NCBI GenBank assembly: GCA_037893245.1
Contig: JBAIAA010000608.1
Coordinates: 558,001 to 622,000 of the forward strand
DNA from: Crossaster papposus
Lineage: Eukaryota; Echinodermata; Asteroidea; Velatida; Solasteridae
Reading direction: 5' to 3'
Length of the DNA stretch: 64,000 nucleotides
The translations under genes and the position numbers were made by a program. The notes under the pieces are model-generated. The model had not been told where the DNA came from and ran no database searches. It worked only from the letters and a program-made list of their open reading frames with translations. Of the stretch, positions 1 through 64,000 are shown piece after piece (position 1 is the stretch's first letter; every line of letters starts with the position of its first letter).

Positions 1-865
1 AAGGGGGGAGTCGCTCGGTCCCATATTTTGCTGGGTATATGCATTTTGGTTGTGCCCATTCACCTACCAAACTTAACTCCAGCGAGCGCATAGCACGAAG
101 CCATTTTTTTAAATATTCTAGATGCTGTGTGGTGCAATCTGAGGCGATATCTAACCACTTTCCTCTGAAATGATGTAATCGATTCTACCTCCATTATCGA
201 TACTACCGATTTTCAGGAGTTTCGGTTTGTTTTGCAGTGAAATAAGGTTTTCTCAGCAACCCCTCCCCCCTCCATCCTCCCCCTCCCCCTCCCCTCCCCC
301 TCCCCCTCCCCCTCCCCCTCCCCCTCCCCCTCCCCCTCCTCTATCCGCCATTGTAGTAGTTATGAGTATTGAGAAATAAGGCAAACACGCGTGTTAATTA
401 TGACGGGCCGTAACTCCGACGTCTCATAAGTCTCATAAATATGAGGCGTCAGACTTACGAGAGGATCACGTTATGATTACAATGCTGCAATTAAATTATT
501 TACAGACCTGACAACAATATAAATTTGTAATGAACTTTTCAGCTAATTTACCAACTTCATTATGGTTTTTTTAGGCTGATGGTATTGTCGGGTGCAGTTT
601 GCAAGATCAATTCTTCTCACCGCCAATTGTAAATATCCTGAGCGTTGATTTGACTAATGATCTTTTACGGACAGAGTGGGCAGCCTGGCGGGACACCGGA
701 CTGCTTTAAATTTAGCTTTTAACTTCTAGTCTTTTTAATAGCATGTATGTGTAACTCGACCCAACAAAATGAGTCGCAAAATGAGTTGACAGCAATCAAC
801 GTTTTTGTCCAATTAATATCTGTATAATGTATTAAGGTTAACCCTTTCAATCCCACCCACTCACA
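1..865. repeat. Spacer block A, unit 1 copy
   Basis: Non-coding. The same sequence recurs at about 29262-30180, 36040-36936, 47398-48300 and 60412-61236, each time just left of block B. It begins inside a longer repeat (the left part lies outside the window) and contains a C-rich tract and a short palindromic stretch around 410-465 built on a CATAAGTC/GACGCC-like motif. No open frame is shared by the copies. The copy at 29262 is visibly the closest relative. Confidence 0.85.
259..341. repeat. C-rich (CCCCCT)n microsatellite
   Basis: Near-pure CCCCCT repeat, giving a G-rich minus strand. The tract is longer at 29520-29645, imperfect at 60619-60697, and shrunk to a few C residues at 36304-36312 and 47668-47677, so its length varies strongly between paralogous units. 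Confidence 0.9.
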
Positions 866-2545
866 GCTAACAGCGAGTAATTATTAATAAAATTCGAATT
901 TGGAATTTTGGAGCGTTCCGCTGGGGGCGCTAGTACCGGTATGTGCATGCGCTTTCTCGACGGCACGCTCAACGGGCGTTGTATTGTATACATTATACAA
1001 AGCGCATTGAGCATGCAGTCGAAATCTAAAGAAAGGTGCTTGGCAACTATTCAACATCTGATGAAGTTTGATCTCGGTAAATGTATACATGTATATGACA
1101 TTAGTACAAATACCTAGGAGAGTTGATAGCTTCTGATTGGTCGATACTCGATCACGCGGAGGGCATTTGTAGAAATGGTCCCGGCTTTAAAAAATATGAT
1201 GAAAATTCACTGTTGATTCCCTAAATAAAAAGGTATTTATTAAAGGGAATAACAAGGTGAGGACATATTCATTCACTGTGTGATAACGTACTGGGTTGGG
1301 GGGTGACCGCTAGTATAAACCTCGCCTTTGGCTCGGTCCATTACCACTGGTCATCCCCAACCTGGTTCGTTATCACGCAGTACTGACCAGGTCCTCGCCC
1401 TGTTATGCCCTACATATTCTACGACTTCGAATTCAATTCAACATTTGCCAAATCTCAATTTGTATTGCAACCACAATCGGCATTCGAGCACGTTCTCATT
1501 CTAATCAGTCTACTGCAGCTACGCGCGTGCCACGCACTGAACTGACCAATAATAGTGTGCGCATCGCTCAAACGCTGGCGCGGAGTACGAACCAACGAAC
1601 AGAAATTTCCAAAGACGCGTCTCTGAAACGCATCTTTGGAAATGAAATTCTTTTATTTATTCTTTTTCTACAAAATGACAGCATGCCAGAAGGGATAATT
1701 TTACAGGGAGTTTTTAATGTCATTAATATACTTAAGTTACATTAAGTATAAGCTTTTCAACAATAATTTGGGCGGCTACTTTTTGAATAACTGCAAATGG
1801 TATACTTTAGCTTTAAATTCTACTTTTTTTAAAGAGATGTACATTGTATGCGTGACTCAACTCAACAAAATGAGTCGCAAGTTACCAGATATACTTTGGA
1901 GTAGCAAACCTTTTAACAATATTCAGCTCAATAAAAATCTATGGCAGCAATCAACGTTCTCGCCCAAATAACATCTGTATAATGTATGAAGGTTAAGTCT
2001 ACCAGAGTGATATATAGGGCTTATGGGACTACCAAAATGAGGAGCAAAATTGATGTGCTGTTTACACACATTATGCCTGCAGTAGTTGGCAAACTTAGGG
2101 CAAGGATGGACCGCTCCTTAGCTCACCATGTCCTATCTGATTTTTTTAGGAGCTTCAGCTTGGTAGGATGCGACTTAACAAACATTATTTACAGTTGAGA
2201 CCTATGCCTCCGATGTTCCAAAAACCACGCCAACCTTTTACGTTTTAGCCAAATGAATATTGTTTCAGCAAGCATAATGTACAAATCATACGAAATAGAA
2301 ACATCTTTATTTCTCGTTAGAAGTTTGGTTATTAGTTACTGGACTATTTCTACAGATATCTACACAATTCGCCAAAAAAACACAAGGCCAGTTCCCATTG
2401 TGCGTCTTGGCGTCAATGCTATAGAAAAAGAAGCCGAATCGTTACTAATTGTCTGCGTTAGGGGCACACTGCCTAAAACATGTGATCTTGTCGCCATGGC
2501 AGATGGTTGATACATCACACGACATCTTCCTAAGGACTCATTCAC
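866..2545. repeat. Spacer block B, unit 1 copy
   Basis: Non-coding block present in all nine units. It starts near a GCGAGTAATTATTAA motif and ends at the relic propeller tail. It includes the foldback at 1245-1410. From about 2200 to 2540 the minus strand resembles the 3' flank of the intact TRIM genes (compare 3100-3200), so this part is probably the ancient 3' flank of the relic gene copy. I see no coding potential. Confidence 0.8.
1245..1410. repeat. Foldback inverted repeat, unit 1
   Basis: The left arm (GGGAATAACA, GTGAGGAC, TGTGATAACG, GGGTTGGGG, TGACC) is matched in reverse by the right arm (GGTCATCCCCAACC, CGTTATCACG, GGTCCTCGCCCTGTTA). The arms are roughly 65-75 bases around a short AT-containing centre. 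Equivalents lie at 8935-9100, 17875-18056, 23788-23953, 30562-30728, 37311-37475, 48677-48841 and 61614-61780. It could be a MITE captured before the array was duplicated. Confidence 0.75.
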
Positions 2546-2813
2546 TCACACATGTTTGAAGATTTTGACTGAGACCTCATCATCAGCCACGAAATCTCCG
2601 CTTGTCGTGAATGTCAGTCCATATGCCCCAGTAAAGTCTGCAGGCCAGCCGCCCGATGAAGACTCCCTCGGGTGAATAATGATGCACTTCACTGCTGCCG
2701 ACTTCATCTTCTTCGATATAAACGCAAACATAGATATTCCCAGCATCATCGCAACACACGTCAGAAGGTTGTACAGGCTCCCCGTCAAACGATGTAATTA
2801 CATTAAACACAAC
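2546..2813 (-). pseudogene. Relic TRIM propeller tail, unit 1
   Basis: Minus-strand reading gives blade 5 and blade 6 of the neighbouring TRIM-NHL protein: FNVITSFDGEPVQPS, YVCVYIEEDEVGS, EVHHYSPEGVFIG, then a frame change into YGLTFTTSGDF and VSVKIFKHV followed by the old stop. The shift is +1 relative to the intact genes, within the loop before blade 6. Everything upstream of blade 5 is missing. It lies 3' of the intact gene in the same orientation and is a decayed, truncated duplicate, not a functional gene. Confidence 0.88.
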
Positions 2814-3240
2814 TCATTGGGGCCGTTTTTTTCCTCAAGGAAGGGAATTGCGGTATGTGTTCAATTACCTTTTATACAATTTGAATTGTTCGTACTGGCA
2901 TCACGAAAGTTATATATTTCGCGCCCCACAGGGTCTCGAGATAGGTGTAACCTAAATCGCCGCAACATTAAGATGGACCGATGCCTCTGTTTATTGTTTA
3001 GTTATGACGAGTTGTTGCCATTCTGCACTGACTGACTCATACTCGCTGGGTTATCTAGACAGAGAAACATTCTATAATTATACATAATCCTCAAACGAAC
3101 GCAACTAAGGCTAGTCCCATTGTGCGTCATGACATGGTGCCTATGCTAGAAAACGAGGCGGGATCGTTATGAACTGTCTGCCTATTCTGTAGTGTTTAGT
3201 GATTGCATATGGCTAATGAAATCGCGCGACATTTTGTCGC
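2814..3240 (-). other. Block D: 3' flank of TRIM gene 1
   Basis: About 430 bases between the stop codon of gene 1 and the relic tail. It starts with a hairpin directly after the stop (3226-3240, GCGACA-AAA-TGTCGC on the minus strand) and contains a conserved AATAAA at 2990-2995. Similar flanks occur in the other main-clade units, so this is probably 3' UTR plus downstream sequence. Confidence 0.55.
2990..2995 (-). terminator. Candidate polyadenylation signal, gene 1
   Basis: TTTATT on the plus strand, AATAAA on the minus strand, about 245 bases after the stop codon. The hexamer is kept in the 3' flanks of genes 3, 4, 5, 6, 8 and 9. Position and conservation support it; no transcript evidence is available here. 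Confidence 0.4.
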
Positions 3241-5154
3241 TCACACCCGCTGGAAGATCTTAACTGACATCAAATCAGCCACCACCAGGTCACCGCTCGG
3301 TGTGAATCTCAATCCTTGGGGAAAGGAAAGTCCGCGAGCTACCTGCCCGATGAAGACTCCCTCAGGGGAATAATGGTGCACTTCACCGTGGCCCACTGTA
3401 TCTTCTACGATAGAAACATAGAGGTCCCCAGCATTATCGCAGCACACGCCAGAGGGTCGTACAGGCTCCCCGTCAAACGATGTACTGACATTAAACACCT
3501 CATCTCCCGTATAGGTAGTGCAAATCAATTTTCTCTCGTTGAAGTTTGTGAAGATCAAGCGTTCCCTGATCCCGATGGCCAAATTGCCGTCAACCACGTC
3601 ATGTGAAATGGTTGTAAACAAGGACCCATCGAGTTGGTGGAGAGATATCACCTTTCTCCCGATGTCTGACACTGATATACGATTCTTCTTGTCTACAGCA
3701 ATACCACGCAGTTTACGCTCTGAATCAACGTCTGCATCATCCTGTGATGGTGCAAACTGGCGAATGAAGTTTAGACTGGAGTCAAACACCTTTACGTGCT
3801 GTTTATCAGTGACCAGAAGTAGGTCATCAGAGGTCACAGCTACTCCGCAAGGGTCATTCAACCTCTCCATATCAGCACGTGCTTTATACTCTCCACTGGG
3901 TGTAAACATTATCAGATTCTGTTTGATATAGTCAATAACGGCTATGTCACCATTGGTTAGACACGCGACGTCCGATGCATTCACACATTTTTCATATCCA
4001 AGCCCACACTCGCAAAACTCTTTTTTGAGCTGCCATTTTTCTTCCTGAAGTACTTCACCGAGGTCTGTGTCTGCCACGACGCCTCGACATTTGATCCCGA
4101 TAAATGAAAGCTCATGCTGCGCATTCTCCATTTTAAGCTCCCCCTGGAACTTCAAGTTGTGCATCACCTTTGGTTTGAGGTCCAAAAGCTCAAAGTCGTC
4201 AGCTTGCCGCATCAATTCGTCGACTGTCGCTACGAGTTGCTCGGCCTGCTCCATCTTGTCACGGTTGCTTTTCTGGACTTCCTCAAACTTCCTATCTCGT
4301 TCTTCTCCAATTTGTGTTACTTTGTCTCTGAGAAGGCGAGATTTGTCTCTGATCTTTGCAATCTCTTCTTCCTCTTTGGCGGTAATGTCTTTACAAGCTC
4401 GGGCCACCATGATTCTTAATCTGTTCCTGGTATGCGTCAGTGAAGCATCGGCGACTTTGAATTCCTTTCGCCTCCTGTCGAATCTTTGCAGAATCTCGCC
4501 GACGTCCTGACGGTACGATTGTATGGCATCTCCGACTTCTCTGTATTTATGCTCTGCTGTGCGATGATCTAACGCAGCACATTTCGCACAGGCCAAGGTC
4601 TTGCATGTCTCGCAGTAAAAACAGAGATCGTGGTTAGAATGCTTGTTGCATTGTTGAGTATCTTTCTTCCGGAGAGCCATCGGTGTTACATCGAGTCTGT
4701 TTTGTTCTTTTCCAACGATCTGATGGTTTCTCGTGGATTTCTTCCGCTTGTGGGCTTCTTGGCATTTGGCGCAGATGATTTTACAGCAGTCTAAGCACCT
4801 TGCGACGGCTTCTAAGCCCATTTTACATTCCTCACATGTTGGAGCATCTGCTGGTGCGTGTCCTAGCAACTGCTCCTGCTTGTTAAATTCATCAACGAGG
4901 GAACTCAGGAAAAAGCTGCTGGGTAGACCCTGCAATCCAGTGTCTGATACCGCAGTTGCCCGCCTGCAAACCGGGCAAGGAATCTTGTCTGCATTGGGTG
5001 GCTGACTGCCGATGAGCTCGTGCAGGCAGTTCAGGCAGAAGCTGTGCAGACAGTCCAGCAGCTTGGGATCGGTGAAACGACAGCAACAAATCGGGCATTC
5101 CAGGTGTCCTCGACTGATCGTACCCAGCATGGATTTGGCTGAAGCTTCCGCCAT
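3241..5154 (-). CDS. TRIM-NHL E3 ubiquitin ligase, gene 1
   Basis: 637 aa. RING C3HC4 with C20, C23, C35, H37, C40, C43, C60, C63; B-box 1 about 107-144; B-box 2 about 169-202; coiled coil about 205-325; a linker; six NHL-type propeller blades about 393-637. There is no filamin domain, so the layout is closest to TRIM56. The expected role is ubiquitin transfer by the RING, dimerisation by the coiled coil and ligand recognition by the propeller, in the cytosol. ATG at 5154 (MAEASAKS) was chosen because the upstream in-frame extension begins at GTG within a probable splice acceptor, and because gene 3 has no such extension. One uninterrupted coding exon. B-box 1 has the HKRKKSTRNH form shared with genes 4 and 6. 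The main alternative is another TRIM-NHL subfamily; the ligand is unknown. Confidence 0.95.
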   Translation of the reverse strand: MAEASAKSMLGTISRGHLECPICCCRFTDPKLLDCLHSFCLNCLHELIGSQPPNADKIPCPVCRRATAVSDTGLQGLPSSFFLSSLVDEFNKQEQLLGHAPADAPTCEECKMGLEAVARCLDCCKIICAKCQEAHKRKKSTRNHQIVGKEQNRLDVTPMALRKKDTQQCNKHSNHDLCFYCETCKTLACAKCAALDHRTAEHKYREVGDAIQSYRQDVGEILQRFDRRRKEFKVADASLTHTRNRLRIMVARACKDITAKEEEEIAKIRDKSRLLRDKVTQIGEERDRKFEEVQKSNRDKMEQAEQLVATVDELMRQADDFELLDLKPKVMHNLKFQGELKMENAQHELSFIGIKCRGVVADTDLGEVLQEEKWQLKKEFCECGLGYEKCVNASDVACLTNGDIAVIDYIKQNLIMFTPSGEYKARADMERLNDPCGVAVTSDDLLLVTDKQHVKVFDSSLNFIRQFAPSQDDADVDSERKLRGIAVDKKNRISVSDIGRKVISLHQLDGSLFTTISHDVVDGNLAIGIRERLIFTNFNERKLICTTYTGDEVFNVSTSFDGEPVRPSGVCCDNAGDLYVSIVEDTVGHGEVHHYSPEGVFIGQVARGLSFPQGLRFTPSGDLVVADLMSVKIFQRV

Positions 5155-5639
5155 CTTGTCTTGCCAAACCTGCACATAGGTGTTTTAATAATATCAATCA
5201 CCTAATTTAATTGAGATATTGCGGTCTAATCCTTCCGAGTGTACAGTAGTTATTTTCAGAAACTTTGAGCTCATATCAGAAGGACCGGAATACTTTTACC
5301 GATCGACAGGAAACCATGTGACCGTTTCAATCGCAAACTACTTCTCTACATGATTTTTGTAATTTAGGCACGATTTAAAGTGTTTTCGGATAAATACTTA
5401 CCGGTAGGAACTATCTTCTCCAATTCTGTCATAAAATACAATTAAAGGAGAAAAAAACAGCACTTTTTTTTCAAACGTCAAGAACCGAAACTGCCATATT
5501 ATTATGAAATACCTTAAGCAAGTGAATAATGGTCACAAGCATTTAAAACAAATCATGACGCCTGTATGCTGTCAGAGTTTTAAAAAGATTCTACGATGTT
5601 CGGCTGACCATCGTCGGAACAGCATCATCTTCCACATTT

Positions 5640-5745
5640 CCCCCGGTTACACACCCGTGAACATAGACCCCGGTTACACACTCGTGAACATACAGAGGGT
5701 ACCGCATTTCGCACCATGGGTACCGTATTTCGCACCATTTCCTCC
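5640..5745. repeat. Two short direct repeats in spacer X, unit 1
   Basis: A segment of about 28 bases starting CCCCGGTTACACAC and ending GTGAACATA occurs twice, followed by a second doublet of about 21 bases containing ATTTCGCACCAT. The equivalent place in unit 2 is occupied by different sequence next to the MITE at 13352-13922. Confidence 0.7.
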
Positions 5746-5845
5746 TAGTCTAGCTTTTCTAGCATCTGTAAACACAAAATTGCAGCAAACAAAAAGTGGC
5801 AAATGTTGTACATGTAAATCGCTTTAATGTCCTTATAGGGTGAAC

Positions 5846-6035
5846 TAGTCTTGTTTGCAAGACGATCTTCGCGATGCGGGGCGCCCTCTAACGTACGCCG
5901 TAGACCACGCGCGAATTACCTTCGCTAATCGAAGGTCATTGCGTGTATGGTACGGCGTACGTTAGAGGACGCCCGCATCGGCGGCCTACGCGCGCTGCAT
6001 ATACCGCGATTAAGATCGTCTTGCAAACAAGACTA
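5846..6035. mobile_element. 190 bp MITE with 9 bp target duplication
   Basis: The ends are perfect inverted repeats (TAGTCTTGTTTGCAAGAC and reverse complement, about 24 bases). Further inside, a second pair of inverted segments (ATGCGGG, CCTCTAACGTACGCCGTA) makes most of the element self-complementary. It is flanked by AGGGTGAAC at 5837-5845 and 6036-6044. The paralogous spacer near 14120-14135 has a single AGGGTGAAC, i.e. the empty site. A 9 bp duplication fits Mutator-like elements; no protein is encoded. Confidence 0.9.
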
Positions 6036-6697
6036 AGGGTGAACCAACAACCATGAACATGCACTGTGGCCAAACACCGCGCAGGTCGTATTAATAAAAA
6101 AACTAGCAAATGTTATAATAATAGGAACTACAAGCAAAAGGTAAAAGCCTTTACTTGGGGGTAAAATCCGTATGAATAGAAATATAATTGTGTAGGCCCT
6201 ATGCACAGCACCGTTAGCGCACGCTGTGTGTGGCTGTCTGTACATACAATGGAGATTCTATTGTTATGAACCGCTCGGCTGTGCGATCAAAATGCAAGTA
6301 CAAAGCATTTGCCACCATTTCTGTCAGCAAATCCCCAACAGTAAAACTGACTTGCCGTCCATACTTACTGTGGACATTCCTTTGCGTTCATGTAGTTAAG
6401 AAAAACGAAGATTTTTTGTTTACTCGCACTGTAAACATTCTTTTAACCCGATTTTTTTTATAGCGACCCCCTTAAGTGTTCCCCTTTATTTTGGGACAGG
6501 TAACCTAATTACCCCATAAATCTGTGGACATGGGTAAGACAACAAACCGTTCAGTGGTCCTCAAATGTGTATCCTTATGGAGACATCTCTTTGTTCTCGT
6601 GTACAAAATGGTTAGAAAGTCAAGCACGTTTTTCAAAATGCTCCTATTCCAACCACAATTAATTTCCTGGGTTGAAATTTCGACTCAATATACCTTA

Positions 6698-6752
6698 TAT
6701 TATACCCTAACCCAAACACTAACCCTAACCCACATTCTAACCCTAATTTTTT
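6698..6752. repeat. Short interstitial telomere-like sequence, unit 1
   Basis: Imperfect CCCTAA repeats (TAACCCTAACCC and variants). The unit 2 copies of the region have similar clusters near 14860-14875, 15028-15040 and 15176-15208. Y spacers carry short TTAGGG runs in the other orientation. Too short and degenerate to be a telomere. Confidence 0.7.
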
Positions 6753-7426
6753 AGTAATTTCAGTAAAATAAAAACATATTACGTGAAATTTCTTGTGTAC
6801 ACCTATTCATCTAATGAAATTTCCCAGTGGAGACTATTTGACTCACATTGTCCAAGTTTTGTTCAGGTCTCCACAGAGTACCAAATTTAGAAACTCTCTT
6901 ACTGGATCAGGAGGGCATCTTTTGTTTACAGGTCCACAAAGTGAATGCAGGTTAAGAGCACACACACTTGATATTACCCAATCATGTCTCACACACCCGG
7001 AAACCCCGGTTTTATTTTCAACTTCGTAAAACCGCCATGTTGCAACAATCAGTAACAAACACCTACCTTAATTCAATTGCAACCGATGACTTGTCACAAT
7101 TCCAAAATTTGCCGTCTTTTAGTTAGGTTTTTGTCAGTTATTGTCCATAGGTTTTCGACCACTTTGCATATTATGTAAAGGCAAAACAATAACGCACTCT
7201 CAACTGGCGACTGTACGCTTCGAGTTGAAACCAGTGCACTAAACAAACACTTGGTAGTATTTCTCATACCCGGAAAAATGTACTTGCATTTTTCGATGCA
7301 CAGCTAAAGTTCACAAGTTGAAGGTTACAAAAAAGGCGCGCACTTCCTGTTGGTGACTGCGTTGTGCTACAATGTACAATGGCTATTGTTTTTTTATGGA
7401 AGTTGTTTGTGTAAATTTTTAGTTAT

Positions 7427-7930
7427 ATGGAATATTGCTGCCACATTTGGGCTGGTGCTCTAGCTTGTCATTTGTCTCTGCTTTACAGAATTCAGAGACT
7501 AATTTCAAATGTTGTCGGAGAGGACTTAGCTTCATCTTTGCAACCCCTATCTCTCCGTCGTTCTGTAGCCTCTTTGAGCCTTTTTTTTTACAGTTATCAC
7601 TTTGGTAGGTGCTCCAGCTTGTCATTTGTCCCTGCTTGACATAATTCAGAGACGAATTTCAATTCTTGTCGGAGAGGACTTAGCTTCATCTTTGCAACCC
7701 CTATCTCTCCGTCGTTCTGTAGCCTCTTTGAGCCTTTTTTAAAAACAGATATCACTTTGGTAGTTGCTCCAACGGCCTTTCACTGGTCGTTCCACCTAGC
7801 CACACCTGGTCGTACCACTCGTCTCTCTGTCCATTACCATCCTCATACTGTAGTTGTCTCCAAAGCAAATACTTGGGAATACTCATCCAGCTTCTTCCCT
7901 CGTATTGCTGTGCTTGGGAATGCGCCGTAT
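7427..7930 (+). pseudogene. Fossil LINE reverse-transcriptase C-terminus, unit 1
   Basis: Plus-strand reading gives MEYCCHIWAGA, ACHLSLLYRIQRL, SLQPLSLRRSVASLSLF, YHFGRC, then (with frame changes) TTRLSVHYHPHTVVV and SSFFPRIAVLGN. These motifs are typical of the end of non-LTR retrotransposon ORF2 proteins of the jockey/CR1/L2-like group. The segment from the ACHLSLL motif to YHFGRC occurs twice (starts near 7467 and 7621, period about 154). No intact polymerase core is present. Confidence 0.7.
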
Positions 7931-8559
7931 TTCTAGCCGCATGAGGGCGCTGTAAGACGCCCTTTTCTGGGTACCGCGTTTATTGAAGTAGTTTCAGTAA
8001 CTTTGCTTTATCTAAAAATTGAATATTAGAAAGAAAAACAATTCGGAGCTGTAAGAATATTTAAACTGACGGGAATTATCTCCTAATCACTTTTAATTAT
8101 AGCCCCAAATACCACGAACACAGCGCCCTCAACGTTCAATAATACGGCCTATTCACTTCCTGCTTCTTGTTTCCCTTCCACTTATAACTTGTCCCAATTT
8201 AAGCGCAACATCAACAGTCATATTTCTTCGTCTTGATCTTTTGTTTGTTGTTTCCTTCTTGCTTTCTTATCCATCACTTTGAGTGGCCCTTTTTAAGCCT
8301 TGTGATTGGCGACTTTACATATAATAACATGTTTAACATTAATCCTCATACGTAGAAAAGCCTGTTGGAATTGAAAGATAATTGTGTAGCTTACTGTATA
8401 CTAGAGTACATGTAATTGTACACGTACAGTTGGTGAGTCCGTACTTTTAAGGGGTTTCCTAAAAAAAAAATAGATTTTCAAATTGATTTGTTCATGTTCT
8501 AGCATTGCATTTGTGATAAGCTTTCGAATGAGACATCGCACACAAAAAATCGGCCAATG

Positions 8560-10226
8560 GCGAGTAATTATTAATGAAATTCTAATTTGGAATTACGAGC
8601 GTCCCGCTGGGGGCGCTAGTACCGGTATGTGCATGCGCTTTTTCGACGGCATGCTCAACGGGCGTTGTATTGTATACATTATACAAAGCGCATTGAGCAT
8701 GCAGTCGAAATCTAAAGTAAGGGTGCTTGGCAACTATTCAACATCTGATGAAGTTTGATATTGGTAAATGTATACATGTATATAACATTAATACAAATAC
8801 CTAGGAGAGTTGATAGCTTCTGATTGGTCGAGACTCGATCACGCGGAGGGCATTGTTTTGTAGAAATGGTCCCGGCTTTAAAAAATATGAGGAAATTCAC
8901 TGTTGATTCCCTAAATAAAAAGGTATTTATTAAAGGGAATAACAGGGTGAGGACCTAGTAATTCACTGTGTGATAACGTACTGGGTTGGAGGTGACCGCT
9001 GGTAATAAACCTCGCCTTTGGCTCGGTCCATTACTATTGGTCATCCCCAACCCGGTCCCTTATCACGCAGTACTGACCAGGTCCTCGCCCTGTTATGCCC
9101 TACATATTCTACGACTTCGAATTCAATTCAACATTTGCCGAATCTCAATTTGTATTGCAACCACAATCGACATTCGAGCACGTTCTCATTCTAATCAGTC
9201 TACTGCAGCTACGCGCGTGCCACGCACTGAACTGACCAATAATAGTGGGCGCATCGCTCAAACGCTGGCGCGGAGTACGAACCAACGAACAGAAATTTCC
9301 AAAGACGCGTCTCTGAAACGCATCTTTTGAAATGAAATTCTTTTAATAATGTGTTTCTACAAAATGACAGCATGCCGGAAGGGATAATTTTACAGGGAGC
9401 TTTTAATGTCATTAATATACTTAAGCTACATTAAGTAAGCTTTTCAACAATAATTTGGGCTGCTACTTTTTGGATAACTGCAAATGGTATACTTTAGCTT
9501 TAACTTCTACTCTGTTTAAAGAGATGTAAATGTACATGTGACTCAACCCAACAAAATGAGTCGCAAGTCACCAGATCTACTTTTGAGTAACAGACCTTTT
9601 AACAATATTCAGCTCAATAGAAATCTATGACAGCAATCAACGTTCTCGCCCAAATAATACATGTATAATGTAAGAAGGTTAAGTCTACCAGAGTGATATA
9701 GGGCTTATGGGCCTACTAAAATGAGGAGCAAAATTGATGTGCTGTTTACACACATTATGCCTGCAGTGGTTGGCAGACTTAGGGCAAGGATGGACCGCTC
9801 CTTAGCTCACCATGTCCTATATGATTTTGTAGGAGCTTCAGCTTGGTAGAATGCGACTTAACAACAAATATTTACAGTTGAGACCTATGCCTCCGATGTT
9901 CCAAAAACCACGCGAACCTTTTACGTTTTAACCTAAATATTGTTTTAGCAAGCATAAATGTACAAATCATACGAAATAGAAACATCTTTTTTTTCTCGTT
10001 AGAAGTTTGGTTATTAGTTACTGGACTTTTCCCACAGATATCTACACAATTCGCAAACAAACACAAGGCTACTTCCTATTGTGCGTCTTAGCGTCAATGC
10101 TATAAAAAAGAAGCCGAATCGTTACTAATTGTCTGCGTTGGGGGCGCACTGCCTAAAAAAATGTGATCTTGTCGCCATGGCAGATGGTTGATACATCACA
10201 CGACATCTTCCAAAGGACTCATTCAC
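8560..10226. repeat. Spacer block B, unit 2
   Basis: Same block as 866-2545, entered directly from spacer X without block A. Contains the foldback at 8935-9100. Non-coding. Confidence 0.8.
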
Positions 10227-10383
10227 TCACACATGTTGGAATATTTTGACTGAGAGTCTCCATGAGGTCTCCGCTTGTCGTGAATGTCAGTCCATAGGAA
10301 GAGTAAATCTGCAGGCCACCCGCCCGATGGAGACTCCCTCGGGTGAATAATGATGCACTTCACCGCTGCCGACTTCATCTTCT
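10227..10383 (-). pseudogene. Relic TRIM propeller tail, unit 2 (truncated)
   Basis: Minus-strand remnants of blades 5/6 (EVHHYSPEG-like sequence in a shifted frame, then the old C-terminus). Its upstream half has been lost at about 10383, where foreign sequence begins. It carries the one-base-short frameshift class shared with units 3, 4, 5, 7, 8 and 9. Confidence 0.75.
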
Positions 10384-10431
10384 TAGAGATGCCATGCACG
10401 CGGGTACGCACGCAGCAGATTTTGTTCAGAC

Positions 10432-10584
10432 ATGGCGAGTAAAGACGACAGTTCGGGGCCGGGGAGCGCATATTCCACAGAATCGGACGAAATATCCGCA
10501 GTATCATCAGGTCCTACATCTGAAGAAGATATTCCACTTGACAATTCCTTTGACAATAACTTTAGTCGACCATCGACTGAATGA
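10432..10584 (+). CDS. Small acidic ORF in insertion (50 aa), possible transposase first exon
   Basis: ATG at 10432, stop at 10582-10584. The peptide starts MASKDDSSGPG and is rich in Ser, Glu and Asp (SSGPTSEEDIPLD), resembling the disordered acidic N-termini found in piggyBac-like and other transposon proteins. No domain can be recognised in 50 residues, and the resemblance is compositional only. It may be a chance frame. Confidence 0.2.
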   Translation: MASKDDSSGPGSAYSTESDEISAVSSGPTSEEDIPLDNSFDNNFSRPSTE

Positions 10585-10734
10585 TTTTGCATCCATACGC
10601 GTGGCACATGATGCATGCATGCACGGGCACGCCGGTCGCGACGTCGAAGTCTTCCCAAACATACGTCACAATTATGCAAATTTTACATGTTAATAAGCTA
10701 CCGTTCTAGGGGCGGTGCCGGTCCCCCAAAGCAC

Positions 10735-10740
10735 TTTATT
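10735..10740 (-). terminator. Possible substitute polyadenylation signal, gene 2
   Basis: AATAAA on the minus strand, about 250 bases after the gene 2 stop, inside inserted DNA. The conserved hexamer seen in the other units has been deleted here. Inference from position only. Confidence 0.25.
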
Positions 10741-10988
10741 GTTTTTTTTCTCATATTAATTACTAAAAAATACAACTTTTATCAACTGAAAATCACTCAA
10801 TTAGTTCATGGGATATCTTGACATTATATTCAGAATCCTCAAACAAATGCAATTAAGGCTAGTCGAATTGTGCGTCTTGGCACGGTGCCTATGCTAGAAA
10901 ACGAGGCGGGATCGCTATGAGCTGTCTGCCTATTAGGTAGTGTTTAGTGATTGCAGATGGCTAATGAAATCGCGCGACATTTTGTCGC

Positions 10989-12905
10989 TCACACCCGCTG
11001 GAAGATCTTAACTGACTGCCCATCAGCCACCACGAGGTCTCCGCTCGGTGTGAATGTCAATCTTTGGGGATAGTAAAGTCCGCGAGCTACCTGCCCGATA
11101 AAGACTCCCTCGGGTGAATAATGGTGCACTTCACCGCTGTTGAATTCTTCATCGATATAAACGGAAACATAGATGTCCCCAGCATCATCGCAGCACACGC
11201 CATAGGGTCGTACAGGCTTTCCGTTAAACGATGTACTGACATTGAACACCTCATCTCCCGTATAGGTAGTGCAAATCAATTTGCTCTCGTATAATTTTGT
11301 GAAGATCAAGCGTTCCCTAATCCCGATGGCCAAATAGACGTCAACTATGTCATGTGGAATGGTTGTAATCAAGGACCCATCCAGTTGGTGGAGAGATATC
11401 ACCTTTCTCCCTATGTCTAACACTGCTATCCGATTCTTCTTGTCCACAGCAATACCACGCAGTATACTCTCTGAATCAACGTCTGCATCATCATGTGATG
11501 GTGCAAACTGGCGAATGAAGTTCAGACTGGAGTCAAACACCTTTACGTGCTGTTCATCAATGACCAGAAGTAGATCATCAGAGGTCGCAGCTACTCCGCG
11601 AGGGTAATTCAACCTCTGCATATCAGCACTTGCTTTATACTCTCCACTGGGTGTAAACATCATCAGATCCTGTTTGATAAAGTCAATAACGGCTATGTCA
11701 CCATTGGCTAGACACGCGACGTCCACTGCATCGACACTTTCTTCATCTCCTGGCCCACACTCGCAAAACTCTTTTTTGAGCTGCCATTTTTCTTCCCGAA
11801 GTACTTCACCGAGGTCTGTGTCTGCTACGACACCTCGACATTTGACCCCGATAAATGAGAGCTCATGTTGCGCATTCTTCAATTTGAGCTTCCCCTGGAA
11901 CTCCAAGTTGTGCATAACCGTTGGTTTGAGGTCCAAAAGCTCAAAGTCGTCAGCTTGCCGCATCAAGTCGTCGACTGTCGCTACGATTTGCTCAGCCTGC
12001 TCCATCTTGTCACGGTTGCTTTTCTGGACTTCCTCAAACTTCCTATCTCGTTCTTCTCCAATTTGTGTTACTTTGTCTCTGAGAAGGCGAGATTTGTCTC
12101 TGATTTTTGCAATCTCTTCTTCCTCTTTGGCGGTAATGTCTTTACAAGCCCGGGCCACCATGATTCTTAATCTGTTCCTGGTATGCGTCAGTGAAGCATC
12201 GGCGACTTTGAATTCCTTTCGCCTCCTGTCGAATCTTTGCAGAATCTCATCGACGTCCTGACGGTACGATTGTATGGCATCTCCGACTTCTCTGTATTTA
12301 TGCTCTGCTGTGCGATGATCTAACGCAGCACATTTACCACACGCTAAGGTCTTGCATGTCTCGCAGTAAAAACAGAGATCCTGGTTAGTATGCTTGTTGC
12401 ATTGTGGAGTAACTTTCTTCCGGGAAGCCATCGGTGTTATATCGAGTCTGTTTTGTTCTTTTCCAATGATCTGATGGTGTCTCATGGAGTTCATGCGCTC
12501 GTGGGCTTCTTGGCATTTGGCGCAGATGGCTTTACAGCAGTCTAAGCACCTCGAGACGGCTTCTAAGCCCTCGTCACATTCCTCACATGTTGGAGCATCT
12601 GCTGGTGAGTGTCCTAGCAACTGCTCCTGCTTGTTGAATTCATCAACGAGGGAACTCAAGAAAAAACAGTTGGATAGACCCTGCAATCCAGTGTCTGGTA
12701 CCGCAGTTGCCCGCCTGCAAACCGGGCAAGGAATCTTGTCTGCATTGGGTGGCTGACTGCTGATGAGCTCGTCCAGGCAGTTCAGGCAGAAGCTGTGCAG
12801 ACAGTCCAGCAGCTTGGGATCGGTGAAACGACAGCAACAAATCGGGCATTCCAGGTGTCCTCGACTGATCGTACCCAGCATGGATTTGGCTGCAGCTTCC
12901 GCCAT
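10989..12905 (-). CDS. TRIM-NHL E3 ubiquitin ligase, gene 2
   Basis: 638 aa, MAEAAAKS start at 12905. Complete RING cysteine/histidine set, two B-boxes, coiled coil and six blades, with no break. B-box 1 has the HERMNSMRHH form shared with genes 5 and 8. Propeller features: CGPGDEESVDAV at the entrance to blade 1, RLNYPRGVAATSDD in blade 2 and IDEEFNSGE in the blade 5 loop (the last shared with gene 3). It follows the array pattern: leader intron upstream, relic tail downstream. The function is as inferred for the family; the substrate is unknown. Confidence 0.95.
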   Translation of the reverse strand: MAEAAAKSMLGTISRGHLECPICCCRFTDPKLLDCLHSFCLNCLDELISSQPPNADKIPCPVCRRATAVPDTGLQGLSNCFFLSSLVDEFNKQEQLLGHSPADAPTCEECDEGLEAVSRCLDCCKAICAKCQEAHERMNSMRHHQIIGKEQNRLDITPMASRKKVTPQCNKHTNQDLCFYCETCKTLACGKCAALDHRTAEHKYREVGDAIQSYRQDVDEILQRFDRRRKEFKVADASLTHTRNRLRIMVARACKDITAKEEEEIAKIRDKSRLLRDKVTQIGEERDRKFEEVQKSNRDKMEQAEQIVATVDDLMRQADDFELLDLKPTVMHNLEFQGKLKLKNAQHELSFIGVKCRGVVADTDLGEVLREEKWQLKKEFCECGPGDEESVDAVDVACLANGDIAVIDFIKQDLMMFTPSGEYKASADMQRLNYPRGVAATSDDLLLVIDEQHVKVFDSSLNFIRQFAPSHDDADVDSESILRGIAVDKKNRIAVLDIGRKVISLHQLDGSLITTIPHDIVDVYLAIGIRERLIFTKLYESKLICTTYTGDEVFNVSTSFNGKPVRPYGVCCDDAGDIYVSVYIDEEFNSGEVHHYSPEGVFIGQVARGLYYPQRLTFTPSGDLVVADGQSVKIFQRV

Positions 12906-13351
12906 CTTGTCTTTCCAAACCTGCACATAGGTATTTTAATAACAACCATCAACTAATTGAATTGAGACAATGCGATCTAATCCTTCCTAGTGTAGTTTCT
13001 TTCAAAAACTTTCAGCTCATATGAGCAGGACCGGAATACTTTTACCGATTTATACTTTTACAGGAAATCGTGTGACCGTTTCAATGCCAAACTACTTGTC
13101 TACATGATTTTTGTAATTTAGGCACGATTTAAAGTGTTTTCAGGTAAATACTTACCGGTAGACCCTATCTTCTCCAATTCTGTCATAAAATACACTTAAA
13201 GGTAATAAAACAGCATTTTGTTCAATCATCAATAAACAAAACTACCATATTATTTAAAAAATACCTTATCTACAAGTGAATAGTGGTCACAAGGGTTTAA
13301 ACAATGTTCGGCTGACCATCGTCGGACCAGCATCATCGTCCACAAGTCGTG

Positions 13352-13922
13352 GGTCCAGTTTAAAAAGTGACAATCGTCCCTATAGAAGCAGGTTTTCATT
13401 ATTTTTTGAATGATCAGGTTCTGCTTCTGCTTTAGCCTTTTGTCAAGGCCTTCGTGGCTGGGATCTCAAGCGACTGGAAAGGGAGACCACGCGCGCCAGT
13501 CGAGTGGCGAAGCCACGAGGGCCTTTTCCAACTTGTTTGCGGTTTGTTTTGATGAATTATTCATAGAGTATGATACGTGCATTATTCATTACTTGTATGC
13601 AAACAAGTAAAGTGCTGAACGATTAACCAATTTGTATACTTGTTGATTTGCATAATTTGTTAATGTATGCTGACCCGCTGACCCCCGTCGCTTCTGATTG
13701 GTTTGGACTTTTGCTACCGTTTTGGGTAGCAAAAATCGAGATTATAAAGAAACACATAAGAAACCGCAAACAAGTTGGAAAAGGCCCTCGTGGCTTCGCC
13801 ACTCGCGTGCGTGGTCTCCGTTCCGGTCGCTTGGGATCGCAGCCACGAAGGCCTTGACAAAAGGCTACTTCTGCTTCTGCTTCTGCTTCTATAGGGACGA
13901 TTGTCACTTTTGAAACTGGACC
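13352..13922. mobile_element. Long-terminal-inverted-repeat MITE (~570 bp)
   Basis: Left arm about 13352-13545 and right arm about 13761-13922 are reverse complements: GGTCCAGTTT, GTGACAATCGTCCCTATAGA, CCTTTTGTCAAGGCCTTCGT, GTGGCGAAGCCACGAGGGCC and AACTTGTTTGCGGTTT occur in both. The left arm carries about 35 extra bases and the right arm a short GCTTCT repeat. The ~215-base centre is AT-rich and non-coding. No target duplication could be defined. Absent from unit 1. Confidence 0.85.
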
Positions 13923-15175
13923 TACATTCATTGAAATGACAATAGCTCCGCTCCGCAACATCGTATCTCAACAATCGAGGAATCAAAATACGCAGAACAA
14001 AATTATGCACTGGGTTATTTGCTTCGATTTATCTACAACCTTACAAGCCGTTAATTATTGGCTTATTTTTAAGTGTCTCGATACTTTTTGTGATGAATAT
14101 ACATCGCTTTAAGGTCCTTATAGGGTGAACCAACAACCACGAAAATGCACGGTGGCCAAACACCGCTGATGGGTCCTATTAATAATACAAACTAGCACAT
14201 GTTATATAGGAAGTACAAGCAAAGGGGATTTACTTAGGAGTAAAAGCATTAAGGAAAAGCAGATGTTTGAATTCGTATGAATAGAAATATAACTGTGTCG
14301 GCCCTAGGCATAATGCCTACTAGATGATTAGGCGCTGACTTGAGTTTCCGATTTCATTCAAACATCCTGTCAGCGCGCGCTGTGTGTGTGGCGGTCTGTA
14401 CACACACGAGAGACTATTGTTATGAACCACTCGGCTGTGCGATCAAAATGCAAGTACAAAGCATTTGCCACCATTTCCGTCAGCAAATCCTCAACAGTAA
14501 AACTGACTTGCCGTCCATACTTACTGTGGACATTCCTTTGCGTTCATGTAGTTAGAAAAACGAAGATTTTTTGTTTACTCGCACTGTGAACATTCTTTTA
14601 ACCCGATTTTTTTTTAGTGACCCCCCTTAAGTGTTCCCCTTTATTTTGGGACAGGTAAACCTAATTACCCCATAAAGCTGTGGACATGGGTAAGACAACA
14701 AACCGTTCAGTGGTCCTCAAATGTGTATCCTTATGGAGACAACTCTTTGTTCTCTTGTACAAAATGGTTAGAAAGTCAAGCACGTTTTTCAAAATGCTCC
14801 TATTTCAACCACAATTAATTTCCTGTGTTAAAATATCACCCAATATACCTATATTATACCCTAACCTAAACACACAGCTTTACCTTACATACGTACTGTG
14901 GACATTCCTTTGTCTTCGTGTAGTTAAAAAACGTTGACTAAATACTCATTTTTCTCGCTTCCCCAAAACAAATTTACCCTCAATTTTTTATTCTGGTCCT
15001 TTCAGCTGTTTCTTCTATCTCTATATATAACCCTAACCCTTTTTTCCCCTAGCGCTCTTTTTCGGAAACTGAAAAACGGATTGTGGACCTGGGCAAGTCC
15101 ACAAACCGTAACCTCTTCCCGCATCGTGTGGACCTATATTGTTCGGAGTTCCGTAGTGCGTATGCAGGACTAACT

Positions 15176-15208
15176 CACTAACCCTAACCCACATCCTAAC
15201 CCTAGTTT
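15176..15208. repeat. Telomere-like CCCTAA cluster, unit 2
   Basis: TAACCCTAACCC followed by a degenerate CCTAACCCTAG. Part of spacer X and homologous to 6698-6752. Confidence 0.65.
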
Positions 15209-15894
15209 TTAAGTAATTTCAGTAAAATAAAAACATATTACGTGAAATTTCTTGTGTACACCTATTCATCTAATGCAATTTCCCAGTGGAGACTATTTGA
15301 CTCACATTGTCCAAGTTTTGTTCAGGTCTCCACAGAGTACCAAATTTAGAAACTCTCTTACTGGATCAGGTGGGCATCTTTTGTTTACAGGTCCACAAAG
15401 TGAATGCAGGTTAAGAGCACACACACTTGATATTACCCAATCATGTCTCACACACCCGGAAACCCCGGTTTTATTTTCAACTTCGTAAAACCGCCATGTT
15501 GCAACAATCAGTAACAAACACCTACCTTAATTCAATTGCTACCGGTGTCTCGTCACAATTAAACAATTTGCCGTCTTTTAGTTAGGTTTATGTCAGTTAT
15601 TGTCCATAGGTTTTCGACCACTTTGCATATTACATGTAAAGGCAAAACAATAACGCACTCTCAACTGGCGACTGTACGCTTCGAGTTAAAACCAGTGCAC
15701 TAAACAAACACTGGGTAGTATTTCTCATACCCGGAAAAATGTACTTGTATTTTTCGATGCACAGCTAAAGTTCTCAAGTTGAAAGTTACAAAGGCGCGCA
15801 CTTTCTGTTGGTGACTGCATTGTGCCACAGGTACAATGTACAATGGTTATGGTGATTTGTTATGGAAGTTGTTTGTGTACATTTTTAGTTATAT

Positions 15895-16880
15895 GAAATA
15901 TTGCTGCCATATTTGGCTCTAGCTTGTCATTTTTCCCTGCTTGGCAGAATTCAGAGACTAATTTCAAATATTGTCGGAGAGGACTTAGCTTCATCTTTGC
16001 AACCCCTATCTCTCCGTCGTTCTGTAGCCTCTTTTAGCCTTTTTTTTGTTTACAGTTATCACTTTGGTAGGTGCTCCAGTTTGTCATTTGTCCCTGCTTG
16101 ACAGAATTCAGAGACTAATTTCAAATGTTGTCGGAGAGGACTTAGCTTCTTCATTTTTGCAACCCCTATCTCTCCGTCGTTCTGTAGCCTCTTTGAGCCT
16201 TTTGTTTTATACAGTTATCACTTTGGTAGGTGCTCTAGCTTGTCATTTGTCCCTGCTTGACAGAATTCAGAGACCAATTTCAAATCTTGTCGGAGAGGAC
16301 TGAGCTTCATCTTTGCAACCGCTATCTCTCCGTCGTTCTGTAGCCTCTTTGAGCCTTTTTCTTTTACCGATATCACTTTGGTAGGTGCTCTAGCTTGTCA
16401 TTTGTCCCTGCTTGACAGAATTCAGAGACGAATTTCAAATCTTGTCGTAGAGGACTTAGCTTCATCTTTGCAACCGCTATCTCTCCGTCGTTCTGTAGCC
16501 TCTTTGAGCCTTTTTTTTTTACCGATATCACTTTGGTAGGTGCTCTAGCTTGTCATTTGTCCCTGCTTGACAGAATTCAGAGACGAATTTCAAATCTTGT
16601 CGTAGAGGACTTAGCTTCATCTTTGCAACCCCTATCTCTCTGTCGTTCTGTAGCCTCTTTGAGCCTTTTGTTTTAAACAGATATCACTTTGGTAGGTGCT
16701 CCAACGGTCTTTCACTGGTCGTTCCACCTAGCCGCACCTTTGGTCGCACCACTCGTCTCTCTGTCCATTCCCATCATCATACTGTAGTTGTCCCCAAAGC
16801 AAATACTCGGGAATACTCATCCAGCTTCTTCCCTCGTATTGCTGTGTTCGGGAATACGCCGTATTTCTAGCCACATGAGG
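15895..16880 (+). pseudogene. Fossil LINE C-terminus with five tandem copies of one segment
   Basis: The ACHLSLLDRIQR to YHFGRC segment of a non-LTR retrotransposon ORF2 tail occurs five times (anchor GTCATTT at 15926, 16083, 16242, 16397, 16552; period 155-159), followed once by TTRLSVHSHHHTVVV-like and SSFFPRIAV-like sequence. Unit 1 has two copies at the same place. Frames differ between copies, so no single protein is made. Confidence 0.7.
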
Positions 16881-17496
16881 TCGCTGTAAGACGCTTTTTT
16901 CTGGGTACCCAACACAGGCAAAATTTATTGAAGTAGTTTAGTAACTTTGCTTTATCTAAAAATTGAATATTAGAAAGAAAAACAATTTGGAGCTGTAAGA
17001 ATATTTGAACTGACGTGAATTATCTCCTAATCATTTTAGCCCCAAATACCGTGAACACAGCGCCCTCAACGTTCAATAATACGGCCTAATCACTTCCTGC
17101 TTCTTGTTTCCCTTCCACTTATAACTTGTCCCAATTTAAGCGCAACATCAACAGTCATCTTTCTTCGTCTTGATCTTTTGTTTGTTGTTTCCTTCTTGCT
17201 TTCTTAGCCATCACCTTGAGTGGCCCTTTTTGGGCCTTGTGATTGGCGACTTTACATATAATAACATGTTTAACATTAATCTTCATACGTAGAAAAGCCT
17301 GTTGGAACTAAAAGATAATTGTGTAGCTTACTGTATACTAGAGTACATGTAATTGTACACGTAAAGTTGGCGAGTCCGTACTTTTAGGAGGTTGCTCCCT
17401 GAAAAAATAATAGATTTTCAAATTGAATTGTTAATGTTCTAGCATTGTATCTGTTATAAGCTTTCAAATGAGACATCACACGAAAAACAAATCGGC

Positions 17497-19097
17497 CAAT
17501 GGCGAGTAATTATTAATGAAATTCGAATTTGGAATTAGGAGCGGGACGCTGGGGGCGCTAGTACCGGTAAGTGCATGCGCTTTTTCGACGGCACGCTCAA
17601 CGCGCGTTGTATTGTATACATTATACAAAGCGCATTGAGCACGCAGTCGAAATCTAAAGAAAGGTGCTTGGCAACTTTTCAACATCTGATGGTTTGATCT
17701 TGGTAAATGTATACATGTATATAACATTAATACAAATACCTAGGAGAGTTGATAGCTTCTGATTGGTCGAGACTCGATCACGCGGAGGGCATTGTTTTGT
17801 AGAAATGGTCCTGGCTTTAAAAAATATGAGGAAAATTCACTGTTGATTCTCTAAATAAAAAGGTATTTATTAAAGGGAATAACAGGGTGAGGACCTAGTC
17901 ATTCACTGTGTGATAACGTACTGGGTTGGAGGGGGGGGGGGGGGGGGGGGAACTGCTAGTATAAACCTCGCCTTTGGATCGGTCCCTTACTATTGGTCAT
18001 CCCAAACCCGGTCCGTTATCACGCAGTACTGACCAGGTCCTCGCCCTGTTATGCCCTACATATTCTACGACTTCGAATTCAATTCAACTTTTGCCGAGTC
18101 ACAATTTGTATTGCGCTCCAACGCTGGCGCGGAGTACGAACCAACGAACATACATTTCCAAAGACGCGTCTCTGAAACGCATCTTTTGAAATAAAATTCT
18201 TTTATTAATTTATTTCTACAAAATGACAGCATGCCGGAAGGGATAATTTTACAGGGAGTTTTTAATGTCATTAATAACTTTAGGCTACAATAAGTAAGAT
18301 TTTCAACAATAATGTGCATGGCTACTTTTTGGATAGCTGCAAATAGTATACTTTAGCTTTAACTTCTACTTTTTTTTAAAGAGCTGTACATGTACATGTG
18401 ACTCAACCCAACAAAATGAGTCGCAAGTCACCAGATCTACTTTTGAGTAATAGACCTTTTAACAATATTCAGCTCAATAGAAACCTATGGCAGCAATCAA
18501 CGTTCTCGCCCAAATAACATCTGTATAATGTATTAAGGTTAAGTCTACCAGAGTGATATATAGGGCTTATGGGACTACCGAAATGAGGAGCAAAATTGAT
18601 GTGCTGTTTACACACATTAAGCCTGCAGTGGTTAGCAGACTTAGGGCAAGGATGGACCGCTCCTTAGCTCACCATGTCCCTATCTGATTTTGTAGGAGCT
18701 TCAGCTTGGTAGGATGCGACTTAACAAACAATATTTTACAGTTGAGACCTATGCCTCTGATGTTCCAAAAACCACGCCAATCTTTTACGTTTTAGCCAAA
18801 TGAATAATGTTTTAGCAAGCATAAATGTACAAATTATACGAAATAGAAACATCTTTTTTTTTACTTGTTAGAAGTTTGGTTATTAGTTACTGGACTATTT
18901 CTACAGATATCTACACAATTTGCAAACAAACACAAGGCTAGTTCCCATTGTGCGTCTTGGCGCCAATGCTATAGAAAAAGAAGCCGAATCGTTACTAATT
19001 GTCTGCGTTGGGGGCACACTGCCTAAAAAAAATGTAATCTTGTCGCCATGGCAGATGGTTGATACATCACACGACATCTTCCTAAGGACTCATTCAC
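17497..19097. repeat. Spacer block B, unit 3
   Basis: Counterpart of 866-2545. The foldback at 17875-18056 carries a run of 20 G in place of a few bases in other units. About 60-100 bases present in other units after 18115 are missing. Non-coding. Confidence 0.8.
17931..17950. repeat. G20 homopolymer
   Basis: Twenty consecutive G between the left arm and centre of the unit 3 foldback. Other units have GGGGGTGACC or shorter here. Its length may be unreliable in any assembly. Confidence 0.85.
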
Positions 19098-19350
19098 TCA
19101 CACATGTTGGAAGATTTTGACTGAGACCTCATCGTCAGCCACCATGAGGCCTCCGCTTGTCGTGAATGTCAGTCCATAGGAGGAGTGAATCTGCAGGCCA
19201 CCCGCCCGATGGAGGCCCCTCCTCGGGTGAATAAAGATGCACTTCACCGCTGCCGACTTCATCTTCGTCGAGATAAACGCAAACATAGATGTCCCCAGCA
19301 TCATCGCAACACACGCCAGAGGGTTGTACATTACATTAAACACCTCATTG
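19098..19350 (-). pseudogene. Relic TRIM propeller tail, unit 3
   Basis: Blades 5/6 in broken frames ending VSVKIFQHV and a stop. It lacks about 20 bases near its upstream end that other relics have, has an extra change in the EVHHYSPEG region, and is one base short in the loop before blade 6. Confidence 0.8.
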
Positions 19351-19713
19351 GTGCTGGGTTTTTTTCTTAAGGAAGGGAATTGCGGTATGTGTTCAATTAC
19401 CTTTTATACACTTTGAATTGTTCGTACTGGTATCACGAAAGTCGTATATTTCGCGCCCCACAGATGCTCGAGATAGGTGTAGCCTAAATCGCTGCAACAT
19501 CAAGATGGACCGATGCCTCTGTTTATTGCTTAGTTATGACGAGTTGTTGCCATTCTGCACTGACTCATACTCGCTGGGATATCTTGACAGAGGAACATTC
19601 TATAATTATACAGAATCCTCAAACAAATGCAATTAAGGCTAGTCGAATTGTGCGTCTTGGCATGGTGTCTATGCTAGAAAACGAGGCGGGATCGTTATGA
19701 ACTGTCTGTCTAT
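19351..19713 (-). other. Block D, unit 3, left part
   Basis: Shared 3' flank sequence containing AATAAA (19522-19527 on the minus strand). It is cut by the transposon at 19714; the rest of the flank continues at 20508-20562. Confidence 0.5.
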
Positions 19714-19858
19714 TCTCGGTTTTCACGTGACGTCACACTCAAAATAACACGCTCCATATATGGGTTTCCGCCATGTTGGTGTCCCTCAGTGCGTGAAATT
19801 TTAGTAGTATTTATGCCAAAAGATACAGTACTCCCTATATTTAGTCGAATTTCGCGAA

Positions 19859-20047
19859 ATGTCTATCGATTTACAGCCTGAAAAAAGCAAGGAAGACGTG
19901 GAGGATCTGTGTGATCGTATTCCGGTGCTTTTCGAGTACGCTAAAGGTCTCGATGCACATGTAAAACGGCGATATCTGGAGAAGATCTCTTTGATAGGAC
20001 TTGACCCGGCAACTGTCCCAAGTGAGCAGTTTAACCCCGAATGTTTG
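19859..20047 (+). pseudogene. N-terminal fragment of the transposon's second protein
   Basis: The start MSIDLQPEKSKEDVED, followed by HVKRRYLEKISLIGLDP and SEQFNPECLPS, resembles N-termini of the long invertebrate proteins (SWIM/YqaJ-recombinase type) that accompany THAP transposases in these elements. After the LPS motif the sequence switches to the antisense of the THAP gene, so only the first ~63 residues survive. Confidence 0.5.
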
Positions 20048-20048
20048 C

Positions 20049-20390
20049 CTTCGATCTTTCGGCTCTTTCAGTAGCGGCTTCGTAGTCCTTTTCACGATAA
20101 CTTGTCTTTCCAAGATGAAGTGTAGGCACCCAGTCTGTATTAAACTTGTCCCAGGTTGCTGCAGGTGTCCCTGACACGAAATGACGACTACAAACACGCT
20201 CATTTTGTAGAATAGTTTTAGTATTGGCGTCCTCGCGACTTATGGCCGAAATCCAACGATTTCTCCTCTCTCTAGACAGTTCCTCGGTCTGTTCTCCTTG
20301 ATTACTTATCACTGCTGGTACTCGAAAGTACTTTACATCTTTGTGCTTTCCACTTTTCATCGAACAACCAACTATAATGCATAAAACCAT
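20049..20390 (-). pseudogene. THAP-domain transposase fragment
   Basis: Starts MVLCIIVGC; the THAP C2CH zinc finger is C4, C9, C67 and H70 (VCSRHF), with W46, F22 and P25 in the expected places and a DWVPTLHLG end. The expected C-terminal DDE endonuclease is absent: the frame runs about 95 residues of THAP plus a basic helix, then ends at the internal deletion junction. THAP domains bind DNA at transposon ends. On its own this could only encode a truncated DNA-binding peptide. Confidence 0.8.
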
Positions 20391-20562
20391 GGCTAGCGTT
20401 CCCTCGTGTCTCTCACAATGGCGCTTTGTTTACGCTTCGAAGGGACACCAACATGGCGGATAGCAACGGTTGTCAAGGTTTGGGTCACGTGGGTGAAAGC
20501 CGAGAATTCAGTAGTGTTTAGTGATTACAGATGGATAATAAAATCGCGCGACATTTTGTCGT

Positions 20563-22479
20563 TCACACCCTCTGGAAGATCTTTACTGACTTCCGATCAG
20601 CCGCCACGAGGTCTCCGCTCGGTGTGAATGTCAATCCTCGGGGATCATAAAGTCCGCGAGCTACCTGCCCGATGAAGACTCCTTCAGGTGAATAATGGTG
20701 CACTTCACCGCTGTTGAATTCTTCATCGATATCAACGGAAACATAGATGTCCCCAGAATCATCGCAACACACGCCATATGGTTGTACAGGCTTTCCGTTA
20801 AACAATGTACTGACATTGAACACCTCATCTCCCGTATAGGTAGTGCAAATCAATTTGCTCTTGTGATAGTTTGTGAAGATCAAGCGTTCCCCGATCCCGA
20901 TGGCCAAATTGTCGTCAACCATGTCATGTGGAATGGTTGTAATCAAGGACCCATCCAGTTGGTGGAGAGATATCACCTTTCTCCCGATGTCTAACACTGC
21001 TATCCGATTCTTCTTGTCTACAACAATATCCCACAGGTCACTCTCTGAATCAACGTCTCCATCACCATGTGATGGTGCAAACTGGCGAATGAAGTTTAGA
21101 CTGGAGTCAAACACATTTACTTGCTGTTTATCAGTGACCAGAAGTAGGTCATCAGAGGTTGCAGCTACTCCCTGAGGGCCATCCAAGCTCTTCATACCAG
21201 CACAGGCTATATACACCCCACTGGGTGTAAACATTGTCAGATTCTTTTTGTCATAGTCAATAGCGGCTATGTTACCATTGGTTAGACACGCGACGCCCGA
21301 TGCACCCTCAAATTCTTCATATCCCAGCCCACACTTGCAAAACTCTTTTTTGAGCTGCCATTTTTCTTCCTGAAGTACTTCACCGAGGTCTGTATCTGCC
21401 ACGACACCTCGATATTTGACCCCGATAAATGAGAGCTCATGCTGCGCATTCCCCAATGTGATCTCCCCCTGGAACTTTAAGTTATGCATCACCTTCGGTT
21501 TGAGGTCCAAAAGCTCAAAGTCGTCAGCTTGCCGTATCAAGTCGTCGACCGTCGCTACGATTTGCCCGGCCTGCTCCATATTGTCACGGTTGCTTTTCTG
21601 AACTTCCTTGAACGTCCTATCTCGTTCTTCTCCGATTTGTGTTACCTTGCCTCTGAGAAGGCGAGATTTGTCTCTGATCTTTGCAATCTCTTCTTCCTCT
21701 TTGGCAGTAATGTCTTTACAAGCCCGGGCCACCATGATTCTTAATCTGTTCCTGGCATGCGTCAGTGAAGCATCGGCGACCTTGAATTCCTTTCGCCTCC
21801 TGTCGAATCTTTGCAGAATCTCGCCGACGTCCTGACGGTATGATTGTATGGCATCTCCGACTTCTCTGTATTTATGCTCTGCTGTGCGATGATCTAACGC
21901 AGCACATTTCGCACACGCCAAGGTCTTGCATGTCTCGCAGTAAAAGCAGAGATCCTGGTTAGTATGCTTGTTGCATTGTGGAGTATCTTTCTTCCGGGGA
22001 GCTATCGGTGTTACATCGAGTCTGTTTTGTTCTTTTCCAATGATCCGATGGTTTCTCGTGGATTTCCTCCGCTTGTGGGCTTCTTGGCATTTGGCGCAGA
22101 TTATTTTACAGCAGTCTAAGCACCTCGAGACGGCTTCTAAGCCCTCGTTGCATTCCTCGCATGTTGGAGCATCTGCTGATGCATGCCCTAGCAACTGCTC
22201 CTGCTTGTTGAATTCATCAACGAGGGAACTCAGGAAAAAGCAGTTGGGTAAACCCTGCAATCCAGTGTCTGGTACCGCAGTTGCCCGCCTGCAAACCGGG
22301 CAAGGAATATTGTCTGCATTGGGTGGCTGACTGCCGATGAGCTCGTCCAGGCAGTTCAGGCAGAAGCTGTGCAGACAGTCCAGCAGTTTGGGATCGGTGA
22401 AACGACAGCAACAAATCGGGCATTCCAGGTGTCCTCGGCTGATCGTACCCAGCATGGATTTGGCTGCAGCTTCCGCCAT
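20563..22479 (-). CDS. TRIM-NHL E3 ubiquitin ligase, gene 3
   Basis: 638 aa, intact. ATG at 22479 (MAEAAAKS) is the only possible start, because the sequence before it differs from every other copy: the usual GTTTGGCAAGACAAG leader is replaced immediately upstream of the ATG. RING, B-box 1 (HKRRKSTRNH), B-box 2, coiled coil and six blades are complete. The propeller has FCKCGLGYEEFEG and SESDLWDIVV, shared with gene 8, and IDEEFNSGE, shared with gene 2, so it reads as a mosaic. Its 3' flank carries the ISL2EU-like element 57 bases past the stop, which may move or remove the usual polyadenylation site. Confidence 0.95.
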   Translation of the reverse strand: MAEAAAKSMLGTISRGHLECPICCCRFTDPKLLDCLHSFCLNCLDELIGSQPPNADNIPCPVCRRATAVPDTGLQGLPNCFFLSSLVDEFNKQEQLLGHASADAPTCEECNEGLEAVSRCLDCCKIICAKCQEAHKRRKSTRNHRIIGKEQNRLDVTPIAPRKKDTPQCNKHTNQDLCFYCETCKTLACAKCAALDHRTAEHKYREVGDAIQSYRQDVGEILQRFDRRRKEFKVADASLTHARNRLRIMVARACKDITAKEEEEIAKIRDKSRLLRGKVTQIGEERDRTFKEVQKSNRDNMEQAGQIVATVDDLIRQADDFELLDLKPKVMHNLKFQGEITLGNAQHELSFIGVKYRGVVADTDLGEVLQEEKWQLKKEFCKCGLGYEEFEGASGVACLTNGNIAAIDYDKKNLTMFTPSGVYIACAGMKSLDGPQGVAATSDDLLLVTDKQQVNVFDSSLNFIRQFAPSHGDGDVDSESDLWDIVVDKKNRIAVLDIGRKVISLHQLDGSLITTIPHDMVDDNLAIGIGERLIFTNYHKSKLICTTYTGDEVFNVSTLFNGKPVQPYGVCCDDSGDIYVSVDIDEEFNSGEVHHYSPEGVFIGQVARGLYDPRGLTFTPSGDLVAADRKSVKIFQRV

Positions 22480-23409
22480 CTTAGTTGCCCCAATGCTAAA
22501 AAGCAGAAAGTAAATACTTTTGGTTTTATAGCAAGTGCTTTCCAGTCAAAGCATGTGCTTCATTTTGTATTCATACAGATGCCAGTAAATGCTTAAAACT
22601 GGTAGTAAAAGCAAATGCTAGTTTTGTAAAATAAAATATGACCCAATCATGTCCCACACACCCGGAAACTCCAGTTTTGTTTTCACCTTCTAAATATCGC
22701 CATGTTACAAAAATCGGTAACAAATAACACCTACCTTAATTCAATTGCTACCGGTGACTCGTCACAAGTCCAAAATTTGCCGTCTTTTAGTTAGGTTTTT
22801 GTCAGTAGTGTCCATAGGTTTTCGACCACTTCGCATATACATGTAAAGGCAACACAATAACGCACTCTCAACTGGCGACTGCACGCTTCGAGTTAAAACC
22901 AGTGCACTAAACAAACACTATGGGTAGCCTAGTATTTCTCATACCCGGAAAAATGTACTTGTATTTTTCGATGCACAGCTAAAGTTCACAAGTTGAAGGT
23001 TACACAGGCGTTCTCGCTGGTGTTCCGTATGAATACCAAATCAGCCTTTTTGTGGACTTGTACCCGCGCACTTTGTGTGAATGACTGCATTGTGCCACAA
23101 GTACAATGTACAATGGTTATGATGATTTTTATGGAAGTTTTTCAAATGTACATTTTCAGTTATCTTTTTTGCATTTTAGTTCCCTAGCTGTTTACCAAAT
23201 AAGGCGTTTAACATCAATCCTCCTACGCTGAAAAGCCTGTTGGAATTGAAAGATGATTGTGTGGTTTTCATGTACATACTTGTACACTTAAAGTTGGTGT
23301 GTCTGTGCTTTAGGGGGTTGCACCCTGAAAATAAATGTTCAAATTGAATTGGAAATGTTCTTGTTATGAGCTTTCGAATGAGACATCGCACGAAAAACAT
23401 ATCGGCCAA
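22480..23409. repeat. Shortened spacer X, after gene 3
   Basis: 22480-22640 is unit-specific, A-rich and contains repeated AAGCA/AAATGCTT-like words. 22645-23150 matches 15440-15880. 23200-23409 matches the right end of spacer X near 17270-17490. The LINE-tail array is missing. Confidence 0.7.
22496..22734 (-). other. Candidate short 5' intron of gene 3 with a new acceptor
   Basis: The donor AAG|GTAGGTG is conserved (intron first base 22734). The usual acceptor is gone, but the minus strand has TTTCTGCTTTTTAG|C ending at 22496, a good pyrimidine tract plus AG, 16 bases before the ATG. The intron would be about 240 bases. Confidence 0.45.
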
Positions 23410-25069
23410 CAGCGAGTAATTATTAATGAAATTTGAATTTGAAATTAGGAGCGTCCCGCTGGGGGCGCTAGTACCGGTATGTGCATGCGCTTTTTCGACG
23501 GCATGCTCAACGCGCGTTGTATTGTATACATTATACAAAGCGCATTGAGCATGCTGTCGAAATCTAAAGAAAGGGTGCTTGGCAACTATTCAACATCTGA
23601 TGAAGTTTGATCTCGGTAAATGTATACATGTATATAACATTAGTACAAATAACTAGGAGAGTTGATAGCTTCTGATTGGCCGAGACTCGATCACGCGGAG
23701 GGCATTGTTTTGTAGAAATGGTCCTGGCTTTAAAAAATATGAGGACAATTCACTGTTGATTCCCTAAATAAAAAGTTATTTATCAAAGGGAATAACAGGG
23801 TGAGGACCTAGTCATTCACTGTGTGATAACGTACTGGGTTTGGGGTGGCCGCTGGTAATAAACCTCGCCTTCGGCTCGGTCCATTACTATTGGTCATCCC
23901 CAACCCGGTCCGTTATCACGCAGTACTGACCAGGTCCTCGCCCTGTTATGCCCTACATATTCTACGACTTCGAATTCAATTCAACATTTGCCGAATCACA
24001 ATTTGTATTGCAACCACAATCGGCATTCGAGCACGTTCTCATTCTAATCAGTCTACTGCAGCTACGCGCGTGCCACGCACTGAACTGACCAATAATAGTG
24101 CGCGCATCGCTCCAACCCTGGCGCGGAGTACGAACCAACGAACATACATTTCCAAAGACGCGTCTCTGAAACGCATATTTTGAAATAAAATTATTTTATT
24201 AATTTTGTTTCTACAAAATGACAGCATGCCGGAAGGGATAATTTTACAGGGAGTTTTTAATGTCATTATTATATTTAGGCTACATTAAGTAAGCTTTTCA
24301 ATAATAATTTGCGCGGCTACTTTTTGGATAACTGCAAATGGTATACTTTAGCTTTAACTTCTACTCTTTTCAAAGAGATCTACATTGTATGTGTGACTCA
24401 ACCCAAGAAAATGAGTCGCAAGTCACCAGATCTACTTTGGAGTAACAGACCTTTTTAACAATATTCAGCTCAATATAAATCTATGGCAGCAATCAACGTT
24501 CTCGCCCAAATAACATCTGTATAATGTATGAAGGTTAAGTCTACCAGAGTGATATATGGGGCTTATGGGACTACCAAAATGAGGAGCAAAATTGATGTGC
24601 TGTTTACACACATTATGCCTGCAGTGGTTGGCAGACTTAGGGCAAGGATTCACCGCTCCTTAGCTCACCATGTCCTATCTGATTTTGTAGGAGCTTCAGC
24701 TTGGTAGGATGCGACTTAACAAACAATATTTTACAGTTGAGACCTATGCCTCTGATGTTCCAAAAACCACGCGAACTTTTTACGTTTTAGCCAAATGAAT
24801 AATGTTTCAGCAAGCATAAATGTACAAATCATACGAACTAGAAACATCTTGGTTATTAGTTACTAGACTATTTCTACAGATATCTACACAATTCGCCAAA
24901 AAAACACAAGGCTGGTTCCCATTGTGCGTCTTGGCGCCAATGCTATAGAAAAAGAAGCCGAATCGTCACTAATTGTCTGCGTTGGGGGCACACTGCCTAA
25001 AAAACGTAATCTTGTCGCCATGGCAGATGGTTGATACATCACACGACATCTTCCTAAGGACTCATTCAC
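23410..25069. repeat. Spacer block B, unit 4
   Basis: Counterpart of 866-2545, with foldback at 23788-23953. It lacks part of the T-rich run near 24850. Non-coding. Confidence 0.8.
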
Positions 25070-25340
25070 TCACACATGTTGGAAGATTTTGACTGAGACC
25101 TCATCATCAGCCACCATGAGGCCTCCGCTTGTCGTGAATATCAGTCCATAGGAAGAGTGAATCTGCAGGCCACCCGCCCGATGGAGACTCCCTCGGGTGA
25201 ATAATGATGCACTTCACCGCTGCCAACTTCATCTTCTTCGAGATAAACGCAAACATAGATGTCCCCAGCATCATCGAAACACACGCCAGAGGGTTGTACA
25301 GGCTCCCCGTCAAACGATGTAATTACATTAAACACCTCAT
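25070..25340 (-). pseudogene. Relic TRIM propeller tail, unit 4
   Basis: FNVITSFDGEPVQPSG, YVCVYLEEDEVGSGE and VHHYSPEGVSIG, then a frameshift (one base short) and the old C-terminus VSVKIFQHV. Best-preserved example of the majority frameshift class. Confidence 0.85.
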
Positions 25341-25732
25341 TGGTGATGTTTTTTTCCTCAAGGAAGAGAATTGCGGTATGTGTTCAATTACCTTTTATAC
25401 ACTTTGAATTGTTCGTACTGGTATCACGAAAGTCGTATTTTTCGCGCCCCCCAGGGTCTCGAGATAGGTGTAGCCTAAATCGCTGCAACATCAAGATGGA
25501 CCGATGCCTCTGTTTATTGCTTAGTTATGACGAGTTGTTGCCATTCTGCACTGACTCGTACTCGCTGGGATATACAGAATCCTCAAACAATCGCAACTAA
25601 TGCTAGTCCCATTGTGCGCCTTGGCAAGGTGCCTATGCTAGAAAACGAGGCGGGATCGTTATGAACTGTCTGCCTATTCTGTAGTGTTTAGTGATTACAG
25701 ATGGCTAATGAAATCGCGCGACATTTTGTCGC
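25341..25732 (-). other. Block D: 3' flank of gene 4
   Basis: Conserved flank with post-stop hairpin abutting 25733 and AATAAA at 25513-25518 on the minus strand. About 30 bases near 25575 present in other units are missing. Confidence 0.5.
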
Positions 25733-27655
25733 TCACACCCGCTGGAAGATCTTAACTGACTGCAAATCAGCCACCACGAGGTCTTCGCTCGGTGTGAATG
25801 TCAATCCTTGGGGATCGTAAAGTCCGCGAGCTACCTGCCCGATGAAGACTCCCTCAGGTGAATAATGGTGCACTACACTGCAGCCGACTGAATCTTCTTC
25901 GATATCAACGCAAACATAGATGTCCCCAGCATCATCGCAACACACGCCATATGGCCATACAGGCTTCACGTTAAACGATGTACTGACATTAAACACCTCA
26001 TCTCCCGTATAGGTAGTGCAAATCAATTTCCTCTCGTATGATTTTGTGAAGATCAAGCGTTCCCTGATCCCGATGGCCAAATAGTAGCCAACCATGTCAT
26101 GTGGAATGGTTGTAATCAAGGACCCATCTAGTTGGTGGAGAGATATCACCTTTCTCCCGATGTCTAACACTGCTATACGATTATTCTTGTCCACAACAAT
26201 ACCACGCAGTTCACTCTCTGAATCCACGTCTGCATCATCCTGTGATGGTGCAAACTGGCGAATGTAGTTTAGACTGGAGTCAAACACTTTTACGTGCTGT
26301 TTATCAGTAACCAGAAGTAGGTCATCAGAGGTCACAGCTACTCCCCAAGGGTCATTCAACCTCTCCATATCAGCACGTGCTTTATACTCTCCACTGGGTG
26401 TAAACATTGTCAGATTCTGTTTGATATAGTCAATAACGGCTATGTCACCATTGGTTAGACACGCGACGCCCGATGCACCCTCAAATTCTTCATATTTCAG
26501 CCCACACTTGCAAAACTCTTTTTTGAGCTGCCATTTTTCTTCCTGAAGTACTTCACCGAGGTCTGTATCTGCCACGACACCTCGACATTTGTCCCCGATA
26601 AATGAAAGCTCATGCTGCGCATTCTCCAATTTAAGCTCCCCCTGGAACTTCAAGTTGTGCATCACCTTCGGTTTGAGGTCCAAAAGCTCAAAGTCGTCAG
26701 CTTGCCGCATCAATTCGTCGACTGTCGCTACGATTTGCTCGGCCTGCTCCATCTTGTCACGGTTGCTTTTCTGGACTTCCTTAAACTTCCCGTCTCGTTC
26801 TTCTCCAATTTGTGTTACTTTGTCTCTTAGAAGGCGAGATTTGTCTCTGATCTTTGCAATCTCTTCTTCCTCTTTGGAGGTAATGTCTTTACAAGCCCGG
26901 GCCACCATGATTCTTAATCTGTTCCTGGCATGCGTCAGTGAAGCATCGGCGACTTTGAATTCCTTTCGTCTCCTGTCGAATCTTTGCAGAATCTCGCCGA
27001 CGTCCTGACGGTACGATTGTATGGCATCTCCGACTTCTCTGTATTCATGCTCTGCTGTGCGATGATCTAACGCAGCACATTTTGCACACGCCAAGGTCTT
27101 GCATGTCTCGCAGTAAAAACAGAGATCGTGGTTAGAATGCTTGTTGCATTGTGGAGTATCTTTCTTCCGGGGAGCCATTGGTGTTACATCGAGTCTGTTT
27201 TGTTCTTTTCCAATGATCCGATGGTTTCTCGTGGATTTCTTCCGCTTGTGGGCTTTTTGGCATTTGCTGCAGATTATTTTACAGCAGTCTAAGCACCTCG
27301 AGACGGCTTCTAAACCCTTGCTGCATACCTCACATGTTGAAGCATCTGCTGGTGAGTGTCTAGCTAGCAACTGCTCCTGCTTGTTGAATTCATCAACGAG
27401 GGAACTCAAGAAAAAGCAGTTGGGTAGACCCTGCAATCCAGTGTCTGGTACCGCAGTGGGCCGCCTGCAAACCGGGCAAGGAATCTCGTCTGCATTGGGT
27501 GGCTGGCTGCCGATGAGCTCGTGCAGGCAGTTCAGGCAGAAGCTGTGCAGACAGTCCAGCAGCTTGGGATCGGTGAAACGACAGCAACAAATCGGGCATT
27601 CCAGGTGTCCTCGACTGATCGTACCCAGCATGGATTTGGCTGCAGCTTCCGCCAT
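25733..27655 (-). CDS. TRIM-NHL E3 ubiquitin ligase, gene 4
   Basis: 640 aa, ATG at 27655. It has the LLARHSPADA form (extra residue before B-box 1, as in genes 5 and 6) and HKRKKSTRNH in B-box 1. All zinc ligands are present, with coiled coil and six blades intact. The propeller joins FCKCGLKYEEFEG (like genes 3 and 8) to YIKQNLTMF and ADMERLNDP (like gene 1), and has IEEDSVGCS in the blade 5 loop. The base before the start context is changed (ACAATATGG instead of ACAAGATGG). Confidence 0.95.
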   Translation of the reverse strand: MAEAAAKSMLGTISRGHLECPICCCRFTDPKLLDCLHSFCLNCLHELIGSQPPNADEIPCPVCRRPTAVPDTGLQGLPNCFFLSSLVDEFNKQEQLLARHSPADASTCEVCSKGLEAVSRCLDCCKIICSKCQKAHKRKKSTRNHRIIGKEQNRLDVTPMAPRKKDTPQCNKHSNHDLCFYCETCKTLACAKCAALDHRTAEHEYREVGDAIQSYRQDVGEILQRFDRRRKEFKVADASLTHARNRLRIMVARACKDITSKEEEEIAKIRDKSRLLRDKVTQIGEERDGKFKEVQKSNRDKMEQAEQIVATVDELMRQADDFELLDLKPKVMHNLKFQGELKLENAQHELSFIGDKCRGVVADTDLGEVLQEEKWQLKKEFCKCGLKYEEFEGASGVACLTNGDIAVIDYIKQNLTMFTPSGEYKARADMERLNDPWGVAVTSDDLLLVTDKQHVKVFDSSLNYIRQFAPSQDDADVDSESELRGIVVDKNNRIAVLDIGRKVISLHQLDGSLITTIPHDMVGYYLAIGIRERLIFTKSYERKLICTTYTGDEVFNVSTSFNVKPVWPYGVCCDDAGDIYVCVDIEEDSVGCSVVHHYSPEGVFIGQVARGLYDPQGLTFTPSEDLVVADLQSVKIFQRV

Positions 27656-27670
27656 ATTGTCTCGCCAAAC

Positions 27671-28557
27671 CTGCACATATATATTTCAATAATATTTATC
27701 ACATAATTTAATTGAGATAGTGCGATCTATTTTGACTAAAGCCTCCTAGTACAGTTTCTTTCAACACCTACCCTAAAACGGGGCAACTTTTTGGCGTTCG
27801 TTGATAGGAGTAATTTTTTGTGTGAGATTGATAAAATATTACAAAAAATGCAGTTTGATATTATTTTTCAACTCTTTCTTGGTCATTAGGTAAAAAAACA
27901 ATAAACACAAATTAAAATAAGTAAAATTATAAAACAAAACAAATGATTGCAAAAGGTTGCCAAGGTTGGAAAACAGGACTGGAAAACTTCGACAGATCGG
28001 CATGAAATTGTGACACCATTTTAATGTCAAAGTGTTTGCCTACTTATAATTGGCACGATTTAAAGGTAGGATACATCATTGGTAATTGCTTGAATTCTCA
28101 TGAATGGGAGGATTTGGGGATTGTATTTTATAGTAAATATCGTTTAACTGACCAAAGTTTCACAATCATAGACGTCGAGGAAAACAAGAAAAACGGCGGT
28201 TTTTTTTTAACCGGCGTCGGGCAGTGTTTGTTATGTTTTTGGTGTTTTTTTTGCGATCGCCGTCCGGCGATTTAAAAAAAACTCAATTATTCGATTTTGT
28301 TATAGAATATCTAGCGCAATCATTGTGCTTGATGCCTACAATCATTATTTACTTTCAAATAAGTAAGATATTTCTTAATAGTTTGATAGTAGTTTTTTTC
28401 GATATCGGCAAACGGTGTATTCTACCTTTAACAACCATGAAATGTGCACTGTCGCCAAATACCACTAATGTCCCATACACCTGAAAACTCAATTTTTATT
28501 ATACAGATACCTTTAAAATATCGCCCATGTTACACAAAATCCGTAACAACCACCTAC
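27671..28557 (-). other. Candidate 5' intron of gene 4
   Basis: Donor AGCAAG|GTAGGTG (intron first base 28557) and acceptor TATGTGCAG|G (last base 27671) on the minus strand, about 890 bases. Confidence 0.5.
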
Positions 28558-28917
28558 CTTGCTAGCTACCGATAGTCACAATTCCAGTGAGACTAGTTGA
28601 ATTTGCTGTCTCGTTCAAGTAACATAGGTGTTTACGATCGTTCTCAAAGTACCGTCTTTTTACCTGTAGACTAGGCCTATATCTACGTGGAAAATGGCGG
28701 CATTGTGTCGCACTATACAATGGTTTTTGCTGGTTGGAACCGCTCTTGCACTTTGAGCTCTGATTAAATAGAGATTGTACGTGACCTGTGAACTGGGAGG
28801 TTCCGCGACTCGCAAATATTTGTTTTACATTGCAGCGAAGGGTTTCTTGTCGTAACACTGGCAATTCCACTCTTAAAAGGAGACTCACAAATACAAAGTG
28901 CAATGTACACAGCGCCA

Positions 28918-28936
28918 GGGTTAGGGTTAGGGTTAG
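28918..28936. repeat. TTAGGG-type run in spacer Y, unit 4
   Basis: About three TTAGGG units; equivalents at 35701-35715, 42597-42617 and 60024-60047. Part of the spacer, not a chromosome end. Confidence 0.7.
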
Positions 28937-29261
28937 ATAAGTGGTTGCGCGAATCAACGTTTCCCAGCGACAAGTATATGTGGGCGGTGCGCGACCGAGC
29001 GAAACAATTGGTTATGATGACGTTGCTGAATATTGTACTATATATAAGTAGTATAGTGCCGATGTTTATGGAAGTTCTTTGTTCCAACATTCCCATTTGT
29101 TGTTTTTCATTTTCATATGAAGCAATATATGGGATAGACATAACACCCCCCTTTTTTGTGATGGTCATTGTGCTTGCGGAATGTTGTGGTTTCTTTTTAG
29201 GGTTTGGGAGGGGGGTGTTAGGCGACAATAGTCTAGGGAGTGTATTATGTATGGGGGAACT

Positions 29262-30180
29262 AAGGGGGGAGTCGCTCGGTCCCATATTTTGCTGGGTATA
29301 TGCATTTTGGTTGTGCCCATTCACCTACCAAACTTAACTCCAGCGAGCGCATAGCACGAAGCCATTTTTTTAAATATTCTAGATGCTGTGTGGTGCAATC
29401 TGAGGCGATATCTAACCACTTTCCTCTGAAATGATGTAATCGATTCTACCTCCATTATCGATACTACCGATTTTCAGGAGTTTCGGTTTGTTTTGCAGTG
29501 AAATAAGGTTTTCTCAGCAACCCCTCCCCCCTCCATCCCCCCCCCTCCATCCTCCCCCTCCATCCTCCCCCCCCCCCTCCCCTCCCCTCCCCCTCCCCCT
29601 CCCCCTCCCCCTCCCCCTCCCCCTCCCCCTCCCCCTCCCCCTCCTCTATCCGCCATTGTAGTAGTTATGAGTATTGAGAAATAAGGCAAACACGCGTGTT
29701 AATTATGACGGGCCGTAACTCCGACGTCTCATAAGTCTCATAAATATGAGGCGTCAGACTTACGAGAGGATCACGTTATGATTACAATGCTGCAATTAAA
29801 TTATTTACAGACCTGACAACAATATAAATTTGTAATGAACTTTTCAGCTAATTTACAACCTTCATTATGTTTTTTTTTAGGCTGATGGTATTGTCGGATG
29901 CAGTGTGCAAGATCAATTCTTCTCGCCGCCAATTGTAAATATCCTTAGCGTTGATTTGACTAATGATCTTTTACAGACAGAGTGGGCAGCCTGGCTAAAC
30001 ACTGGACTGCTTTAAATTTAGCTTTTAACTTCTAGTCTTTTTAATAGAGCTATGCATGTATGTGTAAGCCGACCCAACAAAATGAGTCGCAAAATGAGTT
30101 GACAGCAATCAACGTTTTTGTCCAATTAATATCTGTATAATGTATTAAGGTTAACCCTTTCAATCCCACCCACTCACAGC
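29262..30180. repeat. Spacer block A, unit 5
   Basis: Nearly the same as 1-865, with a longer C-rich tract (29520-29645). Non-coding. The glycine-only frame opposite the tract is an artefact of the repeat. Confidence 0.85.
29520..29645. repeat. C-rich microsatellite, unit 5
   Basis: CCCCCT repeats mixed with CCATCC and longer C runs. Longest version in the window. Confidence 0.9.
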
Positions 30181-31856
30181 TAACAGCGAGTAATTATTAA
30201 TGAAATTCGAATTTGGAATTAGGAGCGTTCCGCTGGGGGCGCTAGCACCGGTATGTGCATGGGCTTTTTCGACCTTCACGCTCAACGGGCGTTGTATTGT
30301 ATACATTATACAAAGCGCATTGAGCATGCAGTCGAAATCTAAAGAAAGGGTGCTTGGCAACTATTCAACATCTGATGAAGTTTGATCTCGGTAAATGTAT
30401 ACATGTATAACATTAATACAAATACCTAGGAGAGTTGATAGCTTCTGATTGGTCGAGACTCGATCACGCGGAGGGCATTGTTTTGTAGAAATGGTCCTGG
30501 CTTTAAAAAAATATGAGGACAATTCACTGTTGATTTCCTAAATAAAAAGGTATTTATTAAAAGGAATAACAGGGTGAGGACCTAGTCATTCACTGTGTGA
30601 TAACGTACTGGGTTGGAGGTGACCGCTGGTAATAAACCTCGCCTTCGGCTCGGTCTATTACTATTGGTCATCTTCCGACCCGGTCCGTTATCACGCAGTA
30701 CTGACCAGGTCCTCGCCCTGTTATGCCCTACATATTCTACGACTTTGAATTCAATTCAACATTTGCCGAATCTCAATTTGTATTGCGACCACAATCGGCA
30801 TTTGGGGCACGTTCTCATTCAGCCGACTGCAGCTACGCGCGTGCCACACACTGAACTGACCAATAATAGTGCGCGCATCGCTCCAACGCTGGCGAGGAGT
30901 ACGAACCAACGAACAGAAATTTCAAAAGACGCGTCTCTGAAACGCATCTTTGGAAATGAAATTCTTTTATTTATTTTTTTTTCTACAAAATGACAGCATG
31001 CCGGAAGGGATAATTTTACAGGGAGTTTTTAATGTCATTAATAACTTTAGGCTACAATAAGTAAGATTTTCAACAATAATGTGCATGGCTACTTTTTGGA
31101 TAGCTGCAAATAGTATACTTTAGCTTTAACTTCTACTTTGTTTAAAGAGCTGTACATGTACATGTGACTCAACCCAACAAAATGAGTCGCAAGTCACCAG
31201 ATCTACTTTTGAGTAATAGACCTTTTAACAATATTCAGCTCAATAGAAACCTATGGCAGCAATCAACGTTCTCGCCCAAATAACATCTGTATAATGTATG
31301 AAGGTTAAGTCTACCAGGGTGATATATAGGGCTTATGGGACTACCAAAAGGAGGAGCAAAATTTATGTGCTGTTTACTCACATTATGCCTGCAGTGGTTG
31401 GCAGACTTAGGGCAAGGATGAACCGCTCCTTAGCTCACCATGTCCTATCTGATTTTGTAGGAGCTTCAGCTTGGTAAAATGCGACTTAACAAACATTATT
31501 TACAGTTGAGACCTATGCCTCCGATGTTCCAAAAACCACGCCAACCTTTTACGTTTTAGCCAAATGAAAAATGTTTCAGCAAGCATAAATGTACAATGCA
31601 TACGACATAGAAACATTTTTTTTTCTCGTTAGAAGTTTGGTTATTAGTTACTGGACTATTTCTACAGATATCTACACAATTCGCAAAAAAACCCACAAGG
31701 CTGGTTTCCATTGTGCGTCTTGGCGCCAATGCTATAGAAAAAAGAAGCCGAATCGTTACTAATTGTCTGCGTTGGGGGCACACTGCCTAAAATAATGTAA
31801 TCTTGTCGCCATGGCAGATAGTTGATACATCACACGACAGCTTCCTCAGGACTCCT
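30181..31856. repeat. Spacer block B, unit 5
   Basis: Counterpart of 866-2545, with foldback at 30562-30728. Shares the variant GGCATTTGGGGCACG (near 30797) with units 6, 7 and 9, replacing GGCATTCGAGCACG of units 1 and 4. Non-coding. Confidence 0.8.
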
Positions 31857-32085
31857 TCACACCTGTTGAAGATTTTGACTGAGACCTTATCATCAGCCTC
31901 CATGAGGCCTCCGCTTGTCGTGAATGTCAGTCCATAGGAAGAGTGAATCTGCAGGCCACCCACCCGATGGAGACTCCCTCGGGTGAATAATGATACACTT
32001 CACCGCTATCGACTTCATCTTTTTCGATATAAACGCAAATAAGATGTCCCCAGCATGATGGCAACACACGCCAGAGGGTTGATTT
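31857..32085 (-). pseudogene. Relic TRIM propeller tail, unit 5
   Basis: Degraded blades 5/6 with several further changes. The upstream end stops near 32085, about 45-50 bases short of other relics, where unrelated AT-rich sequence begins. Confidence 0.75.
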
Positions 32086-32499
32086 AAATTATGTTTTTAT
32101 CTGTTTTTGGTGTGTGTGCCATGTTAATTAACTTGTATACAATTAGAATTGTTCGTACTGATATCACAAAAGTTGTATATTTCGCGCCCCACAGGGTCTC
32201 GAGATAGGTGTAGCCTAAATCGCTGCAACATCAAGATGGACCGATGCCTCTGTTTATTGTTTAGTTATGACGAGTTGTTGCCATTCTGCACTGACTCATA
32301 CTCGCTGGGATATCTTGACAGAGGAACATTCTATAATTATACAGAACCCTCAAACAAACGCAATTAAGGCTAGTCCAATTGTGCGTCTTGGCATGGTGCC
32401 TATGCTAGAAAACGAGGCGGGATCGTTATGAACTGTCTGCTTATTCTGTAGTGTTTAGTGATTACAGATGGATAATGAAATCGCGCGACATTTTGTCGC
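32086..32499 (-). other. Block D: 3' flank of gene 5
   Basis: Conserved flank with AATAAA at 32253-32258 (minus strand) and the post-stop hairpin adjoining 32500. The TTTTTATCTGTTTTTGGTGTG stretch near 32093 is also seen in units 6 and 9. Confidence 0.5.
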
Positions 32500-34416
32500 T
32501 CACACCTGCTGGAAGATCTTAACTGACTCCCGATCAGCCACCACGAGGTCTCCGTTCGGTGTGAATGTCAATCCTTGGGGTTCGTAAAGTCCGCGAGCTA
32601 CCTGCCCGATGAAGACTCCTTCAGGTGAATAATGGTGCACTTCACCGCATTCATATTCATCGATATAAACGGAAACATAGATGTCCCCAGCATCATCGCA
32701 ACACACGCCAGAGGGTCGTACAGGCTTCCCGTTAAACGATGTACTGACATTAAACACCTCATCTCCCGTATAGGTAGTGCAAATCAATTTGCTCTCGTTG
32801 TAGTTTGTGAAGATCAAGCGTTCCCTGATCCCGATGGCTAAATAGTCGTCAACCATGTCATGTGGAATGGTTGTAACCAAGGACCCATCCAGTTGGTGGA
32901 GAGATATCACCTTTCTCCCGAAGTCTAACACTGCTATACGATTCTTCTTGTCCACAACAATATCAAGAAGTTCACTCTCTGAATCAACGTCTGCATCACC
33001 CTGTGATGGTGCAAACTGGCGAATGAAGTTTAGACTGGAGTCAAACACCTTTACGTGCTGTTTATCAGTGACCAGAAGTAGGTCATCAGAGGTCACAGCT
33101 ACTCCGAGAGGGTAATACAACATCTGCATACCAGCACGTGCTTTATACTCTCCACTGGGTGTAAACATTGTCAGATTCTCTTTGAAATAGTCAATAACGG
33201 CTATGTCACCATTGGTTAGACACGCGACGTCCGATGCATTCAAAAATTGTTCATCTCCTGGCCCACACTCGCAAAACTCTTTTTTGAGCTGCCACTTTTC
33301 TTCCTGAAGTACTTCACAGAGGTCTGCATCTGCCACAACACCTCGACATTTGACCCCGATAAATGAGAGCTCATGACGCGCATTCTTCAATTTGAGCTTC
33401 CCCTGGAACTTCAAGTTGTGCATCACCTTCGGTTTGAGATCTAAAAGCTCAAAGTCGTCAGCTTGCCGCATCAAGTCGTCGACTGTCGCTACGATTTGCT
33501 CAGCCTGCTCCATCTTGTCACGGTTGCTTTGCTGGACTTCCTCAAACTTCCTATCTCGTTCTTCTCCGATTTGTGTTACTTTGTCTCTGAGAAGGCGAGA
33601 TTTGTCTCTGATCTTTGCAATCTCTTCTTCCTCTTTGGCGGTAATGTCTTTACAAGCCCGGGCCACCATGATTCTCAACCTGTTCCTGGCATGCGTCAGT
33701 GAAGCATCGGCGACTTTGAATTCCTTTTGCCTCTTGTCGAATCTTTGCAGAATCTCGCCGACGTCCTGACGGTATGATCGTATGGCATCTCCGACTTCTC
33801 TGTAATCGTGCTCTTCTGTTCGATGATCTAACGCAGCACATTTACCACACGCCAAGGTTTTGCATGTCTCGCAGTAAAAACAGAGATCGTGGTTAGTGTG
33901 TCTGTTGCACTGTGGAGTATCTTTCTTCCGGGGAGCTATCGGTGTTACATCGAGTCTGTTTTGTTCTTTTCCAATGATCCGATGGTGTCTCATGGAGTTC
34001 AGGCGCTCGTGGGCTTCTTGGCATTTGCTGCAGATTATTTTACAGCAGTCTAAGCACCTCGAGACGGCTTCTAAGCCCTCGTCACATTCCTCACATGTTG
34101 GAGCATCTGCTGGTGAGTGTCTAGCTAGCAACTGCTCCTGCTTGTTGAATTCATCAACGAGGGAACTCAAGAAAAAAATGCTGGGTAAACTCTGCAATCC
34201 AGTGTCTGGTACCGCAGTGGCCCGCCTGCAAACCGGGCAAGGAATCTTGTCTGCATTGGGTGGCTGGCTGCCGATGAGCTCGTCCAGGCAGTTCAGGCAG
34301 AAGCTGTGCAGACAGTCCAGCATCTTAGGATCGGTGAAACGACAGCAACAAATCGGGCATTCCAGGTGTCCTCGACTGATCGTACCCAGCATGGATTTAG
34401 CTGCAGCCTCCGTCAT
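32500..34416 (-). CDS. TRIM-NHL E3 ubiquitin ligase, gene 5
   Basis: 638 aa, ATG at 34416 with MTEAAAKS (Thr instead of Ala at position 2, as in gene 6). RING, B-box 1 (HERLNSMRHH), B-box 2, coiled coil and six blades are intact. It has the extra LLARHS residue, FCECGPGDEQFLN before blade 1, YFKENLTMF in blade 1, SESELLDIVV in blade 3 and the shortest blade 5 loop (IDEYECGE). It combines the B-box 1 type of genes 2 and 8 with the N-terminus of gene 6. Confidence 0.95.
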   Translation of the reverse strand: MTEAAAKSMLGTISRGHLECPICCCRFTDPKMLDCLHSFCLNCLDELIGSQPPNADKIPCPVCRRATAVPDTGLQSLPSIFFLSSLVDEFNKQEQLLARHSPADAPTCEECDEGLEAVSRCLDCCKIICSKCQEAHERLNSMRHHRIIGKEQNRLDVTPIAPRKKDTPQCNRHTNHDLCFYCETCKTLACGKCAALDHRTEEHDYREVGDAIRSYRQDVGEILQRFDKRQKEFKVADASLTHARNRLRIMVARACKDITAKEEEEIAKIRDKSRLLRDKVTQIGEERDRKFEEVQQSNRDKMEQAEQIVATVDDLMRQADDFELLDLKPKVMHNLKFQGKLKLKNARHELSFIGVKCRGVVADADLCEVLQEEKWQLKKEFCECGPGDEQFLNASDVACLTNGDIAVIDYFKENLTMFTPSGEYKARAGMQMLYYPLGVAVTSDDLLLVTDKQHVKVFDSSLNFIRQFAPSQGDADVDSESELLDIVVDKKNRIAVLDFGRKVISLHQLDGSLVTTIPHDMVDDYLAIGIRERLIFTNYNESKLICTTYTGDEVFNVSTSFNGKPVRPSGVCCDDAGDIYVSVYIDEYECGEVHHYSPEGVFIGQVARGLYEPQGLTFTPNGDLVVADRESVKIFQQV

Positions 34417-36039
34417 CTTGTCTTGCCAAACCTGCACATAGGTATTTCAATAATATCAATCACCTAATTTAATTGAGATAGTGCGATCTATTTCGACTAA
34501 GCCTCCCAGTACAGTTTCTTTCAACACCTATCCTAAAACGGGGCAACTTTTGGGCGATCGTTGATAGGAGTAATGTTTTTTGGGAGATTGATAAAATATC
34601 ACACAAAATGCAGTTTGATATTATTTTCAACTCTTTCTTGGTCATTAGGTAAATTTAAAAAAATACAAGTAAAATTATTTTTAAAAAATGATTGCAAAAA
34701 GTTGCCAAAGTTACACCTGGGTGCTTATAAGGATATCTCATTTTATGGTAAAAACAGGACTGGGAAACTTTGACAGATCGGCATGAAATTATGACATCAT
34801 TTTAATGTCAAACTGTTTGCCTACTTACAATTGGCACGATTTAAAGGTAGGATACATCATTGGTAATTGCTTGAATTATCATGAATGGGAGGATTTTGTG
34901 TGTTGTGTTTTATAGTAAATACCGTTTAACTGACCTGTTCGAAGTTTTACAATTATGGATGCCGAGGAAAACAAAAACGGCGTTTGTTTTCAACCGGCGT
35001 CGGGCAGTGTTTGTTATTTGTTGTTATTTTTTGTTTCGTGATCGCCGTCTGGCGATTTTATTAAAATAAAACTCAATTATTCGATTTTGTTATAGAATAT
35101 CTAGCGCAATCATTTTGCTTGATGCCTACAATCATTATTTACTTTCAAATAAGTAAGATATTTTTTTGTAGTTTGTTAGTAGTTTTTTTCGATATCGGCA
35201 AATGGTGTATTCTACCTTTAACAACCATGAAATGTGCACTGTCGCCAAATACCGCTAATGTCCTATACACCTGAATACTCCAGTTTTATTGTACTTTCAA
35301 AATATCGCCCATGGTACCAAAATCAGTAACAAGCACCTACCTTGCTAGCTACCGGTAGTCACACTTTCAGTGAGACCAGTTGAATTTGCTGTCTCGTTCA
35401 AGTAACATAGGTGTTTACGATCGTTCTCGAAGTTCCGCCTTTTTACCTGTAGACTAGGCCTATATCTACGTGGAAAATGGCGGTATTGTGTCGCACCATA
35501 CAATGTTTTTTTGCTCGTTGGAACCGCTGATGCACTTTGAGCTCTGATTGGATAGAGATTGTACGTGACCTCTGAACTGGGAGGATCCGCGGCTCGCAAA
35601 TTATTTGTTTTACAGCGCAGCGAAGGGTTTCTTGTCGTAACACTGGCAATTCCATTTTTAAAAGGAGACTCACAAATACAAAGTACAGTGTACACAGCGC
35701 TAGGGTTAGGGTTAGATAAGTGGTTGCGCGAATCAACGTTTCCCAGCGACAAGTATATGTGGGCGGTGCGGGACCGAGCGAAACAATGGTCATGATGACG
35801 ATGCTGAATATTGTACTATGAGTAGTATAATGCCGATGTTTATGGAAGTTCTTTTTTCCAACATTCCCATTTGTTGTTTTTCATTTTCATATGAAGCAAT
35901 TTATGGGATAGACACAACACCCCCCCCCCCTCCTTTGTGATGGTCATTGTGCTTGCGGAATGTTGTGGTTTCTTTTTAGGGTTTGGGAGGGGGGTGTTAG
36001 GCAACAATAGTCCAGGGAGTGTATATGTATGGGGGAACT
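34417..36039. repeat. Upstream spacer Y, after gene 5
   Basis: Counterpart of 27656-29261. Includes an extra ~40 bases near 34707-34745 also present after gene 6 and absent after gene 4. TTAGGG run at 35701-35715. Non-coding. Confidence 0.75.
34432..35340 (-). other. Candidate 5' intron of gene 5
   Basis: Donor AGCAAG|GTAGGTG (first base 35340) and acceptor TATGTGCAG|G (last base 34432), about 910 bases. Confidence 0.5.
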
Positions 36040-36936
36040 AAGGGGGGAGTCGCTCGGTCCCATATCTTGCTGGGTATATGTATTTTGGTTGTGCCCCGCC
36101 GTGATTCACCTACCAAACTTAACTCCAGCGAGCGCATAGCACGAAGCCATTTTTTTTACATTCTAGATTCTTTGTGGTGCAATCTGAGGCGATATCTAAC
36201 CACTTTCCTCTGAAATGATGTAATCGATTCTACCTCCATTATCGATACTACCGATTTTCAGGAGTTTCGGTTTGTTTTGCAGTGAAATAAGCTTTCCTCA
36301 TCAACCCCCCCCTATCCACAAATGTGGTAGTTATGAGTATTTTGTAATAAGGCAAACACGCGTGTTATAACGGAGCCGCAAGTCCGACGTCAAGTTTGAC
36401 GCCTCATAATTATTTAAAGTTCGAAATTTCGGACTTATAAGGCGTCGAACTTCAGAGCCTTTATTTGGTTGGAGGATGAGATTTTGTCGACCCTGTGAGG
36501 CGTCGGACTTATTAAGAGAGGATTCCGTCATGATTACAATGCTGAAATTAAATTATTTACAGACCTGACAACGATATAAATTTGCAATGAACTTTTCAGC
36601 TAATTTACCACCTTCATTATGGTTTTTTTAGGCTGATGGTATTGTCGGATGCAGTTTGCAAGATCAATTCTTCTCACCGCCAATTGTAAATATCCTGAGC
36701 GTTGATTCGACTAATGATCTTTTACGGACAGAGTGGGCAGCCTGGCGGGACACTGGACTGCTTTAAATTTAGCTTTTAACTTTTAGTCTTTTTAATAGAG
36801 CTATGCATGTATGTGTAACTCAACCCAACAAAATGAGTCGCAAAATGAGTTGACAGCAATCAACGTTTTTGTCCAATTAATATCTGTATAATGTATTAAG
36901 GTTAACCCTTTCAATCCCACCCACTCACAGCTAACA
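36040..36936. repeat. Spacer block A, unit 6
   Basis: Block A variant. The C-rich tract is reduced to a few bases, and the palindromic part (36375-36525) is longer than in units 1, 5 and 9, with GACGCCTCATAA and TGAGGCGTCGGACTTAT words facing each other. Shared with unit 7. Confidence 0.8.
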
Positions 36937-38605
36937 GCGAGTAATTATTAACGAAATTCGAATTTGGAATTAGGAGCGTCTCGTTGGGGGCGCTAGTACC
37001 GGTAAGTGCATGCGCTTTTTCGACGGCACTCTCAACGCGCGTTTTATTGTATACATTATACAAAGCGCATTGAGCATGCTGTCGAAATCTAAAGAAAGGG
37101 TGCTTGGCAACTATTCAACATCTGATGGTCTGATCTTGGTAAATGTATACATGTATATAACATTAATACAAATACCTAGGAGAGTTGATAGCTTCTGATT
37201 GGTCGAGACTCGATCACGCAAAGGACATTGTTTTGTAGAAATGGCCCCGGCTTTAAAAAATATGAGGAAAATTCACTGTTGATTTTCTAAATAAAAAGAT
37301 ATTTATTAAAGGGAATAACAGGGTGAGGACCTAGTCATTCACTGTGTGATAACGTACTGGGTTGGGGGTGACCGCTAGTATAAACCTCGCCTTTGGCTCC
37401 GTCCATTACCATTGGTCATCCCCAACCCGGTCCGTTATCACGCAGTACTGACCAGGTCCTCGCCCTGTTATGCCCTACATATTCTACGACTTCGAATTCA
37501 ATTCAACATTTGCCGAATCTCAATTTGTATTGCAACCACAATCGGCATTTGGGGCACGTTCTCATTCAGCCGACTGCAGCTAGGCGCGTGCCACGCACTG
37601 AACCGACTAATGATAGCGTGCGCATCGCTCCAACGCTGGCGCGGAGTACGAATCAACGAACAGAAATTTCAAAAGACGCGTCTCTGAAACGCATCTTTGG
37701 AAATGAAATTCTTTTATTTTATTTTTTTCTTTAAAATGACAGCATGCCAGAAGGGATAATTTTACAGGGAGTTTTTAATGTCATTAATATATTTAAGCTA
37801 CATTAAGTAAGCTTTTCAACAATAATTTGGGCGGCTACTTTTTGGGTAGCTGCAAATGGTATACTTTAGCTTTAACTTCTACTCTTTTTAAAGAGATGTA
37901 CATGTATGTGTGACTCAACCCAAGAAAATGAGTCGCAAGTTACCAGAGCTACTTTTGAGTAATATACCTTTTCACTATATTGAGCTCAATAGAAATCTCT
38001 GGCAGCAATCGACGTTCTCGCCCAAATAACATCTGTATAATGTATGAAGGTTAAGTCTACCAGAGTGATATATATGGCTTATGGGACTACCAAAAGGAGG
38101 AGCAAAATTGATGTGCTGTTTACTCACATTATGCCTGCAGTTGTTGACGGACTTAGGGCAAAGATAAACCGCTCCTTAGCTTACCATGTCCTATCTGATT
38201 TTGTAGGAGCTTCAGCTTGGTAAAATGCGACTTAACAAACATTATTTACAGTTGAGACCTATGCCTCCGATGCTCCAAAAACCACGCCAACCTTTTACGT
38301 TTTAGCCAAATGAATAAAGTTTCAGTAAGCATAAATGTACAATGCATACGACATAGAAACATCTCCTTTTTTTTCGTTAGAAGTTTGGTTATTAGTTACT
38401 GGACTATTTTTACAGATGTCTACACAGTTCGCAAAAAAACACAAGGCTAGTTCCCATTGTGCGTCTTTGCACCAATGCTATAGATAAAGAAGCCGAATCG
38501 TTACTAATTGTTTGCGTTGGGGGCACACTGACTGAAAAAATGTGATCTTGTCGCCATGGCAGATGGTTGATACATCACACGACAGCTTCCTAAGGACTCA
38601 TTCAT
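36937..38605. repeat. Spacer block B, unit 6
   Basis: Counterpart of 866-2545, with foldback at 37311-37475. Non-coding. Confidence 0.8.
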
Positions 38606-38880
38606 TCACACCTGTTGGAAGATTTTGACTGAGACCTCATCGTCAGCCACCACGAGGTCTCCGCTTGGCGTGAATGTCAGTCCATATGCCCCAGTAAAGT
38701 CTGCAGGCCACCTGCCCGATGAAGACTCCCTCGGGTGAATAATGATGCACTTCACCGCTGCCGACTTCATCTTCTTCGAAATAAACGCAAACATAGATGT
38801 CCCCAGCATCATCGCAACACACACCAGAGGGTTGTACAGGCTCCCCGTCAAACGATGTACTGACATTAAACACTTCATTG
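38606..38880 (-). pseudogene. Relic TRIM propeller tail, unit 6
   Basis: Best-preserved relic: FNVSTSFDGEPVQPSG, YVCVYFEEDEVGSGE, VHHYSPEGVFIGQVA, then a one-base excess and YGLTFTPSGDLVVADD to VSVKIFQQV. It shares the +1 class and the GGGGCATATGG sequence with unit 1 only. Confidence 0.88.
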
Positions 38881-39389
38881 GTGTTTCTTCCCTCAAGGAA
38901 AGGACTTGAGGTTATGTGTTAAACTACGCAGCATAGTTTTATCACTCGGAACGTTTTTATAATGATTTTAAATTATGTTTTCATCTGTTTTGGGTGTGTG
39001 TGCAATGTTAATTAACTTGTATACAATTATAATTGTTCGTACTGGTATCACGAAAGTCGTACATTTCGCGCCCCACAGGGTCTCGAGATAGGTGTAGCCT
39101 AAATCGCTGCAACATATAAATGGAGCGATGCCTCTGTTTATTGTTTAGTTATGACGAGTTGTCGCCATTTTGCACTGACTGACTCATACTCGCTGGGTTA
39201 TCTTGACAGAGGAACATTCTATAATTATACAGAATCCTCAAGCAATCGCAATTAAGGCTATAGTCCAATTGTGCGTTTTGGCATGGTGCCTATGCTAGAA
39301 AACGAGGCGGGATCGTTATGAACTGTCTGCCTATTCTGTAGTGTTTAGTGACCACAGGTGGCTAATGAAGTCGCGCGACGTTTTGTCGC
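38881..39389 (-). other. Block D: 3' flank of gene 6
   Basis: Longer than in units 1-4 because of an AT-rich segment (38930-39030) also found in unit 9. AATAAA at 39137-39142 (minus strand). The post-stop hairpin is altered but still pairs (GCGAC-AAAA-CGTCGC). Confidence 0.5.
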
Positions 39390-41312
39390 TCACACCCGCT
39401 GGAAGATCTTGACTGACTTTTGATTAGCCACCACGAGGTCTCCGCTCGGCGTGAATGTCAAATCTTGGGGACCGAAAAGTCCGCGAGCTACCTGCCCGAT
39501 GAAGACTCCCTCAGGTGAATAATGGTGCACTTCACCGCAGCCGACTGAATATTCTTCGATATCAACGCAAACATAGATGTCCCCAGCATCATCGCAACAC
39601 ACGCCACATGGTTGTACAGGCTTTCCGTTAAACAATGTACTGACATTGAACACCTCATCTCCCGTATAGGTAGTGCAAATCAATTTGCACTCGTTGTAGT
39701 TTGTAAAGATCAAGCGTTCCCTGATCCAGATGGCCAAATTGTTGCCGATCATGTCATGTGGAATGGTTGTAATCAAGGACCCATCTAGTTGGTGGAGAGA
39801 TATCACCTCTCCCTCGATGTCTAACACTGCTATACGATTCTTCTTGTCCACATCAATACCACGCAGGTCACTTTCTGAATCAACGTCTGCATCATCCTGT
39901 GATGGTGCAAACTGGCGAATGAAGTTTAGACTGGAGTCAAACACCTTTACGTGCTGTTCATCAGTGACCAGAAGTATGTCATCAGAGGTCACAGCTACCT
40001 CCTGAGGGTCATTCAACCTCTGCATATCAGCACGTGCTTTATACTCTCCACTGGGTGTAAACATTATCAGATCCCGTTTGATACAGTCAATAACGGCTAT
40101 GTCACCATTGGTTAGACACGCCACGTCCGATGCATACGAAAACATTTCACCTCCTGGACCACACTCGCAAAACTCTTTTTTGAGCTGCCATTTTTCTTCC
40201 TGAAGTACTTTGCCCAGGTCTGTATCTGCCACGACATCTTGACATTTGATCCAGATAAATGAGAGCTCATGCTGCGCATTCTCCAATTTGAGCTCCCCCT
40301 GAAACTCCAAGTTGTGCATCACCTTTGGTTTGAGGTCTAAAAGCTCAAAGACGTCAGCTTGCTGCATCAATTCGTCGACTGTAGCTACGATTTGCTCGGC
40401 CTGCTCCATCTTGTCACGGTTGCTTTTCTGGATTTCCTCAAACTTCCCATCTCGTTCTTTCCCGATTTGTGTTACTTTGTCTCTGAGAAGGCGAGATTTG
40501 TCTCTGACCTTTGCAATCTCCTCTTCCTCTTTGGCAGTAATGTCTTTACAAGCCCGGGCCACCATGGTTCTCAACCTGTTCCTAGCACGCGTCAGTGAAG
40601 CATCGGCGACTTTGGATTCTTTTCGCCTCCTGTCGAATCTTTGCAGAATCTCGCCGACGTCCTGACGGTATGATCGTATGGCATCTCCGACTTCTCTGTA
40701 TTCATGCTCTGCTGTTCGATGATCCAATGCAGCACATTTACCACACGCCAAGGTCTTGCATGTCTCGCAGTAAAAACAGAGATCCTGGTTTATATGCTTG
40801 TTGCATTTTGGAGTATCTTTCTTCCGGGGAGCCATCGGTGTTACATCGAGTCTGTTTTGTTCTTTTCCAATGATCCGATGGTTTCTCGTGGATTTCTTCC
40901 GCTTGTGGGCTTCTTGGCATTTGGCGCAGATGATTGTACAGCAGTCTAAGCACCTCGAGACGGCTTCTAAGCCCTCGTCACATTCCTTACATGTTGGAGC
41001 ATCTGCTGGTGAGTGTCTAGCTAGCAACTGCTCCTGCTTGTTGAATTCATCAACGAGGGAACTCAAGAAAAAGCTGCTGGGTAGACCTTGCAATCCAGTG
41101 TCTGGTACCGCAGTGGCCCGCCTGCAAACCGGGCAAGGAATCTTGTCTGCATTTGGGGGCTGAATGCCGATGAGCTCGTCCAGGCAGTTCAGGCAGAAGC
41201 TGTGCAGACAGTCCAGCAGCTTGGGATCGGTGAAACGACAGCAACAAATCGGGCATTCCAGGTGTCCTCGACTGATCGTACCCAGCATGGATTTGGCTGC
41301 AGCCTCCGTCAT
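39390..41312 (-). CDS. TRIM-NHL E3 ubiquitin ligase, gene 6
   Basis: 640 aa, ATG at 41312 (MTEAAAKS). All RING and B-box zinc ligands are present. B-box 1 reads TCKECDEGLEAVS with HKRKKSTRNH. The coiled coil has a few private changes (KESKVADASLTRARNRLRT). The propeller has FCECGPGGEMFSY, CIKRDLIMF, IEGEVISLH, NNLAIWIRERLIF and IEEYSVGCGE. It is the most individually diverged propeller among the main-clade genes, apart from gene 7. Confidence 0.95.
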   Translation of the reverse strand: MTEAAAKSMLGTISRGHLECPICCCRFTDPKLLDCLHSFCLNCLDELIGIQPPNADKIPCPVCRRATAVPDTGLQGLPSSFFLSSLVDEFNKQEQLLARHSPADAPTCKECDEGLEAVSRCLDCCTIICAKCQEAHKRKKSTRNHRIIGKEQNRLDVTPMAPRKKDTPKCNKHINQDLCFYCETCKTLACGKCAALDHRTAEHEYREVGDAIRSYRQDVGEILQRFDRRRKESKVADASLTRARNRLRTMVARACKDITAKEEEEIAKVRDKSRLLRDKVTQIGKERDGKFEEIQKSNRDKMEQAEQIVATVDELMQQADVFELLDLKPKVMHNLEFQGELKLENAQHELSFIWIKCQDVVADTDLGKVLQEEKWQLKKEFCECGPGGEMFSYASDVACLTNGDIAVIDCIKRDLIMFTPSGEYKARADMQRLNDPQEVAVTSDDILLVTDEQHVKVFDSSLNFIRQFAPSQDDADVDSESDLRGIDVDKKNRIAVLDIEGEVISLHQLDGSLITTIPHDMIGNNLAIWIRERLIFTNYNECKLICTTYTGDEVFNVSTLFNGKPVQPCGVCCDDAGDIYVCVDIEEYSVGCGEVHHYSPEGVFIGQVARGLFGPQDLTFTPSGDLVVANQKSVKIFQRV

Positions 41313-42815
41313 CTTGTCTTGCCAAACCTGCACACAGGTATTTCAATAATATCCATCACCTAATTGAATTGAGATAGTGCGATCTATTTTGACTAAGCCT
41401 TCCAGTACAGTTTCTTTCAACACCTACCCTAAAACGGGGCAACTTTAGGCGATCGTTGATAGGAGTAAATTTTTTGTGAGATTGATAAAATATCACAAAA
41501 AATGCAGTTTGATATTATTTTCAACTCTTTCTTGGTCATTAGGTAAATAACAAAAAATACAAGTAAAATTATTTTTGAAAAATGATTGCAAAAAGTTGCC
41601 AAAGTTACACCTGGGTGCTTATAAGGATATCTCATTTTATGGTAAAAACAGGACTGGGAAACTTTGACAGATCGGCATGAAATTATGACATCATTTTAAT
41701 GTCAAACTGTTTGCCTACTTACAATTGGCACGATTTAAAGGTAGGATACATCATTGGTAATTGCTTGAATTATCATGAATGGGAGGATTTTGTGTGTTGT
41801 GTTTTATAGTAAATATCGTTTAACTGACCTGTTCGAAGTTTTACAATTATGGATGCCGAGGAAAACAAAAACGGCGTTTGTTTTCAACCGGCGTCGGGCA
41901 GTGTTTGTTATTTGTTGTTATTTTTTTTTTCGTGATCGCCGTCTGGCGATTGTATTAAAATAAAACTCAATTATTCGATTTTGTTATAGAATATCTAGCG
42001 CAAGCATTTTGCTTGATGCCTACAATCATTATTTACTTTCAAATAAGTAAGATATTTCTTAATAATTTGGTAATAATTTGTTTTCGATATCGGCAAATGG
42101 TGTATTCTACCTTTAACAACCATGAAATGTGCACTGTCACCAATTACCACTAATGTCCCCTACACCTGAAAACTCAATTGTTATTGTACAACCTTCAAAA
42201 TATCGCCCATGATACAAAAATCAGTAACAACCACCTACCTTGCTAGCTACCGGTAGTCACAATTCCAGTGAGACTAGTTGAATTTGCTGTCTCGTTCAAG
42301 TAACATAGGTGTTTACGATCGTTCTCAAAGTACCGTCTTTTTACCTGTAGACTAGGCCTATATCTACGTGGAAAATGGCGGCATTGTGTTGCACTATACA
42401 ATAGTTTTTGCTGGTTGGAACCGCTCTTGCACTTTGAGCTCTGATTAAATAGAGATTGTACGTGACCTGTGAACTGGGAGGTTCCGCGACTCGCAAATAT
42501 TTGTTTTACATTGCAGCGAAGGGGTTCTTGTCTTAACACTGGCAATTCCACTCTTAAAAGGAGACTCACAAATACAAAGTGCAATGTACACAGCGCCAGG
42601 GTTAGGGTTAGGGTTAGATAAGTGGTTGCGCGAATCAACGTTTCCCAGCGACAAATATGTGGGCGGTGCGCGACCGAGCGAAACAATCGGTTATGATGAC
42701 GTTGCTGAATATTGTACTATATACGAGTAGTATATAGTGCCGATGTTTATGGAAGTTCTTTGTTCCAACATTCCCATTTGTTGTTTTTCATTTTCATATG
42801 AAGCAATATATGGGA
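41313..42815. repeat. Upstream spacer Y, after gene 6 (left part)
   Basis: Counterpart of 27656-29130. Cut at 42815/42816 by the Helitron-like pair; the spacer resumes at 47175 with TAGACATAACACCCC. Confidence 0.75.
41328..42238 (-). other. Candidate 5' intron of gene 6
   Basis: Donor AGCAAG|GTAGGTG (first base 42238). The acceptor here reads TGTGTGCAG|G (last base 41328); about 910 bases. Confidence 0.5.
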
Positions 42816-44004
42816 CTAGGCGGTCACCCGGGGTTTGTCGGTTCTCTGGTTTGTAGCTACTTCCCTGGATGGATGGGGATTGTGGATACATGTTGACTCT
42901 ATCATGGAGGTGCCAAATACAACTCTCGTCTGATTGCTTCATCTGACAGACTAATAATTGATTTACAAAATATTTTGCTGACCTTGCATAAACTTAATTT
43001 GCTGCAATGATACAGATACACAGGCCTACATTTCTTATAATATTTCCCACCTTTTGAGCATTATTTTGTAACAGTTATAAGAATGTATTGAATTATTGAT
43101 ACACCATTTTCCCTTGATTAAAGTTATTTAAATTCAACTTAGATATAAAAACCAATGCATTACCTTATATGAGCGAAATCAGCACTGCTTGTAGACTTCT
43201 TCCCGTGACAATGTTGGGGGTAATGAACTGTGTTTGGGGGTACAAATCTTTTTCTCACGGTCTCAACAGATGGATATAAGGACCCTGGACACACATATCA
43301 AAGATTTAAACATTCTGGCTATTTTATGTATTTTTTTAAGGACATCCATTGCAAGCATGTAAACATTGAAATCAGTATTGCGCAATACAGACATGAAACA
43401 GCCATATGATACAAATAACAACGACCAACAGCTCTAACTACCCCCCAGGGGATATCTGGGTGGCGATTGATAACAGCTGTGTTTGTTCTCTACCAAGGCC
43501 GCTCAAAGAGATGTCAGAGACTTTTTTTGACAGCGGCTAAACACAAAGGGATCAGATTTCGATTTGTCTGCACAACTCTATGGCTTTTGGCCCAAACCAT
43601 TATTTTGAAGGGATGTTTCACCCCCTGAATGACCTCCTGGGTTAGAATTTTTTTCCCAGTCCATTAGCCCGATAGGACAAACTTTGAAAATTCGACCCTT
43701 AGACGACCTTTGACCCCGGAAGACCCGAAAAACGCTAACCCGTTTTATTTTTGCCACGCTCACCTCGCATCGAGCATGCATTGCGATCACCGAGTTTAAG
43801 CACGATCCGACCAACTTCAAAAAGGTGACCCCTAGATGACCTTTGACCTCGTACGCTCTAGCGAATGCAAACTGGTTCTTGCGGGGACCGAGCCGGACCC
43901 ACCCACCGAGTTTGAACGCCGCACGACCCCGGGAAGGGGACGAAAAAGCGCGCACAGACAGACACACAGACACACAGACAGAGAGTAGCGTATTATTATA
44001 TAGA
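42816..44004 (-). mobile_element. Helitron-like element, copy 1 (1189 bp)
   Basis: Read on the minus strand it begins TCTATATAATAATACGC and ends CCGCCTAG, matching the Helitron TC...CTRR rule. The host site is A|T: the paralogous spacers at 29130 and 35905 read GGGATAGACA without the insert, and no bases are duplicated. It contains one 144-base unit near its 5' end (43815-43958) and about 900 bases of non-coding interior. No Rep/helicase ORF is present, so it is non-autonomous. Copy 2 follows with no gap. Confidence 0.75.
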
Positions 44005-47000
44005 CTAGGCGGTCACCCGGGGTTTGTCGGTTCTCGGGTTTGTAGCTACTTCCCTGGATGGATGGGGATTGTGGATACATGTTGACCGAGTTTAAGCACG
44101 ATCCGACCAACTTTAAAAAGGTGACCCCTAGATGACCTTTGACCTCGTACGCTCTAGCGAATGCAAACTGGTTCTTGCGGGGACCGAGCCGGACCCACCC
44201 ACCGAGTTTGAACGCCGCACGACCCCGGGAAGGGGACGAAAAAGCGCGCACAGACTTCAAAAAGGTGACCCCTAGATGACCTTTGACCTCGTACGCTCTA
44301 GCGAATGCAAACTGGTTCTTGCGGGGACCGAGCCGGACCCACCCACCGAGTTTGAACGCCGCACGACCCCGGGAAGGGGACGAAAAAGCGCGCACAGACT
44401 TCAAAAAGGTGACCCCTAGATGACCTTTGACCTCGTACGCCCTAGCGAATGCAAACTGGTTCTTGCGGGGACCGAGCCGGACCCACCCACCGAGTTTGAA
44501 CGCCGCACGACCCCGGGAAGGGGACGAAAAAGCGCGCACAGACTTCAAAAAGGTGACCCCTAGATGACCTTTGACCTCGTACGCTCTAGCGAATGCAAAC
44601 TGGTTCTTGCGGGGACCGAGCCGGACCCACCCACCGAGTTTGAACGCCGCACGACCCCGGGAAGGGGACGAAAAAGCGCGCACAGACTTCAAAAAGGTGA
44701 CCCCTAGATGACCTTTGACCTCGTACGCCCTAGCGAATGCAAACTGGTTCTTGCGGGGACCGAGCCGGACCCACCCACCGAGTTTGAACGCCGCACGACC
44801 CCGGGAAGGGGACGAAAAAGCGCGCACAGACTTCAAAAAGGTGACCCCTAGATGACCTTTGACCTCGTACGCCCTAGCGAATGCAAACTGGTTCTTGCGG
44901 GGACCGAGCCGGACCCACCCACCGAGTTTGAACGCCGCACGACCCCGGGAAGGGGACGAAAAAGCGCGCACAGACTTCAAAAAGGTGACCCCTAGATGAC
45001 CTTTGACCTCGTACGCCCTAGCGAATGCAAACTGGTTCTTGCGGGGACCGAGCCGGACCCACCCACCGAGTTTGAACGCCGCACGACCCCGGGAAGGGGA
45101 CGAAAAAGCGCGCACAGACTTCAAAAAGGTGACCCCTAGATGACCTTTGACCTCGTACGCCCTAGCGAATGCAAACTGGTTCTTGCGGGGACCGAGCCGG
45201 ACCCACCCACCGAGTTTGAACGCCGCACGACCCCGGGAAGGGGACGAAAAAGCGCGCACAGACTTCAAAAAGGTGACCCCTAGATGACCTTTGACCTCGT
45301 ACGCTCTAGCGAATGCAAACTGGTTCTTGCGGGGACCGAGCCGGACCCACCCACCGAGTTTGAACGCCTTACGACCCCGGGAAGGGGACGAAAAAGCGCG
45401 CACAGATTCAAAAAGGTGACCCCTAGATGACCTTTGACCTCGTACGCTCTAGCGAATGCAAACTGGTTCTTGCGGGGACCGAGCCGGACCCACCCACCGA
45501 GTTTGAACGCCGCACGACCCCGGGAAGGGGACGAAAAAGCGCGCACAGACTTCAAAAAGGTGACCCCTAGATGACCTTTGACCTCGTACGCTCTAGCGAA
45601 TGCAAACTGGTTCTTGCGGGGACCGAGCCGGACCCACCCACCGAGTTTGAACGCCGCACGACCCCGGGAAGGGGACGAAAAAGCGCGCACAGACTTCAAA
45701 AAGGTGACCCCTAGATGACCTTTGACCTCGTACGCCCTAGCGAATGCAAACTGGTTCTTGCGGGGACCGAGCCGGACCCACCCACCGAGTTTGAACGCCG
45801 CACGACCCCGGGAAGGGGACGAAAAAGCGCGCACAGACTTCAAAAAGGTGACCCCTAGATGACCTTTGACCTCGTACGCCCTAGCGAATGCAAACTGGTT
45901 CTTGCGGGGACCGAGCCGGACCCACCCACCGAGTTTGAACGCCGCACGACCCCGGGAAGGGGACGAAAAAGCGCGCACAGACTTCAAAAAGGTGACCCCT
46001 AGATGACCTTTGACCTCGTACGCCCTAGCGAATGCAAACTGGTTCTTGCGGGGACCGAGCCGGACCCACCCACCGAGTTTGAACGCCGCACGACCCCGGG
46101 AAGGGGACGAAAAAGCGCGCACAGACTTCAAAAAGGTGACCCCTAGATGACCTTTGACCTCGTACGCTCTAGCGAATGCAAACTGGTTCTTGCGGGGAAC
46201 GAGCCGGACCCACCCACCGAGTTTGAACGCCTTACGACCCCGGGAAGGGGACGAAAAAGCGCACACAGATTCAAAAAGGTGACCCCTAGATGACCTTTGA
46301 CCTCGTACGCTCTAGCGAATGCAAACTGGTTCTTGCGGGGACCGAGCCGGACCCACCCACCGAGTTTGAACGCCGCACGACCCCGGGAAGGGGACGAAAA
46401 AGCGCGCACAGACTTCAAAAAGGTGACCCCTAGATGACCTTTGACCTCGTACGCTCTAGCGAATGCAAACTGGTTCTTGCGGGGACCGAGCCGGACCCAC
46501 CCACCGAGTTTGAACGCCGCACGACCCCGGGAAGGGGACGAAAAAGCGCGCACAGACTTCAAAAAGGTGACCCCTAGATGACCTTTGACCTCGTACGCCC
46601 TAGCGAATGCAAACTGGTTCTTGCGGGGACCGAGCCGGACCCACCCACCGAGTTTGAACGCCGCACGACCCCGGGAAGGGGACGAAAAAGCGCGCACAGA
46701 CTTCAAAAAGGTGACCCCTAGATGACCTTTGACCTCGTACGCCCTAGCGAATGCAAACTGGTTCTTGCGGGGACCGAGCCGGACCCACCCACCGAGTTTG
46801 AACGCCGCACGACCCCGGGAAGGGGACGAAAAAGCGCGCACAGACTTCAAAAAGGTGACCCCTAGATGACCTTTGACCTCGTACGCCCTAGCGAATGCAA
46901 ACTGGTTCTTGCGGGGACCGAGCCGGACCCACCCACCGAGTTTGAACGCCGCACGACCCCGGGAAGGGGACGAAAAAGCGCGCACAGACTTCAAAAAGGT

Positions 47001-47174
47001 GACCCCTAGATGACCTTTGACCTCGTACGCCCTAGCGAATGCAAACTGGTTCTTGCGGGGACCGAGCCGGACCCACCCACCGAGTTTGAACGCCGCACGA
47101 CCCCGGGAAGGGGACGAAAAAGCGCGCACAGACAGACACACAGACAGACAGAGAGTAGCGTATTATTATATAGA
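44005..47174 (-). mobile_element. Helitron-like element, copy 2, with minisatellite core (3170 bp)
   Basis: It has the same 3' end on the minus strand (44005-44086, identical in layout to 42816-42897) and the same 5' end (47133-47174) as copy 1. Most of the copy 1 interior is deleted, and 21 copies of the 144-base unit fill the element. Direct head-to-tail junction at 44004/44005. This structure resembles non-autonomous Helitrons with satellite cores described in molluscs and flies; non-coding. Confidence 0.75.
44111..47132. repeat. 144 bp minisatellite, 21 copies, with higher-order period
   Basis: Unit starts at 44111, 44255, 44399 and so on to 46989. Two units (starting 45407 and 46270) have lost one base. 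Marker differences (GCTCT or GCCCT; GCCTT or GCCGC; loss of C before TTCAAAAAGG) repeat with a period of six units, 863 bases (45263-46125 and 46126-46988). Because 144 is divisible by three, the minus strand stays open as a 48-residue repeat, broken into three frames by the lost bases. This is a by-product, not evidence of a protein. Confidence 0.95.
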
Positions 47175-47397
47175 TAGACATAACACCCCCCTCGTTTGTG
47201 ATGATTCGTGTGCTTGCGGAATGTTGTGGTTTCTTTTTAGGGTTTGGGAGGGGGGTGTTAGGCAACAATAGTCTAGGGAGTGTATAGGTATGGGGACTAA
47301 GGGAGAGTCGCTCGGTCCCATTTCTTGCTAGGTATATGTATGGAGAAATAAGACATCTCCATGGTACATGCAACAATAGTCTAGGGAGTGTATTATG
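47175..47397. repeat. Spacer Y right part with local duplication, unit 6/7
   Basis: The spacer resumes after the Helitron pair. The segment with AACAATAGTCTAGGGAGTGTAT, the GGGGACTAAGG motif and TCGCTCGGTCCCAT occurs twice (47263-47340 and 47369-47440), a tandem duplication of about 105 bases not seen in other units. Confidence 0.75.
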
Positions 47398-48300
47398 CAT
47401 GGGGAACTAAGGGGGAGTCGCTCGGTCCCATATCTTGCTGGGTATATGCATTTTGGTTGTGCCCATTCACCTACCAAACTTAACTCCAGCGAGCGCATAG
47501 CACGAAGCCAATTTATTTATTTTTATTCTAGATGCTCTGGTGCAATCTGAGGCGATATCTGAACACTTTCCTCTGAAGTGATGTAATCGATTCTACCTCC
47601 TTTATCGATACTACCGATTTTCAGGAGTTTCGGTTTGTTTTGCAGTGAAATAAGCTTTCCTCAGCAACCCCCCCCCCTATCCACAAATGTGGTAGTTATG
47701 AGTATTTTGTAATAAGGCAAACACGCGTGTTATAACGGAGCCGCACGTCCGACGTCAAGTTTGACGCCTCGTCATTATTTAAAATTCGAAATCTCGGACT
47801 TATAAGGCGTCGAACTTCAGAGCCTTTATTTGGTTGGAGGATGAAATTTTGTCGACCCTGTGAGGCGTCGGACTTATTAAGAGAGGATTCCGTCATGATT
47901 ACAATGCTGCAATTCAATTATTTACAGACCTGACAACAATATAAATTTGTAATGAACTTATCAGCTAATTTATCACCAAATTATGGTTTTTTTTAAAGCT
48001 GATGGTATTGTCGGGTACAGTGTTCAAGATCAATTCTTCTCACCGCCAATTGTAAATATCCTGAGCGTTGATTCGACTAATGATCTTTTATGGACAGAGA
48101 GGGCAGCCTGGCTAGACACCGGACTGCTTTAAATTTAGCTTTTAACTTCTAGTCTTTTTAATAGAGCTATGCGTGTATGTGTAACTCGACCCAACAAAAT
48201 GAGTCGCAAAATGAGTTGACAGCAATCAACGTTTTTGTCCAATTAATATCTGTATAATGTATTAAGGTTAACCCTTTCAATCCCACCCACTCACAGCTAA
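47398..48300. repeat. Spacer block A, unit 7
   Basis: Variant shared with unit 6: short C tract (47668-47677) and extended palindromic GGCGTCGGACTTAT-type region (47745-47885). Non-coding. Confidence 0.8.
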
Positions 48301-50420
48301 CAGCGAGTAATTATTAATGAAATTCGAATTTGAAATTAGGAGCGTCCCGCTGGTGGCGCTAGTACCGGTATGTGCATGCGCTTTTTCGACGGCATGCTCA
48401 ACGCGCGTTGTATTGTATACATTATACAAAGCGCATTGAGCATGCAGTCGAATCTAAAGAAAGGTGCTTGGCAACTATTCAACATCTGATGAAGTTTGAT
48501 CTTGGTAAATGTATACATGTATATAACATTAATACAAATACCTAGGAGAGTTGATAGCTTCTGATTGGTCGAGACTCGATCACGCGGAGAGCATTGTTTT
48601 GTAGAAATGGCCCCGGCTTAAAAAAATATGAGGACAATTCACTGTTGTTTCCCTAAATAAAAAGGTATTTATTAAAGGGAATAACAGGGCGAGGACCTAG
48701 TCATTCACTGTGTGATAGCGTACTGGGTTGGGGGTGACCGCTAGCATAAACCTCGCCTTCGGCTCGGTCCATTACTATTGGTCATCCCCAACCCGGTCCG
48801 TTATCACGCAGTACTGACCAGGTCCTCGCCCTGTTATGCCCTACATATTCTGGGTGCATGTGACTAAATCTCTGAAAATCATTGCGGACGAGCTCGTTAA
48901 TATTTTGTGATTCCTCCGGTAATTTTGAATAAGAGGTCCCTATACATTTGACTGATTGTAGAAATATTTGTGGAAATCACGAATAGGTGACCCGTGGCTT
49001 CCAACACGGGTGATTCCGGTCACAAAAAACCCCAATACGTGGGTCTATTTGGCACAGAGGCGGGGGGCTACATTGAGACCTGGGCCCAGAGCTGGGCCAC
49101 CAGTTTAGGGTTGGTTTGTGTGGAGGGGAGTATAAAAAAAATTCATTCGGTCAACCCCCATAAATTTGAAAAGAAAATTATTCTAGGAGTCTTAATCTTT
49201 AATTTCCAGTCAACAAAATATGGCCACTCTACTCATGAGCGTCACCAGGCGGCGCTCTTTCTTTCAATTTTTGTGTTGGCTACAATGGGCGCCGTATTTA
49301 GTGTAGTCGAACCTTCTACGACTTCGAATTCAATTCAACTTTTGCCGAGTCACAATTTGTATTGCGACCACGGCATTTGGGGCACGTTCTCATTCCGCCG
49401 ACTGCAGCTACGCGCGGCCACGCACTGAACTGACCAACAATAGTGCGCGCATCGCTCCAACGCTTGCGCGGAGTACGAACCAACGAACAGATGTTTCAAA
49501 AGACGCGACTCTAAAACGCATCTTTGGAAATGAAATTCTTTTTTTAATTTTTTTCTTTAAAATGACAGCATGCCAGAAGGGATAATTACACATGGAGTAT
49601 TTAATGTCATTAATATACTTAAGCTACATTAAGTAAGCTTTTCAACAATAATTTGGGCGGCTACTTTTTGGGTAGCTGCAAATGGTATATTTTAGCTCTA
49701 ACTTCTACTCTTTTTAAAGATATGTATACATGTATGTGTGACTCAACTCAACAAAATGAGTCGCGAGTGACCAGATCTACTTTTGAGTAATAGACCTTTT
49801 AACAATATTCAGCTCAATAGAAACCTATGGCAGCAATCAACGTTCTCGCCCAAATAACATCTGTATAATGTATGAAGGTTAAGTCTACCAGAGTGATATA
49901 TAGGGCTTATGGGACTACCAAAATGAGGAGCAAAATTGATGTGCTGTTTACACACATTAAGCCTGCAGTGGTTGGCAGACTTAGGGCAAGGATTCACCGC
50001 TTCTTAGCTCACCGTGTCCTTATCTGATTTTGTAGGAGCTTCAGCTTGGTAGAATGCGACTTAACAACAAATATTTACAGTTGAGACCTATGCCTCTGAT
50101 GTTCCAAGAACCACGCCAATCTTTCACGTTTTAGCCAAATGAATAATGTTTTAGCAAGCATAAATGTACAATGCATACGACATAGAAACATTTGTTTTTC
50201 GTTAGAAGTTTGGTTATTAGTTACTGGATTATTTCTACAGATATCTACACAATTCACAAAAAAAACCACAAGGTTGGTTTTCATTGTGCGTCTTGGCGCC
50301 AATGCTATAGAAAAAGAAGCCGAATCGTTACAAAATTTATTGTCTGCGTTGGGGGCACACTGCCTAAAAAATGTAATCTTGTCGCCATGGCAGATGGTTG
50401 ATACATCACACGACATCTTC
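48301..50420. repeat. Spacer block B, unit 7
   Basis: Counterpart of 866-2545, with foldback at 48677-48841, interrupted by the insertion at 48851-49313. Non-coding apart from that. Confidence 0.8.
48851..49313. mobile_element. Unclassified 463 bp insertion in unit 7
   Basis: Other units read CTACATATTCTACGACTTCG across this point; here CTACATATTC is followed by 463 unrelated bases and then TTCTACGACTTCG, so TTC is repeated at both borders. The ends (TGGGTGCATGTGAC and, reversed, GGTTCGACTACAC) are only weakly similar. A frame starting at 48994 runs through it and out into the spacer; it has no recognisable domain. Class unknown. Confidence 0.65.
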
Positions 50421-51140
50421 CTAAGGACTCATATTCACTGACACATGTTGGAAGGTTTTGACTGAGACCTTATCATCAGCCACCATAAGGCCTCCGCTTG
50501 TCGTGAATGCCAGTCCATAGGAAGAGTGAATCTGCAGGCCACCCGCCCGATGGAGACTCTCTCGGGTGAATAATGATGCACCTCCCCGCTGCCGAGTGGA
50601 TCTTCTTCGATATGACGCAAACATAGATGTCCCCAGCATTATCGCAACACACGCCATAGGGTCGTACAGGCTCCCCGTTAAACGATGTACTGACATTAAA
50701 CACCTCATCTCCCGTATAGGTAGTGCAAATCAATTTGCTATCGTTGTAGTTTGTGAAGATCAAGCGTTCCCTGATCCCGATGGCCAAAAAGCCGTCAATC
50801 ATGTCATGTGGAATGGTTGTAATCAAGGACCCATCCAGTAGGTGGAGAGATATCACCATTCTCTTGATGTATAACACTGCTATACGATTCTTCTTGTCTA
50901 CAACAATACCACGCAGTTCACTCTCTGAATCAACGTCTGCATTATCCTGTGATGGTGTGAACCGGAGTCAAACACCTGTTCATGCTGTTCATCAGTGACC
51001 ATAAGTAGGTCATCAGAGGTCGCAGCTACTCCGCAAGGGCCATTCAACCTCTCCATACCAACACATGCTTTACACTCTCCACTGGGTGTAAACATCATCA
51101 GCTGCTGTTTGGTATTGTCAATAACGGCTATGCCACCGTC
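50421..51140 (-). pseudogene. Long TRIM pseudogene fragment, unit 7
   Basis: It covers blades 1-6 in pieces: GIAVID, MMFTPSGECKA, GVAATSDDLLMVTDEQH, then a deletion of the NFIRQFAPS region, then SLHLLDGSLITTIPHDM, FLAIGIRERLIFTNYN, TTYTGDEVFNVSTSFNGEPVR, then the relic-type frameshifted end. The old stop is also lost. The upstream part matches intact main-clade genes, while the tail has the relic frameshift, so it is a fusion of the two. It begins abruptly about 110 bases after the stop of gene 7. Confidence 0.85.
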
Positions 51141-51250
51141 GCTATGATTTGCTTTGGAAAACGAGGCTCAAATATTATAAATTGGCAATGTTAACGGAAG
51201 ACTGTCTAAATGCGTACGTCCGATGTTAGCTTATCATGATAATTTTTGGC

Positions 51251-53176
51251 TTACTCTCGACTGAAGATCTTGACTGAGACATCATCAGCCACCACGAGGT
51301 CTCCATGTTTAGTAAATGCCAAGCCCCTGGGACTTTTAAGTCCGCCTATCACACTCCCAATAAAAAAACCTTCACATGAGAAATGATGCACTTCACCGCC
51401 ATCGCCTTCTTCGAGACCGACAGAAACGTATATGTCACCATCATTATCGCAGCACACGGCGAAGGGTTGTGCAGGTTTTCCGCCAAACGATGTACTGACA
51501 TTGAACACCTCATCTCCCGTATAGGTAGTGCAAATCAACTTGTTCTCGTAGTAGTTTGTAAAGATCAAGCGTTTCTTGATCCCGATGGCCAAATTTCCCA
51601 AACCGACCATTTTATGTGAAATGGTTGTAATCAACGTACCATCCAGATGGTGGAGAGATATCAGTTTTCTCAATCTATCTGCCACTGCTATCCGATTCTT
51701 CTTATCCACTGCGATACTACTAAAGGAACAACATGCACCGCCATCTTCCTCATTCTGTAATGGTGCCAACTGGCGAGTGATTTCTAGACTGGAATCAAAC
51801 ACCTTGACATGCTTCATATCAGTGACCAGAAGTAAGTCGTCAGATGTGGCGGCTACTCCACGGGGCTTCTTCAACTTCTCCTGTCCGCCTCTGGATATAT
51901 ATTCTCCATTGGAAGTAAACATCATCAACTCCAATTTGCTATTGTCCAATACGGCAATGTCACCATTACTCAAACACGCGACGCCTGCAGCACAACTGAA
52001 TTTCTGAACTCTCGGCCCCTTCTTACCAAACTCTTGTTTCAATTGCCACTTTTTTTCCTGAGTTATTTCACCAAGGTCTGTATCTGCCACGACATCTTGA
52101 CATTTGATCCCGATGAAAGAGAGCTCGAACTGCGCATGCTCAAACCCCTCCTGGAACTTTTCCTCCTGGAACTCCAAGTTGTGCATCACCTTTGGTTTGA
52201 GGTCCAAAAGCTCAAAGTCGTCAGCTTGCCGCATCAAGTCGTCGACGGACGCTATGATTTGCTCAGCCTGCTCCATCTTGTCACGGTTGCTTTTCTGGAC
52301 TTCCTCAAACTTCCTATCTCGTTCTTCTCCAATTTGTGTTACTTTGTCTCTGAGAAGGCGAGATTTGTCTCTGATCTTTGCAATCTCTTCTTCCTCTTTG
52401 GCGGTAATGTCTTTACAAGCCCGGGCCACCATGATTGTTAATCGGTTCCTGGCATGCGTCAGTGAAGCATCGGCGACTTTGAATTCCTTTCGCCTCGCGT
52501 CAAATCTTTGCAGAATCTCGCCGACGCCCTGTCTGTACGATTGTATGGCATCTCCGACTTCTCTGTATTCATGCTCTGCTGTTCGATGGTCCAATGCAGC
52601 ACATTTCGCACACGCCAAGGTCTTGCATGTCTCGCAGTAAAAACAGAGATCCTGGTTAATGTGCTTGTTGCATTGTGGAGAATCTTTCTTCCGGGGAGCC
52701 ATCGGTGTTACATCGAGTCTGTTTTGTTCTTTTTCAGTGATCCGATGGTGTCTCGTTGATTTCGTTCGCTTGTGGGCTTCTTGGCATTTGGCGCAGATGA
52801 TTTTACAGCAGTCTAAGCACCTTGCGACGGCTTCTAAGCCCATGTTACATTCCTCACATGTTAGAGCATCTGCTGGTGCGTGTCCTAGCAACTGCTCCTG
52901 CTTGTTGAATTCATCAACAAGGGAACTCAAGAAAAAGCAGTTGGGTAGATTCTGCAATCCAGTGTCTGGTACCGCAGTGGCCCGCCTACAAACCGGGCAA
53001 GGAATCTTGTCTGCATTGGGTGGCTGGCTGCTGATGAGCTCGTTCAGGCAGTTCAGGCAGAAGCTGTGCAGACAGTCCAGTAGCTTAGGATTGGTGAAAC
53101 GACAGAAACAAATCGGGCATTCCAGGTGTCCTCGACTGATCGTACCCAGCATTGATTTGGCTGCAGCTTCCGCCAT
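51251..53176 (-). CDS. TRIM-NHL E3 ubiquitin ligase, gene 7 (chimeric, divergent propeller)
   Basis: 641 aa, ATG at 53176 (MAEAAAKS). Residues 1 to about 337 (RING with CPICFCRF, both B-boxes, coiled coil) differ only slightly from the other genes. From about residue 338 the sequence departs sharply: EEKFQEGFEHAQFELSF, then blades such as AAGVACLSNGDIAVLD, RGVAATSDDLLLVTDMKHV, SSIAVDKKNRIAVADRLRK and RGLAFTKHGDLVVADD, ending KIFSRE with a TAA stop instead of the usual TGA. The 3' flank lacks the hairpin and AATAAA. It is likely an E3 ligase with a different ligand. The sharp change near 52165 suggests a recombinant of two TRIM clades. Confidence 0.95.
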   Translation of the reverse strand: MAEAAAKSMLGTISRGHLECPICFCRFTNPKLLDCLHSFCLNCLNELISSQPPNADKIPCPVCRRATAVPDTGLQNLPNCFFLSSLVDEFNKQEQLLGHAPADALTCEECNMGLEAVARCLDCCKIICAKCQEAHKRTKSTRHHRITEKEQNRLDVTPMAPRKKDSPQCNKHINQDLCFYCETCKTLACAKCAALDHRTAEHEYREVGDAIQSYRQGVGEILQRFDARRKEFKVADASLTHARNRLTIMVARACKDITAKEEEEIAKIRDKSRLLRDKVTQIGEERDRKFEEVQKSNRDKMEQAEQIIASVDDLMRQADDFELLDLKPKVMHNLEFQEEKFQEGFEHAQFELSFIGIKCQDVVADTDLGEITQEKKWQLKQEFGKKGPRVQKFSCAAGVACLSNGDIAVLDNSKLELMMFTSNGEYISRGGQEKLKKPRGVAATSDDLLLVTDMKHVKVFDSSLEITRQLAPLQNEEDGGACCSFSSIAVDKKNRIAVADRLRKLISLHHLDGTLITTISHKMVGLGNLAIGIKKRLIFTNYYENKLICTTYTGDEVFNVSTSFGGKPAQPFAVCCDNDGDIYVSVGLEEGDGGEVHHFSCEGFFIGSVIGGLKSPRGLAFTKHGDLVVADDVSVKIFSRE

Positions 53177-54690
53177 CTTGTCTCACAAAACCTGCACATA
53201 GGTATTTCAATAATGTCCATCACCTATTTTATTTGAGACAGTGCGATCTATTTTGATTAAGCCTCCCAGTACAATTTCTTCCAAAACCTATACCGTAAAA
53301 CAGGGTAACTTTGGCTATTTTTCGGCAACTTTGGCAGATCGTTTATAGGAGTAATTAATTTTTGTTGTGAGATTGATAACAAATTAAACAAATGCAGTTT
53401 GATATTATTTTCAACTCTTTTTGAGGATCATTTAGGTACATACAAGTAAACCATCAAATAACATGTATTGAACAAAGTTGCCTAAGTTATCCCATTTTAA
53501 ACTAGACTGGAAAACTTATGTTCGATCACCAGGAAATTGTGACACCATTTTAATGTCAAACTGCTTGTCTATTGGATTTATGTAATTACCATTGGCACAA
53601 TTTAAATTGTGTTTAGATAAATAATTCTCAAATTCTGTCATAAAATCACTTAAAGGTAATATGCAACATTTGGAATCATCAAGAAACCAAATTATTACGA
53701 ATCACCTTATTAATTACATGTACTTGACTGTAGGTGGATACAAATCCCAACCATTCAACAAAATCACCATGACGCCCGGTGTGCTGAATTTTTGTATCAA
53801 TTTCCAACGATACTGCTAATGCCTCATACACCTGAAAACTCCAGTTTGATTGTACCTTCAAAATATCGCCCATGTTACAACAATCAGTAACAAGCACCTA
53901 CCTTGCTAAGCTACCGGTAGTCACACTTCCAGTGAGACCATTTCAATTTGCTGTCTTTTTGTCTTGCCCATACTGTTGATTTGACCACTTCACATATAAA
54001 TAACACACAAATAACGCACACTGAAATGGCAACTGTGCGCTTCAAGTAAATCTCAGTGCACTGAACGCTGGGTGTTTTCGTACCTGGAAAAAAAGGTGTA
54101 TGGTTCGATGCATAGCCGAACAAGTTGAAGACCACAAACACAATACACATAAAAAGAAATCACGGCGCGCCACAATGAAAATACATTGCTACTTGGCACT
54201 AAATTCATGGTTCGTTGTTCAGGTAACAAAGGCGTTTACGATCGTTCTCGACGCTCCGTCTGAATAGAAATCCGCCTTTTTTATATTGACCTGTAGGCCT
54301 ATACCCACGAACACCTGTGGAAAATGGCTGCGCTGTGTTACAATATACATGTATACATGTACGTACATTGATTTTTGCTTGTGGGAAGCGCTCAGATGTG
54401 CTGCGTGCAATTCGAAAGGTCATAGGTACGCTACCCAGAATGCCGTGCGTTTTCTTTAAACCAATCTGTGTGGCGTGAATCAGCGTTTCCCAGCGCTCAG
54501 TATATGGGCGGTGAGACCGAGCGAAACAATGGTTATGATGACGTTGCTAAATATTGTACTAGTGCCGATGTTTGTAGAAGTTGTTCAAGTTCCAACATTT
54601 CCATTTGTTGTTTTGCATTTTGGTTGTGCCCATTCACCTTCCAAACTTGACTCCAGCGAGCGCATAGCGCCAAGCCAATTACGACATGGT
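53177..54690. repeat. Upstream spacer of gene 7, with X-like and Y-like parts
   Basis: 53210-53660 resembles Y (GGGGAACTTT-like, TTGATATTATTTTCAACTC). The leader donor is at 53901. 53980-54130 resembles X (GTGCGCTTCAAGT, CAGTGCACTGAAC, ACCTGGAAAAA). 54210-54420 resembles Y (GCGTTTACGATCGTTCTCGA, CCTGTAGGCCTATA). 54475-54690 resembles Y/A (CAGCGTTTCCCAGCG, CATTTTGGTTGTGCCCATTC). No other spacer has both. Non-coding. Confidence 0.6.
53192..53901 (-). other. Candidate 5' intron of gene 7
   Basis: Donor GCAAG|GTAGGTG (first base 53901) and acceptor TATGTGCAG|G (last base 53192), about 710 bases. The donor and acceptor are kept even though this is the most divergent unit. Confidence 0.5.
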
Positions 54691-54930
54691 CTCCGAGGCG
54701 CGCTTAAGGGCCCCGAAAACTGTTTGGATTCTAGATGCTCTGTGGTGCAATCTGAGGTGATATCCGGTTACTTTTCCTAATGAAAAATTACGTAATACAC
54801 GTGTACATCGATACTAACGATTTTCGTGAGTTTCAGGTTTTTTTAGCAGTAAAATAAACCCTGACGTGTATATCTGCCACTGCGGTAGTCATGAGTATTA
54901 AGTAACCAGGCCAACACGTGTGTGTTATGA
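54691..54930. repeat. Diverged block A remnant
   Basis: Degenerate similarity to block A (GATGCTCTGTGGTGCAATCT, GATACTAACGATTTTCGTG, AGTCATGAGTATTAAGTAA). No gene seen. Confidence 0.5.
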
Positions 54931-55415
54931 TGGGGCCGTATCGTAAGTCCGGACGTCTAATAAGTTCGACGCCTCATAAGTCTGAAATTTCGAAATGATG
55001 AGGCGTCGGATTTATGAGGCATCCGACGTATAGTATTCGGCCTCGTAGCGCCGACGCTTCATAAGTCGGATGCCTCATAAGTCCGACGTCGGACAAAAAA
55101 GCAAATTTTAATGTCGGACTTTTTCTAATAATAATTATAATAATTCGGTAGGCTAATCATCCTTACTCGCAGCTGGTGTGCTGAATTGCAAAGGACGCGG
55201 CTACAGCGTGGTCGAGCCGCTGGCATGTAAAGGCGCCTATGGCAGCCGGCCACATCGACTCATTATGACTACGGAGCACAGCCTGAGATCGAAAGTGTTG
55301 GGGCGTCTGACTTGTGGGGCGTGTCACTTATGGGGCGTGTCACTTATGGGGCGTCGGACTTATGGGGCGTCGGACTTATGAAGCGACGGACTTACGGGGC
55401 GTCGGACATCTGGGG
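54931..55415. repeat. Palindromic/tandem GGCGTCGGACTTATG array
   Basis: 54937-55110 holds the 15-base word and its reverse complement (CATAAGTCCGACGCC) in alternating orientation with small changes. 55300-55415 holds about six direct copies at 18-21 base spacing. A weaker version exists in every block A. The middle stretch 55130-55300 is unique and shows nothing recognisable. The alternating part could extrude as a cruciform. Confidence 0.75.
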
Positions 55416-56372
55416 TATCGCTTCAACGCTTGCGCGGATTACAAACCAACGAACATACATTCCCAAAGACGCGTCTCTGAAACGCATCTTTTGAAATAAA
55501 ATTCTTTTATTTATTTTTTTCTACAAAATGACAGCATACCAGAAGGGATAATTTTACAGAGAATATTTAATGTCATTAATATACTTAGGCTACATTAAGT
55601 AAGCTTTTCAACAATAATTTGCGCGGCTACTTTTTGGATAGCTGCAAATGGTATACCTTAGCTTTAACTTCTACTCATTTTAAAGATATGTACATGTATG
55701 TGTGACTCAACCCAAGAAAACGAGTCGCAAGTTACCAGATCCACTTTGGAGTAACAGACCTTTTAACAATATTCAGCTCAATAGAAATCTATGACAGCAA
55801 TCAACGTTCTCGCCCAAATAACATCTGTATAATGTATGAAGGTTAAGTCTACCAGAGTGATATATAGGGCTTATGGGACTACCGAAATGAGGAGCAAAAT
55901 TGATGTGCTGTTTACACACATTATGCCTGCAGTGGTTGGCGGACTTAGGGCAAGGATTCACCGCTCCTTAGCTCACCATGTCCTATCTGATTTTGTAGGA
56001 GCTTCAGCTTGGTAGGATGCGACTTAACAAACAATATTTTACAGTTGAGACCTATGCCTCTGATGTTCCAAAAACCACGCGAACTTTTTACGTTTTAGCC
56101 AAATGAATAATGTTTCAGCAAGCATAAATGTACAAATCATACGAACTAGAAACATCTTGGTTATTAGTTACTAGACTGTTTCTACAGATATCTACACAAT
56201 TCGCCCAAAAAACACAAGGCTAGTTCCCATTGTGCGTCTTGGCGCCAATGCTATAGAAAAAGAAGCCGAATCGTTACTAATTGTCTGCGTTGGGGGCACA
56301 CCGCCTAAAAACGTACTCTTATCGCCATGGCAGATGGTTGATACATCACACGACAGCTTCCCCAGGACTGCT
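55416..56372. repeat. Spacer block B, unit 8 (5'-truncated)
   Basis: Only the right two thirds of block B is present (from GCTTCAACGCTTGCGCGG), so the foldback is missing. The left border joins the palindromic array directly. Close to unit 4 over 56000-56370. Non-coding. Confidence 0.75.
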
Positions 56373-56645
56373 TCACACCTGTTGGAAGATTTTGACAGAG
56401 ACCTTATCAGCCACCATGAGGCCTCCACTTGTCGTGAATGTCAGTCCATAGGAAGAGTGAATCTGCAGGCCACCCGCCCGATGGAGACTCCCTCAGGTGA
56501 ATAATGATGCACTTCACAGCTGCCGACTTCATCTTCTTCGAGATAAACGCAAACATAGATGTCCCTAGTATCATCGCAACACACACCAGAGGGTTGTACA
56601 GGCTCCCCGTCAAACGATGTAATTACATTAAACATCTCATTAGTG
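56373..56645 (-). pseudogene. Relic TRIM propeller tail, unit 8
   Basis: FNVITSFDGEPVQPSG, YVCVYLEEDEVGS, VHHYSPEGVSIG, with the majority frameshift (one base short) and an additional three-base loss near the end. Confidence 0.82.
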
Positions 56646-57378
56646 CTGTTTTTTTCCTCAAGAAAGGGAATTGCGGTATGTGTTCAATTACTTTTTATAC
56701 ACTTTGAATTGTTCTTACTGGTATCACGAAAGTCGTATATTTCGCGCCCCACAGGGTCTCGAGATAGGTGTAACCTAAATCGCTGCAACATCAAGATGGA
56801 CCGATGCCTCTGTTTATTGTTTAGTTATGACGAGTTGTCGCCATTCTGCACTGACTGACTCATGTTCGCTGGGATATCTTGACAGAGGAACATTCTATAA
56901 TTATACAAAATCCTCAAACAATCGCAATTAAGGCTAGTCCCATTGTGCGCCTTGGCATGGTGCCTATGCAGGGGAGGATGCAGGAATTGATGAATGTGGG
57001 ATCCTAGCCATGGGCGGTAAGTCTGGGGGCTCTCCCCCCGAAATGTTTTTATAGTAGAAACTCTGAGGTGCATTCTGGCACATTATGAGCCAATTTTTCT
57101 TATAGTGACAGGGGTAAAAACATCTTTATTTGTAGTTCTCAAAAAAACACTGCAGCACCGTGGGCGGTAACGGTGTAAAAAATGGCAGCACTCAAAGTGT
57201 TTAAAAACAATTAAAAAAAATAATACAAATAAATAAATGTGGGGTCCGGACCCCAGGACCCCCTGGATCCGCACCTGCCTATGCTAGAAAACGAGGCGGA
57301 ATCGTTATGAACTGTTTGCCTATTCTGTAGTGTTTAGTGATTGCACATGGCTAATGAAATCGCGCGACATTTGTTCGC
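56646..57378 (-). other. Block D: 3' flank of gene 8
   Basis: Shared flank carrying a 309-base MITE (56969-57277). AATAAA at 56813-56818 on the minus strand; without the MITE it would be about 250 bases from the stop. The post-stop hairpin is damaged (GCGAACAAATGTCGC). Confidence 0.5.
56969..57277. mobile_element. hAT-like MITE in the gene 8 3' flank
   Basis: The ends pair as CAGGGGAGGATGCAGG and, reversed from the right, CAGGTGCGGATCCAGG, the CAGGGGCGGATCCAGG type common in hAT MITEs. The left flank is TGCCTATG and the right side reads CACCTGCCTATG, which fits an 8-base TGCCTATG duplication with one TG lost by slippage. The uninterrupted site GTGCCTATGCTAG is present in the other units. Non-coding; it contains GGGGTCCGGACCCC near its right end. 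Confidence 0.82.
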
Positions 57379-59292
57379 TTATACCCGCTGGAAGATCTTA
57401 ACTGACTCCCCATCAGCCACCACGAGGTCTCCGCTCGGTGTGAATGTCAATCCTTGGGGTTCGTAAAGTCCGCGAGCTACCTGCCCGATGAAGACTCCCT
57501 CTGGTGAATAATGGTGCACTTCACCGCGTTCACTTTCATAGATATAAACGCAAACATAGATGTCCCCAGCACTATCGCAACACACGCCAATGGGACGTAC
57601 AGGCTCGCCGTTAAACGATGTACTGACATTAAACACCTCATCTCCCGTATAGGTAGTGCAAATCAATTTGCTCTCGTCGTAGTTTGTGAAAATCAAGCGT
57701 TCCCTGCTCCCGATGGCCAAATAGTAGTCAACCATGTCATGTGGAATGGTTGTAATCAAGGACCCATCCAGTTGGTGGAGAGATATCACCTTTCTCCCGA
57801 TTTCTAACACTGCTATACGATTCTTCTTGTCTACAACAATATCCCACAGGTCACTCTCTGAATCGACGTCTGCATCACCCTGTGATGGTGCAAACTGGCG
57901 AATAAAGTTTAGACTGGAGTCAAACACGTTTACGTGCTGTTCATCAGTGACCAGAAGTAGATCATCAGAGGTCACAGCTACTCCGCAAGGGTCATTTAAC
58001 CTCTCCACATCAGCACGTGCTTTATACACCCCACTGGGTGTAAACATTGTCAGATTCTTTTTGTCATAGTCAATAACGGCTATGTTCCCATTGGTTAGAC
58101 ACGCGACGCCCGATGCACCCTCAAATTCTTCATATCCCAGCCCACACTTGCAAAACTCTTTTTTGAGCTGCCATTTTTCTTCCTGAAGTACTTCACCGAG
58201 GTCTGTATCTGCCACGACACCTCGACATTTGACCCCGATAAATGAAAGCTCATGCTGCGCATTCTCCAATTTAAGCTCCCCCTGGAACTTCAAGTTGTGC
58301 ATCACCTTCGGTTTGAGGTCCAAAAGCTCAAAGTCGTCAGCTTGCCGCATCAATTCGTCGACTGTCGCTACGATTTGCTCGGCCTGCTCCATCTTGTCAC
58401 GGTTGCTTCTCTGGATTTCCTCAAACTTCCTATCTCGTTCTTCCCCGATTTGTGTTACTTTGTCTCTTAGAAGGCGAGATTTGTCTCTGACCTTTGCAAT
58501 CTCCTCTTCCTCTTTGGCAGTAATGTCTTTACAAGCTCGGGCCACCATGATTCTCAACCTGTTCCTAGCATGCGTCAGTGAAGCATCGGCGACTTTGGAT
58601 TCGTTTTGCCTCTTGTCAAATCTTTGCAGAATCTCGCCGACGTCCTGACGGTACGATTGTATGGCATCTCCGACTTCTCTGTATTTATGCTCTGCTGTGC
58701 GATGATCTAACGCAGCACATTTCGCACACGCCAAGGTCTTGCATGTCTCGCAGTAAAAACAGAGATCGTGGTTAGAGTGCTTGTTGCATTGTGGAGTATC
58801 TTTCTTCTGGGGAGCCATCGGTGTTACATCGAGTCTGTTTTCTTCTTTTCCAATGATCCGATGGTGTCTCATGGAGTTAATGCGCTCGTGGGCTTCTTGG
58901 CATTTGGCGCAGATGATTTTACAGCAGTCTAAGCACCTCGAGACGGCTTCTAAGCCCTCATCACATTCCTCACATGTTGGAGCATCTGCTGGTGCGTGTC
59001 CTAGCAACTGCTCCTGCTTGTTAAATTCATCAACGAGGGAACTCAAGAAAAAGCTGCTGGGTAGACCCTGCAATCCAGTGTCTGGTACCGCAGTTGCCCG
59101 CCTGCAAACCGGGCAAGAAATCTTGTCTGCATTGGGTGGCTGGCTGCCGATGAGCTCGTCCAGGCAGTTCAGGCAGAAGCTGTGCAGACAGTCTAGCATC
59201 TTGGGATCGGTGAAACGACAGCAACAAATCGGGCATTCCAGGTGTCCCCGACTGATCGTACCCAGCATGGATTTGGCTGCAGCTTCCGCCAT
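57379..59292 (-). CDS. TRIM-NHL E3 ubiquitin ligase, gene 8
   Basis: 637 aa, ATG at 59292 (MAEAAAKS). Zinc ligands complete; B-box 1 of the HERINSMRHH type (genes 2 and 5). The coiled-coil segment KRQNESKVADASL partly matches genes 5 and 6. The propeller joins FCKCGLGYEEFEG and YDKKNLTMFTPSGVY (gene 3 type) to ERLNDPCGVAVTSDD (gene 1 type), SESDLWDIVV (gene 3 type) and a private blade 5 loop IYESERGE. It is a clear example of the mosaic pattern. Function as for the family, ligand unknown. Confidence 0.95.
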   Translation of the reverse strand: MAEAAAKSMLGTISRGHLECPICCCRFTDPKMLDCLHSFCLNCLDELIGSQPPNADKISCPVCRRATAVPDTGLQGLPSSFFLSSLVDEFNKQEQLLGHAPADAPTCEECDEGLEAVSRCLDCCKIICAKCQEAHERINSMRHHRIIGKEENRLDVTPMAPQKKDTPQCNKHSNHDLCFYCETCKTLACAKCAALDHRTAEHKYREVGDAIQSYRQDVGEILQRFDKRQNESKVADASLTHARNRLRIMVARACKDITAKEEEEIAKVRDKSRLLRDKVTQIGEERDRKFEEIQRSNRDKMEQAEQIVATVDELMRQADDFELLDLKPKVMHNLKFQGELKLENAQHELSFIGVKCRGVVADTDLGEVLQEEKWQLKKEFCKCGLGYEEFEGASGVACLTNGNIAVIDYDKKNLTMFTPSGVYKARADVERLNDPCGVAVTSDDLLLVTDEQHVNVFDSSLNFIRQFAPSQGDADVDSESDLWDIVVDKKNRIAVLEIGRKVISLHQLDGSLITTIPHDMVDYYLAIGSRERLIFTNYDESKLICTTYTGDEVFNVSTSFNGEPVRPIGVCCDSAGDIYVCVYIYESERGEVHHYSPEGVFIGQVARGLYEPQGLTFTPSGDLVVADGESVKIFQRV

Positions 59293-59307
59293 CTTGTCTC
59301 GCCAAAC

Positions 59308-59667
59308 CTGCACATAGGTATTGTGATAATACCCATCACATAATTTGATTTAAAAATTAAAAAAATCTCCTAAAAACGTATTTCTTACTTAATTTACCAA
59401 ATGTTTGTGTTAGTTATTATTTAATCTATACTCTGCCACAAAAACACAAAAAACCCGAAGAAAAAATAACTTTTTGAGTTCCCCTTTAATAATTTGGTAA
59501 TAATTTTTTTCGATATCGGCAAATGGTGTATTCTACCTTTAACAACCATGAAATGTGCACTGTCGCCAAATACCACTAATGTCCCATACACCAGAATACT
59601 CCAGTTTTATTGTACATGTACCTTCAAAATATCGCCCATGATACACAAATCAGTAACAAGCACCTAC
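59308..59667 (-). other. Candidate 5' intron of gene 8
   Basis: Donor AGCAAG|GTAGGTG (first base 59667) and acceptor TATGTGCAG|G (last base 59308), about 360 bases because of the spacer deletion. Confidence 0.5.
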
Positions 59668-60326
59668 CTTGCTAGCTACCAGTAGTCACAATTCCAGCGA
59701 GACCAATTGATTTTGCTGTCTCGTTCAAGTAACAGAGGCGTTTACGATCGTTCTCGACGTTCCGCCTTTTTACCTGTAGACTAGGCCTATATCTACTTGG
59801 AAAATGGCGGCATTGTGTCGCACTATACAATGGTTTTGCTCGTTGGAACCGCTGATGCACTTTGAGCTCTGATTAAATAGAGATTGTACGTGACCTGTGA
59901 ACTGGGAGGTTCCGCGACTCGCAAATAATTGTTTTACATTGCAGCGAAGGGTTTCTTGTCGTAACACTGCCAATTCCATTTTAAAAAGGAGACTCACAAA
60001 TACAAAGTACAGTGTACACAGCGCTAGGGCTAGGGTTAGGGTTGGGGTTCGATCATTAGTTGCGCGAATCAACGTTTCCCAGCGCCAAGTATGTAGGCGG
60101 TTCGCGACCGAGCGAAACAATGGTTATGATGACGATGCTGAATATTGTACTATATACGAGTAGTATAGTGCCGATGTTTATGGAAGTTCTTTGTTTCAAC
60201 ATTGCCATTTGTTGTTTTGCATTTTCATATGAAGCGATATATGGTACGGATAGAACCCCCTTCTTTGTGATGGTCATTGTGCTTGCGGAATGGTGTGGTT
60301 TCTTTTTAGGTTTTTAGAGGGGGGAA

Positions 60327-60353
60327 GGGGGGGGGGGGGGGGGGGGGGGGGGG
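60327..60353. repeat. G27 homopolymer
   Basis: Twenty-seven consecutive G, in place of the GGGAGGGGGGTGTTAGG of other Y spacers. Its length may be an assembly estimate. Confidence 0.8.
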
Positions 60354-60411
60354 TGCGGGTGCGTGCGTTCGGCAACAATAGTCTAGGAGTGTATATGTAT
60401 GGGGGACTAAG

Positions 60412-61236
60412 GGGGAGTCGCTCGGTCCCATATTTTGCTGGGTACATGCATTTTGGTTGTGCCCATTCACCTACCAAACTTCAGCCAGCGCATAGCACGA
60501 AGCCCATTTTATTTATTTTGTTCTAGATGCTCTGTGGTGCAATCTGAGGCGATATCTGACCACTTTCCTCTGAAGTGATGTTTCGGTTTATTTTGCAGTA
60601 AAATAAGGTTTCCTTAGCAACCCCCCCCCCTCCCCCCTCCCCACTCCCCCCTCCCCCTCCCCCTCCCCCTCCCCCCTCCCCCTCCCCCTCCCCCTCCTCT
60701 ATCCGCCATTGTAGTAGTTATGAGTATTGAGAAATAAGGCAAACACGCGTGTTAATTATGACGGGCCGTAACTCCGACGTCTCATAAGTCTCATAAATAT
60801 GAGGCGTCAGACTTACGAGAGGATCACATTATGATTACAATGCTGAAATTAAATTATTTACAGACCTGACAACAATATAAATTTGTAATTAACTTTTCAG
60901 CTAATTTACCACCTTCATTATGGTTTTTTTAGGCTGATGGTATTGTCGGATGCAGTTTGCAAGATCAATTCTTCTCACCGCCAATTGTAAATATCCTTAG
61001 CGTTGATTTGACTAAATGATCTTTTATGGACAGAGTGGGCAGCCTGACGGGACAACGGACTGCTTTAAATTTAGCTTTTAACTTCTAGTCTTTTTAATAG
61101 ATCTATGCGTGTATGTGTAACTCAACCCAACAAAATGAGTCACAAAATGAGTTGACAGCAATCAACGTTTTTGTCCAATTAATATCTGTATAATGTATTA
61201 AGGTTAACCCTTTCAATCCCACCCACTCACAGCTAA
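60412..61236. repeat. Spacer block A, unit 9
   Basis: Block A of the long C-tract type (60619-60697), like units 1 and 5, with about 50 bases missing near 60580. Non-coding. Confidence 0.8.
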
Positions 61237-62901
61237 CGGCGAGTAATTATTAACGAAATTCGAATTTGAAATTAGGAGCCTCTCGCTGGTGGCGCTAGCA
61301 CCGGTATGTGCATGCGCTTTTTCGACGGCACGCTCAACGCGCGTTGTATTGTATACATTATACAAAGCGCATTGAGCATGCAGTCGAAATCTAAAGATAG
61401 GTACTTGGCAACTATTCAACATCTGATGAAGTTTGATCTCGGTAAATGTATACATGTATATAACATTAATACAAATACCTAGGAGAGTTGATAGCTTCTG
61501 ATTGGTCGAGACTCGATCACGCGGAGGGCATTGTTTTGTAGAAATGGTCCTGGCTTTAAAAAATATGAGGACAATTCACTGTTGATTCCCTAAATGAAAA
61601 GGTATTTGTTAAAGGGAATAACAGGGTGAGGACATAGTCATTCACTGTGTGATAACGTACTGGGTAGGGGGTGACCGCCGGTAATAAACCTCGCCTTCGG
61701 CTTGGTCCATTGCTATTGGTCATCCCCAACCCGGTCCGTTATCACGCAGTACTGACCAGGTCCTCGCCCTGTTATGCCCTACATATTGTACGACTTTGAA
61801 TTCAATTCAACATTTGCCGAATCTCAATTTGTATTGCGACCACAATCGGCATTTGGGGCACGTTCTCATTCAGCCGACTGCAGCTACGCGCGTGCCATGC
61901 ATTAAACCGACCAATAAAAGCGTTCGCATCGCTCCAACGCTGGCGCGGAGTACGAACCAACGAACAGAAATTTAAAAAGACGCGTCTCTGAAACGCATCT
62001 TTGGAAATGAAATTCTTTTATTTATTTTTTTCTTTAAAATGACAGCATGCCAGAAGGGATAATTACACAGGGAGCTTTTAATGTCATTAATATATTTAAG
62101 CTACATTAAGTAAGCTTTTCAACAATAATTTGCATGACTACTTTTGGGATAGCTGCAAATGGTATACTTTAGCTTTAACTTCTACTTTTTTTAAAGAGCT
62201 GTACATGTACATGTGACTCAACCCAACAAAATGAGTCGCAAGTCACAAGAGCTACCTTTGGGTAACAGACCTTTAACAATATTCAGCTCAATAGAAATCT
62301 ATGGCAGCAATCAACGTTCTTGCCCAAATAATTATGTATAATGTAAGAAGGTTAAGTCTACCAGAGTGATATATGGGGCTTATGGGACTACCAAAATGAG
62401 GAGCAAAACTGATGTGCTGTTTACACACATTATGCCTGCAGTGGTTGGCGGACTTAGGGCAAGGATGGACCGCTTCTTAGCTCACCATGTCCTATCTGAT
62501 TTTTTAGGAGCTTCAGCTTGGTGGAATGCGACTTAACAAACATTATTTACAGTTGAGACCTATGCCTCCAATGTTCCAAAAACCACGCCAACCTTTTACG
62601 TTTTAGCCAAATGAATAATGTTTCAGCAAACATAAATATACAATGAATACGAAATAGAAACATCTTTTTTTTTCTCGTTAGAAGTTTGGTTATTAGTTAC
62701 TGAACTTTTTCTACAGATATCTACACAATTCGCCCCAAAACCACAAGGCTAGTTCCCATTGTGCGTCTTGGCGTCAATGCTATAGAAAAAGAAGCACAAT
62801 CGTTACAAATTGTCTGCGTTGGGGGCACACTGCCTAAAAATGTAATCTTGTCGCCATGGCAGATGGTTGATACATCACACGACATCTAAGGACTCATTTA
62901 C
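61237..62901. repeat. Spacer block B, unit 9
   Basis: Counterpart of 866-2545, with foldback at 61614-61780. Non-coding. Confidence 0.8.
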
Positions 62902-63180
62902 TCACACATGTTGGAAGATTTTGACTGAGACCTTATCATCAGCCACCATGAGGCCTCCGCTTGGCGTGAATGTCAGTCCATAGGAAGAGTGAATCTGCAG
63001 GCCACCCGCCCGATGGAGACTCCGTCGAGTGAATAATGATGTACTTCATCGCTGCCGACTTCATCTTCTTCGAGATAAACGCAAACATAGATGTCCCCAG
63101 CATCATCGCAACACACGCCAGAGGGTCGTACAGGCTCCCCGTCAAACGATGTACTGACATTAAACACTTCATTGGTGTTT
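62902..63180 (-). pseudogene. Relic TRIM propeller tail, unit 9
   Basis: NEVFNVSTSFDGEPVRPSG, YVCVYLEEDEVGSDE and VHHYSLDGVSIG, then the majority frameshift and VSVKIFQHV. Upstream of NEV the homology to TRIM genes ends. Confidence 0.85.
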
Positions 63181-63675
63181 CTTCCTTCAAGGAAAGGAAA
63201 TTGCGGTATGTGTTCAATTACGCAGCATAGTTGTATCACTCACAACATTTTTAAACGATTTCAAATAATGTTTTTATCTGTTTTTGGTGTGTGTGCAATG
63301 TTAATTAACTGTTATACAATTATAAATGTTCGTACTGGTATCACGAAAGTCGTGTTTTTCGCGACCCACAGGGGCTCGAGATAGGTGTAGCCTAAATCGC
63401 TGCAACATCAAGATGGACCGATGCCTCTCTTTATTGTTCAATTATGACGAGTTGTTGCCATTCTGCACTGACTCATACTCGCTGGGATATCTTGACAGAG
63501 GAACATTCTATAATTATACAGAATCCTCAAACAAACGCAATTAAGGCTAGTCCAATTGTGTGTCTTGGCATGGTGCCTATGCTAGAAACGAGGCGGGATC
63601 GTTATGAACTGTCTGCCTATTCAGTAGTGTTTAGTGATTACAGATGGATAATGAAATCGCACGATATTTTGTCGC
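63181..63675 (-). other. Block D: 3' flank of gene 9
   Basis: Shared flank with AATAAA at 63430-63435 (minus strand). It carries the uninterrupted CTATTCAG site near 63617-63624 that corresponds to the transposon-filled site of unit 3. The post-stop hairpin has a mismatch (TGTCGC became TATCGT). Confidence 0.5.
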
Positions 63676-64000
63676 TCACACCCGCTGGAAGATCTTAACT
63701 GACTTCCCATCAGCCACCACGAGGTCACCGCTTGGCGTGAATGTCAATTTTTTGGGATTGAAAAGTCCGCGAGCTACCTGCCCGATAAAGACTCCTTTAG
63801 GTGAATAATGGTGCACTTCACCGCTGCCGAATTGATTATTGATATCAACGGAAACATAGATGTCCCCAGCATCATCGCAACACACGCCAGAGGGTCGTAC
63901 AGGCTCTCCGTCAAACGATGTACTGACAATAAACACCTCATCTCCCGTATAGGTAGTGCAAATCAATTTGCTATCACCGTAGTTTGTGAAGATCAAGCGT
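63676..64000 (-). CDS. TRIM-NHL E3 ubiquitin ligase, gene 9 (3' part only)
   Basis: The last ~108 residues of a ninth gene; the coding frame is open to the window edge and continues beyond it. It shows the end of blade 4 (LIFTNYGDSKLICTTYTGDEV), blade 5 with a private loop INNQFGSGE, and blade 6 to KIFQRV and the stop. It is in frame with the other intact genes and not with the relics, so it is probably functional. Confidence 0.9.
   Translation of the reverse strand, partial: RLIFTNYGDSKLICTTYTGDEVFIVSTSFDGEPVRPSGVCCDDAGDIYVSVDINNQFGSGEVHHYSPKGVFIGQVARGLFNPKKLTFTPSGDLVVADGKSVKIFQRV

Follow-up and report, generated by a model that had tools for sequence, protein, structure and literature searches.

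In teleost fish the finTRIM genes form a multigene TRIM family, as the genes described here do. Most of their positively selected sites are in loops of the recognition domain at the C-terminus, where an M8 class takes in 17.6% of sites, and, again as in the present array, a recombination point falls within that domain and a weaker signal is present beyond it (PMC2657112). The two differ in that i) the C-terminal domain is B30.2 in finTRIM but an NHL propeller in the array; ii) extra selected sites are found just upstream of the RING in zebrafish finTRIM group A, whereas the array shows a weak B-box signal; and iii) the part of the finTRIM account drawn on here notes no counterpart of the array's downstream NHL remnants or of the RBCC/propeller chimera in gene g7 (PMC2657112). 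Human TRIM2, TRIM3, TRIM32, TRIM71, and the NHL-like TRIM56 have a RING, B-box, coiled-coil region, and NHL propeller as in the array, and their NHL domains, which share 19-41% sequence similarity except for TRIM2 and TRIM3 (~82% identity), likewise differ most at the rim and in the loops connecting the blades (PMC9634614); for zebrafish LIN41, a filamin-NHL construct is shown (PMC5908797). HERC5 and HERC6 also resemble the array in joining a ligase to a positively selected beta-propeller, which in their case helps decide antiviral activity, with many selected codons in blade 1 and in a spacer; but the ligase is of the HECT type, the propeller is seven-bladed and RCC1-like, the mechanism of HERC5 against HIV-1 is independent of ligase activity, and the portion of that work cited here mentions no array of tandem genes (PMC6002735). 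Finally, a study of TRIM genes, in which Subfamily C is the TRIM2/3/32/45/56/71 group, reports that TRIM genes very much alike have, as in the array, expanded rapidly in tandem, suggested to be a reply to external aggression, and describes one Branchiostoma member of Subfamily C, carrying MATH domains, that is a short intronless ORF; unlike the present analysis, the sections consulted do not treat selection site by site, the propeller face, or conversion for NHL propellers (Marin 2012, PMC3503706).

The window, by which we mean the whole 64,000-nucleotide stretch of Crossaster papposus DNA analyzed, contains eight complete TRIM-NHL ORFs of 637-641 aa, all on the minus strand, and the 3′ end of a ninth: g1 (3241..5154, 637 aa; Pfam RING, B-box, and NHL), g2 (10989..12905, 638 aa; Pfam, and a match to TRIM28 structures), g3 (20563..22479, 638 aa), g4 (25733..27655, 640 aa), g5 (32500..34416, 638 aa; propeller compared with solved structures), g6 (39390..41312, 640 aa), g7 (51251..53176, 641 aa; a chimera by dS, identity, and recombination tests), g8 (57379..59292, 637 aa; Pfam), and g9 (63676..64000, minus strand). 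The initial annotation had described a nine-unit array; eight units are indeed intact ORFs where it placed them, but the ninth is present only as its last 107 codons and stop, and runs past the window edge. A splice site, as read from the sequence, lies 15 bases upstream of the ATG, and likeness of the g3 5′ flank to the other units ends about 3 bases before the ATG. ARAGORN found no tRNA in the window.

Pfam detected RING, B-box, and NHL in g1, g2, g7, and g8, the four of the eight ORFs that were scanned; in each of these the RING models and PF01436 (NHL) score above cut-off, and zf-B_box matches two stretches. All eight complete ORFs have Cys or His at positions 20, 23, 35, 37, 40, 43, 60, and 63, which would be the zinc ligands of an intact RING. 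Residues 20-292 of g2 can be aligned to TRIM28 structures, and the order B-box then coiled coil is taken from this alignment together with the zf-B_box matches; the 38 structure matches to g2 include the RING of TRIM56, and any link between the array genes and TRIM56 would be conjectural. The NHL region gives profile matches to TRIM2, TRIM3, TRIM71, Brat, and Thin structures, TRIM2 and TRIM3 being the closest solved relatives of the array propeller, whose six blades were counted by hand from the NHL repeats. In TRIM2, TRIM3, and TRIM71 a filamin domain separates the coiled coil from the NHL domain; a Pfam scan of the four ORFs at E 0.1 revealed no filamin domain, so that the predicted order there is RBCC followed directly by NHL, and by the filamin test the array genes would stand outside the TRIM2/TRIM3/TRIM71 subtype. 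Membership of the finTRIM family would call for a C-terminal B30.2 domain, and nothing in those four ORFs matched B30.2 at E 0.1. NCBIfam yielded only weak propeller matches, far under cut-off, in two ORFs, and a search of viral contigs with the family alignment gave 29 pattern matches, none confirmed. The predicted domain content places the array genes in the TRIM (RBCC) E3 ligase family, as putative TRIM-NHL (class VII / Subfamily C) members.

The differences that the initial annotation saw concentrated in propeller loops are there, and all of the loop strings it quoted are present in the named genes: before blade 1, GLGYEKCVN (g1), GPGDEESVDAV (g2), GLKYEEFEG (g4), GPGDEQFLN (g5), and GPGGEMFSY (g6); in blade 5, VEDTVGHGE (g1), IDEEFNSGE (g2 and g3), IEEDSVGCS (g4), IDEYECGE (g5), IEEYSVGCGE (g6), IYESERGE (g8), and INNQFGSGE (g9). 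In g5, the d-a loop that precedes blade 1 and is hypervariable (CECGPGDEQFLNA; 33235..33273, minus strand; alignment columns 385-397) contains M8 sites at columns 393, 395, and 396, and the hypervariable b-c loop of blade 5 (YIDEYECGE; 32641..32667, minus strand) has M8 sites at columns 588 and 594-596. Averaged over the 21 pairs that can be formed from seven genes, all-site divergence reaches 0.184 for d-a/b-c loop codons, compared with 0.061 in the remaining propeller and 0.061 in columns 1-365. To call the genes near-identical, as had been done, is nevertheless too strong: mean protein identity of the seven is 95% in columns 1-70, 88% in columns 71-215, 91% in columns 216-365, and 82% in the NHL part.

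Maximum likelihood codon analysis with our own program (relative branch lengths fixed after M0, sites by naive empirical Bayes) assigns 12.5% of the propeller codons of the seven genes to an M8 class with omega 7.15 (M8a/M8 2dlnL 73.5). The mean propeller omega near 1 (M0 1.05) is a mix of constrained and driven sites, not the even, near-neutral spread that the initial annotation had named as contrary to its reading. The signal is found in each third of the propeller fitted with its own tree (p 1.1e-6, 0.0014, and 1.2e-6), persists with g9 added for the last propeller part (2dlnL 30.1), and stays at 2dlnL 53.6-78.7 when each of the seven genes is left out in turn, which rules out one odd gene as its source. 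No selected class was detected in the RING (columns 1-105, p 0.26) or the coiled coil (p 0.5), both of which are held by purifying selection (omega 0.25-0.28 without g7), as had been anticipated for the RING; these values and the eight intact ORFs also rule out that the array genes are pseudogenes. The B-box stretch carries a weak signal of positive selection (p 0.013 uncorrected; counting-window omega 1.9), so that selection is not confined to the propeller, and the constant enzyme module of the initial annotation holds for the RING and coiled coil but not for this stretch.

Could redundant copies simply be drifting under relaxed constraint, with surface loops tolerating change? Loops are the usual site of tolerated change and the mean propeller omega is near 1, but a class with omega ~7 fits far better than omega 1, and this explanation, which we consider very improbable, is strongly contradicted on several counts: i) in loop codons, positions 1 and 2 are more divergent than position 3 (0.239, 0.171, and 0.142); ii) loop codons exceed the alignable non-coding flanks in 21/21 gene pairs, as the whole NHL part does in 19/21 (means 0.184, 0.097 for the NHL part, and 0.077 for the flanks, the last biased low as it comes from alignable stretches only); iii) the a-b and c-d loops are less variable, with 10/43 variable columns (a-b 39%, c-d 5%) against 54/81 in the d-a and b-c loops (d-a 55%, b-c 89%), even if variability in the a-b loops is itself fairly high; and iv) broken copies of the propeller vary far less at the blade-5 loop, as described below. 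We conclude that the d-a and b-c loop codons have been pushed apart by positive selection.

Segments have also recombined between array genes (PHI p 0.001, identity tracts, and AU tests, the results of which cover 25 of 30 foreign-tree tests). Recombination is known to inflate tests for positive selection, and since it is real here, it or a mosaic assembly of haplotypes might have produced false signals. This we find scarcely credible: the segment-wise tests hold, all 60 simulations of a neutral mosaic null with recombination gave values of 11.7 or less and thus came nowhere near the one observed, no single gene carries the signal, and recombination would move variants about without creating an excess of amino acid change. 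The segment-wise tests and the simulations rule out recombination alone as the source, and the array shows finTRIM-like diversification, with positive selection on loops that is robust to recombination.

One gene, g7, departs from the common type: the identity of its propeller to the others is ~63%, that of its RING 92%. The dS between g7 and the other genes is 0.62-0.75 in the NHL part but 0.155-0.228 in the N-terminal part, with the switch near alignment columns 330-345; g7 is a chimera in which a family-type RBCC is joined to a divergent propeller. The upstream flank of g7 differs from those of g4-g6 by 14-16%, without gaps, which is close to its N-terminal dS, so that import of the propeller from outside fits better, and an old paralogue whose RBCC half was overwritten is disfavored.

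Downstream of the gene, tblastn reveals a broken NHL fragment in all nine units, always on the minus strand and, except after g3, also found by blastn: after g1 (2549..2810, about aa 551-638), g2 (10230..10382), g3 (19101..19329), g4 (25073..25341), g5 (31862..32081), g6 (38609..38879), g7 (50451..51143, longer, aa about 400-638), g8 (56376..56641), and g9 (62905..63173). The g7 remnant starts about 108 bp past the g7 stop, and is gene-type to about aa 583 and remnant-type thereafter, indicating that genes and remnants have recombined. Within the same six units, blade-5 loop divergence is 0.35 among genes but 0.079 among remnants, whereas the rest of the fragment diverges by 0.087 among genes and 0.155 among remnants; the loop is thus not simply mutable, and a local mutation hotspot there is ruled out. 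The remnants might act as donors of loops to the genes, but most of them carry nearly one loop type, to which the g4 and g6 loops are similar by eye in both length and sequence.

The selected codons are unevenly placed: 15 of 19 fall in d-a or b-c loops, which make up 81 of 265 columns (p 8.8e-6), none falls in the 43 columns of the a-b and c-d loops, and the other four are 1-2 columns away from a d-a or b-c loop; segment-wise fitting places 23 of 31 sites in d-a/b-c loops and a single one in an a-b loop. How strong the enrichment is depends on where the loop borders are drawn (over 2000 jitters the worst p is 0.01), and of the 265 circular shifts, zero shift counted, 7 do no worse than the observed arrangement. 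With the NHL repeat register placed by hand and the usual propeller topology, the selected d-a and b-c loops would form one propeller face, so that the predicted clustering of sites with dN/dS above 1 is borne out for the loops, and for the face as far as the repeat register is correct. The initial annotation is confirmed in what it observed, mostly supported where sequence can test it, and partly supported in its interpretation as a whole.

This same face, as assigned, would match the one that binds RNA, since it is the upper propeller surface that does so in Brat and LIN41 (PMC5908797; PMC9070667), and the array propellers might bind host RNAs, the paralogues having divided target mRNAs among themselves in development or the germline with no immune role. 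We think this quite unlikely: the RNA-binding faces of Brat and LIN41 are basic, but the d-a/b-c loop face here is net acidic in seven of eight genes (-6 to -13, compared with +4 in g7), and host targets that stay fixed would rarely be expected to drive omega close to 7 among recent tandem copies. The whole propellers and the a-b/c-d loops are likewise acidic, so that charge does not set the loop face apart; the net acidity of the propellers, loop face included, favors protein over RNA as the likely target of the seven common-type genes.

On balance, we regard it as probable that this tandem array of intact TRIM-NHL E3 ligases is a diversifying recognition family, shaped by selection and exchange. 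The dimerized RBCC would ubiquitinate, or signal from, whatever the loop face binds; the binding partners would change fast or be numerous, the simplest candidates being proteins from pathogens or other parasites; and the animal would maintain several ligases that share an effector half but differ in grip. By analogy with other TRIM families, the array may have an immune use. Some other arms race or self-recognition, such as transposon or germline conflict or gamete or allorecognition, would be expected to mark the genes with diversifying selection and exchange in the same way, and the present results do not distinguish it from defense; we nonetheless consider it unlikely, as antiviral defense is the best-known role of TRIMs whose C-terminal domain is diversified (finTRIM, TRIM5alpha; PMC2657112). 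More tentatively, the array could be a germline repertoire generator, in which a fairly constant RBCC is combined with faces that owe their diversity to three processes: point selection on the d-a and b-c loops, exchange of short tracts that would move loops from gene to gene, and replacement of a whole propeller, as may have happened in g7, the displaced family-type propeller being left broken behind it. If so, the array would be a ubiquitin-ligase counterpart of animal hypervariable receptor families, with the NHL propeller as a swappable grip.

What is known of TRIM NHL propellers concerns mostly their binding of RNA or protein in development, and we found no published account of positive selection on them among the papers that searches of the open-licence PMC literature listed. 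The ~19 codons named here offer themselves for direct tests, with the broken propellers downstream as a built-in control. If selection does change one face over a fairly constant ligase half, then the NHL fold, like B30.2, can be a fast recognition surface coupled to ubiquitination.

The 64,000-base window (43.8% G+C, no N) carries, on the minus strand throughout, eight complete and intact ligase ORFs of 637 to 641 codons each (g1 to g8, numbered from left to right) and, at its right edge, the final 107 codons of a ninth (g9), with a spacing of 5.2 to 11.9 kb from stop to stop. By their RING, B-box, and NHL sequences these are TRIM-NHL genes: Pfam finds a RING, two B-box stretches, and NHL repeats in all 4 ORFs scanned of the 8 (g1, g2, g7, and g8) and no filamin domain in those four, and the RING Cys/His positions are identical across all 8 complete ORFs. 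The solved structures closest to g2 are human TRIM3 and TRIM2, and those closest to the propeller are TRIM2 and TRIM3, followed by TRIM71, Thin, and Brat. In seven of the 8 genes a probable 3' splice site (tgtgcag, read by eye) lies 15 bases 5' of the ATG, so the coding part of each looks like a single exon downstream of an untranslated exon; the exception, g3, has a different sequence at that position with its own ...ttttag (also read by eye), and may use a different first exon and promoter. Similarity of the g3 5' flank (from 22480 on) to the other units ends about 3 bases before the ATG, and displaced similar pieces reappear farther upstream.

A tblastn search reveals frame-broken copies of the last NHL part downstream of all 9 genes. 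These remnants are numbered r1 to r9 for the gene that each follows. Eight of them span at most approximately residues 551-638; r7, which starts about 108 bases past the g7 stop, is longer and spans about residues 400-638. Where the downstream flanks align in register, remnants included, they are roughly 83-96% identical between units, suggesting that the unit probably already had its remnant when the array expanded. The g3 downstream flank is offset by some 800 bases relative to the other units. About 130 bp past the g3 stop, this flank holds an ORF (20031-20429, minus strand) that encodes a THAP domain (PF05485, E 4e-12) and perhaps derives from a transposon. Downstream of g1, g4, g5, g6, and g9, the stretch following the remnant shares about 70-76% identity with the sequence directly after the gene, as though each remnant retained a 3' flank of its own. 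The array also contains a minisatellite of 21 copies of a 144-bp unit with 99% matches (44110-47133, between g6 and g7), which is either very young or kept alike; CCCCTC-type pyrimidine tracts (260-339, 29521-29644, and 60621-60697); and tandem 154-155 bp repeats at 15916-16701 (5 copies) and 7454-7771 (2.1 copies), whose frames we take, by eye, to resemble the 3' end of a LINE reverse transcriptase. Pfam gave no match for two stretches of the first of these arrays (15916-16701).

Exchange has occurred among the copies. The PHI test rejects the absence of recombination (p 0.001 both with and without g7), 5 of 28 pairs (g1-g7, g3-g8, g2-g7, g4-g8, and g1-g5) have identity tracts that pass a global permutation threshold of 0.05, and 20 of the 25 foreign-tree AU tests considered, from a set of 30, reject. 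The clearest case is g7 (51251..53176). Specifically, i) dS between g7 and the other seven genes is 0.62 to 0.75 in the NHL part and 0.155 to 0.228 in the N-terminal part, with a switch near alignment columns 330-345; ii) the g7 upstream flank differs from those of g4, g5, and g6 by 14-16% without gaps, near its N-terminal dS; iii) the roughly 110 bases after the g7 stop match none of the other units, and are followed by a broken propeller of the family type; and iv) over residues 402-550 this remnant differs by 25% from g7 and by 9-12% from the seven common genes (g1-g6 and g8), which differ from one another by 6-12%. On the simplest reading, a divergent propeller end would have entered a family gene and left the old propeller behind it. 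This longer remnant (50451-51143, minus strand) is gene-type to about residue 583 and remnant-type beyond, where it differs by 23-27% from the common genes and, in its last windows, by 3-5% from the nearest remnant; the mixture records a past exchange between a broken copy and a gene.

The propeller loops are under positive selection, and the RING and coiled coil under purifying selection. Nei-Gojobori omega without g7 is 0.28 for columns 1-70, 0.43 for columns 71-210, 0.25 for columns 211-365, and 0.83 for the NHL part, and windows of 30 codons rise to 3.1 ahead of blade 1 and to 1.9 within the B-box stretch. Using a purpose-written codon likelihood program (GY94, F3x4), we obtained for the propeller of the seven genes a single-omega fit of 1.05 and 2dlnL values of 74.0 (M1a/M2a), 75.9 (M7/M8), and 73.5 (M8a/M8), with 12.5% of sites in a class with omega 7.15. 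Recombination can mislead such tests, and we therefore ran three controls: propeller thirds each fitted on its own tree are all significant (p 1.1e-6, 0.0014, and 1.2e-6); 60 neutral data sets simulated from three segment trees and analyzed on one tree reach a maximum of 11.7; and M8a/M8 remains at 53.6 to 78.7 when any one of the seven genes is dropped. Adding g7 gives 79.1, and including g9 for the last part gives 30.1. The initial annotation had proposed a constant enzyme module with variable propeller loops, and had looked to dN/dS for support; the loops bear this out, as do the RING and coiled coil. Outside the propeller the M8a/M8 p values are 0.26 (columns 1-105), 0.5 (columns 216-365), and 0.063 (columns 1-365), but 0.013 for the B-box stretch (columns 106-215) and for columns 1-335 of all eight genes (all uncorrected), a weak B-box signal that argues against a wholly constant effector half.

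Nineteen propeller codons have a posterior above 0.8 for selection. With the strands of the six blades assigned by hand from the NHL repeat register, 15 of these fall in the d-a or b-c loops between strands, which make up 81 of 265 columns (p 8.8e-6); the other four lie 1-2 columns from such a loop, and none falls in the 43 columns of the a-b and c-d loops. Segment-wise fits place 23 of 31 sites in d-a or b-c loops and one in an a-b loop. When borders were moved randomly by one residue in 2000 trials, the a-b/c-d count stayed at 0 and p had a median of 3e-5 and a worst value of 0.01; 7 of 265 circular shifts, zero shift counted, match the real enrichment. The share of variable columns is 89% for b-c, 55% for d-a, 41% for b, 39% for a, 39% for a-b, 16% for d, 6% for c, and 5% for c-d. 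In propellers of this type the d-a and b-c loops lie on the same face, and we infer that they make up one face here. A study of human NHL domains names the top opening and the loops that connect the blades as the most variable features, and puts the TRIM2 C terminus on the propeller bottom (PMC9634614). In LIN41, Brat, and Mei-P26 the face that binds RNA is described as basic (PMC5908797 and PMC9070667), whereas the d-a/b-c loops here carry a net charge of -6 to -13 in the seven genes and +4 in g7. All 8 genes have acidic a-b/c-d loops, and 7 of 8 have an acidic propeller as a whole, that of g7 being neutral.

The array supplies its own yardsticks. Across the 21 pairs of the seven genes, mean divergence is 0.077 in the flanks (alignable stretches only, gaps ignored), 0.097 in the NHL part, and 0.184 in the d-a/b-c loops; divergence is higher in the NHL part than in the flank for 19 pairs (the exceptions being g2-g5 and g3-g8), and higher in the loops than in the flank for all 21. 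Change at codon positions 1, 2, and 3 is 0.239, 0.171, and 0.142 in the loops, with positions 1 and 2 above 3, and in reverse order (0.043, 0.061, and 0.079) in the rest of the propeller. Among units 1, 3, 4, 5, 6, and 8 (r2 being too short to enter the means), the blade-5 loop differs on average by 0.35 between genes and 0.079 between remnants (0.11-0.12 over eight remnants, with r7 and r9), and the order is reversed in the rest of the fragment, at 0.087 and 0.155, the latter due in part to poorly aligned first columns of r3 and r5 (by eye). Variable columns number 25/39 in genes and 7/39 in remnants for the loop, and 45/229 and 82/229 for the rest (Fisher p 1.8e-5).

In our working model each protein would dimerise through its coiled coil, grip a partner with the d-a/b-c loop face, and attach ubiquitin to the bound partner or signal from it; the partners would be numerous or quick to change. 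By analogy with finTRIMs (in part of PMC2657112) and HERC5/6 (in part of PMC6002735), pathogen defence is the leading candidate reason for the diversification, which works as in finTRIMs, yet the array is not finTRIM. We found no relatives in a viral sequence collection, and searches of open-licence papers gave no account of a TRIM NHL face being under positive selection. Tandem expansions of TRIM genes (noted in a portion of PMC3503706) and diversification of the finTRIM type are already known; what would be new is positive selection on one face of an NHL propeller.
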